Origin: Arthrobacter cryoconiti
GTDB taxonomy: Bacteria; Actinomycetota; Actinomycetes; Actinomycetales; Micrococcaceae
DNA length: 64,000 bases
Direction of reading: 5' to 3'
Assembly: GCF_020905375.1 (NCBI RefSeq)
Contig: NZ_JAJJBU010000004.1
Location: forward strand, 1 to 64,000
Part shown: positions 1-64,000 of the stretch, piece by piece
How positions within the stretch are numbered: the first letter of the stretch is position 1
How the letters are laid out: each line of letters starts with the position of its first letter
Position numbers and translations under genes: made by a program
Notes under the pieces: model-generated
Databases searched by the model: none
The model's input: only the letters and a program-made list of their open reading frames with translations
What the model was told of the DNA's origin: nothing

Positions 1-45
1 GTTCCACAAAGAACACCAACACAGAATTCCCCCACACCCCACACA

Positions 46-67
46 TGATCACTGCCCGCAGTGATCA
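46..67. other. Hairpin in the 23S-5S spacer
   Basis: A perfect inverted repeat, TGATCACTG / CAGTGATCA, surrounds a 4-nt loop about 30 bp before the 5S gene. Such stems in rRNA spacers often mark RNase processing sites; that role is inferred from position only. Confidence 0.5.
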
Positions 68-96
68 CCACACAGGGGTTTATGGGCGGAGGAAGA

Positions 97-215
97 GTTA
101 CGGTGGTCATAGCGTGGGGGAAACGCCCGGTCCCATCCCGAACCCGGAAGCTAAGACCCACAGCGCCGATGGTACTGCATTCGTGAGGATGTGGGAGAGT
201 AGGACACCGCCGGAC
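97..215 (+). rRNA. rrf: 5S ribosomal RNA
   Basis: The segment shows the actinobacterial 5S pattern: a GTTACGGTGGTCATAGCG start, the conserved CCCGGTCCCATCCCGAACC region in the first third, AAGCTAAGACCCACAGCG, and an end in CACCGCCGGAC that pairs with the beginning. The length, about 119 nt, is normal. No tRNA follows and the gene ends at a strong hairpin, so this is the last gene of an rRNA operon whose 16S and 23S genes lie left of the window. Ends are set by the pairing of the terminal stem and may be off by 1-3 nt. Confidence 0.95.
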
Positions 216-230
216 AACACCACAAGGGTA

Positions 231-260
231 GAGGCCCCCACACACCAGTGTGGGGGCCTC
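231..260 (+). terminator. rRNA operon terminator hairpin
   Basis: A perfect 13-bp stem, GAGGCCCCCACAC / GTGTGGGGGCCTC, with the 4-nt loop ACCA begins 15 bp after the 5S gene. It is followed by C-rich rather than T-rich DNA, as is common for GC-rich actinobacterial terminators. Its symmetry would also let it stop transcripts arriving from the jet genes on the other strand. Confidence 0.85.
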
Positions 261-261
261 C

Positions 262-623
262 CCCACTTAAAACACACCACCACAAAAAGCACCTCGCAGC
301 AAGCCAACACCCCACACCCCACACCCGACACCCGCAACGCCGGGTGCCCAAGGCAGGCAACGCACCAGGCATCAGGAGCCGGTACATATAACACCCCCGG
401 TGCCGGTACATACATCGCTCCCGGCCGCGACTCAGGAGCCAGCACCCGACGCCGGCACTCAACACCCCCCTCAACGGGGTTTAGCGGGTGCGGCGGCAAT
501 CCACTCAGCACTCGAGAGCGGCACCAGGGTACCAACACTGTTGGTGCACCCACCCCGCAATCTGGTCCGTTTCCTCTGGGATAACCAGCAGGCCACTCAG
601 AGGTCCGGCGGAGTCCGGCTCCT
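262..623. other. Gene-free stretch between the rRNA operon and jetC
   Basis: No convincing gene is seen. Open frames here are low-complexity and overlap the 5S gene, so they are not credible. The left part is rich in CCCCACACC strings; a 15-bp string at 30-44 recurs exactly at 310-324, flanking the 5S unit. GCCGGTACATA occurs at 378-388 and again at 402-412. A weak ACCCC/GGGGT hairpin near 464-481 could end jetC transcription. No remnant of a JetD reading frame was found on either strand. Confidence 0.6.
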
Positions 624-3600
624 TCAGTGCAAGATAATGTCTGTTGCTGTGGCGGGTGACCGTCCTGATGAGACAAATCCGGACACATTAGCCTGCGGGT
701 GTTTGATAATGTCCGTGACTGAGCCAAGATGCCGGCAGAGATCGACCTTATCCTCCGGGGCAGCGAGCAATAGCTGAAAACCGAACTCCTGCAGAGCGTT
801 AATACCCGCCCCGGCGTACTCCGAGTTCGCTTGGATAAATGCTTCGTCTATCATCACGGTTCCGTAGGTGCTGTAGCCCTGTTCATCAATGCCGAGCTGG
901 TAGGCAAGGGCTGCGCCCATGATGAAAGAGGTGAATCGCTGCCCTTCGCCCCCTGAAAGCGTGCCAGGCTCCAAGCCAAGTTCCACTTCACCATTGGGTC
1001 GGTGCTCGTTGCAGCTGATACTCACGTGCGCTCGAACGTCAAGGACGGTGTCAATCCATGACTGCTTGGAAGAATCGTTGAGTGCATCCACTAGCTTTTC
1101 AAGTTGTTGGTAGCTTGACGCCACCTTCTCTTCCGTAGCTTTGCTGTAGGCGTTCCCTAGGGCGTCCTTTAGCTCAGCACGGAATATGCGTGCTTCTTCG
1201 GGAATGGTGGTCTTTACTTCCAGACGCAGCCGGCTGCCCTTCTCGAAGGGGACGTCTGCCAGGATTTGGTTCAGCGGGAGGATCCGATCCGCAATGGCGC
1301 GGCGTTCCTCCTCGAGTAGCTGCAAGAGATCGGAGAACCTTTCATAGGATCGGTTGTTGAAGTATTCGCGAAATTCTTCTTGCCTCGCCGGAAGGCCTTC
1401 AGCGAGAATCCGCCGGTACAGGTCCTCGTACTCTGTGGTCGCGTTAGCTCCGGTACCGTGGCTGGCGCTCATGGTAGGTCCAAACTGACGGGCGAAGGCT
1501 TTGAATATTTCTGACAAGACGTTTTCAGCCCTGAAAACCCGTTCTTTCAATGTGGCTGCTTGCTCACCCAGGTCCACAGCCGCCTTGCTGAAGAGCTGTT
1601 CTAGCTCATGTACTGAGGACGGAGTTTCATCATGGAGATACCGTTCAAAGGCGGCGCTTGCCCAATCAGCTGGTGGCGACTCTTGGGCTCTATGGCGCGT
1701 GGCTTCCGCGGACTTTTGTACTTGGGTAAGTTCCTGGTCCACCGCTGCAAGATCGTTGTGGAGAATTGCTAAGTGTCCGACGGCGGCCTCGAGTTCCGCT
1801 TTGGCGCCACCTAGGGCGTCCCTGATCTCGGCAAGGGCGGCGCTACTGTCCAAGGTGGCTGAGAGGATTGCTTGCAACTTTGTCAGTGAGCGCGCTAGAG
1901 CCCCTGAATCCACCTCGTCAAAAGTCCGTTGATCCGCGGCGATCGTTTTCAAGGCGACTAGCCGGCTCGTTTGGGTGTCCTTGGCCTTGCTACGCTGTTG
2001 CGCCAGTTCGGCAGCTTTGTTATGGGCTCCGGAAAGATCGTCTGCGCGAGCCTCTAGCTGGGCAATCTTCTCAGTATTGTTGAAACCCAGAAGGTAGTCC
2101 CGGGGGCCCGTTGAACGGATGTCCCGTTCAAAAGTCGTTGTATTGATTTTCAGCGTGCCAGCTAAAGATATGGCTCGGGTATGTTGATGCAATTCTAAAT
2201 CCGTACCAACACACCGGAAGGCAAAATCCCGGCAGATTTTCGCTCGAACCCATTCACCGGCGTCGGAAGTGGCGAACTCCAATTTGGTGGCAAGCTCATC
2301 CGTCCCAGCCTCTCCATGGGTGACGGAGCTTCCCAGTTCCACCCAACGAAGTTTGCCGTGCCCGTCCAAGGCGTTGATGGCCCCCGTGACAGCCTTGATG
2401 TCTTGGCTGCGCACCAGCAGGGTCGTCGCGAGCGAGCGAAGCACCTTTTCCGCTGCCGGGCGCCACTCGGTATGCTCGCCGGCCACGTCGACTAGTTCAC
2501 CGGCAAAGGGCATCTGTGCCGCTTCCAATCCGGTTGCTTCACAGATGGCACGACGAGCAGCAGCGCTGCGGCCATCGATGTTGGTACCTCGCCGCTGGTA
2601 GGACGCGATCTCTGCGCGCAGCTTCCTTTCCTCCGCCTTGGCGTTAATGCTGGTCGCAACAGCTTCATACTCGCTGGTACGGGCGGAGTCAGCTTCGGCC
2701 TGTTGGAGTTCGACGCTCGCTGCTGCGGCCAGCCGTGCGGCGTTGAGCCCAGCGGCGCTCCACTCGCGGGTGAGTCCGGCAGCGTCCAGGGTGTCTCGGA
2801 CTGAGGACTCGAGCCGCAGACGTTCCTCAAGTTCTCGTTTGAGGGAGCGGATGTCTTTCTCTAAGCCCTCAATGGCAAGCCCACCATGGCTGGTGTGCTG
2901 TTCCTCGAGCGTTGCCACGGACTCTGTAAGAGTTTCCTTGAGTCGCAGGGTGGCTTCGATTTCTGCGTGTTTTTCGCCGTGGAGTTGCTGGAGCGCTGCT
3001 GAGTTGTTGGTTAGGAGATCGGCGAGGAGTTGGCGCCGAAGTAATGGCAGTTGAACGTTTTTTAGCTCTGTAGTTTGCTCGTGTGATTCCTTTTCTTCAC
3101 GAAGCTTTGTGTGTAACTCGGGTACGGGTGCCAGGACATCACGCTGGTTTCTGGCGTCCTCTAGTTCGCGGTAGATTCCTCTCAGATGGCTGAAGTCCTC
3201 CACCGCTGCCTTGGCGGCGCTCAGCGTTGCTGGACGGTCAAGTACCTCATAGCGGAAGAAGCGGTTAACTCCCTTATCCAGCCCCTTTCCGTTTTGGAGG
3301 GTGCGCAGCAGGCTGAAAGCCTTATCGTTATCGATTCCGAGTTTGCGTCGGAACCGTTCCGCGAATGTTTTATGAACGTCAAAAGCTTCGCATCCGGGAA
3401 GCGTGGCATGCAGGGAAGACGGGGAGAAGCGGCGGCTGCCGTGACTTTCCAAAGCTTCCGTGTCCAAGGCTGAAGTGCCGATCACATAGTGTTTGCCCAC
3501 TTGGCCTTCTAGACCATTGGACGGTAAGTCAAAGAGCGCGCCGATGCTTACCTGGCGGCCCAATCCGTCCTCGAAGAGTAGAGAGATGGCGGACCACGTA

Positions 3601-3926
3601 GCACCGGGCCGCTGGAAAACGGTGCCCTCGGCGCTCTTGATCTTGCGTCCGCGCATATAGCTGAAAGTTGTGCGGCGGTCCTTGCGATTTGATGCTTCGT
3701 GAGCGGACTCGTTCAAGCGTGGTGCGGCATAAAAGATATGGCCGATGCCATCAAATAAAGTCGACTTTCCCACGCCGGGGTGGCCCGTCAACAGTGTGCC
3801 CGAACGATCCACATACATGCTGTGACGGCCGTGGAATGTACCCCAATTGATGATTTGAATTTGGCTTAAACGGTACTGCCCGGGGTTGATTTCAGTGCCA
3901 AAGGGCAAAGTGGTGGCAATACTCAT
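624..3926 (-). CDS. jetC: Wadjet JetC-like SMC ATPase
   Basis: This 1100-residue protein is an SMC/MukB-type ATPase, the motor of Wadjet (JetABCD) systems that recognise and remove plasmid DNA by loop extrusion. Walker A (TGHPGVGKST) lies near residue 50, the ABC signature (LSGGEGQR) near 993 and Walker B (VMIDEA) near 1025. A long, charged, coiled-coil-prone middle separates the two ATPase halves. The ATG directly follows the jetB stop, so it is translationally linked to jetB and jetA. The last 20-25 residues (after IIKHPQ) are Ser/Ala/Gly-rich and may be foreign to the family. No jetD follows. The family call is strong; activity without JetD is uncertain. Confidence 0.9.
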   Translation of the reverse strand: MSIATTLPFGTEINPGQYRLSQIQIINWGTFHGRHSMYVDRSGTLLTGHPGVGKSTLFDGIGHIFYAAPRLNESAHEASNRKDRRTTFSYMRGRKIKSAEGTVFQRPGATWSAISLLFEDGLGRQVSIGALFDLPSNGLEGQVGKHYVIGTSALDTEALESHGSRRFSPSSLHATLPGCEAFDVHKTFAERFRRKLGIDNDKAFSLLRTLQNGKGLDKGVNRFFRYEVLDRPATLSAAKAAVEDFSHLRGIYRELEDARNQRDVLAPVPELHTKLREEKESHEQTTELKNVQLPLLRRQLLADLLTNNSAALQQLHGEKHAEIEATLRLKETLTESVATLEEQHTSHGGLAIEGLEKDIRSLKRELEERLRLESSVRDTLDAAGLTREWSAAGLNAARLAAAASVELQQAEADSARTSEYEAVATSINAKAEERKLRAEIASYQRRGTNIDGRSAAARRAICEATGLEAAQMPFAGELVDVAGEHTEWRPAAEKVLRSLATTLLVRSQDIKAVTGAINALDGHGKLRWVELGSSVTHGEAGTDELATKLEFATSDAGEWVRAKICRDFAFRCVGTDLELHQHTRAISLAGTLKINTTTFERDIRSTGPRDYLLGFNNTEKIAQLEARADDLSGAHNKAAELAQQRSKAKDTQTSRLVALKTIAADQRTFDEVDSGALARSLTKLQAILSATLDSSAALAEIRDALGGAKAELEAAVGHLAILHNDLAAVDQELTQVQKSAEATRHRAQESPPADWASAAFERYLHDETPSSVHELEQLFSKAAVDLGEQAATLKERVFRAENVLSEIFKAFARQFGPTMSASHGTGANATTEYEDLYRRILAEGLPARQEEFREYFNNRSYERFSDLLQLLEEERRAIADRILPLNQILADVPFEKGSRLRLEVKTTIPEEARIFRAELKDALGNAYSKATEEKVASSYQQLEKLVDALNDSSKQSWIDTVLDVRAHVSISCNEHRPNGEVELGLEPGTLSGGEGQRFTSFIMGAALAYQLGIDEQGYSTYGTVMIDEAFIQANSEYAGAGINALQEFGFQLLLAAPEDKVDLCRHLGSVTDIIKHPQANVSGFVSSGRSPATATDIILH

Positions 3927-4664
3927 CTATTCGTTCTCTTCCGTTGCGACGTCCGCTTCAATGTCCGCGTCCTCTGCTGTTTCTGGCTCTAAGGCCTGCA
4001 GATAAGCGGGGATCTGGTCGATCGAATCAAACGGTAGGGCAAGCGCCAAAGCGTTGCTGACCCGGTATTCGCTGGCTAGTTCGGTTGGTAGGAGCAGCTT
4101 CAAGGCCACCAACCGGCCCAACGAGGAATCAGTTTGCTCATCCAAACGCTTGTCATCGACGCTGCCAGGACCACGATGTTCGGCGAGGATCTCACGGGCA
4201 CCGCTGCGAGTAATCGTGACGTCCGTCCCGGTCGACGCATGGCGATCCAAGAGCATTCGCAGCCGCAATGCCAGCAGAGTCTCTTCTCGGCGCAACGGCT
4301 TGCGCGCAACGATGGGTTGGGTATGCACAGCCTCAATGTCAGCTGGCGCGAGCATCGCAATCTTACGTTCGGGATCTATGGAAAGCAGGAGAAAAATCTC
4401 GCTGAGGTACTGCTGTAATGAGGCCTTGTTCGTGAGAATTGTGGTCCACAATGTGGGATCGGCGGCGCCGTCGATGTAAGGTCCGCGCAACAGCCGAACC
4501 AGTGTCTGGCGCATGTCCAAGGGAAAGGAACCCGTGTCACCGGCAAACAGGGCTCGCTCAGTGGCGGCGTCACCGGGAGTGTGGGAAGCGCGGGCTGGGG
4601 ATAGTGGCACTGGTGCGGCCCCGGCGTCGTGCGTGTCCTTTGCCAGTTCGTCACTAAGTGTCAT
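3927..4664 (-). CDS. jetB: Wadjet JetB-like subunit (DUF4194)
   Basis: This 245-residue protein matches the DUF4194 family in size and pattern. It has helical winged-helix-like segments (for example RQTLVRLLRGPYID, LRLRMLLDRH) and an acidic C-terminus. In Wadjet, JetB is the MukE/KITE-like partner that joins the JetA kleisin to the JetC ATPase. The start ATG overlaps the jetA stop by 4 bp and the stop abuts the jetC start, so all three are co-translated. Its acidic N-terminal tail (about 40 residues) is probably disordered. Confidence 0.85.
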   Translation of the reverse strand: MTLSDELAKDTHDAGAAPVPLSPARASHTPGDAATERALFAGDTGSFPLDMRQTLVRLLRGPYIDGAADPTLWTTILTNKASLQQYLSEIFLLLSIDPERKIAMLAPADIEAVHTQPIVARKPLRREETLLALRLRMLLDRHASTGTDVTITRSGAREILAEHRGPGSVDDKRLDEQTDSSLGRLVALKLLLPTELASEYRVSNALALALPFDSIDQIPAYLQALEPETAEDADIEADVATEENE

Positions 4665-6118
4665 AGTGCGGTGTCCTTTGTGAAGGTGATCAGGGGCAGG
4701 CGTGCGGTCCGTTGGCTGCCGTCGATCTGGGTGAAATGAAGTGTTTGGGTGGCGTCGAGGTCGAAGCTCTGCTCACTGCTGCGGGCCGCCAGGATCAGCC
4801 CGCGGATGCTGTTGATGTGGCGCAGCTGGTCCGGAAGCCCCGCATAGACATCCGCCAGTGTGGCCTGGCCATTGCGGATGCTTCTGGCACGTGCGACGGC
4901 GTCGTGCAGGACGGGCATGTCCGGCGCGGGCGTGACGGGGGTGCGGTGGATATCGGCGTCACTGAGCACAGGGGGTGCATCAAGTTTGGGGGGTGGGAGA
5001 TGATCTTGTGGGTTGAAGATTCCTAGACCCGAGAGGGTTTCAAAGTTTGGGGTGAACAGGCGTGGGTCTATGACGGCTCGCCGAGGCCCAAGTGCGGCTT
5101 TCGCGACAGCCTGTTCCGCGGCATGAATGGCATTGCGCAGGATCAGCGAGTCCTTAAACTCTGCAGACTGAACATACGTGTGCAGGCTCTCGGAAAGGCG
5201 GCCGTACATGGTGTGGACGTCGGCGGCTTGGCGACGCATTTCCCGCACCAGCGTGGCCAGCGTGGCTCGTTCCGCGGCCGTGAGTCTCTCCGTGAAATCG
5301 CGCTCCAGAACTTCGTTGACGGATTGACGAAAGCGGGCTTGCTGGATGGGGTCGTTGAGGAATGCTGTGAAGCCTTCAAATGTTTCCCCCTCGGCGGTGT
5401 TGCGCAGTGCTTTGTCACCTTCTAAGACCTGGCCGACGGCAACACCCTTAGTGACCGAGGATTCCATGATCTCTTGGCGCACTGAGTGGAGCATCAGATC
5501 GACGCCGTCGCGCATGCGTTTGAAATCTGCCGGGAGACTTCCCGCAAGGTCCAAAATGCTTCGGGCGGCGGCCAAGGCCGAGTCATCGGAAAGGACGGCA
5601 GGACTCTTGCCACTACGCAGGGCGCTGATTTCTTCTTGACGGGCAACAATTTCGGCTTCAAGGGCCACGATTCTGCTGTGCGAATCGGGGTCTGTTTGGA
5701 ATGAAAGAGTCTCAATACTGGTCAAAAGAGTGTTCAAACGGGAACTGTTGAGATTGGTCCGCTCCGCAATAAATGTCTCAAGGAACGCTAGCACCCGTGC
5801 TGTACTGGCGGTGGGTTCGTAAACGAAGCGTCCGTCGACCATGGGACGGGACAAAAATTGGCTCCGGACCCAGGAATCGGCGTAGTTGGCGGCCTGCCAC
5901 GATTCGTTCAAACTCAGATTTTCTCGGCGCAATTGCTTCATGAACATTGTTAGCTCGGTATGGAATTCCTCCAGTGGAATGCGCTGGCGCGACGGTGAGA
6001 AAACTGCCGTCAGGAACGCCACAGTCCACGGGGCACCCTGTAACAATTTCCAGGACGGGGCCTTCCGCAACTGCGTTTGGGCATGCCAGTGCGCAACGGC
6101 GTCGTCAGTGAGGCGCAT
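4661..6118 (-). CDS. jetA: Wadjet JetA-like kleisin subunit (DUF3375)
   Basis: This protein of about 485 residues matches the DUF3375 family (JetA), the MukF-like kleisin of Wadjet. The N-terminus is winged-helix-like, the middle contains long heptad-rich helices (near residues 140-200 and 300-340), and the C-terminal region is compact. An upstream TTG (6124) is possible, but the ATG at 6118 sits 6 nt after a GAAAG sequence and gives the typical MRLTDD start. It lies 38 bp after the nuclease-helicase gene, which suggests co-transcription. It shares a 4-bp overlap with jetB. Confidence 0.85.
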   Translation of the reverse strand: MRLTDDAVAHWHAQTQLRKAPSWKLLQGAPWTVAFLTAVFSPSRQRIPLEEFHTELTMFMKQLRRENLSLNESWQAANYADSWVRSQFLSRPMVDGRFVYEPTASTARVLAFLETFIAERTNLNSSRLNTLLTSIETLSFQTDPDSHSRIVALEAEIVARQEEISALRSGKSPAVLSDDSALAAARSILDLAGSLPADFKRMRDGVDLMLHSVRQEIMESSVTKGVAVGQVLEGDKALRNTAEGETFEGFTAFLNDPIQQARFRQSVNEVLERDFTERLTAAERATLATLVREMRRQAADVHTMYGRLSESLHTYVQSAEFKDSLILRNAIHAAEQAVAKAALGPRRAVIDPRLFTPNFETLSGLGIFNPQDHLPPPKLDAPPVLSDADIHRTPVTPAPDMPVLHDAVARARSIRNGQATLADVYAGLPDQLRHINSIRGLILAARSSEQSFDLDATQTLHFTQIDGSQRTARLPLITFTKDTAL

Positions 6119-6156
6119 AAGCAACTTTCATGCGAGGGGAAGGAGGTTCTACCATT

Positions 6157-9100
6157 TTAAGCCATGGTTGCCGCTATGACCGTGTTTGCCTGCTGTCCGC
6201 GCTCGCAAAGACCGATGAAGGCGCCCAATTCAGACATTGCGGCGGGACGGGACGGCATGAAGTTGCTTAACTGCGGGGAGCGGATAATGATGGCACGCCA
6301 CTGACCGCGGGAAATGGCGACGTTAATGCGGTTGCGGTTAAGCAGAAACTCCATGCCGCGCGGTGCTGCCGTGGGATCTGCGCAGGCGAGGGTCAGCAGA
6401 ACCACTGCGGCCTCCTGCCCTTGAAATTTGTCTACTGTGCCCACACGAACGCCGGACAGCGAGGCCGCATCCAACACGCTGCGGACCAAGTGCACTTGGG
6501 CGTTGTACGCAGCCACCACGAGAAAGTCCTTTTGCTCCAGAGGACGCGAAGGCAGACCCTCACCAGGGGTCCACGTGAAACCAAGGTGGCTTTGGATCTG
6601 TGCCACCACCTCTGCGGCTTCTTCAGGGGAAGACTGCGTGTTCTCGCCCAGTGCGCTGGCGTTGTGCTGAACCAGCACTGTCTCCACGCCAGCTGGCTTG
6701 CCTTCCAAATGACGCAGTTGCGCAGCGGGGGCGGAGCTGAGCTTTCCGTCATAGCTCAATCTGGATACGGCGGCGCACAGTTGCGGATGCATACGCCACG
6801 AATCGGCCAGGAAATAGCCTAGGTGCTTTTCAAGCGTGGCTTTCCCCTCGGACAGCCAGCCGAGTGCTGATTCGTCTACGGGAGCAGGATGAGAACCCTG
6901 CGTAACTTGGGGCAATTGCTGTGGATCACCCAGCAGTAAGAGTCGTTTGGTACATGCGGAGACAGCCAGCGTGTTGGCCAACGAGTACTGCCCGGCTTCA
7001 TCAATGACCAGCAGATCCAGTGAACCGGCAGGCACATTAGCTCCGGTCATGGTCCACGCGGTGCCTCCGATGAGCGCCCCATCCTCGGAAGTGAGCAATT
7101 TCGCGAACTGTTTCTCGTCCGTGATCTCCCACGGAACGTCGTGGGCCGCAGCGAGCTTCTTACCCACTTTCGAGGGGTCTACACCCGCTTTTTCAATTGC
7201 CGCCCGCAACATATTTTCAACTACCGCATGTGACTGCCCAACAACGCCGATCTTCCATCCCTCCGCCACTAAAGCAGCAATGGCGTGTGATCCCACATGG
7301 GTTTTGCCTGTCCCGGGCGGACCTTGGACTGCAAGGTAGGAATAGTCCAGCTGCCGGAGTGCATCGGTGATGGGGCCAATGTAATCCGTCGGATGCGGTC
7401 CTTGTTCGACGCAAGGCAGGGCTCCGCCGCCGAACAGTCGAGGACGGGCCCTGCGGAGGATTTCCACACCCGGGTGTTTGGGCAGAGACGGCAGCATTCC
7501 CCCGACCTCGTTGGCAAGTGCGGCAAGGGCTTCTCGGATGCTCTTTGTCGGCACAGGCTTGTCTGGGGTTAGCGCACTGGGGAGCTGAGTATGAGATGGG
7601 ACCTTTTGAGTGGATTTCTCTTGTACTACGAGGGTCGTTAGTTCAGGCGCGGACGGGTCACCTGCGTCTTCCATGACAGTCATATTGAAAAGTCCCGCAC
7701 GCAACGGCTGAGCCTGCGTGTCTTCGTTCAAGCCCTCGGGCAGAGGGGCTTCATACATGCCGAACCACGAAGTTCCGGCCCGGAAGTCCGAGCCCTCGGT
7801 GGCTTGGCCTGTGAGGCGTAAGGTTCGGCTCTCGGTGCGGGCCCGGGGTGTTGCCTTTGCCCAGTCATCGAGAATCTCAACCGAGTCAATCACCAGCATG
7901 TTCCGCTCTTCCTTCCAAGCGGTTGGCCCTTTTTCCAATCTATCGAAGTGAGCCCACCAGAATTGCTTGTCCTCGCGGCGGTGGTAGCCGGCGGCAGCTG
8001 AGACCAGAGCGATGGCCGTTTCGTCGGCCGTGAATTCGTGACCCTTTTCCGCAGCCAAAGATTCCAAATAGTCGTGGAGCCGTTGCTCTTCAGGGCTGGG
8101 TTCGTACGCCGGTGTTCCCGGCGTCGCATCTTCCAATGCGCCGGTGCTTTCTGCGCGTTCGGGGGCTACTATGGCGGCACCGACCGATAACAGCCAATCG
8201 CGTAGTCGCAAGGTGGAGAGGCAGTCGTATTCGTTGTAGTCAGAGATGGAGGCTAAAATTTTATTCGCTTCGGCAGCCATGGCGCAGTCACCGGTCACGG
8301 CTGCATCGCGAGCTGCGCAGTACTGCGCGTAGGCAACCACGGAAGCTCCGGCATCTTTGACGTCTCCCGCGCGCAAGTTTGTTCCCATGTACAAGGGCTC
8401 GAGTTTCTTGATCGAGTAAGACGCTTCGGAAATTCGCAGCGAATGCCGGACGGTGTCCAGGAGATCCACCAGCAGCCCTGTGCGCAGCCAGTCGTCAATG
8501 GCGTCTTCACCCACCCCGTGGAACACCGACAAATTGCGCAGCGCAGATTTTTCGTAGGGCGCGTAGTGATACACGTGCATCTGCGGAAACTGCGTACGTC
8601 GGGCTTGAACGTAGGCAATGAAGTCAACGAGTGCCTGCCGTTCCTCGGAGCGGGAATGCGCCCACAATGGTTTGAAGACCTCTTTTGTGCCGGGCGCGGA
8701 ACCAGGAACCGGGGCCTCCACGGTGCCGAAGAGGTACTCGATCCCCCACTTTTGCGTCAGCGGGTCCTGCCAGAGGGGATCGCCCTCAAAATCAAAGAAG
8801 ATGTCGCCGTCACAGGGCGCTGGGAGTTGGCTGATGCTCCCCGGTAGGACTTTGAATGAGACGGTGTGGGCGGAACCGTCCTTGACATACACGCTGGTTC
8901 CATCGGGTTTATCCAGGTGTAGCTGCATGCGAGCTTGATCGCGCAGCCGCACTAGCGGGCCGTTTGCGTTGGCTTCGGGCAGCCGGGCAAGTTGGTCGAT
9001 TGTGATGATGCCCTGCGCCATGAGCTTACGACGCTGCGAACCGGTCATCCCATTCACCAGCAGCAGATCATGATGGAGCACGATCTGCTCGGCGCAGTAG

Positions 9101-9828
9101 TTGCAACGGCCGCAGTGCGTGATGCCAGTCTGCTCCCAAGTAACGCGATTGGGCGCGGAACGATGTGCCTGCGTCAGGGCCAAAAAGTTGTTCCTGTGTT
9201 CACGAAACACTGGCAGCAGGTCCGCCATGGGGTGATCGCTGTGGCTGCGATCGCCCAGGACCAGCGTGGTGACGGGCCACACAGGAATGCCGTACTTTCC
9301 CAACTGGTCCCCGTAGGCAGCTAACTGCAAAAGAGCGCTGACCTTTGCGTGCCGGGCAAGTTTGGTATCCCAGACTGCATAGGAGCCGTCCTCTTGTTTC
9401 ACCAAAAAATCGGCAAAACCCACCAGTGAGCCATCAAAGAACGTTGCCTGGAAGACCACGTCCGCTCCACCGCGCAGCGCCGCCAGAGTTTCCTCCCTCT
9501 TTGCTTCCAGTGATGCCCAACTCGGCGGCGTGGGCAAACCGTCCGCATCCCGTACACGGTCGACGATTTTTACTCCGCGCCCCGTTACGGGATCCCAGAA
9601 CCCATGCTCGGATACGAGCTCTGCCAACACCTTGGCTTCATAGGCGTCACCCAGCTCTGCCGCCCTGGCCAACATGGCATCCTGGGGGAAATTCGGCTTG
9701 CTGGCGCGTGCGAGTTTCTCGTCCAAGACTCGCAATGTCCGGTAGCCGCATTCGCTGGCAGTCACCAAGTCTGAGGCAGAAAATATCAGCGATTCTTCGC
9801 CGCCGGCTGGGGATTCAAGCAAGAACAT
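6157..9828 (-). CDS. TM0106-type RecB-like nuclease fused to SF1 helicase
   Basis: This 1223-residue protein has two enzymatic parts. The N-terminal PD-(D/E)XK nuclease resembles RecB/Cas4: GDAYEAKVLAEL, a GxxD near residue 140, DTK near 154 and a QLAAYG helix. A cysteine cluster (HCGRCNYC) near 240 could hold an Fe-S cluster. An RNase H-like segment (FFDFEGDPLW) near 345 is typical of TM0106 proteins. The C-terminal half is a Dna2/UPF1-like helicase: Walker A QGPPGTGKT near 838, Walker B VIDEAGQ near 941, LLGDPQQLPQV, DKFQGQEA near 1136 and NVAISRG. It probably acts in DNA repair or processing. Because jetA follows 38 bp downstream, a link with the jet genes is possible but unproven. Confidence 0.85.
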   Translation of the reverse strand: MFLLESPAGGEESLIFSASDLVTASECGYRTLRVLDEKLARASKPNFPQDAMLARAAELGDAYEAKVLAELVSEHGFWDPVTGRGVKIVDRVRDADGLPTPPSWASLEAKREETLAALRGGADVVFQATFFDGSLVGFADFLVKQEDGSYAVWDTKLARHAKVSALLQLAAYGDQLGKYGIPVWPVTTLVLGDRSHSDHPMADLLPVFREHRNNFLALTQAHRSAPNRVTWEQTGITHCGRCNYCAEQIVLHHDLLLVNGMTGSQRRKLMAQGIITIDQLARLPEANANGPLVRLRDQARMQLHLDKPDGTSVYVKDGSAHTVSFKVLPGSISQLPAPCDGDIFFDFEGDPLWQDPLTQKWGIEYLFGTVEAPVPGSAPGTKEVFKPLWAHSRSEERQALVDFIAYVQARRTQFPQMHVYHYAPYEKSALRNLSVFHGVGEDAIDDWLRTGLLVDLLDTVRHSLRISEASYSIKKLEPLYMGTNLRAGDVKDAGASVVAYAQYCAARDAAVTGDCAMAAEANKILASISDYNEYDCLSTLRLRDWLLSVGAAIVAPERAESTGALEDATPGTPAYEPSPEEQRLHDYLESLAAEKGHEFTADETAIALVSAAAGYHRREDKQFWWAHFDRLEKGPTAWKEERNMLVIDSVEILDDWAKATPRARTESRTLRLTGQATEGSDFRAGTSWFGMYEAPLPEGLNEDTQAQPLRAGLFNMTVMEDAGDPSAPELTTLVVQEKSTQKVPSHTQLPSALTPDKPVPTKSIREALAALANEVGGMLPSLPKHPGVEILRRARPRLFGGGALPCVEQGPHPTDYIGPITDALRQLDYSYLAVQGPPGTGKTHVGSHAIAALVAEGWKIGVVGQSHAVVENMLRAAIEKAGVDPSKVGKKLAAAHDVPWEITDEKQFAKLLTSEDGALIGGTAWTMTGANVPAGSLDLLVIDEAGQYSLANTLAVSACTKRLLLLGDPQQLPQVTQGSHPAPVDESALGWLSEGKATLEKHLGYFLADSWRMHPQLCAAVSRLSYDGKLSSAPAAQLRHLEGKPAGVETVLVQHNASALGENTQSSPEEAAEVVAQIQSHLGFTWTPGEGLPSRPLEQKDFLVVAAYNAQVHLVRSVLDAASLSGVRVGTVDKFQGQEAAVVLLTLACADPTAAPRGMEFLLNRNRINVAISRGQWRAIIIRSPQLSNFMPSRPAAMSELGAFIGLCERGQQANTVIAATMA

Positions 9829-10026
9829 GTGGCGCCTTCCACCAAGAACTGGAACTTTTAGTCGAATCTAACAAGAAACCAAGAAGCACTGACAAAATTG
9901 CTGTTGGGGCGAAGAGATTAGTCTAAAGACACTTTGCTTGGTCCTGCCAGAATAGGAACAGATGTCTGCGCTCCGGGGTAACGTGGCAAGTTCAGAGCCC
10001 AGCAGATACAAGCATCGGGAGAGTCA

Positions 10027-11511
10027 ATGAACACCTTTCAGTACACCACGGCTCTTCCCTTCGCCCGGGATGATGTTTTCACTTGGTTTTCCCGGCCTGG
10101 CGCCTTAGTCCGCCTCACGCCGTCGTTCTTTGGCAATGTACTCGCAGAGCCAAGCGATGGCATTAACCCGGGCTCGACGGCGGCCATGGGAGTGGGTGCA
10201 CCTGGGTCGCTGGGCATGTGGCTGGGGACTGCCGCTGGGTCCCTGCGGGGGATGTTGCCAAAGTCCCTGCGCTCCACGCAGGCCCTTGCGCCCGAGTTAC
10301 GGTGGGAAGCACTGCACACGCGGTTGGTGCCAGGAGAGAGTTTTACCGACATCATGACTGCTGGCCCGTTCACTAGCTGGACACACACGCATAGCTTTAG
10401 CGACGGGCCAGTGCCGGGCAGCACCATCATGACCGACGCGGTTGACTACGAGCTACCACTTGGCTTTCGTGGTGGCTGGGTGAGCAAACACCTTGATGCC
10501 GAACTCAAGCGCATGTTTGCGTTTCGGGAACGGGCTTTGCGTGGTGATTTGGCATTTCATCAGGGACATTCCGGCCCGTTGTTGAAAATTGCTGTCACCG
10601 GGGCCTCCGGGTTGATCGGGACGCAACTCTGCGCCCTTCTGACCGGCGGAGGGCACCAAGTGGTGAAACTGGTGCGCCATCCCGCACGCAACGCCACGGA
10701 GGTAGCGTGGGATCCTGACGCAGGAACCCTTGATGCACAGGAGTTGGCTGGATGCGATGCGGTGATCAACCTCGCAGGGCACAGCATCGGCGGTCGCTTC
10801 ACCTCACATACCAAAGATCTGATCCGTAGTAGCCGAATCAAGGGCACTGAGCTGTTGGCGCAAACCCTTGCCCAGCTAGCCTCAGATGGCCGCCCCAGGG
10901 CACTAGTGTCCGGTTCCGCCGTTGGGTACTACGGAGCCACACCCCACAATCCCGGAGGCCACGGCCAACGCACGTCTCGGGCATTGACGGAGGAGGACCC
11001 TGCCGGAAGTGGTTTTTTGGCGGGGGTGTGCCGCGACTGGGAAGCTGCCTGCTTGCCAGCATCCAAGGCCGGGGTACGTGTGGTCACGGTAAGAACGGGG
11101 TTGGTCCTATCCGCCGCTGGCGGAATCCTGCAGCGGCTGCTTCCCCTTTACTTAGCGGGGGTTGGGGGACCCGTGGGAAAGAAGCAGTGGCAGAGCTGGA
11201 TCGGCATTGACGATATCGCTGGGATTTTCGCCCACGCAGTGCTCTCTCCCGAGATCCACGGAGCGTATAACGCTGTGGCCCCGCACCCCGTCACGGCGGA
11301 GTCGTTTGCGACAACTCTCGGAGCGGTGGTGCGCCGTCCGTCCATACTGGCCGTCCCGACTGTGGGCCCCAAGCTTTTGCTAGGTAGCGAAGGTGCCACA
11401 GAACTAGCGCTCGCGGACCAACGCGCATCAAGTGCCAAGGTAGTAGCCAGCGGCTACGAGTTCCGCCATGGGTCTTTAGAGCAGGCACTGAGGCATATAT
11501 TGGGTGCTTGA
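10027..11511 (+). CDS. TIGR01777-family NAD(P)-dependent epimerase with SRPBCC domain
   Basis: The 494-residue protein joins an N-terminal SRPBCC ligand-binding fold (about residues 1-165) to an extended-SDR domain of the YfcH/SulA-like TIGR01777 family. The nucleotide-binding motif VTGASGLIGTQL is near residue 190, followed by VAWDPDAGTLD, DAVINLAGHSI and a catalytic YYG-type motif (VSGSAVGYYG). The substrate is unknown. It is divergent from the nuclease-helicase with about 200 bp between them, and GGGAGAG precedes the ATG. The two-domain arrangement is common in actinobacteria. Confidence 0.85.
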   Translation: MNTFQYTTALPFARDDVFTWFSRPGALVRLTPSFFGNVLAEPSDGINPGSTAAMGVGAPGSLGMWLGTAAGSLRGMLPKSLRSTQALAPELRWEALHTRLVPGESFTDIMTAGPFTSWTHTHSFSDGPVPGSTIMTDAVDYELPLGFRGGWVSKHLDAELKRMFAFRERALRGDLAFHQGHSGPLLKIAVTGASGLIGTQLCALLTGGGHQVVKLVRHPARNATEVAWDPDAGTLDAQELAGCDAVINLAGHSIGGRFTSHTKDLIRSSRIKGTELLAQTLAQLASDGRPRALVSGSAVGYYGATPHNPGGHGQRTSRALTEEDPAGSGFLAGVCRDWEAACLPASKAGVRVVTVRTGLVLSAAGGILQRLLPLYLAGVGGPVGKKQWQSWIGIDDIAGIFAHAVLSPEIHGAYNAVAPHPVTAESFATTLGAVVRRPSILAVPTVGPKLLLGSEGATELALADQRASSAKVVASGYEFRHGSLEQALRHILGA

Positions 11512-11520
11512 TCAGCGTCT

Positions 11521-11602
11521 GGGCCCGGTCGGGTTGGGTTGGGCCCCGTCGGGTCGGGTTGGTGCTGAGCCGCGTCGGGTTAGTGCTGAGCCGCGTCGGG
11601 TC
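11521..11602. repeat. Short tandem repeat, about four 20-21 bp units
   Basis: Two near-identical 21-bp units (GGTGCTGAGCCGCGTCGGGTT at 11561-11581, and 11582-11602 with two changes) follow two more degenerate 20-bp units ending in CGGGTYGGGTT (11521-11560). The array lies between convergent genes, 9 bp after the epimerase stop. Confidence 0.75.
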
Positions 11603-11632
11603 GGGCATGGAAAGTCGCTGGGCGTTTGCGAG

Positions 11633-12886
11633 CTAATGTCCGGGCCCGGAAGCGGGTGCCTGCCTGAGCAAGCCCGCCCGCTTGGCACGTAGTCCTAGAA
11701 CCACCATTGGGGTCAGCACCAGCAGAGCCACCATATTCACCCAGAAGAAGCCGCCAGCGGCCAAGATTGGTCCGGCTACGGCCGCCATCGCTGCCGCCCC
11801 GAAGTTCATCAGCATGTCATTGGCGCCTTGCAAGGGCACCCGGATCTCCTCCGGCGCGGAGGCGTTCAGTAGCGAGGACCCGCCAATGAGACACGCGGAC
11901 CAGCCGAGCCCCAGTGTGGTGAGGGCGACCGACATGAAGTAGGGGTTGCTGGAATCTGAAACCGCGGCACCAAGTCAGATCGCCGTCAAGAAAATACCGC
12001 ACCCCAGCATGACTACGCGTCGTGCGCCAACTTTATCGACCAACCAACCGAACAAGGGACTGGCCGCGTACATGCCTAAAATGTGCAAACTGATGACTAT
12101 GCCGATGATCTGCAATGAGTGCCCGTGGGCGTTCATAGCTACCGGCGTCATGACCATCACGCCCACCATAATCATGTGTCCGCCAGTGACTGAGGCCATG
12201 GCAAAAAGAGCGTTTGGATTGCCAGAAGCCAAGTGAAGTGCCGCCCAAGCCCCGATCTTTCGGGTGGGGATCCTGCGGAGTGTGGGCTTGTGCGAGGCGG
12301 GGGTTCCCAGAAAGAACACTGCGATGACCAAAGAAGCTGTGATGAAGGCGATCAGCGAGAAGATGAAGGGCCCGGAAAGCGGCACAATGCCAATGCTGAT
12401 ACCCAAGAGACGCCCGGGTTCGGAGAGATTGGGTCCGGCCACCGACCCGATAGTGGTGGCCCAAATGACGATTGCCATGGCCCGGCCGGCCTTTTCCGGA
12501 GCAGCCCCGTCAACTGCTGCGTAACGGGCTTGAAGGCCCGAGGCGCTGGCTGCACCAAAGAGCAGCATGCCCACGGCCATCATCCAGAACTGGCCCACGG
12601 CAGCCGCGAGGAGAACAATGGCAGCTCCCGTTGCGCCGAGTGCAAAGCCAGCGCTCAGGGCCCAGCGGCGCCCGGCGCGAATGGCAAGATTGGCTAGTGG
12701 TACAGCAACCAATCCAGCGCCCAAAGTGGAGGCCGTTTGGACGAAGCCTGAAGCTGCAGTCGTACCTGCCAGTTGAGCGGCCAGAATACCGCCCACCGAA
12801 ATTCCGGAGGCAACGCCCACGCCGGAGAGAAGCTGTCCGACCACCAGCACCAGCTGGTTGTGTCGTTGATGGGTGAGGCCGGGCAT
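11633..12886 (-). pseudogene. MFS transporter interrupted by an in-frame TGA
   Basis: The reading frame encodes a 12-helix major facilitator protein of about 417 residues, probably a drug/sugar efflux-type permease. It is split by a TGA at 11975-11977 after residue 303. Reading through it, the same frame continues LGAAVSDSSNPYFMS and then a normal MFS C-terminus down to 11633, so no frameshift is needed. The N-terminal part has AAGSALVAVPLA-like loop features and an internal loop with FGWLVDKVGARRV, the conserved MFS loop motif. AAGGA lies 6 nt before the ATG. It may be a recent nonsense mutation, a sequencing error or (unlikely) programmed readthrough. The protein would lack about the last three helices. 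Confidence 0.8.
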
Positions 12887-13047
12887 GCGCGCTGTCCTTG
12901 CGTCGTGAGGGCATGTACTCGCAATGATGAGAGCACATGTTCAGTGTGACAGGGGAGCGAGCCGCCCTGCCACACGCTGTCCTGGGGGCCGTGCGGTATT
13001 TGTTCCCACGCCACCTTTTCGAACCATCAGCCGGTCCCTGCGCTAGA

Positions 13048-13935
13048 TCATGAGAGCGCGGCGGCCGCCGTCGTGGTGACGGCAGCGGTGAGCGCATCGA
13101 GCGCGGGGGATTGTATTTTCCAGCGCTGCCAATAGAGCGGAATCCGGGTGGTCAGCCCGGGCACCAACTCCACCAGCTTGCCCGAGCCCAGGCCTTCGCG
13201 ACAATTGGCTTCCGGCAGCAGACCCCAGCCAAGCCCATGCTCGATCGCGACAGCAAACGTGCTGGGATCGGGGATGAACCGTTGGGACCCCGTGAGACTT
13301 CCATTTGTCAAGGCCTTGAAAAAGTTGCTCTGTAGGGTATCTGTCCGATCAAACTGGACGACGGGTGCCGCTGAAAGCAGCGAGGAGTCGAACCCTGCCG
13401 GGAAGAACCGGGTCATAAACTCTGCTGACGCCACAGCCTTGTATTCTAAAGCGCCAAGGTAGCGAACGGAACAACCCTGGACGGGGTCCGACGTGGCAGT
13501 CACCGCTGCCATGACCTCACCAGAACGCAAGAGGGCCGCTGAATGCTGTTCATCTTCACGCAAAACCTCAAAGCTGTGTCTCTCACTGGCGGGAACGGCT
13601 CCCAGGGCATCGATGAACCAGGTGGCCAGTGAGTCAGCGTTGACAGCCATCGCAATGGCGGCCCCGGGCTTTCCACCAAGTCCTAATTCCGCTGCACAGT
13701 CACTTTCAAGTTGACGAAGCTGGCGGGCCAGCTTTTGTACTGCCATGCCGGCCGCCGTGGATCGAACGGGTGTGGCCCGTACCAGCAGGACCTGTCCGGC
13801 AGCCTGCTCCATGGCCTTAATTCGCTGCGAAACGGCAGACGCGCTCACACACAATTCTTTCGCGGCGGCGTCGAAAGTCCCGTGCTCAAGAACCGCAAGG
13901 AAGGTGCGCAATTGATCAGTTTGGAAACTCGACAT
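13048..13935 (-). CDS. lysG: LysR-family regulator, LysG/ArgP type
   Basis: The 295-residue protein has an N-terminal winged HTH (residues 5-60, GTFDAAAKELCVSASAVSQR) and a C-terminal effector domain, in the pattern of LysG/ArgP regulators. These proteins sense basic amino acids (Lys, Arg, His) and activate an exporter. It is divergent from a lysE-type gene 69 bp away, the standard arrangement. An upstream in-frame TTG exists at 13941, but the ATG at 13935 has AAGGA 6 nt before it and gives the usual MSSFQ start. Confidence 0.9.
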   Translation of the reverse strand: MSSFQTDQLRTFLAVLEHGTFDAAAKELCVSASAVSQRIKAMEQAAGQVLLVRATPVRSTAAGMAVQKLARQLRQLESDCAAELGLGGKPGAAIAMAVNADSLATWFIDALGAVPASERHSFEVLREDEQHSAALLRSGEVMAAVTATSDPVQGCSVRYLGALEYKAVASAEFMTRFFPAGFDSSLLSAAPVVQFDRTDTLQSNFFKALTNGSLTGSQRFIPDPSTFAVAIEHGLGWGLLPEANCREGLGSGKLVELVPGLTTRIPLYWQRWKIQSPALDALTAAVTTTAAAALS

Positions 13936-14004
13936 TAGCAATCCTTATCTATCTATCAAAAAAGTAGCTGTATTTCATTTGGTCATTCTAGTAGCTTCGA
14001 AACC

Positions 14005-14625
14005 ATGACCCTACTGAACGTACTTGCCACGCTTTCCACCGGTTTGGGTGCTGGCCTGGCCCTGATAATTGCGATCGGGGCGCAAAATGCCTTTGTTCTG
14101 CGACAAGGCATTCGAGGCGAGCATGTACTCCTGGTGGTCCTCGTGTGCATGTTCAGTGACGTAGTCCTGATAGTTGCGGGTATTTTTGGCATCGGTGTGC
14201 TGGTCCAAGCAGTTCCGGCAGTGGTAGTGGTGATTCGGTTAGCCGGGGCTGCGTTCCTGCTCGCTTATGGCGCACTGGCGGCTAAACGTGCCCTGCGGCC
14301 GGGTACCTTGAATGCGGGAGTCCAACAAGGATCGCTGAGCCGTAAGGCCGTACTTGTCACTGTGCTGACGTTGACTTGGCTGAACCCACACGTGTATTTG
14401 GATACCGTGTTGTTGCTAGGCAGCCTTGCCAATCAACATGGAGAATTACGGTGGTGGTTCGGGACAGGAGCAGTCATCGGGAGTGTTCTGTGGTTTGGCG
14501 CTCTGGGCTTCGGCGCACGAGCGTTGCGGCCTGTTTTTGCCAAGCCCGGTGCATGGCGTGTTTTGGACGCCATAATTGCCGTAGTGATGGTTTTCTTGGG
14601 GCTGAAGATGGCGTGGAGCGCTTAG
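14005..14625 (+). CDS. lysE: LysE/ArgO-family basic amino acid exporter
   Basis: This 206-residue membrane protein has about six hydrophobic segments and the LysE motifs GLGAGLALIIAIGAQNAFVLRQG at the N-terminus (first transmembrane helix) and TWLNPHVYLDTVLLLG in the middle. LysE exports lysine or arginine when internal pools rise, for example during growth on peptides. The divergent LysG-type regulator is expected to control it from the AT-rich 69-bp gap, which includes ATCAAAAAAGTAG. Confidence 0.92.
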   Translation: MTLLNVLATLSTGLGAGLALIIAIGAQNAFVLRQGIRGEHVLLVVLVCMFSDVVLIVAGIFGIGVLVQAVPAVVVVIRLAGAAFLLAYGALAAKRALRPGTLNAGVQQGSLSRKAVLVTVLTLTWLNPHVYLDTVLLLGSLANQHGELRWWFGTGAVIGSVLWFGALGFGARALRPVFAKPGAWRVLDAIIAVVMVFLGLKMAWSA

Positions 14626-15029
14626 ATGAAGTCCATCTCCACCTGCAAGAAGGCCTCCGCCGAAGCAATGGATGCTGCGAACGCCTCTTCTTCGGTAGGC
14701 GACTTGTGTGGGGTTCGCGTAAACCATTGATGGTGGTTCATGGTGACTTTAGTGAATCCGACCCCTGGGGGCGCATAGAAAATTCCAAACCGCTGGACGG
14801 GCCATTCCGGACTGGTCTCGATGGCTACCAACAACGCTGCGTCCAGAGCTGGATTGTGCCACTGGGCAATAGGTCGGCGCCTGTCCTGGCTAAAGAGTCC
14901 GTTGGAATAACGCGAAGCTGATTGCTGACCCATCTGGGCGCACAGCCGATCCCACCACAACGGCAATATTTGACTGTCGTTGCGGATCCACAGGGCCGGG
15001 ACCACCGGCTGTTCATCGCGTGCGCCCAC
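14622..15029 (-). CDS. Hypothetical protein, 135 residues
   Basis: The product is not recognised. It is rich in Trp, His and Pro, has no signal peptide or membrane helix, and ends in an acidic helix (TEEEAFAASIASAEAFLQVEMDF). The GTG start is a best guess; there is no clear Shine-Dalgarno sequence. It overlaps the lysE stop tail to tail. The overlapping plus-strand frame is less plausible because it has no gene-like features and lies in the shadow. Confidence 0.5.
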   Translation of the reverse strand: MGARDEQPVVPALWIRNDSQILPLWWDRLCAQMGQQSASRYSNGLFSQDRRRPIAQWHNPALDAALLVAIETSPEWPVQRFGIFYAPPGVGFTKVTMNHHQWFTRTPHKSPTEEEAFAASIASAEAFLQVEMDFI

Positions 15030-15096
15030 ACTTCGATTTTAGCCAATCTGGTGCAGCTTGCCAGTGTCCCTCCAGCGGCCTTGGATAGTATCGACG

Positions 15097-16182
15097 CTAC
15101 TCGCAGCCTATCCCGTCGCCATCGCCGTCAAACTTGGACAAGAACCCGGGGTCGCCTTTGTGAATAGGGGCTTTCCCGGCCGCGCGCACAGCCGAACAGT
15201 TTTTGTAAAACGGTTGTGGCCCGATGGCCGGAGGGGCGGGAGCGATCGGTGCCACAGCCGGGGCAGGAACAGGAGCGGGCGCAGGCTGTGGAGCAGGAGC
15301 GGGCGCAGGAGCAGGAGCTGGGGGCGGAGGGGTTGTTGATGTTTGTGCTCCGGAGCAAAGGGTCAATACCCGCGCCATGGCATCGTGTTCGGCTTGTGTG
15401 ACCCACATGTTGTAGGCGGCTTTCACTGATATTTGCAAGCTGACGTACTCACAGCGATACGACTTATTGGCGGGGAGCCACGTGGCAGCATCGCCGTCAC
15501 TCTTTTGTTGGTTTGCCGCACCATCCACGGCCAGCAGATTCAACGGGTCATTAGCAAGGGCTGTGCGTTGGGCGCTGGAAAGCTGCTGGGCACCCTTTTG
15601 CCAAGCATCGCTCAAAGCCACCACGTGGTCGATCTGCACCTTGGAGCTGGTGGCGGCTCCGCGGACAAAATCAATGGTTTTCCCCGTGTAGGGGTCCGCC
15701 AAGATCCCGGTGAGCACCAAGCAGTCGCGGGTGCCAGCCTTAAAAGTTTTCGCGGTGAGGTCACGGTTCAAAATGTCGTTACGGGTATCGCAGCCATTCT
15801 TATCGACATCGGCCCACGCCTGACCGAACTCGGCGCGGCTGTAGCCCGTCTTCGGCGCCCGGCCCTTGAGCGGCAAAGTGGCCAGGAGACTGAGTGCTTT
15901 GGCGCTGGATTCGATGTTCCCGGCGAGGGTTCCATTTGCGCCAGCAGGAGCCGTAGTGGACGGCGCTGAGTTGGTGGGCGACGGCGTTCCGCTGGGCAGT
16001 GCCGAGGCGGACGCTGAGGTGGAGACGGGCGACGCCGGACGCACGGTAGGCGCCGACGTGCTCCCACACGCAGTGCTCACGATCAAAACGGAAGCCAGCA
16101 CTGCTCCCATCATGACGTCCGTTGACCTAAAAGAGTGCTTAGCTGCGGTGGTGCGGGTCTTGCTTGGATGGGACTTGGGCAC
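15097..16182 (-). CDS. Secreted lipoprotein with HNH (DUF1524) and Excalibur domains
   Basis: The 361-residue precursor begins with a basic, hydrophobic signal ending in a lipobox (VSTACG, Cys about residue 39). A Ser/Thr/Pro-rich linker follows. Residues about 95-265 form a GmrSD-C/DUF1524 HNH nuclease: the catalytic motif is IDHVVALSDAW, with DPLNLLAVDG and NQQKSDGDAATWLP. A Pro-Ala-rich spacer (APAPAPAPQPAPAP) leads to a C-terminal Excalibur calcium-binding domain ending FDGDGDGIGCE. It is probably a cell-surface nuclease for nutrient DNA or competition. It lies 38 bp after the Ter-operon HAD gene, so it may be the operon's last member. Confidence 0.88.
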   Translation of the reverse strand: MPKSHPSKTRTTAAKHSFRSTDVMMGAVLASVLIVSTACGSTSAPTVRPASPVSTSASASALPSGTPSPTNSAPSTTAPAGANGTLAGNIESSAKALSLLATLPLKGRAPKTGYSRAEFGQAWADVDKNGCDTRNDILNRDLTAKTFKAGTRDCLVLTGILADPYTGKTIDFVRGAATSSKVQIDHVVALSDAWQKGAQQLSSAQRTALANDPLNLLAVDGAANQQKSDGDAATWLPANKSYRCEYVSLQISVKAAYNMWVTQAEHDAMARVLTLCSGAQTSTTPPPPAPAPAPAPAPQPAPAPVPAPAVAPIAPAPPAIGPQPFYKNCSAVRAAGKAPIHKGDPGFLSKFDGDGDGIGCE

Positions 16183-16220
16183 AGGGCAGCGCTCTTTCGC
16201 GGGGAAGAAAACGGGTGAAG

Positions 16221-17108
16221 CTACAGTTTATCGGCTCGCCGGCGCGCTGCATTGCGGTCGGCCCCCAGTTGGGACTGGAGGACGGCGAGTATTCGTTGGA
16301 GAATTTGCTCGCCAGCAAGCACGCCACGTACATCGGTGAGCTGAAGGTTGGGAGCTTGCCAGCAGGCATCGTGCAATTCGCCGTGCAGAGGCCGGAAGGC
16401 CAGGTCCGCTTGCGCAAGCATTTCCTGGTCCAAGAGGGAATCGCCGGCTGCAAGTACCGTGTCCGCATTGGTCCGCCGGGCGAGTTCGGCCAGCGCGTCG
16501 GCCTTATTCACCGGGTTCGGTACGCAGTACAGCTTTCGACCCTGGAGAGAGGTTGACCAGCCGGATCCCTGGCACAGAATCTCGAGCTCTGTAAGAAACT
16601 CGGTGGGGATGGCAGCTCGGTCCGTGATGGCATATATAAACAGATCAGTTGCGTTGTGCACGTTCAGGATCCAAGCCTGAAATTCAGGCTTGGAAAGATG
16701 GGCCGCAATCATTTCCAGAGGTGAACAGTTTGCGGCTATCTGCTTGGCGATGTGCTTTTGCCACTGGGGGTCTGGTTCCCCTTGGTGCAAGATGACTCCG
16801 CCATTAGCGACGATCGCATACTCGGTCACCGGCTGGGTGTTCGTTTTTGGTAGCTGGACGCGCTGGTACTGGGCATGTGTGCGAGTGGTGACGGGAACAA
16901 AAATGGCCCAATCCATGATGGTGCGCAAAAGCTCCTCGGCCGCACCTGTCATGTAGGAGAGTGGACTACCTTTGTAGACCTCGGAGACGACCAATCGCGG
17001 AGCATCCTTGTCAGCCCCTTCCAGCCACAGCGCGTTTTTGGAGTAAATCAGCGTGCGGTCAAGGTCGCAAGCCACCATGACGGTTCGAGGCGAACTTGCC
17101 TCATGCAT
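16221..17108 (-). CDS. Ter-operon HAD-family phosphatase-like protein
   Basis: This HAD-superfamily hydrolase has motif I (ACDLDRTLIY) near the N-terminus, motif II (VPVTTRTHAQY) and an acidic motif IV (AAGDSLLDQEML). The ATG at 17108 was chosen because GGAAAGG lies 9 nt before it and it starts within the stiP-like stop region; an upstream start at 17150 would overlap stiP by 50 bp. In Ter operons a HAD phosphatase accompanies PRTases and a C-C lyase in a predicted pathway for a nucleoside-like metabolite. Substrate unknown. Confidence 0.8.
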   Translation of the reverse strand: MHEASSPRTVMVACDLDRTLIYSKNALWLEGADKDAPRLVVSEVYKGSPLSYMTGAAEELLRTIMDWAIFVPVTTRTHAQYQRVQLPKTNTQPVTEYAIVANGGVILHQGEPDPQWQKHIAKQIAANCSPLEMIAAHLSKPEFQAWILNVHNATDLFIYAITDRAAIPTEFLTELEILCQGSGWSTSLQGRKLYCVPNPVNKADALAELARRTNADTVLAAGDSLLDQEMLAQADLAFRPLHGELHDACWQAPNLQLTDVRGVLAGEQILQRILAVLQSQLGADRNAARRRADKL

Positions 17109-18270
17109 GGTGGACAGCCTTTCCATCGGCACCAACGGCACTTTTGTCATACAACGGGTGGATAAGCCCTACGCAACTGTAGGGCAGGCCCGCGACTTCC
17201 TCCACAGGTGTGCCGCGCTGCTGTGCTAACAAAAGCACATGGGCCACGTCATCCCGGGCATCGGGGTTAACCAGCACCCGCCATGGCACCCGACGCAATA
17301 ACACTCGAGTGGTCTCTCCAACGCCTGGCTTGACTAGGTTCACATTGTTGATGCCGTACTCCTTGCTGATGCGCTCTACAGCTTCCCAACCCATCCACGT
17401 GGGCGAGCGGTCGGAGGCCAGCATTTCCTTGTGTGCCAAGCGAACGTCGTCACTCACTGCGTTGAAGTTCGCCGATATCGCGTCCAAGAACTCGGCGGAA
17501 ACGTCACTGGCAACGAGCTCTGCATAGAATTTTGCCCCATGAAATTCATCCGAGGCAATGTGATCGGTATTGAAGACGGTTCGCGAAATCAATCCCGAGA
17601 CGGTGGAATTAAGGCACGCCGACGGGATGAGATAGTCCTCCCGTGTGCCATACATTTGCGCGCAGTGCCCCGGGTCTGCCAGGACGGCCAGATCGGGGCG
17701 GAAGCGTACGCCGTCGCTGAGTTCAAAGGCGTCGAGAGCCGCTGCAAGTTCCCGGGAAATGGCTCCTTTCCCCGTCCAGCCGTCTACAAACAGAATCCGG
17801 CTGGGGTCAAAATGTGCCCCCAGATAGCGCAACGCCGTCTGGTCCAGGCCCACACCGCGCACAATGCTCATGGTGAAATGGGGTACGTCGATCCCGTGCA
17901 TCTGCTGTGCCCACCGGCGCATCAATATCCCTATTGGTGTGCCGGCACGTGCCAAGGAGACCAAGACGGGTTCATTGTTTCGGGCCGAAAGTCCAAGCTC
18001 AGTCACGACCCCCACCGCGGTGGCAATGCGAGTACTGGAGCGTTCGAGCCCTTGCCGATAAAGCGTTTGATAGTCAGCGCTGGGCGTGTATTCGACCGGT
18101 AGAGATTGAGCGTAATTGGCTGCGCCTGACTGAATGGCCTGTTCACGAACCGCCGTGGATGCTTCCAACTTCACGTGGCTAAGGTCCTTGAGCAGCCATG
18201 AAACTTCCTCGGGTGCGTAGGAACCAAACGCCGGACTTGTCAGAGGTGGTGGGAAACTTGGCCCGTTCAT
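17101..18270 (-). CDS. StiP-type PRTase-like protein of the Ter module
   Basis: The 389-residue protein matches the family annotated as cysteine protease StiP, whose fold is better described as a phosphoribosyltransferase-like domain. The motif RILFVDGWTGKGAI (about residues 160-172) replaces the usual PRPP loop, and SLARAGTPIGILM precedes it. These proteins occur almost only in Ter-linked biosynthetic operons. The ATG overlaps the PRTase-TRSP stop by 4 bp. Chemistry in this family has not been settled; a role in ribosylation of a base-like substrate is inferred. Confidence 0.8.
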   Translation of the reverse strand: MNGPSFPPPLTSPAFGSYAPEEVSWLLKDLSHVKLEASTAVREQAIQSGAANYAQSLPVEYTPSADYQTLYRQGLERSSTRIATAVGVVTELGLSARNNEPVLVSLARAGTPIGILMRRWAQQMHGIDVPHFTMSIVRGVGLDQTALRYLGAHFDPSRILFVDGWTGKGAISRELAAALDAFELSDGVRFRPDLAVLADPGHCAQMYGTREDYLIPSACLNSTVSGLISRTVFNTDHIASDEFHGAKFYAELVASDVSAEFLDAISANFNAVSDDVRLAHKEMLASDRSPTWMGWEAVERISKEYGINNVNLVKPGVGETTRVLLRRVPWRVLVNPDARDDVAHVLLLAQQRGTPVEEVAGLPYSCVGLIHPLYDKSAVGADGKAVHHA

Positions 18271-19757
18271 TGCTTGTCCTTGGCTGGGAGGGAAGGCAGG
18301 GGATAATTCGCGGGTAGGAGGACTGCCAGCACGTCATCCGCTGCAGTTGCAAGTGCTGGCATCAACCCTTGCAATCCGGCATCTGGGCGGCCCGAGATAA
18401 TCGTGTCAGCATCAACGCCCGGTTCAGGAAACACCACAATAGTCCCGTTACGGGGGCTCATTCCTTGAAGATTGTAAGCAAACCGTTGCCCTGGTCCATC
18501 CACCGTATTGTCATGGCTGGCGAACATGAGCGAATCGGCGATGGCGTAATCGGCCCTGTTGATGGGAACAATTGGTGAACGCGTCGTGGTGGAAAAACGA
18601 ACGTCGAAGTCGGGCCGAAGAGCAGCTAACTCTTCAGCCACGGTCAGCGGAAAGTAGATGTTCTCCTCACAACCGAGCACAACGACGGGTCCAGAGCAGC
18701 CGTTGTCCTCTATAAACGCAGCCACTCGACGTGCGACTAAAGCCATGTCAGCGGCTGGCGGGGGTTCCGCAGAACCAAAGCGGTCGCTGCGGACAGGGGC
18801 GATGTCCTGCGCCGTGAGTTCCAGTAAGGACGTTCTGCCCGTCCCGGTGAGCACCAAGGACGGAGCAGAGACTCCGGAAATAATTTCCGCAGCTCGGTCC
18901 AGGATGTCCGGACCAAGTTCAATGCTGCCGGTCCCCAGAGTTGCCGTGATAATGCGACAGTCCAACTCAGCAGCCAATGTGTTAAAGCGCTCGCGGTCCG
19001 CCGCTGATCTGACGTCAATAAGCGTCGCCACCACATACGTCGGTCGGTGAACCATCGAATGCAGCGACCGAATGGTATTGATGACCGTGGAGCCGGTACT
19101 TAGTTCGTCGTCGACCAAGACCAAAGGGCCGGATCGATCCAGCCAGCCCGGATCGGTAGGCACCATTCGGTGCGAAGTAGCGTGTGAATGGCCCTCCTCA
19201 AAGCCAGTAGTCTGGACCACCCCTGGGGTGGCGTGGCGCGTGGAGTGAATGTAATAGGAGCCCAGTGAATTAGCCACTAGGCGGCCTAAACCCGTGGCAG
19301 TTTCCGCGTACCCAATCACAATCGCATCCGGGATTTCGACGCGAAGCCGTTTCACCTGCGCCGCAAATGTTGCAATGGCGAGAACCCTGGACGCGCCGTT
19401 GCTGGATAACGCGTGAGTGAGCGCGATGGTAGCCGATCCTAAAAGTACGTCCAGTGTCTCACCGTCGTCGCCGTAGTCACGGCTCGGCAGCAAGCCACCC
19501 AAGGACCGCGCCACGAAGACGCCCAACAATTCCCCTACAGCCTTGACCAGCAGGGGCTCCGTGGGAACATGTTTGGCAAGAACCGTTGACACCAGCAGAT
19601 GGGCGCGCCGTGGGTTGCGCCGCAAGGCCAAACCCACGAGGTCCGCAACTGCCACGGCTCCCGATGGATCACTGCTAATGCGCACGCCAAGTTCGCGGGC
19701 CACGAAACTTCCGGTCCACGCGGGATTGTCCTTAATCGTTTCCTTTTCGGTGGTCAT
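18267..19757 (-). CDS. PRTase with C-terminal TRSP domain, Ter module
   Basis: About 496 residues. The N-terminal half is a phosphoribosyltransferase with a clear PRPP-binding motif (LVLVDDELSTGSTVINT, near residue 210). The C-terminal part (GCEENIYFPLTVAEEL, SLMFASHDNTVDG) fits the TRSP domain found fused to such PRTases in Ter operons. The ATG at 19757 overlaps the preceding stop by 4 bp; a longer frame start at 19847 would overlap the upstream gene by 90 bp and is rejected. It is probably the ribosyl-transfer step of the predicted Ter metabolite pathway. Confidence 0.85.
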   Translation of the reverse strand: MTTEKETIKDNPAWTGSFVARELGVRISSDPSGAVAVADLVGLALRRNPRRAHLLVSTVLAKHVPTEPLLVKAVGELLGVFVARSLGGLLPSRDYGDDGETLDVLLGSATIALTHALSSNGASRVLAIATFAAQVKRLRVEIPDAIVIGYAETATGLGRLVANSLGSYYIHSTRHATPGVVQTTGFEEGHSHATSHRMVPTDPGWLDRSGPLVLVDDELSTGSTVINTIRSLHSMVHRPTYVVATLIDVRSAADRERFNTLAAELDCRIITATLGTGSIELGPDILDRAAEIISGVSAPSLVLTGTGRTSLLELTAQDIAPVRSDRFGSAEPPPAADMALVARRVAAFIEDNGCSGPVVVLGCEENIYFPLTVAEELAALRPDFDVRFSTTTRSPIVPINRADYAIADSLMFASHDNTVDGPGQRFAYNLQGMSPRNGTIVVFPEPGVDADTIISGRPDAGLQGLMPALATAADDVLAVLLPANYPLPSLPAKDKQ

Positions 19758-20932
19758 GACATGCACGCTTCCAAGAGGTCCACAAAGGTGATTCCCGGAT
19801 TCGAGACGCCGAAGGCGTCGGCCCTTAGCAGCGTCCGGTGCGCCCACGCTCGGTGTGGCTTCATCTCATTCATCTTGTTGCCGTAGGGTGAGGCCGTCGC
19901 TCCGCCACGACTGTTGCCTGCAATTGCTTCCGCGTCAAGGAACTCCTCATGACTAACCACGTTCAGTGCGTGCACAAGGGCTATGTGGGAGGGATGGATG
20001 ACTGTCTTGCCGACCAGGCCGTTGGCCAGATCTAGCTCAATTTCACGGATTAGCGTGTCCCAATTCTCGGTCATGATCCTGGTGCGTAGTTCTCTCTCGG
20101 ACGGCGCGGCGAAGGGAGTGGCTCGTAACTGTGGGCGCAGGACGCGCTCGGTGTTGGAATAGTGTTCCCAAACGGGGCCCGAGATGGCGAACCCGCCGTC
20201 TGGGCGGCCCAGGACGTTGACGATGTCACCGATAACGCCCGCAACGACGTGGACGTCGTAAATCGTCAGGTCACGGGACCGGCGAAGACCAAACGCGCTG
20301 GACATATCCGTAGCGCCTATCCGTACAGATAGTACGTCTGCCCGGTTGGCGGTCAATAACTTGAAAATGTTGTTTAGCGCCTTTTCACGGGTTTGTAGGT
20401 GGATCACGGCCGTTGATTCCAAAATGGGCATGATTTGCAGGCGCCGTCCGCCATGGTTTCCGTCAAACCCGGATTCGACTTGGACTTGGTGGAGAGCATC
20501 GATGAAGCTCTGTCCACGTCCTAATTCATTGTCAAACTTGGGGATCACAAAGCCTGTCAGTACCTTCATGGCGGCACCGATGCTCCGGCTAAGAGAAATC
20601 ATTTGTTCGGCCGTGCGGACGCGCACGAACAGCAGAGGCAGATCGTCGTGAGTTTGCTGTAAGAGTCTTATTGCTCCCACCACATTTTTCTCTGCTGCGG
20701 AAACTTCTGCGTCCGGGATGGAGTCCTCAAGGCAAAGCACCAGGCTGGTGCACCCCAAATCCCGCTGGCGCAGGATGTCCTTGACAAGGTCTGCACGGTT
20801 TGCGGGGGTATATAGAGTGGCACCCAAACCAACTGCCAGCACCAAACGATCGCTGTCAACGCGGAGTTCCTGCGGCTCCTTGTAGAAGAGCCGCGAGAGC
20901 TCGGGATCGTGAATGTTGGGGAAGTGTCGCAT
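19754..20932 (-). CDS. HpcH/HpaI-citrate lyase-like TIM-barrel C-C lyase, Ter module
   Basis: The protein of about 392 residues resembles the TIM-barrel C-C bond lyases of Ter operons, related to citrate lyase beta. Visible features are CLEDSIPDAEV (metal-binding Glu/Asp), VRVRT, PILESTAVI and VGKTVIHPSHI. The ATG at 20932 (MRHFPN) was preferred to an upstream start at 20959. It lies 75 bp after the 283-residue unknown gene and overlaps the PRTase start. It probably performs an aldol-type step on an acyl or keto acid; the substrate is unknown. Confidence 0.82.
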   Translation of the reverse strand: MRHFPNIHDPELSRLFYKEPQELRVDSDRLVLAVGLGATLYTPANRADLVKDILRQRDLGCTSLVLCLEDSIPDAEVSAAEKNVVGAIRLLQQTHDDLPLLFVRVRTAEQMISLSRSIGAAMKVLTGFVIPKFDNELGRGQSFIDALHQVQVESGFDGNHGGRRLQIMPILESTAVIHLQTREKALNNIFKLLTANRADVLSVRIGATDMSSAFGLRRSRDLTIYDVHVVAGVIGDIVNVLGRPDGGFAISGPVWEHYSNTERVLRPQLRATPFAAPSERELRTRIMTENWDTLIREIELDLANGLVGKTVIHPSHIALVHALNVVSHEEFLDAEAIAGNSRGGATASPYGNKMNEMKPHRAWAHRTLLRADAFGVSNPGITFVDLLEACMS

Positions 20933-21007
20933 GGGTCCTTTCTGGCGGAGTACCCACAAGTGGCCTCGATAGTACGGTTGCCGAGAGCGGCTGCACTCTA
21001 AGGCACT

Positions 21008-21859
21008 TTAGCGGCGGTAGTTGGACACAGGGGCTTGGTGGGTCATCGTAAAGTCAAACTCTTGCCAAATTTGCTGATCCGTCCAGGCGATGGGGACAGG
21101 TTCCGCTCGCAGCTCTAGCAGATTGGCGATCCGGTGTGCCAGCAGCACAAATTGAACGCCATTGGCTGGGGGCGGTATTGCCACGGACGCCCCGTTGAAT
21201 ATTTGTACACCCATAGGGGAGTTACCGCGGTTGATAAAGATGGCACGACGTAGTTCACGTATGTGCCTGAGTGGGATAAGGGCCGTTTGTTTCTCGTAAC
21301 CTACTAACGCTCTGTTACCGGCAGTCATAATGGGTGTGCCGGCCGTGTTACCCAGGACGTCCGCAGCGCCAACAACGTGCCGCACACTCTCCCACGCCAC
21401 AGCAGTACTGCCGCTGACCACCAGGGTTCCTACCGCTGACTCCAACGCCGTCAACCGCAACACTTGCTCGTTGAGGTTGAGTTCGTAAGTGTCCCGAATT
21501 TTAGGGGCCGGAAACAGCAGGGCAGCCTGGTTTTTTTCAACTTTGGCGCCCTGATGCACGGCATCCAATTCCGGACTTGGAGAAGAAGCAGACGACGCCG
21601 GCGAGTTGCGTGCCAGGGACAGGCCGGAGACAGGCGCTGATCTTGACGGGACAGTCGCCGGCTGGAGCGCATGAGGCGACGCGGAGGAAGACGGAGCCCT
21701 CAGATGCAGCCCTTGTGGCTGCTGGTGCCCAGTCACAGTCTGAACACGCTGGCTTTGTCCGGTGTCAGCCACCGCCGCAGTGCTCGACGCCGGTGTCTGC
21801 TTTACCCGTCTGCGCATAAACGGGACGTCTATTCGGAGAGGATCTTGCCGATTGACCAT
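21008..21859 (-). CDS. Unknown Ter-operon protein, 283 residues
   Basis: I do not recognise the family. The first 110 residues are basic then Ser/Ala/Pro/Gln-rich and look disordered. The last 170 residues look like a compact beta-rich domain (LTALESAVGTLVVSGSTAVAW; IFINRGNSPMGVQIFNGASV). There is no signal peptide or membrane helix. It lies 2 bp after a TerD-family gene and 75 bp before the C-C lyase gene, so it is certainly part of the operon. A highly divergent TerD-like fold is possible, but the TerD metal motif is absent. Confidence 0.6.
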   Translation of the reverse strand: MVNRQDPLRIDVPFMRRRVKQTPASSTAAVADTGQSQRVQTVTGHQQPQGLHLRAPSSSASPHALQPATVPSRSAPVSGLSLARNSPASSASSPSPELDAVHQGAKVEKNQAALLFPAPKIRDTYELNLNEQVLRLTALESAVGTLVVSGSTAVAWESVRHVVGAADVLGNTAGTPIMTAGNRALVGYEKQTALIPLRHIRELRRAIFINRGNSPMGVQIFNGASVAIPPPANGVQFVLLAHRIANLLELRAEPVPIAWTDQQIWQEFDFTMTHQAPVSNYRR

Positions 21860-21861
21860 GG

Positions 21862-22413
21862 CTAGAGACTGATTCCGTAGTCTTTGGCCACACCGGTTAG
21901 TCCAGTGGTGTACCCCTGACCCAGTGCGCGGAACTTCCAGTCTGTCCGATGGCGGTACAGTTCACCGAAGATCATGGCCGTCACGGATTCCTGCTTTCCG
22001 GCAGGGAGGTCAAAGCGGACCAGTTCTTTCCTTGTTGCCGTTGACACTCTGATGTGTGAGTTTCGTACCGAGGCAAAGGTTCCCTTGCCACGCACTTCAG
22101 GATCAACATAGACAAAGAACACAATCTTGGAGATTTCCGTCGGAACACGGCTGAGCTCCACGTCGATTTGTTCTTGATCTTCATCTCCAACAAAGGCGAG
22201 TGCGGCGTCGGAGCTAAGTAGTTGGTTGAAGAAAACCAAGTGATCATTGGAAACTGCGCGTCCATCAGCTCCACACATGACAGCAAACGGGACAAATTCG
22301 GCGCGGGGCCCGTTGCTGGGTATGCTCTCCCAGTTCATTCCGACGACCACGTGGTCCAAGCCGGGGTTCTCAACGGTAAGGGCCGCGTTGGCCCCGGAAA
22401 TCAACGACGCCAT
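21862..22413 (-). CDS. Divergent TerD-family protein
   Basis: The 183-residue protein keeps the TerD framework: an N-terminal GANAALT strand, HVVVGMNWES, a middle LVFFNQ, IVFFVYVDPE, and the C-terminal MIFGELYRHRTDWKFRALGQ followed by GVAKDYGISL. The calcium-binding loop is reduced: where paralogues have GDGDGDDEQI, this one has GDEDQEQI. TerD proteins bind Ca2+ and form cytoplasmic membrane-associated complexes with TerC. The start overlaps the upstream gene by 13 bp. Confidence 0.88.
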   Translation of the reverse strand: MASLISGANAALTVENPGLDHVVVGMNWESIPSNGPRAEFVPFAVMCGADGRAVSNDHLVFFNQLLSSDAALAFVGDEDQEQIDVELSRVPTEISKIVFFVYVDPEVRGKGTFASVRNSHIRVSTATRKELVRFDLPAGKQESVTAMIFGELYRHRTDWKFRALGQGYTTGLTGVAKDYGISL

Positions 22414-23021
22414 GGCTGGCCTTCCAAACGCAATGGATCCCTCTCGACGAGTGGCTGGGGTGCTGACACAAAACCTTCTTGCCCGTGGTTCTCGGGTGTG
22501 TGTTCGAGTCGCAAGGCGGCGTCCTGACTGGCGAACTTGTCCGCGAGGAAACGTCCGTGCGTGGAGAGTTCCTCCACAGCACCAATACGGATCTGGTTGA
22601 GCAGGTCGGTGAGGGTTTCCTCCAGCGTGGCCAGTTGTTCAGCGAGCATGAAAGTTGCCCGTGATTTCTCCTCGTGGTGTGCTGGCTGCAACGACAGATA
22701 CGTCTGCAGGGGTGTTGGCACGTAACTGCAAATCATGGTGTTTAGAAGGACTCGTTGTTCGGTTGAACTTCCATGTACGCCAATGTCGATCACGGCTTGG
22801 TGCATGAGGTCACCCAAGTGTCGTAACTGGGACGTCAGCAAAGGAGGCAGCTGGCTGCCGGAACGGAGAACCGACGCGCGAAGTCGGTCCGCCGAAGAGC
22901 TCATCTCCGCAATCTCCTGCTCGGCAGTGCTCGCCTGCGGGGAACCTGGCACCTGTGCGGAAACTTGCACCTGAGGTATCGGGTCACCGCCAAACAAACC
23001 ACCCATGAAACGGCCAATCAT
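22401..23021 (-). CDS. Unknown helical Ter-operon protein next to telA
   Basis: The 206-residue product begins MIGRFMGGLFGGDP and is otherwise mainly helical, with a likely coiled coil around residues 110-150 (AEQLATLEETLTDLLNQIRI). No enzyme motif is visible. It follows telA by 37 bp, the place where XpaC-like or other helical TelA partners are often found, but I cannot assign it to XpaC. A role in a TelA/TerD membrane complex is inferred from position. Confidence 0.6.
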   Translation of the reverse strand: MIGRFMGGLFGGDPIPQVQVSAQVPGSPQASTAEQEIAEMSSSADRLRASVLRSGSQLPPLLTSQLRHLGDLMHQAVIDIGVHGSSTEQRVLLNTMICSYVPTPLQTYLSLQPAHHEEKSRATFMLAEQLATLEETLTDLLNQIRIGAVEELSTHGRFLADKFASQDAALRLEHTPENHGQEGFVSAPQPLVERDPLRLEGQPWRR

Positions 23022-23058
23022 CGTTCAAACCTCACACATCGTCGTCGAAACTCCTAGG

Positions 23059-24252
23059 CTACTCCCGGTCAGACTGGCGTGAACGTTCCAGGTATGGCTT
23101 TGCCTTGGCCAGTCCGACTTCTAGAGCCTGTACCGTGCCTTCCATGTTCTTTGCGGCAGACGCGCGGAACGTGTCAATGGCATCCATCGTGGCAAAAACG
23201 TTGTCGAACGCCTTTTGCAGTGTTTCCACGCTGACGCCGGAGTTGGCTGCCTGCTGGTGGATGCGAACCGTCTGATCCTTGAGCATCTCGGAAGTCTTGA
23301 GGATCATATTGTTTGTGGTCGTGTTGATCGCGTCGATCTGATCCAGCACCATCTTCTGGTTAGCCAAGGCTTGGGCCACGATCACGGCCGTACGCAGGGC
23401 GGAAATGGTGGTGGTCCTGGCCCGATCAACGCCCTTGATCAGCTCAAGGTTGTTTTTGCGGATCAAGTCCATGGCCAAGTAGCCCTGGACTGACACAGCG
23501 AGTTGGGTCAGGATGTCCTGATGGCGCTGCCGAATGGGGAACAGGACATCAGCCTCTAGCTTCTGTGCTTGCTCCACCGCACCGCTGGCCCGAGTTGAGT
23601 CAATCTTCTCAACACAGGCGGCATCGAGGGCTTTAGCGAACACTGCATACTCGCTCAGGCTCTGCATGGTCTCCCACAGCTTGACTTTCTCCCCAGCCAG
23701 CGAAGCATTGTCCTTCAACAACTCGTCCTGGCCAGCCATGAGAGATTTGATGATGGCATCGATTTGAGTCTGTGCCGACTCGTACTTTTGAAAGTACTTG
23801 GCCAACTTGTTGCCGCCTGGAATGATGCCAAGGATCTTGCGGCCGACACTCAAATCTGCATTGTTGGGGGTGAGGTCCTCCACCGTGGTGCGCAGATCGT
23901 TCAAAGTGCCGGCGACCTGGGCCTGTGCACTGTTGCCACTCCTCTTTGCCCCCGCCACAGATGTGCTTGAGCGCTCCAACATGCGGCTGGAAGCATCTGA
24001 GGAGTTGGTCATCTCCGAGCCGGCAAGCTTGGAAATGCCGTCCACTTTGGCGCTGAAATCTGGGCTGCGGGCATCCATAGTGGCTATTTCAGAGATATAT
24101 TCACTGGCCTGGCGGGTGATTTCGGTTTGGCGTTCAACCGGTACCGGTACCATTCCGGGGGCGAGCTCCGGCGCGACGATTTCTGGGGCGTCGGGAGCTT
24201 TCAAAACCAAAGAAACTTCGGCATCACTGGGAGGAGTCAGAGGAGAAGTCAT
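23059..24252 (-). CDS. telA: TelA-family toxic anion resistance protein
   Basis: The 397-residue protein has the TelA/KlaA layout: an acidic, Pro-rich N-terminus followed by long amphipathic helices. Family-like segments include LGIIPGGNKLAKYFQKYESAQTQI (near residue 140-165) and a C-terminal stretch with NNMILKTSEMLKDQT. TelA proteins confer resistance to tellurite and are linked to phage and colicin stress responses; the mechanism is unclear. It lies between a terD gene (75 bp upstream) and the unknown helical gene. Confidence 0.9.
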   Translation of the reverse strand: MTSPLTPPSDAEVSLVLKAPDAPEIVAPELAPGMVPVPVERQTEITRQASEYISEIATMDARSPDFSAKVDGISKLAGSEMTNSSDASSRMLERSSTSVAGAKRSGNSAQAQVAGTLNDLRTTVEDLTPNNADLSVGRKILGIIPGGNKLAKYFQKYESAQTQIDAIIKSLMAGQDELLKDNASLAGEKVKLWETMQSLSEYAVFAKALDAACVEKIDSTRASGAVEQAQKLEADVLFPIRQRHQDILTQLAVSVQGYLAMDLIRKNNLELIKGVDRARTTTISALRTAVIVAQALANQKMVLDQIDAINTTTNNMILKTSEMLKDQTVRIHQQAANSGVSVETLQKAFDNVFATMDAIDTFRASAAKNMEGTVQALEVGLAKAKPYLERSRQSDRE

Positions 24253-24327
24253 GAATAAACCATTTTCTTTTCGGGCGGCGCATACGGAGTAGTTCGCCGA
24301 AGCATCGGCGATCGGAAGAAGGGAACG

Positions 24328-24909
24328 CTAGCCCAGCGGAACGCCAAAATCTTTAGCAATTCCGGCCAAGCCGGCGGCGTATCCTTGGCCGACGGCCTTG
24401 AACTTCCATTCTTGTCCGTTGCGGTAGATCTCAGCAAAGAGCATGGATGTTTCGGGCGCTGCATCCTCGCTCAAATCAAAACGGACAAGTTCCGTCTCAG
24501 TCATCTGGTTGACCACTCGACAATAGGCTCCCCGGACCTGGCCGAAGTTTTGGCCACGCGCATCTGCCTGATCGATCGAGACCACAATGACTACGCGCTC
24601 AACGTCTGCGGCAATTTTGGAGAGGTCAACCGCGATCTGCTCGTCGTCGCCGTCGCCGTCTCCTGTGCGGTTATCACCGAGATGGACCACTGAACCGTCT
24701 TTAGCGGAAGGCTGGTTGTAGAAGATGAAGTCATCACCGGAGCGCACCTTGCCGTTAGTTGCAACCAGAAGCGCTGACGCATCTAGGTCGAAAGCCTCAC
24801 CCGTGGTGGTGCGGGGGTCCCAGCCAAGACCTACCAAGACCTTTTGGAGGCCGGGATCGACCTTCGTGAGAGAAAGATTGTTGCCTTTTGTAAGAGTAAG
24901 TCCAGCCAT
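24328..24909 (-). CDS. terD: TerD-family calcium-binding stress protein
   Basis: This 193-residue TerD protein is closely related to its neighbour at 24976. Motifs are LTKGNNLSLTK, VGLGWDPRTT, FDLDASALL, FIFYNQPSAKDGSVVHLGDN, the Ca2+-binding GDGDGDDEQI, VIVVSIDQADARGQNFGQVR and ELYRNGQEWKFKAVGQ-like end. It is predicted to be cytoplasmic and to act with TerC. The ATG is 66 bp after the upstream terD stop. Confidence 0.95.
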   Translation of the reverse strand: MAGLTLTKGNNLSLTKVDPGLQKVLVGLGWDPRTTTGEAFDLDASALLVATNGKVRSGDDFIFYNQPSAKDGSVVHLGDNRTGDGDGDDEQIAVDLSKIAADVERVVIVVSIDQADARGQNFGQVRGAYCRVVNQMTETELVRFDLSEDAAPETSMLFAEIYRNGQEWKFKAVGQGYAAGLAGIAKDFGVPLG

Positions 24910-24975
24910 TAGTTCGTTTCCTTCATCTTTGGTGGAAGCTACGGTTTCTCTAAATGAATGGTTGCTTGGATGGGA

Positions 24976-25557
24976 CTAATCCAAGGAGATGCCAAAGTCT
25001 GTGGCGATGCCATGCAGGCCGCTTGCGTAGCCCTGCCCTACCGCCCGGAATTTCCATTCGGCACCATTACGGTAAATCTCTGAAAAGATCATCGACGTCT
25101 CTGCTGCGGCATCCTCGGAGAGGTCGTAACGGACAATCTCAACGTCGTTGTCCTGGTTGACCACCCTGCAGTAAGCATCTCGGATCTGGCCAAAGTTCTG
25201 ATGCCGGGCTTCCGCCTGGTCGATCGAGACCACAATGACCACTCGTTCGACGTCGGGGGACACCGTATTGAGATTGATGAGGATCTGCTCATCGTCTCCG
25301 TCTCCGTCGCCGGTCCGGTTGTCTCCTTGATGAACCACGGAGCCGTCTTTTGCTTCTAGCTGGTTGTAGAAGATGAAGTCGTCGTTATTACGGACCTTGC
25401 CGTTTTTGCCGACCAGAATTGCCGATGCATCCAGATCGAAGTCGGCGCCGCTGGTGGTGCGAGGGTCCCAGCCAAGGCCAACCATGGCGATCTGCAGGCC
25501 GGGATCAGCCTTGGTGAGGGAGAGATTGCTGCCCTTGGACAGTGTCAAAGATGCCAT
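24976..25557 (-). CDS. terD: TerD-family calcium-binding stress protein
   Basis: This 193-residue protein is a tandem paralogue of the 24328 gene, with the same metal loop (GDGDGDDEQI) and VGLGWDPRTTSGADFD. The ATG at 25557 is preceded by AAGGAG at 10 nt; the longer upstream frame is rejected because it lacks family similarity. Two near-identical copies side by side point to a local duplication. Confidence 0.95.
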   Translation of the reverse strand: MASLTLSKGSNLSLTKADPGLQIAMVGLGWDPRTTSGADFDLDASAILVGKNGKVRNNDDFIFYNQLEAKDGSVVHQGDNRTGDGDGDDEQILINLNTVSPDVERVVIVVSIDQAEARHQNFGQIRDAYCRVVNQDNDVEIVRYDLSEDAAAETSMIFSEIYRNGAEWKFRAVGQGYASGLHGIATDFGISLD

Positions 25558-25597
25558 GACGGGGACTCCTTTTGTGTTGTGACGCTGATGTTGATTG

Positions 25598-26188
25598 TTA
25601 GAGTGCTGCGGCGGCAGGCTGAATGAGGTCCATGACGGTGCGCCCGTTGGCGCGGTCTCCAATGGCCTTGAATGACCATCCACTGCCCTCGCGGGAAACT
25701 TTAGCCATGATCATTGCTGTGTGTGTCCCAGCATCAGTGAGCTGAAAGCGGGCCACCTCGGGGGAGCCTGCGGAGGAATCGTCAATCAGTCGGCAAAACG
25801 CGTTCTCGACTTGGTCAAACGTCTGCTGGGTGTAACTGCTGATGACAAAAACTATTTGTTGGACAGCGGGGGAGACTGCGCTCAAGTCGACCAGGATGGT
25901 CTCGTCGTCGCCTTCGCCCTCACCTGTCAGGTTGTCACCCGTGTGGCGGGTGGAGGCATCCTTGCTCTGAAGCTGGTTGAAGAATACCGTGTCAAGGGCT
26001 TTGCCTTGCTGATCAAAGAAAATGGCCGAAGCATCTAAGTCGATTTCAGCGGCCTTCTTGTTACCAAAAAAGCCACGCTTCACCGGTGCCGCCGAATCCC
26101 AGCCCAAGCCCATTCGCACTCGGGTGAGCGACGCGCCGTCGTTCTTCTTCAGTGAAAGTGACTGGCCCTTTTTCAAGCTAAGTCCCAT
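25598..26188 (-). CDS. TerD-family protein with lengthened N-terminal loop
   Basis: The 196-residue TerD paralogue begins MGLSLKKGQSLSLKK and keeps IDLDASAIFFD, a metal loop GEGEGDDETI, VFVISSYTQQTFDQVENAFCRL and the MIMAKVSREGSGWSFKAIGD end. A basic insertion (VKRGFFGNKKAAE) after GLGWDSAAP sets it apart from the other two and resembles TerZ-like members. AGGAGAG precedes the ATG. It lies just after the terC-like gene. Confidence 0.92.
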   Translation of the reverse strand: MGLSLKKGQSLSLKKNDGASLTRVRMGLGWDSAAPVKRGFFGNKKAAEIDLDASAIFFDQQGKALDTVFFNQLQSKDASTRHTGDNLTGEGEGDDETILVDLSAVSPAVQQIVFVISSYTQQTFDQVENAFCRLIDDSSAGSPEVARFQLTDAGTHTAMIMAKVSREGSGWSFKAIGDRANGRTVMDLIQPAAAAL

Positions 26189-26204
26189 GATTTTCTCTCC
26201 TAGA

Positions 26205-27323
26205 TTAGTTGGAAAATTGATCTACTTTATCCGCGGTTTCGTGATTGGAACGTTTGTTGCGGATGATCGAGGAAATAAACGCGGCGCCGATGAAGACCAC
26301 GCCAATAACGCCGGTAATAATTTCACTGACCTCGATGCTGATCGTCAACAACAAGATGACAGACAAGGCGCCGATAGCCCAATGCGCGCCATGGTCCAAG
26401 TATCGGTATTCGTCCAGAGTTCCTTCGCGGACCAAAAAGACCGTCAACGACCGAACGAAAATGGCACCGATCAAGCCAAGGCCCAAAGCAATCACGATGG
26501 GGTCAGAGGTAATGGCGAAAGCGCCAATCACGCCGTCGAAGGAGAACGACGCATCAATAACCTCCAAGTAGAGAAAGAGCATGAAGGCAGCCTTGCCGAC
26601 GGCCTTGCCCACACCCTTGTTGGACTTCTTGGAAATGGCAGTGGCTTCGATATCGGTATCGTCACTATCGGTGTCGCCGTCGCCGTCTACGTCAAACAGC
26701 TCGCCCAGACCGTTGACCAGCAGATACGTGACCATGCCAAGGATTCCGGCGATGAGAACATCGATTTCCTTGCCCGGGCGCACCATGGCAGCGGACACGA
26801 CCAGGACGGCTAGCGCGATTGCCATGGATGCCCCATGGAGGCGCCCAATGAAGGCCAAAGGCTTTTCGATGAAACCCAGCCAGTGGATTTCGCGCTCCTC
26901 AAACATGAAGTCAAGAAAAAGCATGAGCAGGAAGACTCCGCCGAATGCGGCGATCTGCGGATGCGCATCATGGAGCAGATAGGCATAGCTACCAGCCGTG
27001 TGAATGTCGCCTTTTTCGAGGGCCAGTTGTATGGCTTCGACGGGATTGAGGTTTGCTGTCACGCCGACGATCAACAGTGGGAAGGCAATTCGCATACCTA
27101 GAACAGCGATCAGAATACCGACCGTCAAGAAGATTGTCTGCCAAAAACGGCTCATCTTTTCCAAGATACGGGCGTTGACCACCGCATTGTCAAAACTCAA
27201 GCTAATCTCCAGTACACCCAAGATGGCACACACGATTAGAGCTTGAACGCCGCCATAAAGGAACGCGACGACGAGGGCAACACCGGTGATCGCGAACGAC
27301 CACCCAAAAGTTTTGAAAAACAC
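26205..27323 (-). CDS. DUF475 family TerC-like integral membrane protein
   Basis: The protein of about 372 residues has roughly nine hydrophobic helices and the TerC-superfamily signatures LEISLSFDNAVVNARIL (N-terminal half) and LEVIDASFSFDGVIGAFA (C-terminal half), each with conserved acidic residues in the membrane. It matches the DUF475 subgroup found in Ter operons. A cytoplasmic loop near residue 215 has an acidic DVDGDGDTDSDDTD stretch like a calcium-binding loop. The GTG at 27323 was chosen because AAGGAG lies 10 nt before it; a TTG at 27332 would be too close. It is probably the first gene of the operon. Confidence 0.9.
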   Translation of the reverse strand: MFFKTFGWSFAITGVALVVAFLYGGVQALIVCAILGVLEISLSFDNAVVNARILEKMSRFWQTIFLTVGILIAVLGMRIAFPLLIVGVTANLNPVEAIQLALEKGDIHTAGSYAYLLHDAHPQIAAFGGVFLLMLFLDFMFEEREIHWLGFIEKPLAFIGRLHGASMAIALAVLVVSAAMVRPGKEIDVLIAGILGMVTYLLVNGLGELFDVDGDGDTDSDDTDIEATAISKKSNKGVGKAVGKAAFMLFLYLEVIDASFSFDGVIGAFAITSDPIVIALGLGLIGAIFVRSLTVFLVREGTLDEYRYLDHGAHWAIGALSVILLLTISIEVSEIITGVIGVVFIGAAFISSIIRNKRSNHETADKVDQFSN

Positions 27324-27438
27324 GCGGGGCAAGCTCCTTGGGAGTTTACTGTCTCAATGGACTCGGGCATGTGGCGCCGAGCTTTGGGTGCCACCGAAGA
27401 ATGCATCTGGCCTCAGGCGGCGAAGCTCTTATCAATTA

Positions 27439-27470
27439 TCTCCATTTGCCTGCTCAATACCTAATGGAGA
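27439..27470. promoter_or_regulatory. Inverted repeat between the Ter operon and the divergent gene
   Basis: TCTCCATT and AATGGAGA are perfect complements separated by 16 bp, in an AT-rich part of the 274-bp gap. It lies about 115 bp before the terC-like start and about 130 bp before the 27598 gene. It may be an operator for a dimeric regulator; no regulator gene is adjacent. Confidence 0.45.
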
Positions 27471-27597
27471 ACAGAAATTATCCTGGGAAAACGCCGTGAC
27501 TTTGGTGTGTTTGGACGGTTCATAATGGCGTGTTCAGTCTTGGACTGGCCCGCAGAGGCCGCACCACGGCTGCGCTTGACTCCGTGGCTAAAACCTG

Positions 27598-28713
27598 ATG
27601 GTTCGAACAATGGGCAAGGGGACGGTTGCATTGGGAAATTTGGATTCGAAAGCGCAAGCCAGACTGCAGGCGTTGACCGGGTGGGCCGTGATCGCTGCGG
27701 AATCAGGGTTTGTGGTTCCGGACGCGGATCAATTGGAAAAAGTTGCCGCAGTAAAGAGTGCGGAAGTTCTAGATTTTGACTCAAATGCAGTTCTGGGTTG
27801 GGCGGCAACGTTGAACTGGCTCATGAGTCAAGCCACTTTTGGGCTAGTTGACCCCCATATGCAGTTGCCAGATGAACTAAAAGTACCGTCGGGGACGGAT
27901 CTGAAAACGATTACATCGGTTCTCGTGTTGGATGATGCCATGCCTCTGGAACGGAAGCCTTCCGGGCAACTCAAAGCGAAGTTATCCCGGGAACGTGAAA
28001 AGCCTGCCACGCTCAGCAGGGTCCCCAAATGGGAGCTGGCCGCCATGGTCCAGGTCCGCGAAGCGATTGCGCGCTACATGGTGCCCCTGAGTGAACTCCG
28101 TAGCCGTGACGCCAACGAAGGCGATACCCGTCTTGTAGTCAAGGACATGCTCTGCGAGGGCTTGGACTATGACAAGTTCAACGACCTGACAACGGAGTAC
28201 ATGGTCAAGCAAGACTTCGCTGATTACGGCGTCAGAATCGACAAGCAGTTGGTGGCCTTCATTGAGGTGAAACGTATCAGTCAAAAACTCAATGAACGTC
28301 ACCTTCGCCAAGTTCAGATGTATGCGGTGAACGAGGGCGTGGAGTGGATGGTGTTAACCAACGGTTCCGTCTGGCAGGCCTATCACCTCACCGGCGGCCT
28401 GCCCGTTGTGGTGAACATGGCGTTTGAGGTTGATCTGCTAGGACCGAAACCGCTGGAGACGAATGCTGCCATGATGTTCTTTTTGCATCGAGAGGCCCTA
28501 AAACGGCGCAGGATTGACGATCTTTGGAAGCATCGGGCAGCAACCGAGCCGGGGGCGCTCTTGGGCTTGATCCTCGCGGAGCCGATGCTTGAGCAGATTC
28601 GTAAGGAAGTGAAACGCCGAACCGGGATCGTGACGACTGCCGAGGCGCTAAGCGAAGTTATTCGGACCGAAATCGTCGACCCAAAGCTCATTGCCAAGCT
28701 GTACAAGTCCTAG
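27598..28713 (+). CDS. Orphan HsdR-N-like nuclease-fold protein
   Basis: The 371-residue protein has a type I restriction R-subunit N-terminal-like (HSDR_N) domain in its middle: EGDTRLVVKDMLCEGLDYD, then YGVRIDKQLVAFIEVKR (the D...ExK of a PD-(D/E)XK site, about residues 210-226), then QMYAVNEGVEWMVLTNG. The N-terminal 130 residues are unrecognised and the C-terminus is helical and basic. There are no partner HsdM/HsdS genes. Such solitary proteins are widespread in actinobacteria and may not be restriction enzymes. The ATG at 27598 or 27610 is the start; neither has a clear Shine-Dalgarno. Confidence 0.78.
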   Translation: MVRTMGKGTVALGNLDSKAQARLQALTGWAVIAAESGFVVPDADQLEKVAAVKSAEVLDFDSNAVLGWAATLNWLMSQATFGLVDPHMQLPDELKVPSGTDLKTITSVLVLDDAMPLERKPSGQLKAKLSREREKPATLSRVPKWELAAMVQVREAIARYMVPLSELRSRDANEGDTRLVVKDMLCEGLDYDKFNDLTTEYMVKQDFADYGVRIDKQLVAFIEVKRISQKLNERHLRQVQMYAVNEGVEWMVLTNGSVWQAYHLTGGLPVVVNMAFEVDLLGPKPLETNAAMMFFLHREALKRRRIDDLWKHRAATEPGALLGLILAEPMLEQIRKEVKRRTGIVTTAEALSEVIRTEIVDPKLIAKLYKS

Positions 28714-28726
28714 GCGCGTCTCGCCG

Positions 28727-28732
28727 TAGACT
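28727..28732 (+). promoter_or_regulatory. Possible -10 element for a leaderless deaminase transcript
   Basis: TAGACT ends 7 nt before the ATG at 28740, the spacing typical of leaderless actinobacterial genes. No good -35 is seen and no Shine-Dalgarno is present. Confidence 0.4.
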
Positions 28733-28739
28733 GGCGGGC

Positions 28740-29744
28740 ATGAGAAGCCTATCCACCCTGCCCAAGGCCGAGCTACACCTGCATATTGAAGGGACGCTGG
28801 AGCCGGAACTGATTCTGGAGCTGGCCACAAGGAATCACATCACTCTCCCCTACGCCACCTTGGCGCAATTGCGAGCTCAGTATGAGTTCACCGATCTGCA
28901 GTCGTTTCTTAATCTCTATTACGAGAACATGGCAGTGCTGGTCACCGAGGACGACTTCGCAGACATGACCCGCGCCTATCTCACTCGCGCCCGGGAGGCC
29001 GGTGTCCGGCACGCGGAGATCATGTTTGACCCGCAGGCACACCTTGCGCGGGGTGTCTCACTGGCGACGTCGGTCAACGGCATTGCCGGTGCACTTGCCT
29101 CCAGCGAATCCGATTTTGGTATCAGCACCGTTCTGATTGCGGCATTCTTGCGCGATGAATCCCAGGATTCGGCGCTGTCCGTCCTAGCGGACCTGCTGGA
29201 GATGAAAGCGCCTATCATCGGCATCGGCCTGGACTCTGCGGAGGTCGGCAACCCGCCGTCGAAGTTTGTGAAACTTTTTGAAAATGCACGGGCCGCGGGG
29301 CTGCGGCTCGTGGCGCATGCGGGCGAAGAAGGCCCCCCCAGCTATGTGTGGGACACGCTAGACCTGCTCGGTGCTGAGCGCATTGACCATGGCATCCGCT
29401 CGGTAGAGGACTCGCTATTGGTCAAACGGCTTGCGCGCGAACAGGTACCGCTGACCGTGTGCCCTCTGTCCAATGTGCGCCTGCGGGCCGTTGATTCGCT
29501 GGCAGCACACCCCTTACCGCAAATGCTGGCCAGCGGGCTCAATGTATGCCTGAATTCCGATGATCCGGCTTACTTTGGTGGGTATGCGGAGCAAAACTTT
29601 GAGGTGGTAGCGACGGAGTTTGCCTTCGATACGGACACGCTCGAACGACTTGCCGCTAACTCCATCACGTCTTCCTTTGCAACGGTGGAGCGCAAGGCCC
29701 AACTCCTGGGCGAGCTTGCGGCATGGCGGGAACAGGCGTCCTAA
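28740..29744 (+). CDS. add: Adenosine/adenine deaminase family protein
   Basis: The 334-residue amidohydrolase has the zinc-binding HLHIEGT start (residue 16-22), the catalytic HAGEEGPP (near residue 196), IDHGIRSVED and SDDPAYFGGY near residue 278. It deaminates adenosine or adenine for purine salvage. The SDDPAYFGGY and HAGEEGPP forms resemble the bacterial adenine deaminases related to fungal Aah1, many of which are annotated as adenosine deaminase; substrate choice cannot be settled from sequence. Confidence 0.9.
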   Translation: MRSLSTLPKAELHLHIEGTLEPELILELATRNHITLPYATLAQLRAQYEFTDLQSFLNLYYENMAVLVTEDDFADMTRAYLTRAREAGVRHAEIMFDPQAHLARGVSLATSVNGIAGALASSESDFGISTVLIAAFLRDESQDSALSVLADLLEMKAPIIGIGLDSAEVGNPPSKFVKLFENARAAGLRLVAHAGEEGPPSYVWDTLDLLGAERIDHGIRSVEDSLLVKRLAREQVPLTVCPLSNVRLRAVDSLAAHPLPQMLASGLNVCLNSDDPAYFGGYAEQNFEVVATEFAFDTDTLERLAANSITSSFATVERKAQLLGELAAWREQAS

Positions 29745-29747
29745 GTG

Positions 29748-29765
29748 CGCCACTTCTCTGTGGCG
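29748..29765 (+). terminator. Weak hairpin after the deaminase gene
   Basis: CGCCAC-TTCTCT-GTGGCG begins 3 bp after the deaminase stop and is followed by TAAAAC. It is a plausible weak terminator. Confidence 0.45.
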
Positions 29766-29872
29766 TAAAACTCGAGCTGGGTTTGGCGCTGGGTGGACTA
29801 TGCGCCGAACTCAACTCGAGTTCGACGCCGGTGGAAAGCGACGGCGCCCAAGTCACAACAAGGTGTGGTCAG

Positions 29873-29901
29873 TCCACATTTTCGCAAAATTGACCTACAG
29901 T
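29873..29901 (+). promoter_or_regulatory. Putative lutA promoter, leaderless
   Basis: TCCACA (-35-like), a 17-bp spacer and TACAGT (-10-like) end 7 nt before the lutA ATG. That predicts transcription starting at or next to the start codon. No Shine-Dalgarno is visible before lutA, which agrees. Two CTCGAG palindromes lie upstream (near 29771 and 29815) and might bind a regulator. Confidence 0.5.
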
Positions 29902-29908
29902 AGGGTCT

Positions 29909-30706
29909 ATGAAAATTGCGCTCTTCGCCACATGCATCGTCGATGCCATGTATCCGCGTACGGCACGCGCCACGGTGGCCATCTTGGAACGGCTTGGACA
30001 CGAGGTCGTGTTTCCCTCTGGACAAGCTTGTTGCGGGCAGATGCACGTCAATTCCGGGTACTTCAAGGAAGCGCATGCTGTGGTCGCCAACCATGTCCGC
30101 GCATTCGACGCCGATGACTACGATGTCGCAGTAGCGCCGTCGGGATCGTGTGTCGCTAGCGTAAAACATCAGCATGTCCAGGTCGCACGGCGCTGTGGTG
30201 ACGCGGCGCTGGAAGCACGGGCCGCCGTCGTCGGAGCCAAAACGTATGAACTTTCACAACTACTCACCGACGTCCTGGGAGTGGAGAACGCTGCGGAGCA
30301 GTTGGGATCGTACTTCCCCCACCAGGTCACCTACCACCCCAGCTGTCACGGAATGCGGTTGCTAAAGCTTGAGGACCGGCAGAGCAATCTTCTCAAGTCT
30401 GTAGGCGGCATTGAGATGGTGGAGCTGGAGCAGGCCGATCAGTGCTGCGGTTTTGGCGGTACTTTCTCCATGAAAAATGCTGATGTATCGACGGCCATGA
30501 TGGAGGACAAGATCGCCAACATCGCCAGTACTGGAGCGCAACTGTGCACCGGTGGTGACGCGAGCTGCCTCATGCACATTGGCGGTGGACTCTCGCGGCA
30601 AGGTAGCCCGGTACGTACGCTGCACTTCGCCGAAATTCTGGCCAGCACCCTGGAAAGTCCGATTGATATTGACGGCCACGTCCAGGGGCAGGGGGTCAGT
30701 CGATGA
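29909..30706 (+). CDS. lutA: LutA, Fe-S protein of lactate utilisation
   Basis: The 265-residue protein carries two CCG cysteine-rich domains: an N-terminal GQACCGQMHVNSGY with earlier CIVDAMYP, and a C-terminal QCCGFGGTFSMKN with YHPSCHG. LutA, with LutB and LutC, oxidises L-lactate to pyruvate. Its stop overlaps the lutB ATG by 4 bp. Confidence 0.95.
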   Translation: MKIALFATCIVDAMYPRTARATVAILERLGHEVVFPSGQACCGQMHVNSGYFKEAHAVVANHVRAFDADDYDVAVAPSGSCVASVKHQHVQVARRCGDAALEARAAVVGAKTYELSQLLTDVLGVENAAEQLGSYFPHQVTYHPSCHGMRLLKLEDRQSNLLKSVGGIEMVELEQADQCCGFGGTFSMKNADVSTAMMEDKIANIASTGAQLCTGGDASCLMHIGGGLSRQGSPVRTLHFAEILASTLESPIDIDGHVQGQGVSR

Positions 30707-32223
30707 GCAGCACATATCTGGGTATGCCGAGCCTGCCGGTATTCGGCACGGGCAACCTCAATGCCACCGAGTCTTTCCCCCAAGCCGCAAAGCGCGAGCT
30801 CAAAAACACTCAATTGCGTGCCAACTTAGCCCATGCGACTCATACGATCCGTGACAAACGCGAAAATGCGGTAGCCGAGCTCCCCGACTGGGAAGAGATG
30901 CGCGACGCCGGCAGCGCCATCAAGAATGCAACGATGGCGAATCTTCCCGCGCTCTTGGAAGCGTTTGAGACGAACTTTACGGCACGGGGCGGCATTATCC
31001 ACTGGGCTCGCGACGCCCAGGAAGCCAACGAAATCGTGACTGCTTTGATCAAGGAAACGGGTGAAACCGAAGTAGTCAAGGTCAAGTCCATGGCCACTGC
31101 GGAAATTGGCCTTAACGAATACTTGCAAGAGCAGGGCATTGCCGCGTTTGAAACCGATCTAGCCGAGCTGATCGTGCAGCTGGACCATGACAAACCCAGT
31201 CACATTCTGGTTCCGGCCATCCACAAAAACCGCAACCAGATCCGCGACATCTTCTTGCGTGAGATGGAAGAAGTCGACCCTGGACTGAGCAATGAGCCCG
31301 CCCGCTTGGCTGAAGCCGCGCGCCGGCATCTGCGCAAAAAGTTCCTCTCCGCCAAGGTAGCCATCTCGGGCGCCAACTTTGGCTTGGCGGATACGGGCAC
31401 GCTCACCGTGGTGGAATCAGAAGGCAACGGCCGCATGTGCCTGACCCTCCCGGATACTCTCATCACGGTTATGGGCATAGAGAAGCTGCTTCCGTCCTGG
31501 CGTGACCTTGAAGTCTTCATGCAATTGTTGCCACGTTCGTCCACCGGTGAACGCATGAATCCCTACACCTCCCTGTGGACAGGTGTCACCCCCGGAGACG
31601 GACCCCAGAACGTGCACCTGGTCCTTCTCGATAACGGCCGCACCGCCGCGCTCGCCGACCAAATGGGACGCACAGCACTGAACTGCATTCGGTGCTCAGC
31701 GTGCATGAACGTGTGCCCTGTATACGAGCGAACCGGTGGGCATGCCTATGGATCAACCTATCCGGGCCCCATAGGCGCCATTCTCTCCCCGCTGATGACG
31801 GGGATCAAGAGTGAAGAAAACAACTCCTTACCCTATGCGTCATCCTTGTGTGGGGCTTGCTTTGACGCCTGCCCGGTCAAGATCAATATCCCCGAAATTC
31901 TGGTTCATCTGCGCGGGGAGGACGTTGATTCCCAACGTGCCAAGGTCAAGGTCCCGACGCAAATGGATTTGATGATGAAAGCCAGCGAATGGGCGTTCTC
32001 CGACGGAAGCCACATAAATCTGCTAGAAAAAGGGCTTCCGATAGGCAAGCTCGCGGCCGGCCGGGCGAAAGTCATCAAAAAGCTTCCCGGGATTGCGGCA
32101 GGATGGACACAAAGCCGTGACATCCCGGCCCCACCGAGCCAGTCGTTTCGCCAGTGGTGGGTCAAGGAACACCAGAGTCCAGAGCCAAGGCGTAACCCGG
32201 CAAAAGAAGAGGACCAGCTATGA
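30703..32223 (+). CDS. lutB: LutB, iron-sulfur LUD-domain protein
   Basis: The 506-residue protein has an N-terminal LUD domain (TGETEVVKVKSMATAEIGLN; ISGANFGLADTGTLTVVESEGNGR) and, after residue 325, two 4Fe-4S clusters: CIRCSACMNVCPVY and CGACFDACPVKINIPE. It passes electrons during L-lactate oxidation together with LutA and LutC. Both ends overlap neighbouring genes by 4 bp. Confidence 0.96.
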   Translation: MSSTYLGMPSLPVFGTGNLNATESFPQAAKRELKNTQLRANLAHATHTIRDKRENAVAELPDWEEMRDAGSAIKNATMANLPALLEAFETNFTARGGIIHWARDAQEANEIVTALIKETGETEVVKVKSMATAEIGLNEYLQEQGIAAFETDLAELIVQLDHDKPSHILVPAIHKNRNQIRDIFLREMEEVDPGLSNEPARLAEAARRHLRKKFLSAKVAISGANFGLADTGTLTVVESEGNGRMCLTLPDTLITVMGIEKLLPSWRDLEVFMQLLPRSSTGERMNPYTSLWTGVTPGDGPQNVHLVLLDNGRTAALADQMGRTALNCIRCSACMNVCPVYERTGGHAYGSTYPGPIGAILSPLMTGIKSEENNSLPYASSLCGACFDACPVKINIPEILVHLRGEDVDSQRAKVKVPTQMDLMMKASEWAFSDGSHINLLEKGLPIGKLAAGRAKVIKKLPGIAAGWTQSRDIPAPPSQSFRQWWVKEHQSPEPRRNPAKEEDQL

Positions 32224-32855
32224 GCGCCCGCGACGACGTGATGTCCCGTATCAAATCTGCCCTGCGTGACGCCCCACCCACCCCGGACATTCCTCGCAAC
32301 TATCGCCTCGCCACCAATAAGACCGCGGCCCAGCGATGCGAGCAGCTCGTAGGCCGCCTATTGGACTACAAAGCCAACGTATACGTGGTCCCGACCACGC
32401 AAGCCCCCGCTAAACTCGCGCAATTGTTGGCAGATGCAGAATCGATCGTTGTCCCGCATGGGTTGGAGGAGCACTGGCTCTCAGGTTTGAGGGACGACGC
32501 CGGGTCCTTGCGAATTGAGGTTGACTCGCCGGAGCACCGTTTGAGTGTCAGTGCACTGGATTCCGTGGACGCGGTAGTCACCACCGCAGCAGTCGCAGTG
32601 TCAGAAACAGGGACGATCATCCTCGACGGCAGTTCCTCTCAAGGGCGGCGCATCATCTCCCTGGTCCCGGACCGGCACATCTGCCTGCTGGCGGCCAAAG
32701 ACATCGTTGAGGTGCTCCCTGAGGCGATTGCCCGCTTGAATGCCACAGCACCGCAGACTTGGATCAGCGGCCCCAGCGCGACGAGTGACATTGAGCTTGA
32801 GCGCGTTGAAGGGGTCCACGGTCCACGGACCTTGGACGTGCTGATCCTGACCTGA
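32220..32855 (+). CDS. lutC: LutC, LUD-domain protein
   Basis: The 211-residue protein has the LUD fold: AVVTTAAVAVSETGTIILDGSS and ISLVPDRHICLLAAKDIVEVLPEAI. It is the third gene of the lactate-utilisation operon. The operon ends here; the next gene is fliW on the other strand, 24 bp away. Confidence 0.93.
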   Translation: MSARDDVMSRIKSALRDAPPTPDIPRNYRLATNKTAAQRCEQLVGRLLDYKANVYVVPTTQAPAKLAQLLADAESIVVPHGLEEHWLSGLRDDAGSLRIEVDSPEHRLSVSALDSVDAVVTTAAVAVSETGTIILDGSSSQGRRIISLVPDRHICLLAAKDIVEVLPEAIARLNATAPQTWISGPSATSDIELERVEGVHGPRTLDVLILT

Positions 32856-32879
32856 TACCCGGTTAGGCCTGATACCTGA

Positions 32880-33284
32880 CTAGGCTGCCGTGGAAGCTGG
32901 GGCGAGGGGCGCGCGCAGCGGCCATGCGGAGCTCTCGAGGATGACTTGGAGAGCGGAACCGGTTGACGCGTTGAGCAGAATGGGTGCGGCCAGGTTCACC
33001 GTGCTGTGGGCCGATGGCGTCACTACAACCAACACAGTGGCGTCGGTTGTGCCAATCTGGTTCAGATCCGCGTCGGCTTGGTGCGGGGAGTAGTCCGGAA
33101 GGTGGGTTGCCGCATCCAGCACAAACAGGCGGATCGAGCCGTCAGCCGAAGTTAAACTAAACAACCCCACGGCGTTAGGGATGGGCGCCAAGGTGAAGTC
33201 CACCGCTGGTTCCAACCCTGGCGGAGGTGTAGCGAAGCGCAGGTTCCCCGGCATGATCAATGCGTTCTCACTCACGGCGTTCAC
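32880..33284 (-). CDS. fliW: Flagellar assembly factor FliW
   Basis: The 134-residue protein fits FliW: an N-terminal PGLEPAVDFTLAPI, then GLFSLTSADGSIRLFVLD and TVNLAAPILLNASTG, the conserved core of the family. FliW binds flagellin and, when free, binds and inactivates CsrA, so it couples flagellin export to translation. It is the last gene of the flgN-flgK-flgL-fliW arm; its ATG overlaps the flgL stop by 4 bp. csrA and flagellin are both in this window. Confidence 0.9.
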   Translation of the reverse strand: MNAVSENALIMPGNLRFATPPPGLEPAVDFTLAPIPNAVGLFSLTSADGSIRLFVLDAATHLPDYSPHQADADLNQIGTTDATVLVVVTPSAHSTVNLAAPILLNASTGSALQVILESSAWPLRAPLAPASTAA

Positions 33285-34168
33285 CGGAGGAAGTCCATCA
33301 GAGTAGGCTGGATCACTTTCGCCGTAATGCCGAGAGCTGCTTGATACGCCAGTTCCTGGGTCTTGACGTCAAGGATGGCCTTGGCTATATCCAGGTCTTC
33401 GATACTGGAGCGCTGGTTTTCCAAGTCAGTGACATTGTTGGTGTTGCTGGTCTGCGCCAGAAGTAGTTGTGCGTGCCGGGTACCAACTTCGGCACGGCCG
33501 CTGATGACTTTATTCACGGCTGTGTCCACGTCTCCGAGCAAAGCATTCACATCCCCGCCTGAACGGAGAGCATTGGAGATCTTGCTCAGCAAACCAAACA
33601 CCGAGTCTCCCTCGTTAGTGCCAAAGATGGCGGCGCCGTCGCCATCAACCCTGGTAGTTGAGGTGGGGCTGGTCCGGCGTTGAACGGTGCTGCCGTCTTC
33701 GCCGGTGTAAGTCAACGGGTCCTGCGAGTACGCGACGCCCTGGCTGGAGTTGCCGGCGAAAATACTGCGGCCCAAATACTGCGTGTTTGCCTTGCTGAGC
33801 AGATCTGCCCGGATGGAATCAATTTGAGCCGCGATGGCTTTCCGAGCTTCCGGTGGGACCGAGCCGTTGGAGCCCTGAAGCGTTAGATCTTTCGCTTTCT
33901 GTAACAACGTAGTGGCCCCTGCCAGGGCAGTGTCCGCTGTTGCCAACCAGTTAACGCCATCGTCGATGTTGCGTCCGTACTGGGCCGCGGCAGCTTGCTG
34001 AGCCCGGATTGCCAGTGAATCTGCGGCCGCCACAGGATCCGAGGATACGTTGGGGTTCTTTTTCAGGTCCACCGCAGATTGTTGGAGCTGCGCTAGTTTG
34101 GTGGAGCTCGACTGCAGATTCCGCTGAGCGGAAGCCGACATTGTTTGTAAGGTAACGCGTCCAATCAT
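33281..34168 (-). CDS. flgL: Hook-filament junction protein FlgL
   Basis: The 295-residue flagellin-like protein begins MIGRVTLQTMSASAQRNLQ with coiled-coil heptads and ends with ENQRSSIEDLDIAKAILDVKTQELAYQ and IQPTLMDFLR, the FlgL end pattern. It links the hook to the filament as HAP3. It lies 2 bp after flgK. Confidence 0.93.
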   Translation of the reverse strand: MIGRVTLQTMSASAQRNLQSSSTKLAQLQQSAVDLKKNPNVSSDPVAAADSLAIRAQQAAAAQYGRNIDDGVNWLATADTALAGATTLLQKAKDLTLQGSNGSVPPEARKAIAAQIDSIRADLLSKANTQYLGRSIFAGNSSQGVAYSQDPLTYTGEDGSTVQRRTSPTSTTRVDGDGAAIFGTNEGDSVFGLLSKISNALRSGGDVNALLGDVDTAVNKVISGRAEVGTRHAQLLLAQTSNTNNVTDLENQRSSIEDLDIAKAILDVKTQELAYQAALGITAKVIQPTLMDFLR

Positions 34169-34170
34169 TC

Positions 34171-35589
34171 TCAGCGCCCCACCCTTCCTGTCTGGTTAAT
34201 GAGCACGTCCAGTGCCTCATCCATTGCTGTCATGACCCGGCTTGCCGCTTGGTAGGCATGCTGGAAAGCGAGAAGACTGACGTTTTCTTCGTCGATGTCC
34301 ACGGAGGCGTTGGACTGCTGGAGGGCCACTGCGTTGCTCAGGGCCGTCCCAGCAGTCACGTCTTGAGACAGACCTGAGCGCACGGCGATCCCGGTGTCCA
34401 CCACAGCCTGGGCCCACTGTGCGTCCGGGGACCCCGCGGTTGTCCCGATTTGGGAGATCTTCTCCGCCATGGAGCCGTCCAATCCGCCGGCCGGACTTGC
34501 CGAGGCGGCAATTCCCGCAGCATTGGTGGGAACTACGGAGAGGCTAAGGGCCGCACCTTGACCGGGGCTGACACTAAAGAAGTCTAAGTTTGTGGTCCCG
34601 TTAGCAGTGTGCGCTGTCTTGTGGATGGCATTCACTTGGCTAGCCAAGGTTTCGGCAAGGCGATCGTACCTGGCTGCGGTCTCGGCAATGATCCCGCCTG
34701 TTTTCTCCGGGTTCGCTGCCGCCAACACCGAGAGAGTACCTGCGAGCTGTCCGCCGTCGAGGTTCACTGCCGCGCCGGGCCGACGTTCCCATTCCAAAAT
34801 AACCGGACCCGCGGCTGCCATGGTCTTGGGGCCTCCGACGGCGAGCTTGTTCACCTCGTTGCCGGAGACCAGGACGTTTCCCCCTACCAGGATCTCGTTG
34901 GCCCCGTTGGGCAGATCCCGCACGGTACCGCCCGTTAGCTGGGAAATTCTGGCCGTGAGTGTATCGCGCTGGTCAACGAGTTCGTTGCTGGAATGCCCCG
35001 AGGCGGTTGCCGAACGAATCTGTTCGTTGAGACCGGCAATTTGCTTCGCCGTGGAGTTGATGTCCTGAACGAGTGTGTCGGCGCGGGAGCGGGTCTGTGA
35101 CCATTGGGTTTCAAGCCCTTTGTAACCGTTGGAAATGGTGTCCGCTAGGGCCGTAGCACTGTGCAGCAGTGCCGCGGCGGTACCGGGGTTGTCCGCGTGG
35201 TTGGACATGTCCGACCACGCGGCCCAAAATCCCTGCAGTTGTCCCGAGAGAGCATTCTTTCCCGGCTCTTGGAGCCGGGCTTCAATGTCCGTGAGCGCGT
35301 TGGCACGGGCATTGGTGTAGCCAGCACTGGAAAATGCTGTGCGGACGCGGACGTCTAAGAAAGCATCCCCGAGCCGGGAAATCCCCGAAACGTTGACGCC
35401 TTGCCCGGGTTTGGCGCCCACTTCATAGAGCGACGTGTTGCCCGGCGCGCCGATGGAGGAAAGTTCGGCACGCTGACGAGTGTAACCGGGCGTATTGACG
35501 TTGGTCAGGTTAGATCCAACCACGTTCAGGCCAGTCCGGGCCGCGTTGAGACCGGTCAAGGCGGTGGTCAGGCCGCTAAAAGTACTCAC
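34171..35589 (-). CDS. flgK: Hook-associated protein FlgK
   Basis: The 472-residue protein begins MSTFSGLTTALTGLNAARTG followed by NVVGSNLTNVNTPGYTRQR, the rod/hook motif. It ends with VDIDEENVSLLAFQHAYQAASRVMTAMDEALDVLIN, the HAP1 end. It forms the first junction layer after the hook. It lies 15 bp after flgN, consistent with FlgN as its chaperone. Confidence 0.95.
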   Translation of the reverse strand: MSTFSGLTTALTGLNAARTGLNVVGSNLTNVNTPGYTRQRAELSSIGAPGNTSLYEVGAKPGQGVNVSGISRLGDAFLDVRVRTAFSSAGYTNARANALTDIEARLQEPGKNALSGQLQGFWAAWSDMSNHADNPGTAAALLHSATALADTISNGYKGLETQWSQTRSRADTLVQDINSTAKQIAGLNEQIRSATASGHSSNELVDQRDTLTARISQLTGGTVRDLPNGANEILVGGNVLVSGNEVNKLAVGGPKTMAAAGPVILEWERRPGAAVNLDGGQLAGTLSVLAAANPEKTGGIIAETAARYDRLAETLASQVNAIHKTAHTANGTTNLDFFSVSPGQGAALSLSVVPTNAAGIAASASPAGGLDGSMAEKISQIGTTAGSPDAQWAQAVVDTGIAVRSGLSQDVTAGTALSNAVALQQSNASVDIDEENVSLLAFQHAYQAASRVMTAMDEALDVLINQTGRVGR

Positions 35590-35604
35590 AGATTCCTTAG
35601 CATG

Positions 35605-36087
35605 TCAGACACTCTGGTCCAGAAAGCGTGATCTTGGATCCTGGTTGGTGTGTCCCAAATGGTTGTAGGTGCCCGTTTCCGGTACGAGTCCGGCAACAGT
35701 TTCCTGTGCGGAGCGGAGCCCGGCGCGCAGGAACGTCAAGTTAGTGTCACGAAGGCTGCGTATGTGATCAACTTGAGTGATGAGGGCCGCAAAATGCGAT
35801 GAGAGAATTTCCTCCCATGGTCCGCCAGCGGCGGCGGCTGCCAAATCTTGCAAACTGGCGTTTTCAGTCAAATCCCAAGAAAGGGCGACGGCGGAGGCTA
35901 CGGCTGTGCGCTCCAATGATGCCGCCCGAAGGCGCCCCATCACGTGCTCAACTTCCCGGGTCGCATGATCAAGCCACCGCGTTTTTCCGGACTGCAGGAT
36001 CAGGTGTTCTTCTTCGAGCTTGAACACCAGCAGATCAAGTAGTTCTCGCTCCCGCCACAGTAATGTGGTCAATTCTTCAGGCCCCAC
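35605..36087 (-). CDS. flgN: FlgN-type export chaperone
   Basis: This helical protein of about 160 residues (LTTLLWRERELLDLLVFKLEEEHLILQSG) fits the FlgN family that carries FlgK and FlgL to the export gate. The GTG at 36087 was chosen because AAAGGA lies 9 nt before it; the TTG at 36105 has no ribosome binding site. It is the first gene of the minus arm, with a sigma-28-like promoter 43 bp upstream. Confidence 0.82.
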   Translation of the reverse strand: MGPEELTTLLWRERELLDLLVFKLEEEHLILQSGKTRWLDHATREVEHVMGRLRAASLERTAVASAVALSWDLTENASLQDLAAAAAGGPWEEILSSHFAALITQVDHIRSLRDTNLTFLRAGLRSAQETVAGLVPETGTYNHLGHTNQDPRSRFLDQSV

Positions 36088-36130
36088 GTATCTAGGTCCT
36101 TTCAACGGGCTGAACAGCGTGTGCCTCTAA

Positions 36131-36160
36131 CTATCGGCGCCACATATATGTTTCGTAAGG
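36131..36160 (-). promoter_or_regulatory. Sigma-28-like promoter of flgN operon
   Basis: On the minus strand CCTTACG, 15 bp, then GCCGATAG. The -10 half is one base from the classical sigma-28 GCCGATAA and the same pair recurs at four other flagellar positions. The predicted start lies about 35 nt before the flgN GTG. Confidence 0.75.
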
Positions 36161-36378
36161 ACCATACCTACGTGACCTTGCTGTGAATGTCCTGAACTTT
36201 TGCCAACTGTAACCAAAACGATACCTAGTTGCTGACGCTTTATCTCCATTTAGGGACGATTTTATTCTAAAGTGACAGTGCCGCTTGGGATCGAAAACTG
36301 GTGGCACGCCTGGGGGGGTGTCGTTTATCAGCGCTTGCATATCAGCGCTCGTTTTTGAGTGTCAAGGGGGATTTGCCG

Positions 36379-37212
36379 TTGGATAATGAGGAACGCGACA
36401 ATTTAGTCGTGCAAAATTTGCCTTTAGTGGGGTATCTGGTCTCCGAAATCTGCATGCGGGCCAGCCACCTTTCACGGCCTGATCTAACACAAGTGGGTGC
36501 TGTAGCGCTCATTCACTGTGCCGAATCTTTTGACGAGAGTCTCGGTGTGCCTTTTGGGGCCTACGCGCGCCGCCGGATTAAAGGGGCGTTTGCCGACGAG
36601 CTGCGGCGCGAGGACTGGGCCACGCGCGGGGCCAGGACGCGTATGAGCGAGCACTCCGTCATGGCGGAAACACTTTCAGCCAAGCTTGGCCGGGTTCCGT
36701 CTACGGTGGAACTGGCAGCCGCCTTGGGTGTGGACCGCGCCACGGTTGAAGCCGCCAGGGTCGACGCCTCCCGTACTGTAACCCCCTTGACCGACGTGAT
36801 CGCTGACATGGTGGCCGCCGCGGCGCCCAACCCAGAAGACACTGTGGTGGAGAGCGAACATGCGGCTTTTCTGGCCGCCGCCGTAGCCGCACTGCCGGAA
36901 AAGATGCGTTACATCGTGGAGCAGGTTTACTACGGGGATCGCAGCGTGAAAGAGCTGGCTGAGGAACTCGGTTCTAGCCATTCGGCCGTCTCCCAGCAAC
37001 GCTCCGAAGCGATGCGTCTCTTGCGTGACGGTATTGAGCGACACTACTTGGCGACGGCTGATGCGAACTCTGTCCCGCATGCCAGAGTTGCACCTTCTCG
37101 CCGCGATGCTTATCTCTCTGAGCTGGGTGCGCGGACTCTGGGGGGTGCCACGCGGGCGCTGGGCGCTGTGACCCGGCTTCAGGGTCAAGCGTGGGAACCG
37201 GCGATTAGCTGA
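36379..37212 (+). CDS. fliA: Flagellar sigma factor, FliA/SigD (sigma-28) type
   Basis: The protein has sigma-70 regions 2 (NLPLVGYLVSEIC; DLTQVGAVALIHCAE; FGAYARRRIKGAFADELRRED), 3 (GRVPSTVELAAALGVDRATVE) and 4 (KELAEELGSSHSAVSQQRSEAM). It belongs to the FliA/WhiG group, which lacks region 1. A TTG at 36379 is chosen because AAGGGGG lies 8 nt before it; a frame start at 36301 adds 26 basic residues with no family match. After region 4 a tail of about 60 residues (SRRDAYLSELGARTLGGATRA) is unusual. It very probably drives the five motif copies reported here. Confidence 0.88.
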   Translation: MDNEERDNLVVQNLPLVGYLVSEICMRASHLSRPDLTQVGAVALIHCAESFDESLGVPFGAYARRRIKGAFADELRREDWATRGARTRMSEHSVMAETLSAKLGRVPSTVELAAALGVDRATVEAARVDASRTVTPLTDVIADMVAAAAPNPEDTVVESEHAAFLAAAVAALPEKMRYIVEQVYYGDRSVKELAEELGSSHSAVSQQRSEAMRLLRDGIERHYLATADANSVPHARVAPSRRDAYLSELGARTLGGATRALGAVTRLQGQAWEPAIS

Positions 37213-37278
37213 TGACGGCCCTTCTTGCCTCGTGTGCAATGAGCCTTGGAGTATCTGAAGAATTGTTGGCGGAACACT

Positions 37279-37307
37279 CCTAACCGCTTCCTGTGAGATG
37301 CCGACAG
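37279..37307 (+). promoter_or_regulatory. Sigma-28-like promoter of flagellin
   Basis: CCTAACC, 14 bp, GCCGACAG. It gives a start near 37314 and a leader of about 58 nt before the flagellin ATG. Confidence 0.75.
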
Positions 37308-37319
37308 TGGTTTGCAGCT

Positions 37320-37333
37320 GCCCATGGATGGGC
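37320..37333 (+). promoter_or_regulatory. CsrA-type hairpin site in flagellin leader
   Basis: GCCC-AUGGAU-GGGC folds to a four-pair GC stem with the hexaloop AUGGAU, which is the ANGGAN loop that CsrA prefers. It lies 6 nt after the predicted transcript start. Confidence 0.6.
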
Positions 37334-37355
37334 GGCGAGTCAGTACCCACATTTC

Positions 37356-37362
37356 ACGGAGG
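37356..37362 (+). promoter_or_regulatory. CsrA-type site overlapping flagellin RBS
   Basis: ACGGAGG includes the Shine-Dalgarno GGAGG, 9 nt before the ATG, and an ACGGAG CsrA-type core. Bound CsrA would block ribosomes, as known for the Bacillus hag leader, which has two comparable sites. Confidence 0.6.
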
Positions 37363-37371
37363 ACACACATC

Positions 37372-38268
37372 ATGGGCATGCAAGTAAATACCAACATCGC
37401 GGCAAATAACGCGTACCGCAACCTCAGCAACACACAGAATGACCTGGCCAAGTCCTTGGAGAAGCTCTCCAGCGGACTGCGCATCAACCGTGCAGCCGAT
37501 GACGCTGCCGGTCTCTCCATCTCTGAAGGCCTCAAGGCTCAGGTCAACGGCTCCACCGTTGCTGCCCGTAACGCGCAGGACGGCATCTCCGTTGTCCAGA
37601 CCGCTGAAGGCGCGCTGACCGAAGTCCACACGATCCTTCAGCGTATGCGTGACCTGGCCGTCCAGGGCGCCAACGATTCCAACAATGTTGACTCCCGTTT
37701 GGCCATCAAGAACGAAGCCGACCAGCTGGGTGGGGAACTCTCCCGCATCTCCGAGTCGACCAACTTCAATGGCATCAACCTGTTCCAGGCTGGTGGCAAC
37801 GCCACTGCCGTCCCCCCCGTTCCTGCTGGTCCGGCTACGTTGAGCTTCCAGGTCGGTGCCGATGGCTCGGCGGCATCCTCAATCTCTGTTGGCACCGTGA
37901 ACTTGGCGACTGCCCTAACTGACGTTGTGACGCTCACCAGTGGCACAGTGGTAGGAGCAGCTGCAGGGTTTGCTGTCACCGACAAGACCGCAGCGCAGAC
38001 CACCATCACGAACATTGACAAGGCCATTGCCAATGTTTCAACGGGTCGCTCGGAACTCGGTGCAAACCAGAACCGCCTGGAGTCGGCCAGCCGCTCCTTG
38101 TCGGTATCCAAGGAAAATCTGTCCGCTGCTGCCTCGCGTATCACGGACACGGACATGGCAGAGGAAATGGTCAAGTTCACACGCGCCAACATCCTCTCCC
38201 AGGCAGGTACCGCGATGCTGGCTCAGGCCAACCAGAGCAACCAGGGTGTCCTGAAGCTCCTAGGCTAA
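37372..38268 (+). CDS. hag: Flagellin
   Basis: The 298-residue flagellin has the conserved N-terminal D0/D1 (MGMQVNTNIAANNAYRNL; KLSSGLRINRAADDAAGL; MRDLAVQGANDSNN) and C-terminal D1/D0 (SELGANQNRLESASRSL; DTDMAEEMVKFTRANILSQ) regions around a very short variable centre (about residues 145-210). The ATG at 37372 follows GGAGG by 9 nt; the upstream frame is leader. It forms the filament; FliW and FliS are its assembly partners, both encoded here. Confidence 0.97.
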   Translation: MGMQVNTNIAANNAYRNLSNTQNDLAKSLEKLSSGLRINRAADDAAGLSISEGLKAQVNGSTVAARNAQDGISVVQTAEGALTEVHTILQRMRDLAVQGANDSNNVDSRLAIKNEADQLGGELSRISESTNFNGINLFQAGGNATAVPPVPAGPATLSFQVGADGSAASSISVGTVNLATALTDVVTLTSGTVVGAAAGFAVTDKTAAQTTITNIDKAIANVSTGRSELGANQNRLESASRSLSVSKENLSAAASRITDTDMAEEMVKFTRANILSQAGTAMLAQANQSNQGVLKLLG

Positions 38269-38314
38269 ACCGAAATAGTTAGCCAGTAGCTTCACTTTCT
38301 GGCGCAACGCGCCC

Positions 38315-38347
38315 CGGCGGTCGTGAACGCAATGTTCACGGCCGCCG
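38315..38347 (+). terminator. Hairpin after flagellin
   Basis: CGGCGGTCGTGAAC / GTTCACGGCCGCCG pair over 14 positions (one G-T) around GCAAT, 46 bp after the flagellin stop. No T-run follows. It probably ends or stabilises the flagellin transcript before fliD. Confidence 0.7.
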
Positions 38348-38414
38348 TCGGCGCAACGGTCATCATGTGACGCAGAGCAAAAGCAACAGCAGCACCTCGA
38401 AGGGGACCACACGC

Positions 38415-39803
38415 ATGGGTATTGGAATTGATGGCTTGACCTCAGGGTTGAAGTCCACCGACATCATCAATGCCTTGATGGGTGCGGAGGCCATCCCCCA
38501 AACGCAACTCAAGAGCAAAGTTGCCAAGGACAGTTATCTTCTCACTGCTCTCCAAGCCCTAAACTCCAAGTTTGCCAATTTACAAACACAGGCTTCAGGA
38601 CTGGCCAAGCCTGATGGACTGGCCAAGTACCAAGTGGCGTCGTCATCCCCCGCCATCACCGCAACTCTGGCCACCGGAGCTAAACCAATCACCATGGACC
38701 TGGCTGTCACGGCTTTGGCCCAAGCCCATTCCGTGGTGACAGCGCCCCTGCAGGCCTGGCCTACCAGCCCCGCAGTTTTGACGTTCGTCAAGGCGGACGG
38801 AAGCAAAACGGAAATTTCTGCCGCCACGGGGTCGCTGGACGATGTTGCCTATGCAATCAACAAATCCAATGCGGGAATTTCCGCTGTGAAAGTAGCCTCG
38901 GGAACAGCGCCCGATGGATCAATGCAGTACCGTTTGCAGCTCACGGCGACCGATACCGGTGCCGCGAACGCCTTCAACGTCTATGACGGAAGTGCCGCCG
39001 AAGTGACCGCCGGAACGGCAACATCCTTGACGGCAGCCCCAGGTGCCGCGGTCCTACGGACCGGAAAGGACGCGGCTGTGACGCTATGGGCCGGCACGCC
39101 CGCGGAACTGAGCATTTCTTCGGCCTCCAATACCTTTGCAGGCATTGCGCCAGGCCTGGACATTACCGTCCACCAGCTTTCCGCGACTGCCGTCTCGGTG
39201 GACGTCACCCGCGACGGTGGAATGGTCACGGACGCGGCGAAAGAGTTGATGTCCAACGTCAACATTATTCTGGGATCCATTTTTACTCAGTCCGCAGTGT
39301 CCGGTTCTACGGGCGCTGGCGGAAGCGGGGTGACCTCGGGCTTGTTTACAAGCAACAGCACCACTTCTGCTGCCAAGGACAAACTCTTCAACGCAGTCGC
39401 CGCGCCCATCAACGGTTTCTCCCCCGCAACGATAGGGATCAATACAACCAAAAATGGAGACTTCGTTTTCGATGCCGACGTCTTTGCTGCAGCGTACGCG
39501 AAGGATCCCGCGGCGGTTGAGGGCACATTGGCCACTATTTCCCAGCGAGTGGCTGACGCTGCCAAGGCCGTAGCTGACCCCCGTGAAGGCACTCTGTCCC
39601 AAACTGTCAAGGGCAAGCAAACGGTGATCGACGATTTGAACGACCAGATCCTCAAATGGGATGACCGATTGACACAAAGACGTGGCGCTTTAGTAACCAC
39701 CTATGCGAATCTGGAAGTGCAATTGGGGCGGATGAAGTCCCAACAAGATTGGTTGAGCTCGCAAATCAGCTCCATGTCTAACTCGAACAACTCCAAGAAC
39801 TGA
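38415..39803 (+). CDS. fliD: Filament cap protein FliD
   Basis: The 462-residue protein begins MGIGIDGLTSGLKSTDIINALM and ends with DDLNDQILKWDDRLTQRRG and LEVQLGRMKSQQDWLSSQISSM, both FliD signatures. It caps the growing filament. The ATG at 38415 has GAAGGGGA before it; the frame start at 38367 lies in the untranslated leader. No motif of the sigma-28 type was found before it. Confidence 0.92.
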   Translation: MGIGIDGLTSGLKSTDIINALMGAEAIPQTQLKSKVAKDSYLLTALQALNSKFANLQTQASGLAKPDGLAKYQVASSSPAITATLATGAKPITMDLAVTALAQAHSVVTAPLQAWPTSPAVLTFVKADGSKTEISAATGSLDDVAYAINKSNAGISAVKVASGTAPDGSMQYRLQLTATDTGAANAFNVYDGSAAEVTAGTATSLTAAPGAAVLRTGKDAAVTLWAGTPAELSISSASNTFAGIAPGLDITVHQLSATAVSVDVTRDGGMVTDAAKELMSNVNIILGSIFTQSAVSGSTGAGGSGVTSGLFTSNSTTSAAKDKLFNAVAAPINGFSPATIGINTTKNGDFVFDADVFAAAYAKDPAAVEGTLATISQRVADAAKAVADPREGTLSQTVKGKQTVIDDLNDQILKWDDRLTQRRGALVTTYANLEVQLGRMKSQQDWLSSQISSMSNSNNSKN

Positions 39804-39816
39804 TGGACGCTGGCAC

Positions 39817-40230
39817 ATGAGAGCTTCAACCCGCGCCTTGAACGCGTTCGCGCGTGAGGCAGTCCTCTCGGCATCACCGGCCCGGCTGCTTGTGATGCTC
39901 TTTGACCGGCTCATGCTAGATATGGGTCGGGCCGAAGCGGCTCAAACCGCCGAGCAGTGGGACGTGGCTCGGGAAAACCTGATGCACGCGCAGGAAATTA
40001 TTGGTGAACTGTCCGGTTCCCTGGACCTGGATGCGTGGGACGGGGCGGCCGGCCTGCTGGGTATTTACAGCTACGCTGGCACGGCATTGATGAATGCCAA
40101 CATCTACCGCAACGTTGAGCTGACACGTGAATGCATCGGTCTCTTGGAACCATTGCGCCAGAGCTGGCATGATGCCGCCGCCGCACCAGCCATCCACTCC
40201 GGAGTTTCACCACGTGGAGATCTTGGATGA
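39817..40230 (+). CDS. fliS: FliS flagellin chaperone
   Basis: The 137-residue helical protein has the FliS pattern SASPARLLVMLFDRLMLDMGRAE, followed by ARENLMHAQEIIGELSGSLD and YAGTALMNANIYRNVELTRECIGLLEPLRQSW. It holds flagellin in an unpolymerised state for export. It lies 13 bp after fliD. Confidence 0.9.
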   Translation: MRASTRALNAFAREAVLSASPARLLVMLFDRLMLDMGRAEAAQTAEQWDVARENLMHAQEIIGELSGSLDLDAWDGAAGLLGIYSYAGTALMNANIYRNVELTRECIGLLEPLRQSWHDAAAAPAIHSGVSPRGDLG

Positions 40231-40283
40231 ACATTTGGCCCAGTGCCACGGTATCTGTTGAGGGAACACTAAGGAGTATCCAC

Positions 40284-40616
40284 ATGGATGAAGTGAGTAA
40301 CCGCCGCTGGGTGGCAGCATTAGATCTCCTCCAGCTTCAGGCGGACCAAGCCATTGCCAGCTGCGGATCGGACGTGTCCACTCAGGGCGGCCATGTGCCA
40401 GCAACAGCGGGCGAAATCCTGGCCTGGGCGCCGCCGTCGGACTTGGGAGAGATCCCGGACGATCTGATGGGACGTGCCCAAACGGTGCTGGAGCTCCAGA
40501 AGCGAGCGGCTGCACTGCTGGCCGCGTCCCAGGCCGTCGTTGAAGCCGAAATGGGAGACCTTGTTCCGCCGCCACGCGCACAGGTGCGTCCACTGTATGT
40601 GGACGTGATCGGGTAG
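40284..40616 (+). CDS. Small helical protein after fliS
   Basis: The 110-residue product is not recognised by sequence. It is helical (LDLLQLQADQAI; AQTVLELQKRAAALLAASQAVVEAEMG). AAGGAG precedes the ATG, so this start is firm. In this position other bacteria encode FliT, the fliD chaperone, but no FliT motif is seen; a chaperone role is inferred only from position. Confidence 0.65.
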   Translation: MDEVSNRRWVAALDLLQLQADQAIASCGSDVSTQGGHVPATAGEILAWAPPSDLGEIPDDLMGRAQTVLELQKRAAALLAASQAVVEAEMGDLVPPPRAQVRPLYVDVIG

Positions 40617-40651
40617 CTAGCGCAACGTGGAAGAAAATCTTCCCAGGTGCT

Positions 40652-40680
40652 CCTTACGCACCACAGGCGGCGGCCGATAG
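40652..40680 (+). promoter_or_regulatory. Sigma-28-like promoter before flgB
   Basis: CCTTACG, 14 bp, GCCGATAG. The predicted start lies about 60 nt before the flgB GTG, so the hook-basal-body genes could start here rather than at an early promoter. Confidence 0.72.
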
Positions 40681-40748
40681 ATAGATACAGAGCACGGACT
40701 GCTCGCACCAGGCCATGGACCGGCCCGATCTCGTCAAGGAAGAACGCA

Positions 40749-41090
40749 GTGCTGGATTCTGTGGTCACCGTGGCGCTTACGAGCGCCTTGAGCTCCCTTT
40801 CCGAACGCCAAAAAGCGATCGCCAACAACATAGCCAACGTCAATACTCCCGGGTATACGGCCAAACGCGTCATGTTCGAAGACGCTCTGGCGGCATCGGT
40901 TAAGGCCGGAGACGGTCACGCTTCGGCGAGTACTGCCCGCTCGTTGGAGCCCACGCGCTTGGATGGCAATAACGTCAACCTTGACACCGAGACGCTCTCC
41001 AATGTTGAGACAGTGCTCCGATACCAATTTGCCGCACAAGCTGTTGGTAGCGAATTTACCGCCATGCGCACAGCATTGAAGTCCCAGTAA
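40749..41090 (+). CDS. flgB: Flagellar rod protein FlgB
   Basis: The 113-residue protein begins VLDSVVTVALTSALSSLSER and has KAIANNIANVNTPGYTAKRVMFED, the rod-protein motif, and ends LRYQFAAQAVGSEFTAMRTAL. It is part of the proximal rod. A GTG at 40749 is chosen because the family aligns there and AAGGA lies 8-12 nt upstream; the longer frame is not supported. Confidence 0.9.
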   Translation: MLDSVVTVALTSALSSLSERQKAIANNIANVNTPGYTAKRVMFEDALAASVKAGDGHASASTARSLEPTRLDGNNVNLDTETLSNVETVLRYQFAAQAVGSEFTAMRTALKSQ

Positions 41091-41476
41091 TGGCCGACGC
41101 AATAGGCATCGCCTCTACAGCCCTGACCCTGCACCGCAAGTGGTTGGATGCGGTCTCGGATAACCTGGCGAACGCCAATACGGCCACCGCCACCAGCGGC
41201 GAAGCGTTCCGAGCACACTATGTTCTGGCCGAAGCGGGCGAAGGAAACACCGGCGTATATGTGGCTGGTACCGCTCTGGGGAAAGCCGAGGGCCGGATGG
41301 TCTACGAACCGGATCATCCACTCGCCGACGCCGAAGGGTACGTCCGTTACCCAGATATTGATCTGGCTTCCCAAATGGGCCAGCTCATCATGGCCCAACG
41401 TGGCTACCAGGCCAACGCTGCTGTGGTGGACCGTGCCAAGACTATGTACGAGGCTGGATTGCAGATTGGAAAATAA
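41090..41476 (+). CDS. flgC: Flagellar rod protein FlgC
   Basis: The 128-residue protein has an N-terminal rod motif (LDAVSDNLANANTATAT) and a C-terminal GYVRYPDIDLASQMGQLIMAQRGYQANAAV. It forms proximal rod with FlgB. The start overlaps the flgB stop. Confidence 0.92.
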   Translation: MADAIGIASTALTLHRKWLDAVSDNLANANTATATSGEAFRAHYVLAEAGEGNTGVYVAGTALGKAEGRMVYEPDHPLADAEGYVRYPDIDLASQMGQLIMAQRGYQANAAVVDRAKTMYEAGLQIGK

Positions 41477-41479
41477 CCC

Positions 41480-41788
41480 ATGAGCCTTACACCGATTCAG
41501 GGCGTGCAGGCGACAGCGGCAACAACCTTTCTGCAAGACGGTATGCAAGCTTCCGCTCCAGGTGGCGGTGCCGGATTCGGGACTGCGCTGGCCGGGGCGC
41601 TGGATAACGCCCAGGTGCTCTCCAGTAATGCCAACACTCTGGCCGTGCAGGCCGTCACTGGAAACTTGGATGACATTCATAACGCCACTCTTGCTGCTAC
41701 TCGCGCTCAAGTGACGCTGGAGCTGATCTCAACGGTGCGTAACAAAGGCATCGATGCGTTCAACGAGATCATGAGGATGCAGGCCTGA
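41480..41788 (+). CDS. fliE: FliE rod-MS ring adapter
   Basis: The 102-residue protein has the FliE pattern: GTALAGALDNAQVLSSNANT in the middle and IHNATLAATRAQVTLELISTVRNKGIDAFNEIMRM at the end. It joins the MS ring to the rod. It lies 3 bp after flgC and abuts fliF. Confidence 0.92.
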   Translation: MSLTPIQGVQATAATTFLQDGMQASAPGGGAGFGTALAGALDNAQVLSSNANTLAVQAVTGNLDDIHNATLAATRAQVTLELISTVRNKGIDAFNEIMRMQA

Positions 41789-43377
41789 TGCCTCCCGTAC
41801 TCACAAAATTTATGGGCGGCGCGCAAACAACGCTCAAAGGCTTTAGCATTGCCCAGCGCACGCTAGCGGTTATTGGTGTGGCAGTTTTGGTACTTGGTGC
41901 CGTGGCTCTAGGATCCTGGTTGAGCCGGCCCACCTATGCGCCACTGTTCTCTGGCATTGCCGCCGCCGATGCCAGCGCCATTGTTGCCCAACTGAAGACG
42001 GATAACGTTCCGTACCAGCTATCAAACGGCGGCTCCACCATTCTGGTCCCGGATGCCAATGTCTATGAAGAGCGGCTCAAAGCAGCCTCCGCTGGTTTGC
42101 CCGCTGCCACCACGGGCGGGTATTCACTCTTGGATTCCATGGGGGTGACGTCCTCTGAATTCCAACAAAACGTCACGTACAAGAGGGCCATGGAAGGGGA
42201 GCTGGCTAAGACCATCATGGCCATGAATGGCGTGCAGAACGCATCAGTGAAGCTGGCTATCCCGGAACGCACGGTGTTTACAGCAACAAAGACGGATCCA
42301 ACAGCGTCCGTCTTTGTTGAAACCTCCGCCTCCACGCAGCTTTCCACGGATCAGGTGGAGGCTGTGGTGCACTTGGTATCCTCAGCGGTGGAAGGCTTGA
42401 AGCCGACGAATGTTTCGGTTGTGGACTCCAAAGGCACCGTTTTATCCGCAGCGGGCGCAGCAGCAGGTGGCGGGGCAGCTAAGAGTGCCACGGAGTATGA
42501 AAAACGCACTTCGCTGGCTGTTCAGACCATGCTGGATCGTGTACTGGGGCCGGGTAACTCCACCGTGTCATTGACGGCGGCCATGGACAATTCTTCGTCG
42601 GAAGTTCTCAAAGAATCGTTTGCAGCCCCTGCCAACGTTCCAGCACTCAATGAATCCAGCAGTTCCAATAAGTCCACTAATGGTACCGGTACGGGAGCCG
42701 GAGTACTGGGGCCGGATAACATCGCCGTTCCCAGCGGAACGGCTGGCGGCACCACGGAATCCAACAGTGCCACCAAAAATAATGCCGTGGATAAGACCAC
42801 TGCCAACACCACCGTCCCGGCTGGAAATCTGCAAAAACAGTCACTTGCCGTAGCTGTCGACGCCGGTGCGGCCCAGAAAGTGGACGCAGCGACTTTGACG
42901 GACATGGTGGTTGCAGCGGCCGGTATTGACCGGGCCCGAGGTGACGTCGTCACAGTGAAAGTGGTGCCGTTCTCCACTGCCCAAGCCGACGCCGCGAAGT
43001 CTGCGCTGGACGCCGCTAAAGCCGACGCGAACGCAGCAGCGACGGCCAAGACTTGGCAAACAATACTTATCAGTGCCCTGGCTGTTCTCCTGATCGCTTT
43101 GGCCCTGATCCTTTACGCCAGGAAGAACCGGCGCCAGGTGCGTCAGTTGGTGGACTTGGGCGAACGCAAGGAAGCGCTCTCGCAACTGGATTCCCTCTCC
43201 ATCACCTCTCCGGAAACCACCACCTTGCCAGCCATTGACGAGCCGGTTGCACTGCCCGCTGTGGAGAACAGCGATGTGGATTCCAAGCGTGCCTCCATCA
43301 ACGCTTTGGCCATGGCAGACCCGGCAAAAGCTGCCGGGTTACTGCGCACACTGATGGATGAACGGACCACGGTGTGA
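41788..43377 (+). CDS. fliF: MS-ring protein FliF
   Basis: The 529-residue protein has a first membrane helix (residues 25-45), a YscJ-like periplasmic domain (LFSGIAAADASAIVAQLKTDNVPYQL; VKLAIPERTVFT), a Ser/Asn-rich stretch and a second helix (TILISALAVLLIALALILYA). The C-terminal tail binds FliG. It forms the MS ring in the membrane. Confidence 0.95.
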   Translation: MPPVLTKFMGGAQTTLKGFSIAQRTLAVIGVAVLVLGAVALGSWLSRPTYAPLFSGIAAADASAIVAQLKTDNVPYQLSNGGSTILVPDANVYEERLKAASAGLPAATTGGYSLLDSMGVTSSEFQQNVTYKRAMEGELAKTIMAMNGVQNASVKLAIPERTVFTATKTDPTASVFVETSASTQLSTDQVEAVVHLVSSAVEGLKPTNVSVVDSKGTVLSAAGAAAGGGAAKSATEYEKRTSLAVQTMLDRVLGPGNSTVSLTAAMDNSSSEVLKESFAAPANVPALNESSSSNKSTNGTGTGAGVLGPDNIAVPSGTAGGTTESNSATKNNAVDKTTANTTVPAGNLQKQSLAVAVDAGAAQKVDAATLTDMVVAAAGIDRARGDVVTVKVVPFSTAQADAAKSALDAAKADANAAATAKTWQTILISALAVLLIALALILYARKNRRQVRQLVDLGERKEALSQLDSLSITSPETTTLPAIDEPVALPAVENSDVDSKRASINALAMADPAKAAGLLRTLMDERTTV

Positions 43378-44414
43378 GCGCGCACGCGGACTTTGCCATC
43401 AAGTCGTTGCCGTCTCTGAGCGGTGCACAGAAAGCCGCGGCCGTGCTCATGCAATTGAGCCGGGACGCGGCGGCCGCCGTCATGGGACATCTCAACGACG
43501 AGGAGGCCGAGGCAATTGCCACCGAGATTGTGCGCATGCGCCGGGTCCAGCCCCAGGTCGCCGACGCGGTCATTGAGGAAATTCATAACCTAGCGGTGAG
43601 CGGACGTACGGCTGCTCTGGGAGGCAAGGAGTTCGCTGCAGGACTTCTGGAAGCATCATTTGGTTCAGAACGTGCTGCTGGGCTCATGGATCGACTCGCT
43701 GCAGACGTGGTCGGAAAACGTTTTGAATTCCTAGACAACGCCGGTCCCGCTCAGGTGATGTCCTTGTTAGAAGGCGAACTGCCACAGACGATCGCCTTGG
43801 TCCTGGCTCACTTAAACCCCGAGACCGCTTCAGCGTCTTTGAGCGCAATGCTGCCGTCCGCGCGGACCGAAGTGGCCCAGGCGATCGCTGCCATGGGACC
43901 TGCTGCGCCGGAAGCTGTCGATTTGGTGGCAGAGACACTCAAGCAAAAGGCTGCGGCGATGGTCGCTCCAAGGGCGCGGCGCGCGGCAATTGGTGGCGTA
44001 CAACCGCTTGTGGACATCATCAACCGGGCCGACAGCACCACCGAAAAAGCATTGATGGATGACCTTGCGATCCGCAATCCCGGCCTTGCCGCGGAGCTTC
44101 GGGAGAAGATGCTGGGATTGGCAGATCTAATTCGCTTTGCTGGCACCGATGTGCAAAAGGTGCTCCGCGGGATCGAGCCCATCACCTTGGCCATGGCTTT
44201 CAAGGGGATGGCGGCCGATGCAGAAGGGGTGATCCGTGAGAATATCTCCGAGCGTAATCGTGAACTCCTTGACTCCGAGATCGAAGCTCTTGGCGCCGTA
44301 CGTTCCTCCGACGCTGCCGGTGCCCAGGCTCAGATCGTTCGTTCAATGCGTTCGCTGTTCGCCAATGGGGAAATCACGTTGCGCGAAGATGACGGGGCGG
44401 ACGATGAGCACTAG
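43374..44414 (+). CDS. fliG: Motor switch protein FliG
   Basis: The 346-residue protein has FliG signatures: SGAQKAAAVLMQLSRDAAAAVMGHL, a middle GELPQTIALVLAHLNPETA and the C-terminal GVQPLVDIINRADSTTEKALMDDL and ELREKMLGLADLIRFAGTDVQKVLRGI. It transmits torque in the switch. A GTG at 43374 overlaps the fliF stop. Confidence 0.95.
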   Translation: MSAHADFAIKSLPSLSGAQKAAAVLMQLSRDAAAAVMGHLNDEEAEAIATEIVRMRRVQPQVADAVIEEIHNLAVSGRTAALGGKEFAAGLLEASFGSERAAGLMDRLAADVVGKRFEFLDNAGPAQVMSLLEGELPQTIALVLAHLNPETASASLSAMLPSARTEVAQAIAAMGPAAPEAVDLVAETLKQKAAAMVAPRARRAAIGGVQPLVDIINRADSTTEKALMDDLAIRNPGLAAELREKMLGLADLIRFAGTDVQKVLRGIEPITLAMAFKGMAADAEGVIRENISERNRELLDSEIEALGAVRSSDAAGAQAQIVRSMRSLFANGEITLREDDGADDEH

Positions 44415-45132
44415 TCGCGCCGTTGGAACCGTTCCGGTGGCCTTCCCCAGGGTCGCAACCGGGGTCGGAAAAGATGAAGATCAGGCCAGAACGCGTGGTT
44501 TCACGCAGGGTCATGCTGCCGGATACACGGCTGGACTGCGCCATGCTGCGCAGGAGACCGGAGAACTACGACGTGAGCTGACGACCCGGCACGCAGCGCT
44601 TGAGGAGGAGTTGCGTTCAACCACCACTGTTGAGTTGGCGGCAGTTGTGCGCGCAGCTTCGGCGCTGGCGCAGGCGTCGCTACCGGTGCTCGCGGACGCC
44701 GAACAAACGTTGATGGAATGTGCGCTGGCTCTAGCGGGTGCGGTTGTTCACCGGGAGGTGTACGACGCCGGTTCCTCCGCACGCGTGGCACTAGCCCGTG
44801 CGCTTGCCGGACTGGACGCGAATCAGGAATCCGGAGATGGACCCCATGAAGGTATCCGGGTCCGCATGAACCCCGTTGATGCGCAGGCTCTGGAAGCTGC
44901 GGCGCGAAGAACTTCTTCGACAGGAGTGCTTGCTAATTCTAAAGAACATGACCCCGACGTTGATTCGTTGACGCCCGTTGAGCCCGTCTCGCTGGCTGGA
45001 TTGGTCATTGTTCCGGACGCTGCCTTGGCTCCCGGCGATTCCGTAGCGGAATACCCTGACGGTTTTCTGGACGCCCGAATCACGAGCGCGCTTGAACGGG
45101 CGCGCCGGGCATTGCTGGGAGAGAGCATATGA
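44404..45132 (+). CDS. fliH: FliH-type export ATPase regulator
   Basis: The 242-residue protein has a Glu/Arg-rich coiled coil (LRRELTTRHAALEEELRSTT) and a C-terminal globular domain (LVIVPDAALAPGDSVAEYPDGFLDARITSALERARRAL) with the FliH end pattern. It holds FliI at the export gate. The ATG at 44404 overlaps fliG; the longer upstream frame is a shadow. Confidence 0.82.
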   Translation: MSTSRAVGTVPVAFPRVATGVGKDEDQARTRGFTQGHAAGYTAGLRHAAQETGELRRELTTRHAALEEELRSTTTVELAAVVRAASALAQASLPVLADAEQTLMECALALAGAVVHREVYDAGSSARVALARALAGLDANQESGDGPHEGIRVRMNPVDAQALEAAARRTSSTGVLANSKEHDPDVDSLTPVEPVSLAGLVIVPDAALAPGDSVAEYPDGFLDARITSALERARRALLGESI

Positions 45133-46493
45133 GTCCGGGGGGCGTCGGCACGCCGACCCTGACTCCTCGAGGAACTGAGCGATTGGCTGCGGCGCTTCGC
45201 GCGGCAGCACCCCAGCGGGTAGGCACCGTGACCGCCGTCGTCGGTCTGGGTGCCCAAGTCAGTGGACTTCGCTGCGCCGTCGGGGAACTGGTAGGCATCT
45301 ACTCTGCCAACTCGCCGGAAGCGGCCGTTATGGACGCTGAGGTGGTCGCTGTGGGTAGAGATGCATTGACCATTATGCCGCTGGGTCCAATGGCTGGACT
45401 GGCCTATGGAGACTTGGTTCGTGCGCGCACCGAGCCACTACTGGTTCCCACTGGTACGGGTTTGTTGGGCCGTGTTTTGGACGGGTTGGGCCGGCCGATT
45501 GACGGGCTGGGACCTCTTGCGCACAGCGTTGGCGTGTCAATGGATAATAGTGCCCCGAATTCCATGGAACGTACCCGCATTAGAACCCCGTTGAGCACTG
45601 GTGTGCGGGTCATGGATACGCTAACGACTGTGGGTCGTGGCCAGCGTATGGGCTTGTTTGCCGGCTCCGGCGTTGGCAAGTCATCGTTGCTTTCCATGAT
45701 TGCCCGCGGCACCGAGGCGCAGGTTTCCGTGATCGCGCTGGTGGGAGAGCGGGGCCGCGAAGTACGCGAGTTCCTCGAAGATGATCTGGGCGCAGAGGGC
45801 CTGGCCCGTTCCATCGTGGTGGTTGCCACAAGCGATGAGCCGGCGTTGGTCCGTATGCGGGCGGCTTTCACCGCCACCCGGATTGCCGAGTCCTTTCGCG
45901 ACGCCGGCGCAGACGTAGTCCTCATGATGGACTCGCTGACGCGTGTTGCCATGGCGCAACGCGAAATTGGTCTCTCCGTAGGTGAGCCACCCGCCACTCG
46001 CGGATATCCGCCGTCGACCTTTTCGCTGCTGGCGCGGCTGCTGGAGCGGGCAGGAACAGACAAGACTGGCTCCGTCACAGGTTTGTACACGGTATTGGTG
46101 GACGGCGATGATCACAATGAGCCCATTGCCGATGCAGTCCGTTCGCTGCTGGACGGCCATGTGGTCCTGGACCGCAAATTGGCCGTGGCTGGTCACTTTC
46201 CTTCGGTAGATGCGCTGGCATCTATCTCCAGAGTCGCCTCCAAAGTGTGCACGGCGGAGCAAAAACATGATGCGGCAGTGCTTCGCCGGGTTCTGGCAGC
46301 GCGGAGAAACGCCCAAGACCTCATCGACGTCGGCGCCTACCAAACGGGTTCAAACCCGTTGATAGACGCGGCATTGGTCCATGAAACTGCCATCAACAAT
46401 TTTTTGCAACAAGATCTTGAACACCAGGTTCCTGCAGATGCGTCCTGGGCCGCATTGCATTCCCTGGTTGACATGTTTGGAGGGCTCCCATGA
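45129..46493 (+). CDS. fliI: Flagellar export ATPase FliI
   Basis: The 454-residue protein has the F1-beta-like fold: Walker A (FAGSGVGKSS, about residue 180), Walker B (DVVLMMDSLTRVAMAQREI) and the PPATRGYPPSTFSLLARLLERAG signature. It powers flagellar type III export. The start overlaps the fliH stop by 4 bp. Confidence 0.96.
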   Translation: MSPGGVGTPTLTPRGTERLAAALRAAAPQRVGTVTAVVGLGAQVSGLRCAVGELVGIYSANSPEAAVMDAEVVAVGRDALTIMPLGPMAGLAYGDLVRARTEPLLVPTGTGLLGRVLDGLGRPIDGLGPLAHSVGVSMDNSAPNSMERTRIRTPLSTGVRVMDTLTTVGRGQRMGLFAGSGVGKSSLLSMIARGTEAQVSVIALVGERGREVREFLEDDLGAEGLARSIVVVATSDEPALVRMRAAFTATRIAESFRDAGADVVLMMDSLTRVAMAQREIGLSVGEPPATRGYPPSTFSLLARLLERAGTDKTGSVTGLYTVLVDGDDHNEPIADAVRSLLDGHVVLDRKLAVAGHFPSVDALASISRVASKVCTAEQKHDAAVLRRVLAARRNAQDLIDVGAYQTGSNPLIDAALVHETAINNFLQQDLEHQVPADASWAALHSLVDMFGGLP

Positions 46494-46909
46494 CCGCCGC
46501 TTTTAGACTTGCTGGTTTGCTACGTTTCCGTAAGCTGCAGGAAGACCAGGCATCGGCAACACTCGCGCGGGCCAATGGCAAGCGGCGAACTCATGCCGTA
46601 CGTACGGCGCAGGCGCTGGGAGAGCTTGCAGAGACCGCTTCCCAAGCAGCCACGGCTACAGCCTTGAGCGCATCAGCTGCTGCGCGTGCCGCCTCGCGCA
46701 GCATGCTGCACGAATTCTCCGGGTTGGCCGCAGCCCTTGATGCCAGTGCTCATACCGCGCAGGAAGATCTGGTGGTGGCCAAAATGGCGGCGAGTTCACT
46801 CACGAAACTTGCCGAACGCCACGAAGCGGCCGCGGGAAAGGCGAATCTTGCTGAGGAGCAGCGCTTTCTTGACGAATTGGCAGCAAGCAAGCGGACGGAC
46901 ATGCCATGA
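46490..46909 (+). CDS. fliJ: FliJ-like coiled-coil protein
   Basis: The 139-residue protein begins MTAAFRLAGLLRFRKLQEDQA and is a continuous Ala-rich coiled coil, as in FliJ, the stalk between FliI and FlhA. Sequence similarity is weak; position between fliI and fliK supports it. Start and end overlap neighbours by 4 bp. Confidence 0.75.
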   Translation: MTAAFRLAGLLRFRKLQEDQASATLARANGKRRTHAVRTAQALGELAETASQAATATALSASAAARAASRSMLHEFSGLAAALDASAHTAQEDLVVAKMAASSLTKLAERHEAAAGKANLAEEQRFLDELAASKRTDMP

Positions 46910-48489
46910 GCGCCGTCGCAACAAGCACTGCGCTGCCGCTTGCCAAGGGGGCATCTGTGTCCGCAACCCGATCCGGTCTTGCTGATAGCCACGAGGACGC
47001 CTCGGGTCGTAGTTTTGCAGCACGACTCCACCAAGCGCTTGACGGCGCCGGTGACACCACCTCGAATACCGGAAGTCCGGGCGGAGCTGGTGCGGGTTCG
47101 GGCGCCGCTGCGCCGGCCACCGCTGCGCCAAGCATATCGACGGATAAAGTCAAAGACTCCGCGGCAGACGCTGGTGGTCAGGTTGGCGCATCAGCGAACC
47201 CTGCTGTGCCAGCTCCCCAGAACCCAGCTGTGCTGCCGGGCAACCTTGCCTTGAACGTGCACGAGCCAACAGATTCGGGCGCCGCCATAGGTATTGCGTC
47301 TGTGGTCGGTAGCTCTGCTGGTAGTGCCGTGACAGGTGTCGTTTCATCCGGCGGACCGGGGACATCGCTCGATCCGACAGCGTCCACGCGGACGGCAGCT
47401 GCCCCGACGGCGGGTCAAGCTGGAGCAGCGGCTGGTGCAATGGCGGATTCGCAAGCTGCTGTCACGTCCGGTGGGACATCAGCTGCCTCGACGGCGGGTC
47501 AAGCTGGAACAGCCGCGGGTACAGCGGTGGATTCGCAAGTTGCCATCACGCCCGGTGGGACATCCGCGCAGTCCACGAATGCCCCAGCCACGTCCGCGCA
47601 GCAGTTCGCAACCCCGATGACAGCGGCTGCTGCGAACGCCGGGGCAGGGGCGGGCTTTGGAACGCCGGCGCCATCAACGGTTTCGATGCCCGCGACGTCA
47701 ACCAAGGCGGCATCCACTGTTTCGTCCGGTACTGTTTCGCCCGGCACTGTTTCGCCCGGCACTGCTGGGTCGATTTCTGGCTCGGCCGCATCTCCTGCGC
47801 CAACATCCCTAGCTGGCGATATTCTTGGCGCGGCGGCAACCGTTGACGCCTCTGCGGCCCCCGAAGTAACAGCGGCCTCCGCATTAACAGCGGACGCCGG
47901 CGCGCAACGCAAGCCAAGCGACGCCGTCGTACTCCCGGCACCCACCGTCGAACTGAACACCCTGACAGCCCTGGGGCACCAAGCGCCGGCGCCAAACTCT
48001 GTTTCGGCCCCTGTGCAGGCTCCGGCGCCCGTGGTGGCCGTACCCACCGCGGTGCCTTTGACGGAGCAGCTCTCCCGGCCGATTTTCCAGCTTGCCACTG
48101 GGGCTGGCGGAACGCAGGTCATGACTGTGCAGGTGGTTCCGGATTCATTGGGTCCGGTCACTGTCCGCGCCCACTTGGCGGGCGATGGTGTGCGGATCGA
48201 GCTTCTCGCGGCCACTGATGCGGGTAGGGACGGGCTTCGGCTGATCCTGAACGACCTCAAACGCGACCTCGCGGCACAGGGCGTGTCTTCGAGCATGGAG
48301 CTCTCAAGTTCTCTCAACGATGGAGGGGCGCCGGGGCGTCAGCAAGCGTTTGACCGCGGTGGACCCGTGCCCTTTGGCGGATCACCCGGGATCCGGAACG
48401 CGGAAGTAGGCCGCCTAGGCAGGTCCCCACAAGGGCTGGCGTCCTCGCCGCATGGAATCTCCAGTACTCAACTCGACATCACGGTATAG
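46906..48489 (+). CDS. fliK: Hook-length control protein FliK
   Basis: The 527-residue protein has a long Ala/Ser/Thr/Pro/Gly-rich ruler region (about residues 1-370) and a C-terminal Flg_hook-type domain (TQVMTVQVVPDSLGPVTVRAHLAGDGVRIELLAATD). It measures hook length and switches export. The ruler holds an 84-bp direct duplication and shorter repeats (SPGTVSPGTAG). No membrane segment. Confidence 0.85.
   Translation: MSAVATSTALPLAKGASVSATRSGLADSHEDASGRSFAARLHQALDGAGDTTSNTGSPGGAGAGSGAAAPATAAPSISTDKVKDSAADAGGQVGASANPAVPAPQNPAVLPGNLALNVHEPTDSGAAIGIASVVGSSAGSAVTGVVSSGGPGTSLDPTASTRTAAAPTAGQAGAAAGAMADSQAAVTSGGTSAASTAGQAGTAAGTAVDSQVAITPGGTSAQSTNAPATSAQQFATPMTAAAANAGAGAGFGTPAPSTVSMPATSTKAASTVSSGTVSPGTVSPGTAGSISGSAASPAPTSLAGDILGAAATVDASAAPEVTAASALTADAGAQRKPSDAVVLPAPTVELNTLTALGHQAPAPNSVSAPVQAPAPVVAVPTAVPLTEQLSRPIFQLATGAGGTQVMTVQVVPDSLGPVTVRAHLAGDGVRIELLAATDAGRDGLRLILNDLKRDLAAQGVSSSMELSSSLNDGGAPGRQQAFDRGGPVPFGGSPGIRNAEVGRLGRSPQGLASSPHGISSTQLDITV
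47406..47573 (+). repeat. 84-bp tandem duplication in fliK
   Basis: Two adjacent in-frame 84-bp units begin GACGGCGGGTCAAGCTGGA at 47406 and again at 47490. They encode two 28-residue copies (TAGQAGAAAGAMADSQ... and TAGQAGTAAGTAVDSQ...). Confidence 0.85.
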
Positions 48490-48504
48490 AAAAGGAGCGT
48501 CACC

Positions 48505-48927
48505 ATCAGTAACGACCCCATTGCCCCAGCCGCGGTAGTCACCGGCCTCTACAGCTCCAACGCTGCCTCACGCACGCCCAAACAATCCATGGACTCGGAG
48601 GTGTTCATGCACCTGCTGGTGACCCAGCTGCGCAACCAGGATCCCTCGTCCCCCATGGATACGAATCAGATGATCAGCCAAACCACGCAGTTGGCCACCA
48701 TGGAAAAACTGACGAACATGGAAAAAACTTCTGTGGAGAACTTTTCCCTTCAAATGCGGGCAGTAGCGGCCGCGACGCTGGGTCAGACGATCTCCTGGAA
48801 AGACGCCGACGGCACCGAACACAGCGGTGTGGCGGAGTCAGTCTCGTTCGCTAAAGGTGTTCCGCAGGTGAAGGTGGGCGAGCACGAAGTAGCCCTGGAC
48901 ATTATCTCCGGCATCGGCACAAAGTAA
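48505..48927 (+). CDS. flgD: Hook-capping protein FlgD, apparent AUC start
   Basis: About 141 residues. The core DSEVFMHLLVTQLRNQDPSSPMD and TNQMISQTTQLATMEKLT is FlgD, the hook cap. An in-frame ATG occurs only at 48589, immediately before this core. Upstream the frame stays open to 48490 and encodes ISNDPIAPAAVVTGLYSSNA, and a strong AAAAGGAG ends 7 nt before an ATC codon at 48505. So translation most likely begins at ATC (AUC), a rare start, or the sequence has an ATG-to-ATC change. It is short because the C-terminal FlgD domains are reduced (SAVAESVSFAKGVPQVKVG). Confidence 0.75.
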   Translation: MSNDPIAPAAVVTGLYSSNAASRTPKQSMDSEVFMHLLVTQLRNQDPSSPMDTNQMISQTTQLATMEKLTNMEKTSVENFSLQMRAVAAATLGQTISWKDADGTEHSGVAESVSFAKGVPQVKVGEHEVALDIISGIGTK

Positions 48928-48981
48928 ACAACTTCTCCACTTGTAGTTCCACCTCTCACCCGGCATAGAAGGGCTCCACCC

Positions 48982-50154
48982 ATGCTTCGCTCACTGTATT
49001 CAGGTATCTCCGGCCTCCGCGCACACCAGACAATGCTCGACGTCACCGGCAACAACATTGCCAACGTCAACACTGCTGGCTTCAAAGGTTCTAGTGTGCA
49101 ATTTCAGGACACCTTGTCCCAGCTGACCCGTGGGGGCTCTGCCGCGCAAGGCGCCAACGGTGGCACCAACCCGGCCCAGGTAGGCCTCGGCGTGCAGGTG
49201 GCCGCCATCTCCACGAACTTCGCTCAGGGCTCGGCTCAAGCGACCGGACGATCCACAGACATGATGATCGCCGGCGACGGCTTCTTCGTCGTCAGCAAGG
49301 GCGGTCAGCAGTCCTACGCCCGGGCAGGCGCCTTTGACTTTGACTCCCGCGGTCGGTTGGTTTCCCCGGACGGAGCGTTGCTGCAAGGATGGCCAGCCGT
49401 CAATGGACAAATTAACTCGGGGGGTGCTTTGGGAGACATCCGGATCTCCAAAGACATGACGGCGCCGGCAGCCGCGACCTCCCAAGCCAAGCTGGGTGGC
49501 AATCTGCCCAGCGACGCCGTGGTCCCGGAGCAAATCGTCCGCGACATTCAGGTCTTCGACAACACCGGCAAGGCACGCAACCTGGCCCTGACGTTCACCA
49601 AGAACGCAACGGGCTGGGACGTGGCTGCCGCAGATGAAAACGGTGCCACAGGAGCAATCGCGTTGCAATTTAGTGGTGGCGCACTGACCTCTGTTGGCAC
49701 CATGGCAGTTGGTGGCATCACTGTAGACATGACCGCACTCACCGGCAACGCGGGGGCCAAAACCGTTGCAGTGACCACGAAAGACGGTAACGCGGCCGGG
49801 ACCTTGGAATCATTTGCCATGGGCACCGACGGAACGCTGACGGGAACCTTTAGCAATGGACAAAACGTGGTGGTCGGCCAGGTTGCTCTGGCCAACTTCA
49901 CTAACCCCGGTGGTTTGGAAAAGACCGGCTCTTCGAGCTACCGAGCCACCGCCTCTTCGGGCACGGCAACCATCGGACAGGCCGGCCAAGGAGGCTTGGG
50001 TGAACTGACCAGTGGCTACGTGGAGATGTCCAATGTGGATCTCTCCCAAGAATTCACCAACCTGATCGTTGCCCAGCGCGGATTCCAAGCTAATGCGCGC
50101 ATCATCACCACTTCGGACGAGGTCCTGCAGGAGCTAACCCAGCTCAAGCGCTAG
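48982..50154 (+). CDS. flgE: Flagellar hook protein FlgE
   Basis: The 390-residue protein begins MLRSLYSGISGLRAHQTMLDV with NNIANVNTAGFKGSSVQFQD and ends GYVEMSNVDLSQEFTNLIVAQRGFQANARIITTSDEVLQEL, as FlgE/FlgG-type proteins do; the size fits the hook. AGAAGGG precedes the ATG. It is followed directly by a terminator with a promoter in it. Confidence 0.93.
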   Translation: MLRSLYSGISGLRAHQTMLDVTGNNIANVNTAGFKGSSVQFQDTLSQLTRGGSAAQGANGGTNPAQVGLGVQVAAISTNFAQGSAQATGRSTDMMIAGDGFFVVSKGGQQSYARAGAFDFDSRGRLVSPDGALLQGWPAVNGQINSGGALGDIRISKDMTAPAAATSQAKLGGNLPSDAVVPEQIVRDIQVFDNTGKARNLALTFTKNATGWDVAAADENGATGAIALQFSGGALTSVGTMAVGGITVDMTALTGNAGAKTVAVTTKDGNAAGTLESFAMGTDGTLTGTFSNGQNVVVGQVALANFTNPGGLEKTGSSSYRATASSGTATIGQAGQGGLGELTSGYVEMSNVDLSQEFTNLIVAQRGFQANARIITTSDEVLQELTQLKR

Positions 50155-50161
50155 TGCTGAT

Positions 50162-50190
50162 CCCGCCCCATTCCTAACGGTTGGGGCGGG
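50162..50190 (+). terminator. flgE terminator hairpin
   Basis: CCCGCCCCA / TGGGGCGGG form a perfect 9-bp stem with an 11-nt loop, 7 bp after the flgE stop. No T-run follows. The loop and right arm contain the next promoter. Confidence 0.65.
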
Positions 50191-50201
50191 GTGGCCGACA
50201 G
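50173..50201 (+). promoter_or_regulatory. Sigma-28-like promoter of flbD-motAB
   Basis: CCTAACG, 14 bp, GCCGACAG. It overlaps the flgE terminator hairpin. The predicted start is about 45 nt before the flbD ATG. Confidence 0.72.
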
Positions 50202-50252
50202 TGGTGGCTGTACGCGGTTGACGCCGTGCAGGTACGCGAAAAGGATGCGCCG

Positions 50253-50579
50253 ATGATAATTGTGACCCGCCTGGATGGCCGGCACTTTGCGGTGAACCCG
50301 GACCTCGTTGAGCGTATTTTTGAATCCCCTGACACCACCCTGGTCATGGCAGACGGTGGACGGTTTATCGTCACCGAAACCATGGCGGATGTCATCGAGA
50401 AAATTGCCCGCTTCCGAGCCCGGGTAATCGCGATTGCCTACAACGCTCCTGATGACAGCGACGACACCGACGACGATACCGACGGCGAGGTGAGCGTTCC
50501 GGATGGACGTGGCTCGCCGCGTCTGAGCATCATCCACCCTGCTGGGACACCCGGCGGAACCAATATTGGCAGGGCGTAA
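50253..50579 (+). CDS. flbD: FlbD family protein
   Basis: The 108-residue protein begins MIIVTRLDGRHFAVNPDLVERI, with ESPDTTLVMADGGRFIVTET, the FlbD pattern. FlbD proteins of Gram-positive bacteria lie in flagellar operons; their function is uncertain. The acidic C-terminal tail is extra. AAAGGA is 6 nt before the ATG. Confidence 0.85.
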   Translation: MIIVTRLDGRHFAVNPDLVERIFESPDTTLVMADGGRFIVTETMADVIEKIARFRARVIAIAYNAPDDSDDTDDDTDGEVSVPDGRGSPRLSIIHPAGTPGGTNIGRA

Positions 50580-50582
50580 ACC

Positions 50583-51401
50583 ATGGATCCGGCAACACTT
50601 ATAGGCATCTTGCTCGCTTTTGGGGCGCTCACTGCCATGATCAACTTAGAGGGCTCGACGGTTGCCAGTGTCATACTGCTACCGCCCATGCTCCTGGTCT
50701 TCGTTGGTACGATCTCGGTCGGGGCGGCAGGCTCCACGCTCAAAGACGTTATACATTCCTTCAAGGCGCTGCCGAAGGCCTTCATGGCCAAGCCGACCGC
50801 ACCAACGGCGAGCATTGAGACTGTGGTTGCGCTAGCCGAAAAAGCCCGTCGGCAGGGCTTACTGTCCTTGGAAGAGGACGCGGCAAATACGAAGGATGAG
50901 TTCCTCCGTGATGCGCTGCAGAACATTGCCGACGGAACTGATGGCGATGAACTGCGCGAGATGCTCGATGATGCGATCGACACGAAAATGAAGTCGGACG
51001 GCATCGCCGCTAAATTCTTCCAGACCTTGGGAGGCTACGCACCCACCGTGGGGATTGTGGGAACCGTTGTCTCTTTGACCCATGTGTTGGAAAATCTTTC
51101 CACCCCGAGCACCTTGGGTCCCATGATCGCCAGCGCCTTCGTTGCGACTCTTTGGGGACTGCTCACAGCAAACTTCCTGTGGCTGCCCATCGGCTCAAAG
51201 TTGGCAAGGCTCTCCGAACTGGAAGTTGACCGGATGAATCTGGTCATGGAAGGCGTTCTCGCCGTCCAAGCTGGCTCACAGCCCACGCTGCTGCGCGAAC
51301 GCTTGATCGCCATGGTCCCGGCCCATCATCGCAAGTCGGGCAAAGCTGCAAAGTCATCGGGCCGAGACGGCAACGATGAAAAGCTAAAGTCAGTCGCATG
51401 A
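50583..51401 (+). CDS. motA: Flagellar stator MotA
   Basis: The 272-residue protein has four membrane helices and the MotA motifs AMINLEGSTVASVILL near the start, KSDGIAAKFFQTLGGYAPTVGIVGTVVSLTHVLENLSTPSTLG and MIASAFVATLWGLLTANFLWLPIGSKL. With MotB it forms the ion-driven stator. It overlaps motB by 4 bp. Confidence 0.95.
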   Translation: MDPATLIGILLAFGALTAMINLEGSTVASVILLPPMLLVFVGTISVGAAGSTLKDVIHSFKALPKAFMAKPTAPTASIETVVALAEKARRQGLLSLEEDAANTKDEFLRDALQNIADGTDGDELREMLDDAIDTKMKSDGIAAKFFQTLGGYAPTVGIVGTVVSLTHVLENLSTPSTLGPMIASAFVATLWGLLTANFLWLPIGSKLARLSELEVDRMNLVMEGVLAVQAGSQPTLLRERLIAMVPAHHRKSGKAAKSSGRDGNDEKLKSVA

Positions 51402-52219
51402 GTGCCTCCGGAGGCAAGGGGCGTAAGGGTAGGAAGCGTCGTGGTGGATCCGGAGATCACCACCCGGACGAGCGCTGGATGGCTTCCTACATGGACATGG
51501 TTACGGTGTTGATGTGCCTGTTCATCGTTTTGTATGCCATGTCCTCAGTAGATAGCGAGAAATTCAGCCAACTTAAGAACTCCTTGGCCACCGGTTTTGG
51601 GCAGGTCGACGTCGGTAAGATCGACACAGCTTCGGGAGTGGTGGTGCGCCCGGAGGATGTGGGCACCGAAGGAACATTCACCAACGACAAAATGGCCAAG
51701 GCGCTGGCGGAAGCTGACAAACTTGGTGCGCTGCGCGACTCGATGGCCGCAAGTCTCGCCGCTGCGGGGCTCTCTAACAATGTTGAATTTGTGATTGACC
51801 AGCGCGGGCTCACTGTGAAGCTCGTGGGTTCGCAAACCTTCTTCTTACCGGACAGCCCAGCTCTCTCCATGACCGCCGACAAGGTTTTGGCTGCCATCTC
51901 ACCCCAACTGGCGTCCGCCGGACTGGAAATATCCGTAGAAGGCCACGCAGCCAACGCCATTACCAGCTACCCCTCTGTTTGGGAGTTATCCGCAGACCGG
52001 GCGGTGGGGGTGCTGCGAAACTTGGTCGAGCGAGGAGGTATCCCCGGAACTTCGATCGGCGCCATGGGGTATGGCTCATCCCGACAGGTCAACGACGACT
52101 CCACGGAGGAGTTGCGTGAACTGAACCGAAGGGTGGATATAGTGGTGCTTTCCAATCAAGCTGAAGACGTCAGAGCGTTAATTCCTGAGGCGTTGAAAAG
52201 CAAAGGAAATATTCCCTAA
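51398..52219 (+). CDS. motB: Flagellar stator MotB
   Basis: The 273-residue protein has a basic N-terminus, one membrane helix (MASYMDMVTVLMCLFIVLYA, with the channel Asp at residue 33) and a C-terminal OmpA-like peptidoglycan-binding domain (ISVEGHAANAI, WELSADRAVGVLRNLVERGGIP, NRRVDIVVL). No Na+-type (PomB) feature is evident, so proton drive is likely but not proven. Confidence 0.95.
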   Translation: MSASGGKGRKGRKRRGGSGDHHPDERWMASYMDMVTVLMCLFIVLYAMSSVDSEKFSQLKNSLATGFGQVDVGKIDTASGVVVRPEDVGTEGTFTNDKMAKALAEADKLGALRDSMAASLAAAGLSNNVEFVIDQRGLTVKLVGSQTFFLPDSPALSMTADKVLAAISPQLASAGLEISVEGHAANAITSYPSVWELSADRAVGVLRNLVERGGIPGTSIGAMGYGSSRQVNDDSTEELRELNRRVDIVVLSNQAEDVRALIPEALKSKGNIP

Positions 52220-52243
52220 CGGGATCCCGGCCGCTGCCGATAG
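52215..52243 (+). promoter_or_regulatory. Sigma-28-like promoter before fliM
   Basis: CCTAACG (partly over the motB stop), 14 bp, GCCGATAG. The -10 ends 8 nt before the fliM GTG, so transcription would begin within a few bases of the start codon. Confidence 0.7.
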
Positions 52244-52251
52244 TCCCAGAT

Positions 52252-53160
52252 GTGCCAGCTCCAACATTGAATCCCCCCCTGCCTGGAGTAGGGCGCGAAC
52301 GCGCTGTGGAGCTCTATGATTTCAGCCGCCCGGCGACACTTCCCCGAGAGCATGCACGTCGGCTTGAAGTGGTATTTGAAACCTTCGCCCGGCAATGGGC
52401 CACACAACTCTCAACGCGTGTCACAGCGCCAGCCAATGTCACTGCCGGCCCCATTGCGTTGATGGGCTATGGCGATTATGCCGGCTCGTTGCCCGAAGAT
52501 ACCACCATGGCTTTAGTACGTCTCGATGCCCAAGAGGCCATGGGCGTCGTACAGTTCCCCGCCGAAGCGGCACTGTCCTGGGTGGGGCGGATGCTGGGGG
52601 GAACTGACTCCACCGTTCCAAGCTTTCGGAAACTAACGGACCTTGAACAGTCGCTCATCCGGCGCCTGACCGAAGAAGCCCTTGAGCATCTGGCCTATTC
52701 GTTTGGCTCGCTACTCGTTGGTGGCCTGCACGCTGGGGGTATGCACTTCAATTCCCGTGTGGCCCAAGCCGGGACGCCCGGAACCCTGATGTTGGTAGCT
52801 TCTTTCGTGATACTCACGGCCGGAAACTCCTGGGCTGCCACGGTTGCGCTGCCGGCCCAAGCGGTTCTTGCCCAGCTCGACGGCGGCCATACGGTGGTTG
52901 ACGGCCCGCGGGCCGAGCGCTTGTTGCGCGGGCAGGTGGCCCAGGCGCCCGTAGACGTGGCTATGGAAATGACGGGGACCTCCGTGAGAGCAAGCACAGT
53001 TCTTGATCTTGCCGTCGGGGACGTGTTGGCGTTGCCCCATCCGGTGGGACGGCCCTTCAATCTCACGCTTGAGGGTAAGACCGTGGCCCGAGCAGTGGGG
53101 GTAACCCATGGTTCGCGGCAGGGCGGACAAATTGTAAGTATTGAGGAGAACACAGCGTGA
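52252..53160 (+). CDS. fliM: Motor switch protein FliM
   Basis: The 302-residue protein has the FliM core: ELYDFSRPATLPREHARRLEVVFETFARQWATQLSTRV, ALSWVGRMLGGTDSTVPSFRKLTDLEQSLIRRLTEEAL and a C-terminal SpoA domain (VDVAMEMTGTSVRASTVLDLAVGDVLALPHP). The N-terminus lacks the EIDALL-type CheY-binding helix found in most FliM. The GTG at 52252 is the best start; there is no Shine-Dalgarno and a CTG at 52234 is less likely. fliN overlaps it by 4 bp. Confidence 0.93.
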   Translation: MPAPTLNPPLPGVGRERAVELYDFSRPATLPREHARRLEVVFETFARQWATQLSTRVTAPANVTAGPIALMGYGDYAGSLPEDTTMALVRLDAQEAMGVVQFPAEAALSWVGRMLGGTDSTVPSFRKLTDLEQSLIRRLTEEALEHLAYSFGSLLVGGLHAGGMHFNSRVAQAGTPGTLMLVASFVILTAGNSWAATVALPAQAVLAQLDGGHTVVDGPRAERLLRGQVAQAPVDVAMEMTGTSVRASTVLDLAVGDVLALPHPVGRPFNLTLEGKTVARAVGVTHGSRQGGQIVSIEENTA

Positions 53161-53867
53161 AAACCACCACTGTACTAGAGGGCGCAGCCGTCGATGCCCT
53201 GATCGCGTTGCTGCCCGCCGCCGTCGAACTTGAATCAACGCTGTGGCCGGTAGCGGAAGGTGAAATGGAGCTGGCGGGGATGACTACCCTAGCCGTTGAC
53301 TATCTAGGCGCCATCTCCGCCGAACTCTCCATTGCTCTGCCGTCCACAACGGCGGATGCAATTCGTGAGGCTGGCGGTTCCTCGGCCGTGTTCGTTGGAG
53401 ATGTTCTGCGCCCAGCCCTGGAAGCCGCAGCCCAAACGCTGGGCTCGGGAGTTATGGGCGAAGTCGTTGACACCAACACTTTGACTATTTTTACCGATGC
53501 AGGCGCGGCCGTTTACCGGATAAGTGAGCCGGGAAGCAACACGCCGTTTGCCTGGTTTGCCGTACAGGTCAAAGACTCGGCTCAACCTTCCTCGCGTGCC
53601 ATGTCTGACGTAAGTGCTCGGAAATTGGGCCGCATCCACGATGTTGAGATGGCGTTGTCGGTAGTGATCGGACGCACCCGGATGACCGTCGCTAATCTGC
53701 TGGCTCTAGAACCAGGAGATGTAGTGGACCTAGACCGTTCGGCCGGGGCCGCCGCTGACATTCTCCTCAACGGACGGCTGATCGCTCACGGCGAAGTAGT
53801 GGTAGTGGATCAGGAATACGCCGTGCGCGTCACGAAGATCCTCGATGCCGCGGAGGCGGTCGGGTAG
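53157..53867 (+). CDS. fliN: Motor switch protein FliN with long N-terminus
   Basis: The C-terminal 80 residues are a SpoA/FliN domain (IHDVEMALSVVIGRTRMTVANLLALEPGDVVDLDRSAGAAADILLNGRLIAHGEVVVVDQEYAVRVTKI). The preceding 150 residues form a separate domain like the N-terminal part of FliY, although no clear CheC-type motif was seen. It completes the switch with FliG and FliM. Confidence 0.9.
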   Translation: MKTTTVLEGAAVDALIALLPAAVELESTLWPVAEGEMELAGMTTLAVDYLGAISAELSIALPSTTADAIREAGGSSAVFVGDVLRPALEAAAQTLGSGVMGEVVDTNTLTIFTDAGAAVYRISEPGSNTPFAWFAVQVKDSAQPSSRAMSDVSARKLGRIHDVEMALSVVIGRTRMTVANLLALEPGDVVDLDRSAGAAADILLNGRLIAHGEVVVVDQEYAVRVTKILDAAEAVG

Positions 53868-54305
53868 GTGGATACGTTCCTGCTTGTTCTGCGGGTGGGA
53901 CTTTCCCTGGCTGTTGTTGTGGTCCTGCTCTTGCTGGCCCAGAAACGGTGGGCCAAGGGAGGCCGTGCCGTGCCCGGGAGCGATCTCGAAGTTCTTAGCC
54001 GCCGCAGCGTCGGCCAAAAAGCCCACGTGGTCATGGTGGATGCCAATGGCCAGCGCTTCCTGTTGGGCGTCACCGAACATTCGATCAACGTGTTGCACAG
54101 CGCACCCGCACCCGTCCCCGAACCGGTCTTCGAAGAGTCTTTAGACGCTGCAAAGCTTCCGGAGCAGGAACCGAACGAGGGCGCCCCTAGGCGACTACGA
54201 GCACGTCATCAGAACCCTGGTCAGGGCGCACTTGCCGGTTCGATTCTTTCTCTTAAAACATGGCAGCAGGCGGGTAGCGCTGTGCGCAAGGGCTTGAATC
54301 TGTGA
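53868..54305 (+). CDS. fliO: FliO-like export-gate assembly protein
   Basis: The 145-residue protein has one membrane helix (LLVLRVGLSLAVVVVLLLLAQ) and a short cytoplasmic domain with FliO features (LEVLSRRSVGQKAHVVMVDANGQRFLLGVTEHSINVL). The GTG directly follows the fliN stop. It helps assemble FliP. Confidence 0.85.
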   Translation: MDTFLLVLRVGLSLAVVVVLLLLAQKRWAKGGRAVPGSDLEVLSRRSVGQKAHVVMVDANGQRFLLGVTEHSINVLHSAPAPVPEPVFEESLDAAKLPEQEPNEGAPRRLRARHQNPGQGALAGSILSLKTWQQAGSAVRKGLNL

Positions 54306-55165
54306 GCGGCGAGACCAGTTCTTTTTTGCTGCGTCGCTGGGGCCGGACGGCCATGATGCTCGCGCTGCTCCTTGCCACCATCGTGGCGTTGCAAATTCTC
54401 TTTTCCTCCACCGCGCATGCAGTCTCAGTGATGGCCCCCGGTGACCCTGTAGCGCCGACCCCACCCACCCCGCCGTCGAGCCCCTCCGGCCCAGGCGGGG
54501 TCAACATCACGCTCAACGGTCCCAACGGGGAGCCCAGCTCAGCAATTGTGGCGTTGCTGGGAGTAACTCTGCTCTCCGTGGCACCAGCCTTGATGTTGAT
54601 GATGACCTCTTTTACCAAGATCTTTGTCGTCTTGGCAATGACTCGCAATGCTTTGGGCCTGCAGTCAATCCCGCCTAATCAAGTGGTGGCCGGTCTGGCC
54701 TTGTTCCTGTCACTGTTCATCATGTGGCCAACCTTGATGGACATTAATAGTGCAGCTCTCCAGCCCTATCTCAACGGGACCATGGATATAGGGACGGCCT
54801 TTGATGCCGCGTCCGGACCATTGCGGCACTTTATGTTGCCGCTCACCCGTGAGGAAGATATCGCGCTGATGACGCGTTCGGCGGGTCAGGAGAATCCTGC
54901 CACGCCTGAATCCGTCCCTATGCCGACGCTGATTCCCGCGTTCATGATCTCCGAGCTACGCAGTGCCTTCATCATTGGTTTTGTTATCTTCATCCCCTTT
55001 TTGATCATTGACATTGTGGTGGCCTCAGCGCTGATGTCCATGGGTATGATGATGCTTCCCCCGGTGATGATCTCCCTCCCTTTCAAGATCTTGCTCTTCG
55101 TTTTGGTAGATGGCTGGGGATTGATTATCACAGCGCTGGTGCGAAGTTATGGGGCCGGGCCATGA
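54302..55165 (+). CDS. fliP: Flagellar export gate FliP
   Basis: The 287-residue protein has a signal-like first helix, then SVAPALMLMMTSFTKIFVVLAMTRNALGLQSIPPNQVVAGLALFLSLF and a C-terminal IPAFMISELRSAFIIGFVIFIPFLIIDIVVASALMSMGMMMLPPVMISLPFKILLFVLVDGW, the family signature. It forms the core of the export channel. Confidence 0.96.
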   Translation: MSGETSSFLLRRWGRTAMMLALLLATIVALQILFSSTAHAVSVMAPGDPVAPTPPTPPSSPSGPGGVNITLNGPNGEPSSAIVALLGVTLLSVAPALMLMMTSFTKIFVVLAMTRNALGLQSIPPNQVVAGLALFLSLFIMWPTLMDINSAALQPYLNGTMDIGTAFDAASGPLRHFMLPLTREEDIALMTRSAGQENPATPESVPMPTLIPAFMISELRSAFIIGFVIFIPFLIIDIVVASALMSMGMMMLPPVMISLPFKILLFVLVDGWGLIITALVRSYGAGP

Positions 55166-55434
55166 ACACCTCCGAAGTTCTCAACATCGCCGTCCAAGGA
55201 CTCTGGGTGGCAGCTAAGCTGTGTGCCCCGATCCTGTTGACAGCACTAGTCGTGGGCCTTGCCGTGTCATTGTTGCAGTCCATCACCCAGGTGCAGGAGG
55301 CTACGCTTTCCTTCGTGCCCAAGGCGGTGGGTGTGGCTTTAGCGCTTGTGATCTCCGGGCATTGGATGATCACTGAGATTGTCACGTTCACCCATGAGCT
55401 CTTTGACAAGATCCCCATGCTGCTGAGGGGTTGA
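55162..55434 (+). CDS. fliQ: Flagellar export gate FliQ
   Basis: The 90-residue protein has two hydrophobic helices and the family motifs PILLTALVVGLAVSLLQSITQVQEATLSFVPKAV. It joins FliP and FliR in the export channel. Confidence 0.94.
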   Translation: MNTSEVLNIAVQGLWVAAKLCAPILLTALVVGLAVSLLQSITQVQEATLSFVPKAVGVALALVISGHWMITEIVTFTHELFDKIPMLLRG

Positions 55435-55437
55435 GCG

Positions 55438-56205
55438 GTGAACATCACCCTTGACTTTGCGTGGTTGGAAGTGGCTATGCTCGCTGCGGTGCGCATCACC
55501 GCGTTCATTGTCATCGCTCCGCCGTTTTCCTACAACGCTATTCCGTTGCGCATCAAGGGGATGCTGGCATTGGGGCTGGCCTTGGCGATGTCAGCGAAAC
55601 TGCCTGTTCCCGGGGCCGTGAGCAGTACCGGGACGTTCATGCTCTCCCTGATTCTAGAAGTTGTGACGGGAGCGGCACTGGGCTTTCTGGTGTACCTGGT
55701 GTTTGCCGCCGTACAAACAGCTGGTTCGATGATTGATACTTTTGGTGGTTTTGCCCTAGCCCAGGCCTACGATCCGCAGTCAATGGTTAACGGCGCCCAG
55801 TTCACCCGACTGTTCCAAATGACAGCGTTGGCACTGCTATTCGCCTCAGACGGTTACCAACTGATCATTGGTGGACTGGCCCGATCCTTTGACGCCATCC
55901 CCGTGGGAACAGGCTTGGACCTGTCCCAGCCAGCTCATCTGATGGCCACCACCACCAGCGGGATGTTCTTAGCCGCAGTGCAGATAGCCGGGCCGCTGCT
56001 GGTGGTTCTTTTTCTGGCAGATACCGGTTTGGGTCTGTTGACTCGCGTGGCTCCGGCACTAAACGCCTTTGCGCTGGGCTTTCCTTTGAAGATTATGCTC
56101 AGTCTTGCATTGGGCGGATTGCTCGTCATGGGGCTTGGACACATTGTTCCGGCCATGGTGGAGACAGTGCTGGGCGCTTTGGGAAAGGCCGGCGTCGGTG
56201 GCTGA
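55438..56205 (+). CDS. fliR: Flagellar export gate FliR
   Basis: The 255-residue integral membrane protein has the FliR pattern: MLAAVRITAFIVIAPPF near the start, MIDTFGGFALAQAYDP and a C-terminal APALNAFALGFPLKIMLSLAL. The GTG start lies 3 bp after fliQ. Confidence 0.93.
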   Translation: MNITLDFAWLEVAMLAAVRITAFIVIAPPFSYNAIPLRIKGMLALGLALAMSAKLPVPGAVSSTGTFMLSLILEVVTGAALGFLVYLVFAAVQTAGSMIDTFGGFALAQAYDPQSMVNGAQFTRLFQMTALALLFASDGYQLIIGGLARSFDAIPVGTGLDLSQPAHLMATTTSGMFLAAVQIAGPLLVVLFLADTGLGLLTRVAPALNAFALGFPLKIMLSLALGGLLVMGLGHIVPAMVETVLGALGKAGVGG

Positions 56206-57379
56206 ATCAGGAGAAAAGACCGAAAAGGCCACCGAGCGGCGGATGAAGGATGTTCGGGAAAAGGGAAAGCTTTCCCGCTCCCAGGATCTAACCGCGTGGG
56301 TAGGCGTAGGTACGGCTGTCATCATGCTGCCCGGTGTGATCGAGCGAGCATCCAATGCATTGGCCGAACAGATGTTCACAGCAGCCACGATGACCGAACA
56401 TCCCGATTCACAGCTGGCCCTGAAGGCTCTGGAATCGGCACTTGGCACGGTGGCGGGAATTTTGGGCCCGCTGCTCTTCGCGGTCGTGGTCGCGGTGACG
56501 GCTGCGGCGGCGATCCAAGGCGGCATTCACTTCAAGAAATTCAAGCCAAAGTTTGAACAATTCAACCCGCTTCCCGGACTCAAAAACGTGGTGGGCGCCC
56601 AAGCAATGTGGAACGGCGTCAAGGCACTGCTGAAAACTGCCGTGGTGGGGCTGGTGCTCTACGTCGTCATTGTGGGGATGGTTCCAACCCTCATGACAAC
56701 CGGCGGGTTGCAGATTTCTGAACTCCTTTCCGCCACGTCTGCGGGGGTGGCCCAGTTGGTGCAGTTTGCCGTGGCCGCCGGAATGCTGCTGGCCCTGGCG
56801 GACGTTTTCGTCGTTGCCCGGCGTAACCGCAAGAAGACTCGAATGACTAAGAAAGAAGTCAAGGATGAAAACAAGTCCAGCGACGGCGACCCCATGATTA
56901 AGTCTGCTCGACGCCAGCGCCAGCTGGCCATGGCCCGCAACCGCATGATGAGCGCGGTGGCAACGGCCGACGTCGTACTCGTCAACCCTGTTCATGTTGC
57001 CGTGGCGCTGAAGTACGAGCCCGGAAAATCCGCGCCCAGGGTTGTGGCCAAGGGCGCGGACCGTGTGGCCGCCAGGATTCGTGTTGAGGCCGAAGCGAAG
57101 AAGGTTCCCATGGTCAAGGACATACCGCTGGCACGGGCGCTGCATGGATCCTGCGAGATCGGCGCGGAAATCCCGGTGGATTTGTATAACCAAGTGGCCG
57201 CTGTCCTGGCCTTCGTCATCGCGTTGAAGAAGCGTGGGCAGGCCGCTGGAATGCACCAAATCTTAGCGGCGGGATCCGCCATTCCGGCCTCTGTCGTTTC
57301 CTATTCGGAGAGTCCGCCGGGGAACTCGACCCCCGCACCTTCGGCACCCGTCTCCCTGAGCAAAGGACTCCTCGCGTGA
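56198..57379 (+). CDS. flhB: Flagellar export switch FlhB
   Basis: The 393-residue protein begins VAESGEKTEKATERRMKDVREKGKLSRSQDL, the FlhB start, with four membrane helices and a cytoplasmic domain. The autocleavage site is NPVHVA (Asn-Pro-Val-His; NPTH in most homologues), followed by LKYEPGKSAPRVVAKGAD and PLARALHGSCEIGAEIPVDLYNQVAAVLAFV. It switches export from hook to filament. The GTG at 56198 overlaps the fliR stop. Confidence 0.95.
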   Translation: MAESGEKTEKATERRMKDVREKGKLSRSQDLTAWVGVGTAVIMLPGVIERASNALAEQMFTAATMTEHPDSQLALKALESALGTVAGILGPLLFAVVVAVTAAAAIQGGIHFKKFKPKFEQFNPLPGLKNVVGAQAMWNGVKALLKTAVVGLVLYVVIVGMVPTLMTTGGLQISELLSATSAGVAQLVQFAVAAGMLLALADVFVVARRNRKKTRMTKKEVKDENKSSDGDPMIKSARRQRQLAMARNRMMSAVATADVVLVNPVHVAVALKYEPGKSAPRVVAKGADRVAARIRVEAEAKKVPMVKDIPLARALHGSCEIGAEIPVDLYNQVAAVLAFVIALKKRGQAAGMHQILAAGSAIPASVVSYSESPPGNSTPAPSAPVSLSKGLLA

Positions 57380-59418
57380 ATCGCAACTTCTCCAAGCTAG
57401 CCATCCCCATGGGTGTAGTGGGAATCGTGCTGCTCCTGGTGGTCCCCATCCCGCCGCTGCTCCTGGATATTTTGATTATCATCAACATCGTCCTGGCCCT
57501 GCTGGTGCTGATGAACAGCATGTTTGTACAGAAACCACTGGATTTTTCCGTCTTCCCATCATTGCTGCTGGTGGCGACGCTGTTTCGTCTGGGCCTGAAT
57601 GTGGCCTCAACGCGCCTGGTTTTGGGTCAGGCGCACGCAGGGCAGGTGATTCAGGCGTTTGGGCAGGTCACTGTGGGCGGAAACCTGATCATCGGTGCCG
57701 TGATCTTTTTGATCCTTGTTGTCATCCAGTTCGTGGTGGTCACCAAGGGTGCCGAACGCGTTGCGGAGGTTGGGGCCCGCTTCACCTTGGATGCCATGCC
57801 GGGAAAGCAGATGGCGATCGACGCGGATTTGAACGCCGGGCTAATTTCCGATGTTGAGGCAAAGGAACGCCGCGCTGAAGTGTCCGCGGAAGCGGACTTC
57901 TACGGGGCAATGGACGGGGCCTCGAAGTTCGTCAAGGGTGATGCGATTGTGGGCATCATCATTATCATCATCAACCTGGTTGGCGGAATTGCCATCGGCA
58001 TGCTCCAGCGGGGCATGGACATTAGCGACGCCGTCAACACTTACTCATTGTTGTCAGTCGGTGACGGCTTAGTGTCCCAGATCCCGGCCCTGCTGATGGC
58101 TGTGGCTACCGGGATGATCGTCACACGCTCAAATGCTTCCTCCGATATGGGTACGACGGCGGCCGTGCAGCTCACGCAGTCACGCTCGGCCCTGATGGTG
58201 GCAGGGGTTGCGGCCATCATCATGGCCATCATTCCAGGTATGCCGGTGTTTCTTTTCCTCGCTGTGGGAGCGGTGCTGCTGTTCATGGGCCAACGGGTCA
58301 AGGCGGCTGAAACTGCGGCAGCATTGGCGGCACGCAGCGCAGCGGAACTTCCTCCACAGGAGGAAACCACCGAGGACATCATGGAGAAGATGCGGGTTCA
58401 AGCGCTGGAAATTCAGCTCTCAACGGATCTTGTGGATTTGGTCTCTGGTTCCGCCGATGATCTTCTGGCCCGCATCAAAGCGCTGCGACACAAGGTCGCC
58501 ATGGAGTTGGGCATGGTGGTGCCGCCGGTGCGCACCCGTGACCACGTGGAACTTCCGCCGGCCACCTACGTCATCAGGATTGCCGGTGTCGAGGCTGGGC
58601 GTGGCACTGCCCCTGCCGGGAGGGTGCTGGCGTTGGGTGAAAACCTAGCCGCGCTCCCCGGCACTCCTACCGTGGAACCTGTGTTTGGGCTCAATGGCAA
58701 GTGGATTCCGGCGGAGATGCGCCACACTGCGGAGATGCAAGGAGCCACTGTCATTGATCGTGTCTCCGTACTCATCACTCATCTTTCAGCGATTGTGAAG
58801 ACCCACGCCGGAAGACTACTCAGCCGCGAAGACGTCCGTGTACTCACGGAAGGCGTGAAGGAGATTTCACCTTCGATAGTTGAGGAGCTGGTTCCCGGGT
58901 TGCTGTCTTTGGGCGAGGTCCAACGTGTTCTGCAGGGGTTGTTAGCCGAGCAAGTGCCCATCAATGATCTCCCTCGAATCTATGAGGCGCTGTCGCTCCA
59001 AGCGAAGAAGGGGACCGAAGCTGAGGGGTTGATCGAGGCAGCACGGAACGCTTTGGGCCCGGTGATCGCTGACAAATATCTTGAGGGTGCCTGTTTGGCT
59101 GTGCTCATGATTGATCCCTCTCTGGAACAGTCTTTGCTGGAGGGCCTGCGCCCCTCGGAGCTGGGGACCCAGATTGTGGTTGACCCGTCCCGGCTTGAAG
59201 CTTTTCTCGTGTCCGTGACAGAAACGTTCACGAGCGCAGAGTCTGCCGGGAGTAGTCCAGTCCTGGTCTGCGCTCCGGCCCTGCGCCCTGCCGTGCAGCG
59301 GTTGGTTTCGGGACGAGTAAACGCCCTCCCGGTGCTTTCTTACACCGAGGCTACGGCTGGCAACCCGAACATTGAAACTGTAGGGGTGGTGCGTAGTGTC
59401 CAGTCGATTTCAGCTTAG
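57376..59418 (+). CDS. flhA: Flagellar export gate FlhA
   Basis: The 680-residue protein has about eight N-terminal membrane helices with family motifs LDFSVFPSLLLVATLFRLGLNVASTRLVL and TLDAMPGKQMAIDADLNAGLI, and a cytoplasmic half (AEVLKE-type motif SREDVRVLTEGVKEISPSIVEELVPGLLSLGEVQRVLQGLLAE). It docks substrates for export. Confidence 0.96.
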   Translation: MNRNFSKLAIPMGVVGIVLLLVVPIPPLLLDILIIINIVLALLVLMNSMFVQKPLDFSVFPSLLLVATLFRLGLNVASTRLVLGQAHAGQVIQAFGQVTVGGNLIIGAVIFLILVVIQFVVVTKGAERVAEVGARFTLDAMPGKQMAIDADLNAGLISDVEAKERRAEVSAEADFYGAMDGASKFVKGDAIVGIIIIIINLVGGIAIGMLQRGMDISDAVNTYSLLSVGDGLVSQIPALLMAVATGMIVTRSNASSDMGTTAAVQLTQSRSALMVAGVAAIIMAIIPGMPVFLFLAVGAVLLFMGQRVKAAETAAALAARSAAELPPQEETTEDIMEKMRVQALEIQLSTDLVDLVSGSADDLLARIKALRHKVAMELGMVVPPVRTRDHVELPPATYVIRIAGVEAGRGTAPAGRVLALGENLAALPGTPTVEPVFGLNGKWIPAEMRHTAEMQGATVIDRVSVLITHLSAIVKTHAGRLLSREDVRVLTEGVKEISPSIVEELVPGLLSLGEVQRVLQGLLAEQVPINDLPRIYEALSLQAKKGTEAEGLIEAARNALGPVIADKYLEGACLAVLMIDPSLEQSLLEGLRPSELGTQIVVDPSRLEAFLVSVTETFTSAESAGSSPVLVCAPALRPAVQRLVSGRVNALPVLSYTEATAGNPNIETVGVVRSVQSISA

Positions 59419-60337
59419 AGGCCACAGTCTGGAGAGCCTGCGATGGCAGATCTTCGAACGCTACGGTGCACGTGCCCGGATTATCCGCGCCGAAAAGATT
59501 CAGACTGGAGGGCTGTTCGGTATGGGAGCCGTCACTTCCTTTGAAGTCACGGTGGAGGTGGACGGACGTGCAGCACACATGCAACGCGCCGATACCCCTA
59601 GTGCCAGCGTTGTGCGCCGTCCTCCCACGTCCAGGCGTGGCTTGGCTGATTTGTTGGCCGACGCCGACGACGGCGATTCGGCGAAGTCCTCAGCCGCTCT
59701 TGTGGTTTCCACCGCGAAGCCGGACTTTGACGCTGTTCTAGGAAAGGTGTCAGCACAGCTTGGCGTTGATAGCGGCAGCAGTTCCATGGAGGTTTTCCGA
59801 GAAATCAACAATCGGAAAGGCCGGCGCGCAGGGGAATCCATACTGCCTGAGACGCCCCGACCATCGACCATTGCGGGGGACTTGATCGTGTTGGTGGGCC
59901 TGCGTGAACAGCCGCTCCATGTTGCCTGGAGCATGATCGGAGCTCTAGAAGGCGGCGCGGAGTTACGCACTGCTGGCGTTCATCGGTCAAACGGGATCGG
60001 ACACGTTTTCATTGATAGCGCCGAAGTTAAGAAGGCTCAGGCGCTGGCGGCGGTTGATGGTAAACCGCTGGTGATAGCGTTCAGTGTTGGAGCTCAGGGA
60101 TCCTCGAGTCCTACGGCACTTGCTTCGGTGGTGCCAAACCAGCTGTGGCTTGTGGTGGACGCGCTCCACAAACCGGAGGATACGCAGGTTTGGACTCGAC
60201 AAACGGCCTGGTACGCGACGCCGGACGCTCTCGCAGTGCTGGGGTCTACGGAGACAGCCACGCCTGAAACCGTCAACGAGCTGGGTTACCCAGTGGGTTG
60301 GGTGGATGGCTATCAAGCCACCTCTGCCACGCTTTAG
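59396..60337 (+). CDS. FlhF-like protein lacking a P-loop
   Basis: The 313-residue protein matches the FlhF layout in the right place after flhA. The first 60 residues resemble the FlhF N-terminal domain (LESLRWQIFERYGARARIIRAEKIQTGGLFG). The C-terminal region follows the order of an SRP-type GTPase, but where FlhF has GPTGVGKTTT this protein has LIVLVGLREQPLHVAWSMI with no GKT, and no DTAGR or TKLD motif was seen; the last segment (LGYPVGWVDGYQATSATL) resembles the FlhF end. It may be a non-GTPase FlhF relative that sets flagellar position or assembly. The GTG at 59396 overlaps flhA by 23 bp. Confidence 0.65.
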   Translation: MSSRFQLRGHSLESLRWQIFERYGARARIIRAEKIQTGGLFGMGAVTSFEVTVEVDGRAAHMQRADTPSASVVRRPPTSRRGLADLLADADDGDSAKSSAALVVSTAKPDFDAVLGKVSAQLGVDSGSSSMEVFREINNRKGRRAGESILPETPRPSTIAGDLIVLVGLREQPLHVAWSMIGALEGGAELRTAGVHRSNGIGHVFIDSAEVKKAQALAAVDGKPLVIAFSVGAQGSSSPTALASVVPNQLWLVVDALHKPEDTQVWTRQTAWYATPDALAVLGSTETATPETVNELGYPVGWVDGYQATSATL

Positions 60338-60373
60338 ACTTGAATTCTGGCGCACATCCATGGAAGGAACTGC

Positions 60374-60637
60374 ATGCTGGTATTGACACGTAAGATCGGC
60401 GAGAAGATCGTCATTGGCTCGAACATCACCGTCACCATCCTCGACGGCGGCCGCGGCGAGGGGGTTCGCATAGGCATTGAGGCGCCACGAGATGTCAGCA
60501 TCCATCGCAGCGAGGTGGTGGAGGCGGTCTCGGCTAATAACCGCGAAGCCGCACAAACTACGGGCGAGTGCGCTGATGCTGACTCAGAGCAGTTGATCCT
60601 AGCCGCGCTTGGACTAGCGACTCCCGCAACTGAGTAG
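60374..60637 (+). CDS. csrA: Translational regulator CsrA
   Basis: The 87-residue protein begins MLVLTRKIGEKIVIGSNITVTIL with the RNA-binding GVRIGIEAPRDVSIHRSEV and a helical end that is longer than usual (about 25 extra residues). CsrA represses flagellin translation and is released by FliW. GGAAGGA precedes the ATG. It is the last gene of the plus arm. Confidence 0.94.
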   Translation: MLVLTRKIGEKIVIGSNITVTILDGGRGEGVRIGIEAPRDVSIHRSEVVEAVSANNREAAQTTGECADADSEQLILAALGLATPATE

Positions 60638-60668
60638 CTTCCTGTGCCAAAGGTTTGTCTGACGCGTC

Positions 60669-62192
60669 CTATTTTTCCCAGGGTGCTTTGAGCGGGAAGT
60701 ATTTTTCTAAGAAATCGGTCACGAGTTCGCGGCGTTCCTGCGCATCAACTTCGGGGGAGCTGCCGTCGTTGAGGCAGAGAAAGTCTGCGTTTCGTCGCGC
60801 CAAGACGCGCTGCAAAGAGTTGAGTCCTTTTCGGGTGGTTGTGTCTACATAAACCCCCTTCCCGTCCTTATGCATAACGGCACGTCCGGTGAAGAGGGCG
60901 TAGTAGTGATAAAGCGAATTGGTGACTGAAATATTGCCCGCGGCCCGGAAAGTGCTCGCCGCCGTGTCCGCGAACTCCTTCGGGAAGTTGGCTTCCAGCT
61001 CCGTCATGACGGATAGGCGCAGAGGGGCTGGCGCATGTTCAAGGTGTCGGGTGGCTATACGACCGAACCGTTCCCATAACAGGCGCCGGTTTACCCGGGC
61101 TGAGTTTTCAAAGCCGCTGCGTTCGGTGGAGCTCTCGCCCAGACCAATCCTGTTGGGGGAGAGCATGAATCTGCTGATGCCACCGGGGGTAAAGAACATC
61201 GCAGGGGCTACGGGCCGGCCAAAGAACATGTCGTCATTAGAATATAGAAAATGTTCGGCCAGTCCGGAAATATGGTGGAGCTGTGATTCCACTGCCATGG
61301 AGTTATGAGTGGGTAACACTGTCGGATCCGCGAAGTGTTCGTGGCTGCGCACTATGCGGATACGTGGGTGCTCGGCAAGCCAATCCGGTGTGGAGGAATC
61401 TGTGGCAATGAAGACAGTCCCGATCCAAGGCGCAAACATGAATATGGATCTCAGCGCATATTTCAGTTCATCGACCTGCCGGAACCGCGACTCATGTGCG
61501 TCGCCCTCACCTAAGACAGCATCGGCTTCCCGCTTGCGTCTATCTGCCTGATATTCCACAGAACTGCCATCCACCCAGCTATAAACCATATCGATGGGGA
61601 ACGGAACGTCAAAGGCATGCTCAGCAAACATTCCCTCAATGGTGGGCCACGTCTTGCCATACAGTTCAACGGTTCCGCGGCGTGCATCACTCGCCACGAC
61701 ACTTCGGCGCGTGAGGGAATTCTCCACCGGCAATTGAATCAGTCCGTCTTTGAACGTCCAGAATTCCAACTGGACTCCAGAGGCAGCACCAAAATGAAGT
61801 CCGCCAAGCGGTTCTACACGAGGTCGAAAAAGCCGCACGATCCGAGTCTTCTTATGCGCCGCTAGCTTGCCATCCGCTACTAGGAGGGTGACTTTTTGCG
61901 GGTCCCTACTGCGGGAGTAAAACGGTTCGTCGGCAAAACTATGGACCAGAGCATTTTTTACCGCATGCCGGTAAGCCCTGTCAATGGCCAGCACGGGGAA
62001 GCGCCGGTTGCCCCGGGCCAGCAGATAGGGAATCGCATAGGCATCCAGTGCGCTACGCACAGCCAACAAGTCCACAGCCGCTGCCTGATCCTGCGTTAGG
62101 GTCTCATTGATTAGCGCTAGTGTTCCATGATCCTTGAGGATGTCAGGCCGCTCAAGGATGCGGGCGCCCGCAGATGAAAGCTGGGAAGGCAA
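60669..62192 (-). CDS. Stealth-type sugar-phosphate transferase
   Basis: The 507-residue protein has the four conserved regions of Stealth proteins: CR1 FPIDMVYSWVDGS (near residue 200), CR2 DELKYALRSIFMFAPWIGTVFIATDS, CR3 EHFLYSNDDMFFGRPV and CR4 near the C-terminus. These transfer hexose-1-phosphate to make phosphodiester-linked cell-surface polymers, as in capsule and teichoic-type acids. It lies convergent to csrA and 30 bp from it. The first 190 residues are a less conserved N-terminal extension. Confidence 0.9.
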   Translation of the reverse strand: MPSQLSSAGARILERPDILKDHGTLALINETLTQDQAAAVDLLAVRSALDAYAIPYLLARGNRRFPVLAIDRAYRHAVKNALVHSFADEPFYSRSRDPQKVTLLVADGKLAAHKKTRIVRLFRPRVEPLGGLHFGAASGVQLEFWTFKDGLIQLPVENSLTRRSVVASDARRGTVELYGKTWPTIEGMFAEHAFDVPFPIDMVYSWVDGSSVEYQADRRKREADAVLGEGDAHESRFRQVDELKYALRSIFMFAPWIGTVFIATDSSTPDWLAEHPRIRIVRSHEHFADPTVLPTHNSMAVESQLHHISGLAEHFLYSNDDMFFGRPVAPAMFFTPGGISRFMLSPNRIGLGESSTERSGFENSARVNRRLLWERFGRIATRHLEHAPAPLRLSVMTELEANFPKEFADTAASTFRAAGNISVTNSLYHYYALFTGRAVMHKDGKGVYVDTTTRKGLNSLQRVLARRNADFLCLNDGSSPEVDAQERRELVTDFLEKYFPLKAPWEK

Positions 62193-62345
62193 CGGGTCTC
62201 CTTGGCACGCAAAAGCCGGCCCGGCGGGCTGACATGTTCCCTTGCAGTTTACCGCGTTAGAAATTACGGCCCTGTAATTTCGGGGCTCTGGTCCGAACCT
62301 GGCCCCGGTGCCGTCCAGCGCGAGAAGAACCGTGCAGAAGTCCCG

Positions 62346-62756
62346 CTACTTTCTTTTCTTGTGGAAGAGCAGCGCCACTGCAATGCCAACGAGCCAAAAG
62401 TCCTTGGCCATGGCGGTGCCAGCAGTCGTGGGACGAATTCCGTCTGCCTCGGTCATGCCGGGGGACTTTAGGTAAGTAGCCACCAATGTCCCGGAGAAGG
62501 CGCCCAACGCCAGGCCTGCCATCCGAGTAGGAATAAACGGGGTGAGAATGAAGGTTCCCAGGCCAATCTCCAGGGAGCTGAGGTAGCGCCCAAACTGGGT
62601 TGGCTCCAGGCCACCTGCCTGTGGGATCACCCGGGCTGCCGCTTCTTGCAGGCCGGCCGCGTGCTCGGGGGCTATCGCGAGCTTTCCGATACCTGAATTG
62701 AGGATGAATGCACCAGAAACAAGTCTGAGTGCTGCGTTGCCGATGCTAAAGCCCAT
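62346..62756 (-). CDS. DoxX-like integral membrane protein
   Basis: The 136-residue protein has about four hydrophobic segments (LRLVSGAFILNSGIGKL; LEIGLGTFILTPFI; MAGLALGAFSGTLVATYL; FWLVGIAVALLFH) and a basic C-terminus. The layout and the G-rich first helix resemble DoxX/DUF-type small membrane proteins; function is not known. It lies 153 bp from the Stealth gene. Confidence 0.7.
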   Translation of the reverse strand: MGFSIGNAALRLVSGAFILNSGIGKLAIAPEHAAGLQEAAARVIPQAGGLEPTQFGRYLSSLEIGLGTFILTPFIPTRMAGLALGAFSGTLVATYLKSPGMTEADGIRPTTAGTAMAKDFWLVGIAVALLFHKKRK

Positions 62757-62816
62757 GGTGTTCCCCTTGCTGATTGCCTATGTCAGTCCCAGCCTATGGA
62801 CGGCGGCTGGCTATGG

Positions 62817-63512
62817 CTAGAGGGCTGGCTTTTGGATGGTGGCGGAGAGTCCGGCGATGAGGGCGGAAAGCCCTAGTTCAAAGGCTGCATCGGCGTCGTT
62901 GGCGCCGTGCTGATTACTCCGGTGTGCGACGGCTGCCGTGAAGTTGGGTGTTTGCCCAGCCAGATCACCGGGGGAAAAGATGTCTGCGGGAGCGTTGACG
63001 TCGTAAGCGGAGCCGTAGATGAATGATTCCAGTGCCACGATGGCATCAATGATGTGTTCCTGCGGCCAGCCAGCTCGCAGGAAACCCTTGGTCACGGCGT
63101 CGTACATCAACAGAGTCTGCGAGGCATTGGTGACAGGCAGCAGGGCTATCACGGGGATCAAGGGAACGTGGGCGGAAAAGACGTTGCGGTAGGAGCGTGC
63201 CCAGACGCTGACCGCCTCAGCCCACGGCCGGTTTGCAAAAGCTGTGACGTCTACCCGGCCCATCAGAGCCTCCTCCACAAGGACCAAAACGTCCTGCTTA
63301 GAGCGGACGTGGTTGTACAGCGCGGAGGGCGCCACATTCAACGACTTGGCAAGACTGGACATGGTGAGGGCCTTATATCCGTCTTTTGAAACGAGCTTCA
63401 GCGCCGCCGACGTGATTTGTGCATGACCCAGAAGCGCGTGAAGTGGCCGGCCAGCCCGGCGCCGGGCTGACTTGGTGCTGACGGACTTGCGGGGCAGTAC
63501 GCCGTCGGGCAC
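62817..63512 (-). CDS. TetR-family regulator
   Basis: The 231-residue protein has a basic N-terminal tail, then a TetR HTH (SALKLVSKDGYKALTMSSLAKSLNVAPSALYNHVRSKQDVL-like, residues 35-75) and a ligand-binding helical C-terminus (TetR_C-like). A GTG start with AAAGGAG 8 nt upstream is used. It is divergent from the amine oxidase, 153 bp away, and likely represses it. Confidence 0.88.
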   Translation of the reverse strand: MPDGVLPRKSVSTKSARRRAGRPLHALLGHAQITSAALKLVSKDGYKALTMSSLAKSLNVAPSALYNHVRSKQDVLVLVEEALMGRVDVTAFANRPWAEAVSVWARSYRNVFSAHVPLIPVIALLPVTNASQTLLMYDAVTKGFLRAGWPQEHIIDAIVALESFIYGSAYDVNAPADIFSPGDLAGQTPNFTAAVAHRSNQHGANDADAAFELGLSALIAGLSATIQKPAL

Positions 63513-63605
63513 GTCACGATCTCCTTTACGATTCCGGCGCGCAGTGGCGCAAATTTATTATCGTCACCCCTTTACCAAACGCGGTGACGTCCGTTACAGT
63601 CTAAT

Positions 63606-63628
63606 CTAAATGAACGTCATTCATTTAG
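63606..63628. promoter_or_regulatory. Palindromic operator of TetR / amine oxidase pair
   Basis: CTAAATGAA and TTCATTTAG are perfect complements around CGTCA. It lies 38 bp before the amine oxidase ATG and 94 bp before tetR, at the position expected for a repressor blocking the oxidase promoter. Confidence 0.65.
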
Positions 63629-63665
63629 TGAGCCGGATCACCTACGGTTTGCAGGAGAGGGAAAC

Positions 63666-64000
63666 ATGGCCAACATGCAACACATCGAGCGCGACGTCGT
63701 CATCATCGGGGCTGGTCCGTCAGGGATGAGCGCCGCACGCGAACTGCGCAAGGCGGGACTGAGCGTCGCCGTCGTCGAGGCGCGCGATCGTGTGGGTGGA
63801 CGCACTTGGTCTAACACGATCGACGGTGCCTGGCTGGAAATCGGGGGCCAGTGGGTCTCCCCCGACCAGACGGCACTGATTGGCCTGCTCGATGAACTTG
63901 GGCTTGAAACATATTCACGTTACCGCGACGGGGACAGCGTCTATGTGGCTCCGGATGGGACACGAACCCGCTACACGGGAGAAATGTTTCCCGTCTCCGC
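63666..64000 (+). CDS. Flavin monoamine oxidase (putrescine oxidase-like), partial
   Basis: The reading frame runs to the window edge (111 codons). It has the FAD motif VVIIGAGPSGMSAARELRKAG with the following VVEARDRVGGRTW and GGQWVSPDQTALIGLLDELG, as in putrescine/polyamine oxidases (Puo) of Arthrobacter and Rhodococcus. AGGAGAG precedes the ATG. The TetR-family gene is divergent. Amine oxidation to aldehyde, H2O2 and ammonia is likely; the substrate cannot be fixed from this fragment. Confidence 0.85.
   Translation, partial: MANMQHIERDVVIIGAGPSGMSAARELRKAGLSVAVVEARDRVGGRTWSNTIDGAWLEIGGQWVSPDQTALIGLLDELGLETYSRYRDGDSVYVAPDGTRTRYTGEMFPVS

Follow-up and report, generated by a model that had tools for sequence, protein, structure and literature searches.

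The flagellar locus of Arthrobacter cryoconiti

The window (the whole stretch of 64,000 nucleotides that was analysed) carries a flagellar gene cluster of a soil bacterium, flanked by fliW and csrA. Within the cluster lies fliA (36379 to 37212, plus strand), a gene for a sigma-28-type sigma factor with a probable TTG start at 36379 and a Shine-Dalgarno (SD)-like sequence (AAGGGGGA) at 36364-36371. The predicted protein matches Pfam sigma region 2 (7.1e-11) and region 4 (1.1e-09), its best NCBIfam model is FliA_WhiG (123.6 bits, below the curated cut-off of 189.6), and FliA chains (1rp3, 6pmi, 9wsm and 9wsf) are among its six best PDB matches. The sigma factor gene that a preliminary description had placed within the locus is thus borne out by the two Pfam regions and the best NCBIfam model. 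The recognition helix of this FliA reads GSSHSAVSQQR, in which the His and Ala are H201 and A203 (numbered from the TTG at 36379). A search for FlgM gave no match above the cut-off (best E 0.8).

Five two-box sites precede flagellar genes. The flgN-flgK-flgL-fliW run is headed by a site on the minus strand (36131 to 36160) with a -35 element CTTAC (CCTTAC), a 16-nt spacer and the -10 element GCCGATAG, and the flagellin gene by a plus-strand site (37279 to 37307) with CTAAC (CCTAAC), a 15-nt spacer and GCCGACAG. The other three, likewise on the plus strand, lie ahead of the gene run from flgB to flgE (40652 to 40680; CTTAC within CCTTAC, -10 GCCGATAG), flbD-motA-motB (50173 to 50201; CTAAC within CCTAAC, -10 GCCGACAG) and fliM-fliN and following genes (52215 to 52243; CCTAAC, -10 GCCGATAG). 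Counted from CCTWACS, 14 nt separate the boxes at the four plus-strand sites and 15 nt at flgN. The coordinates, strands and orientation given for the five copies in the preliminary description all hold, as does their placement ahead of flagellar genes, with Pfam identifying the downstream products as FlgN, flagellin, a rod protein at flgB, FlbD and FliM. At fliM the -35 element includes the stop codon (TAA) of motB, and the first GTG of the open reading frame is at 52252; thus, the fliM mRNA may be nearly leaderless.

The -10 GCCGAYAG is GCCGATAA-like at all five sites, as is typical of sigma-28 promoters. The -35 fits the canonical TAAA in spacing but not in bases (TAAC or TTAC) and is a variant element. 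The five sites are very probably promoters for the FliA of the locus itself, a reading for which the sequence makes a strong case. That five near-identical copies stand ahead of flagellar operons would also fit the binding site of a flagellar activator or repressor that is no promoter. Against such a site speak the two-box layout with a 15-16-nt spacer, a GCCGAYAG box that resembles the -10 of sigma-28 promoters (consensus as given in the part of PMC8325347 consulted), the fixed orientation, and variable bases that follow the recognition helix of the sigma factor; a regulator is considered very improbable.

Distribution of the motif

The exact pattern CTWAC-N15-GCCGAYAG occurs four times in the genome of A. 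cryoconiti (3,598,525 b), always within the flagellar locus, and the 16-nt form once, at flgN; the reversed N15 pattern has no exact copy. The possibility that the motif is equally dense elsewhere in the genome is therefore contradicted, as all five exact copies fall within the locus and the genome-wide pattern scan finds no further exact site beyond it. One mismatch admits 8 further N15 and 6 further N16 places, which resemble background because, once mismatches are allowed, the reversed pattern outnumbers the motif (321 vs 174 for N15 at up to two mismatches; 24 vs 7 for N16 at up to one). Chemotaxis genes, raised earlier as possible other targets, are unlikely here, with no MCP signalling (chemoreceptor) domain found in the assembly (99.97% complete).

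Among genomes of the family, the motif is present in 96 of 98 with a FliA match (1e-25) vs 13 of 197 without, and the reversed pattern in 28 of 98 vs 54 of 197 (Fisher 3e-60 and 0.89, respectively, values that are nominal because the genomes are related). Two FliA-bearing genomes have no exact motif (G100 and G133); in G100 fliA itself is present. The flagellar loci of relatives (1.37 Mb) hold 114 exact copies and none of the reversal. By regex, the motif precedes flagellin in 30 of 47 loci, flgB in 26 of 46, flbD in 24 of 40 (the -10 being GCCGACAG in 24 of 24) and fliM in 26 of 36 (a median of 8 nt from the end of the -10 to the mapped start), coverage that is incomplete across loci, as the flgB and flbD counts exemplify. 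For flgN, a slightly relaxed regex places it ahead of the gene in 36 of the 48 A586-type loci where flgN is mapped. In the aligned members of the genus, the -35 at flagellin and flgB is CT[AT]AC in 10 of 10. Outside the flagellar cluster, the motif suggests additional regulon members in relatives.

Sigma-28-type promoters at early as well as late operons, as proposed in the preliminary description, are supported by these counts. No motif was found by regex at fliD, flgC, fliF, flgD, motA or fliN in the relatives' loci, and flgE has one in 1 of 47. At fliA it is found in 0 of 72 loci; thus, fliA seems to need another kind of promoter. This apparent need speaks for a classic hierarchy, in which flgB and fliM would have extra sigma-A promoters and the FliA sites would only boost expression as a second tier. 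Flagellar operons often have dual promoters, which also speaks for it. Against it, a sigma-70 scan of 36000-41000 returns a single candidate (36359-36387) where chance predicts 1.2, and none at flgB, although such a scan is weak for actinobacterial promoters. The two-tier arrangement is considered unlikely, and FliA-driven transcription of early and late operons alike is preferred.

The recognition helix of FliA and the -35 element

The -35 was initially taken as a local variant of TAAA. This does not stand, since the element is common to three families of the order (f1, f4 and f9); most of the other families examined have TCAG or TCAA instead, and TAAA stands in 3 of 35 sites of FliAs with an E..R helix. 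The coupling of the -35 to the sigma recognition helix is absent from the preliminary description, and this -35 is not described in the titles and abstract openings of the literature surveyed on Micrococcales FliA promoters and sigma-28 -35 specificity.

The comparison covers 131 actinomycete FliAs, with 283 -10 candidates in 96 loci, of which 208 in 85 loci have T.A in register. The 46 of 131 loci without a usable site (35 with no -10 candidate, a further 11 with no -35 in register) are left out of the counts, and 44 of the 75 -10 candidates (of 283) that have no -35 in register are at flagellin. The two helix residues are presumably at positions 584 and 586 of sigma-70 numbering, with the residue contacts of the recognition helix likewise assumed. 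The -35 is TCA[G/A] in 32 of 35 sites where the helix is E..R, TCA[C/T] in 14 of 21 where it is Q/R..R, and T[A/T]AC in 142 of 146 where it is H..A (129 of 129 with a 15-nt spacer). By residue, base 5 is C with H (142/146), G/A with E (35/35), C with R (8/9) and C/T with Q (9/12), while base 3 is A/T with A (142/146) and C with R (54/60). Q is loose, the 12 Q..R sites including 3 TTAT, 2 TCAA and 1 TCAG. In the 80 best named loci, which are all H..A and whose species partly overlap with the first set, CTWAC or ATTAC is found in 105 of 105 T.A sites (116 -10 candidates). The counts cover cluster-borne sites; 8 of the 131 FliAs have S at the 584 position and a fliA located away from the cluster, and the flagellar stretches of these genomes lie outside the counts.

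Two recognition-helix residues thus track two -35 bases, evidence for a specificity code that is good but correlative. The A586-type (H..A) FliAs form one clade with a single origin of the change on the tree, which leaves few independent events and makes the counts non-independent. The correlation could accordingly reflect shared ancestry only, with helix and -35 changing on the same branches for unrelated causes. This is regarded as quite unlikely, as the changed bases lie within the -35, two of only 10 columns that separate the groups (at thresholds of the analysts' choice) lie within the -35 recognition helix, and one of these two is without exception (72/72 vs 38/38). Moreover, bases 5 and 3 each follow a residue of their own, and in the majority of Q..R and R..R sites base 5 has changed while base 3 is kept. 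A causal role of the two helix residues in the -35 change would be consistent with this pattern, although residues beside them also differ from canonical sigma-28 and the two may not be the whole code. The Q/R families fall between on the FliA tree, which suggests that the sigma factor changed step by step in the -35 bases it reads. A second tree carries SH-aLRT support only and excludes two long-branch sequences (L169 and L196); a Q..R FliA of family f52 (L217), itself on a long branch, does not group with the other Q..R sequences.

CsrA-type hairpins in the flgB and flagellin leaders

Two of the promoters are followed by CsrA-type hairpins, a feature that the preliminary description does not include. 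A CsrA site is defined as a short hairpin that carries GGA in its loop, as ANGGAN (in the part of PMC7652899 consulted), and the hairpins of the flgB and flagellin leaders are of this form. The flagellin leader has gctgccc-ATGGAT-gggcggc with an ANGGAN loop (37317 to 37336, plus strand) and a second ANGGA that overlaps the SD (CACGGAGGAC, 37355-37364). The flgB leader has two on the plus strand with 7-nt loops, gagc-ACGGACT-gctc (40690 to 40704) and ggcc-ATGGACC-ggcc (40711 to 40725). Hairpins with an ANGGA loop are present in the flgB leader of 43 of 46 loci (shuffle mean 0.6) and in the flagellin leader of 34 of 47 (shuffle mean 1.4). The flanking genes encode a CsrA antagonist family protein (fliW, 32880 to 33284, minus strand; Pfam FliW 9e-17) and a CsrA domain (csrA, 60374 to 60529, plus strand; Pfam CsrA 3.4e-22 in the genome search and 4.1e-23) whose open frame runs past the domain.

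Folding of four leaders in the window gives energies no better than shuffles, and of the three hairpins only the second of flgB appears in the minimum-energy folds; thus, the case for the hairpins is built on how well they are conserved and paired from locus to locus. No Rfam family reaches gathering scores in 32000-61000. CsrA would be expected to bind the flgB and flagellin leaders and to affect their expression, and an ordering of early and late products by CsrA and FliW is plausible.

Proposed mechanism

The sequence itself shows the five sites and how they are conserved, the correlation between helix residues and -35 bases, and the conserved hairpins. RNA polymerase with the locus-encoded FliA is predicted to recognise all five sites. 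In a single tier, FliA would start five gene runs, led by flgN, flagellin, flgB, flbD and fliM; for fliD, which has no motif of its own, read-through from the flagellin promoter is presumed, and fliA would be started by non-FliA means. In part of the Actinomycetes, the specificity of sigma-28 is proposed to have changed as the E and R of the helix gave way to H and A, with the -35 bases following from TCA[G/A] to T[A/T]AC and the Q..R and R..R families in between. As FlgM is absent, early and late products are proposed to be ordered at the mRNA level, where CsrA, antagonised by FliW, would bind the ANGGA-loop hairpins of the flgB and flagellin leaders. This explanation is considered highly likely; within it the promoter reading is strong, the changed -35 specificity good but correlative, and the CsrA-FliW ordering plausible.

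A broader and distinctly tentative scenario is that in FlgM-less actinobacteria the flagellar assembly checkpoint shifted to the mRNA level, away from transcription. One sigma-28 might switch on the flagellar operons, while CsrA, which FliW would release or sequester depending on the export of flagellin, might set early against late output by acting in opposite ways on the paired flgB hairpins and the flagellin leader; the sigma factor, once its tie to FlgM was gone, might have drifted to a new -35 by a two-residue path with living intermediates.

The flagellar consensus TAAA/GCCGATAA is described as well established (in the part of PMC8325347 consulted). The clade identified here has a changed -35, and the hypothesis that links helix residues to single bases, along with the intermediates found in nature, could be tested by two point mutations. 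Control of FliA without FlgM in actinobacteria is stated as an open question (in the part of PMC2587704 consulted), to which CsrA-type hairpins on an early operon offer a concrete, testable candidate answer.

Comparison with known systems

The sites share with sigma-28 (FliA-WhiG) promoters (-35 TAAA, -10 GCCGATAA) the core of the -10, the placement at flagellar operons and a FliA-type sigma factor in the locus. The spacing of the canonical element is also similar. By contrast, the -35 here is CT[AT]AC, the -10 ends in AG, early and late operons share the element, and FlgM is not found.

Among actinobacterial FliAs, the studied case is that of the zoospore-former Actinoplanes. The FliA of A. 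cryoconiti pairs H..A with T[A/T]AC, whereas the other families fetched pair E..R mostly with TCA[G/A] or Q/R..R mostly with TCA[C/T]. A missing FlgM is a shared trait, noted for the non-FlgFG actinobacterial classes (in the part of PMC10746217 consulted).

As in the CsrA-FliW-flagellin partner switch of Bacillus subtilis, fliW and csrA are at the locus and the flagellin leader has an ANGGA hairpin and an ANGGA at the SD. Unlike in that switch, for which flgB is not mentioned in the part of a review consulted (PMC7652899), such hairpins, often in pairs, also occur here in the flgB leader, which belongs to an early operon.

Gene content of the flagellar locus

By Pfam and NCBIfam, the minus strand of the locus encodes FlgK, a flagellin-type FlgL, FlgN and FliW, and these are followed by FliA, flagellin, FliD, FliS and the FlgB-type and FlgC-type rod proteins, then FliE, FliF, FliG, the export ATPase (FliI), FliK, FlgD and FlgE, and then FlbD, MotA, MotB, FliM, FliN, FliO, FliP, FliR, FlhB and FlhA; CsrA (Pfam) closes the series. 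The frame taken as fliH has no Pfam match, and no FlgM scores above the cut-off. Among NCBIfam models, FliA_WhiG fits the sigma factor best, but the score is under the model's cut-off; thus, the FliA of the locus is a divergent member. Its C-terminal tail after region 4 (gene at 36379-37212) carries RRxxYL, found in 13 of 17 FliAs compared. About 110 nt upstream of fliA, a TA[CA]A[GT]T-like stretch (36267-36276), partly conserved in the genus alignment, may be the sigma-A -10 of this gene. FliM (52252-53160) starts almost at its core domain. The CheY-binding peptide of FliM is N-terminal and here seems to be missing, which fits the absence of any MCP domain found in the strain's genome. Directly beyond csrA lies a Stealth-domain protein (CR1-CR4; 60669-62192, minus strand).

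Promoter sites in the genome and in relatives

The preliminary description had placed a sigma-28-type motif (here written CTWAC-N15-GCCGAYAG, N16 at flgN) before flgN, the flagellin gene, flgB, flbD and fliM, and each of the five sites is found where it was reported. The density check proposed with it was run on the strain's own assembly (GCF_020905375.1; 3,598,525 bases, 57 contigs, 99.97% complete): the exact N15 motif has four copies, all inside the flagellar locus, the N16 form has a single copy, at flgN, and the reversed N15 pattern has none. Once mismatches are tolerated, the reversed pattern outnumbers the motif, and thus nothing points to extra sites in this genome. That the sites are promoters of a sigma-28 factor with a changed -35 is well supported by the sequence comparisons.

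Of 295 family genomes, 98 have a FliA match (threshold 1e-25, weaker FliAs scored as absent). Among these 98, 96 carry the exact N15 motif, versus 13 of the 197 others (Fisher tests are nominal); the reversed pattern occurs in 28 and 54, respectively, and so the motif is not in excess in genomes lacking a FliA match. Placement was counted with a slightly relaxed motif in 72 loci whose FliA has alanine at recognition-helix position 586 (A586 loci), the denominators being loci with the gene mapped. The motif precedes flgN in 36/48, the flagellin gene in 30/47, flgB in 26/46, flbD in 24/40 and fliM in 26/36; it precedes flgE in 1/47, fliA in 0/72 and fliD, flgC, fliF, flgD, motA and fliN in none. 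Part of the misses is due to deviant -10s (GCCGAGAG, GCCGAGTG, TCCGATAG) seen in the genus alignment (the window and nine others), where the -35 CT[AT]AC at flagellin and flgB is retained in 10/10. The -10 is GCCGACAG in 24/24 flbD sites and GCCGATAG in 33/36 flgN sites of A586 loci, a gene-specific difference that may tune promoter strength.

Twenty stretches with exact sites in relatives were inspected, one being a flgB promoter. Exact sites precede GGDEF-EAL-type genes in two genomes (G053, G025; Pfam on one), a PAS-GGDEF-EAL-type gene in two (G144, G171; Pfam on one) and secreted metallopeptidase genes in three (G265, G286, G272; Pfam on two); in nine of the 12 remaining stretches the site overlaps another open frame and looks like chance. 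For secreted metallopeptidase genes (loci L134, L147, L148), the exact sites lie 73-85 nt upstream; in the products at L134 and L147, Pfam shows LGFP or FG-GAP repeats together with a weak reprolysin-like domain. The PAS-GGDEF-EAL-type gene at L142 (genome G144) and L143 (G171) has a conserved upstream site, CTTACATTTC..GCCGACAG (Pfam on L142 only). G171 has no FliA match at 1e-25 despite this site, which is perhaps a relic of lost motility.

Correlation of the -35 element with the FliA recognition helix

Two FliA helix positions, 584 and 586 in what we take to be the equivalent sigma-70 numbering, presumably face the -35. When -10 boxes were gathered upstream of five head genes with the -35 disregarded, the first 101 loci gave the profile C-T-A-A-C at -20 to -16 for A586 FliAs (156 sites) and C-T-C-A-G for S-R-V/I-S-Q FliAs (33 sites). 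The enlarged set holds 131 FliAs and 283 -10 candidates in 96 loci; T.A stands in register (spacer 14-16) in 208 candidates from 85 loci and is absent from the other 75. Base 5 of the -35 5-mer is C with H584 (142/146), G or A with E584 (35/35), C with R584 (8/9), C or T with Q584 (9/12) and A with L584 (3/4, a single locus). Base 3 is A/T with A586 (142/146) and C with R586 (54/60). In terms of residue pairs at 584 and 586, H..A FliAs have the word T[A/T]AC in 142/146 sites (129/129 fit the code at a 15-nt spacer only), E..R have TCA[G/A] in 32/35 and TAAA in three, R..R have TCAC in 8/9, and Q..R (12 sites) have TCA[C/T] in six, TTAT in three, TCAA in two and TCAG in one.

Agreement with the code is 0.95, whereas 1000 shuffles of the labels reach 0.67 at most; the code was set post hoc, and the shuffles ignore kinship. 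In a second set (the best 80 of 551 named loci), 105/105 sites with T.A follow the H..A type (116 -10 candidates; sites in 50 loci); as this set overlaps the first in species and is all H..A, only the H..A half is replicated. By our own thresholds, ten FliA columns tell the H..A group from the E..R group, and column 586 has no exceptions (A 72/72, R 38/38). A residue-base code of -35 recognition is a good, simple hypothesis.

In trees, A586 FliAs form a single clade, adjoined by the Q..R and R..R families (f8, f45, f48), with E..R outside; a Q..R FliA of family f52 (L217) is placed elsewhere on a long branch. From these positions, the simplest order would be a change of the first residue from E through Q/R to H, followed by R to A at the second residue, with few independent events. 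Two loci from genomes of the same family as the window (L097 in G102, L098 in G133) encode FliAs only 31-32% identical to that of the window, with the helix D-A-T-V-S-K, and have a different -35 upstream of flagellin, GTGAA, with GCCGATAA.

Leader hairpins and a proposed ordering without FlgM

The CsrA signature is a hairpin with an ANGGA loop (excerpt of PMC7652899). Such hairpins occur in 43/46 flgB leaders (34 with two) and 34/47 flagellin leaders of A586 loci versus shuffle means of 0.6 and 1.4 (10 shuffles), in R586 loci in 29/44 flgB, 40/49 flagellin and 18/24 flbD leaders, and in the best 80 of 551 named loci in 48/49 flgB and 34/57 flagellin leaders. Remaining leaders have 0 to 5 each, mostly inside the shuffle range; slightly over its maximum are fliA (5/80), fliD (4/54) and flgE (4/48) in these best 80 named loci and flgE (3/41) in the R586 set. 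Stems around 7-nt flgB loops pair in 169 of 216 distinct contexts versus 2, 0 and 0 when slid (two different hairpins pooled, pair types mixed), and those around 6-nt flagellin loops in 103 of 161 versus 5, 1 and 0. The window leaders fold no better than shuffles, and their folds contain flgB hairpin 2, but neither flgB hairpin 1 nor the flagellin hairpin. As a feature, the CsrA layer is conserved; its role is inferred.

Excerpts of two papers describe non-FlgFG actinobacterial classes as lacking FlgM (PMC10746217) and FliA control in actinobacterial classes without FlgM as unknown (PMC2587704). In Bacillus, flagellin translation stays repressed by CsrA as long as FliW has not removed CsrA (PMC7652899, in part); here, a CsrA and FliW pair would control the early flgB operon too, besides flagellin.
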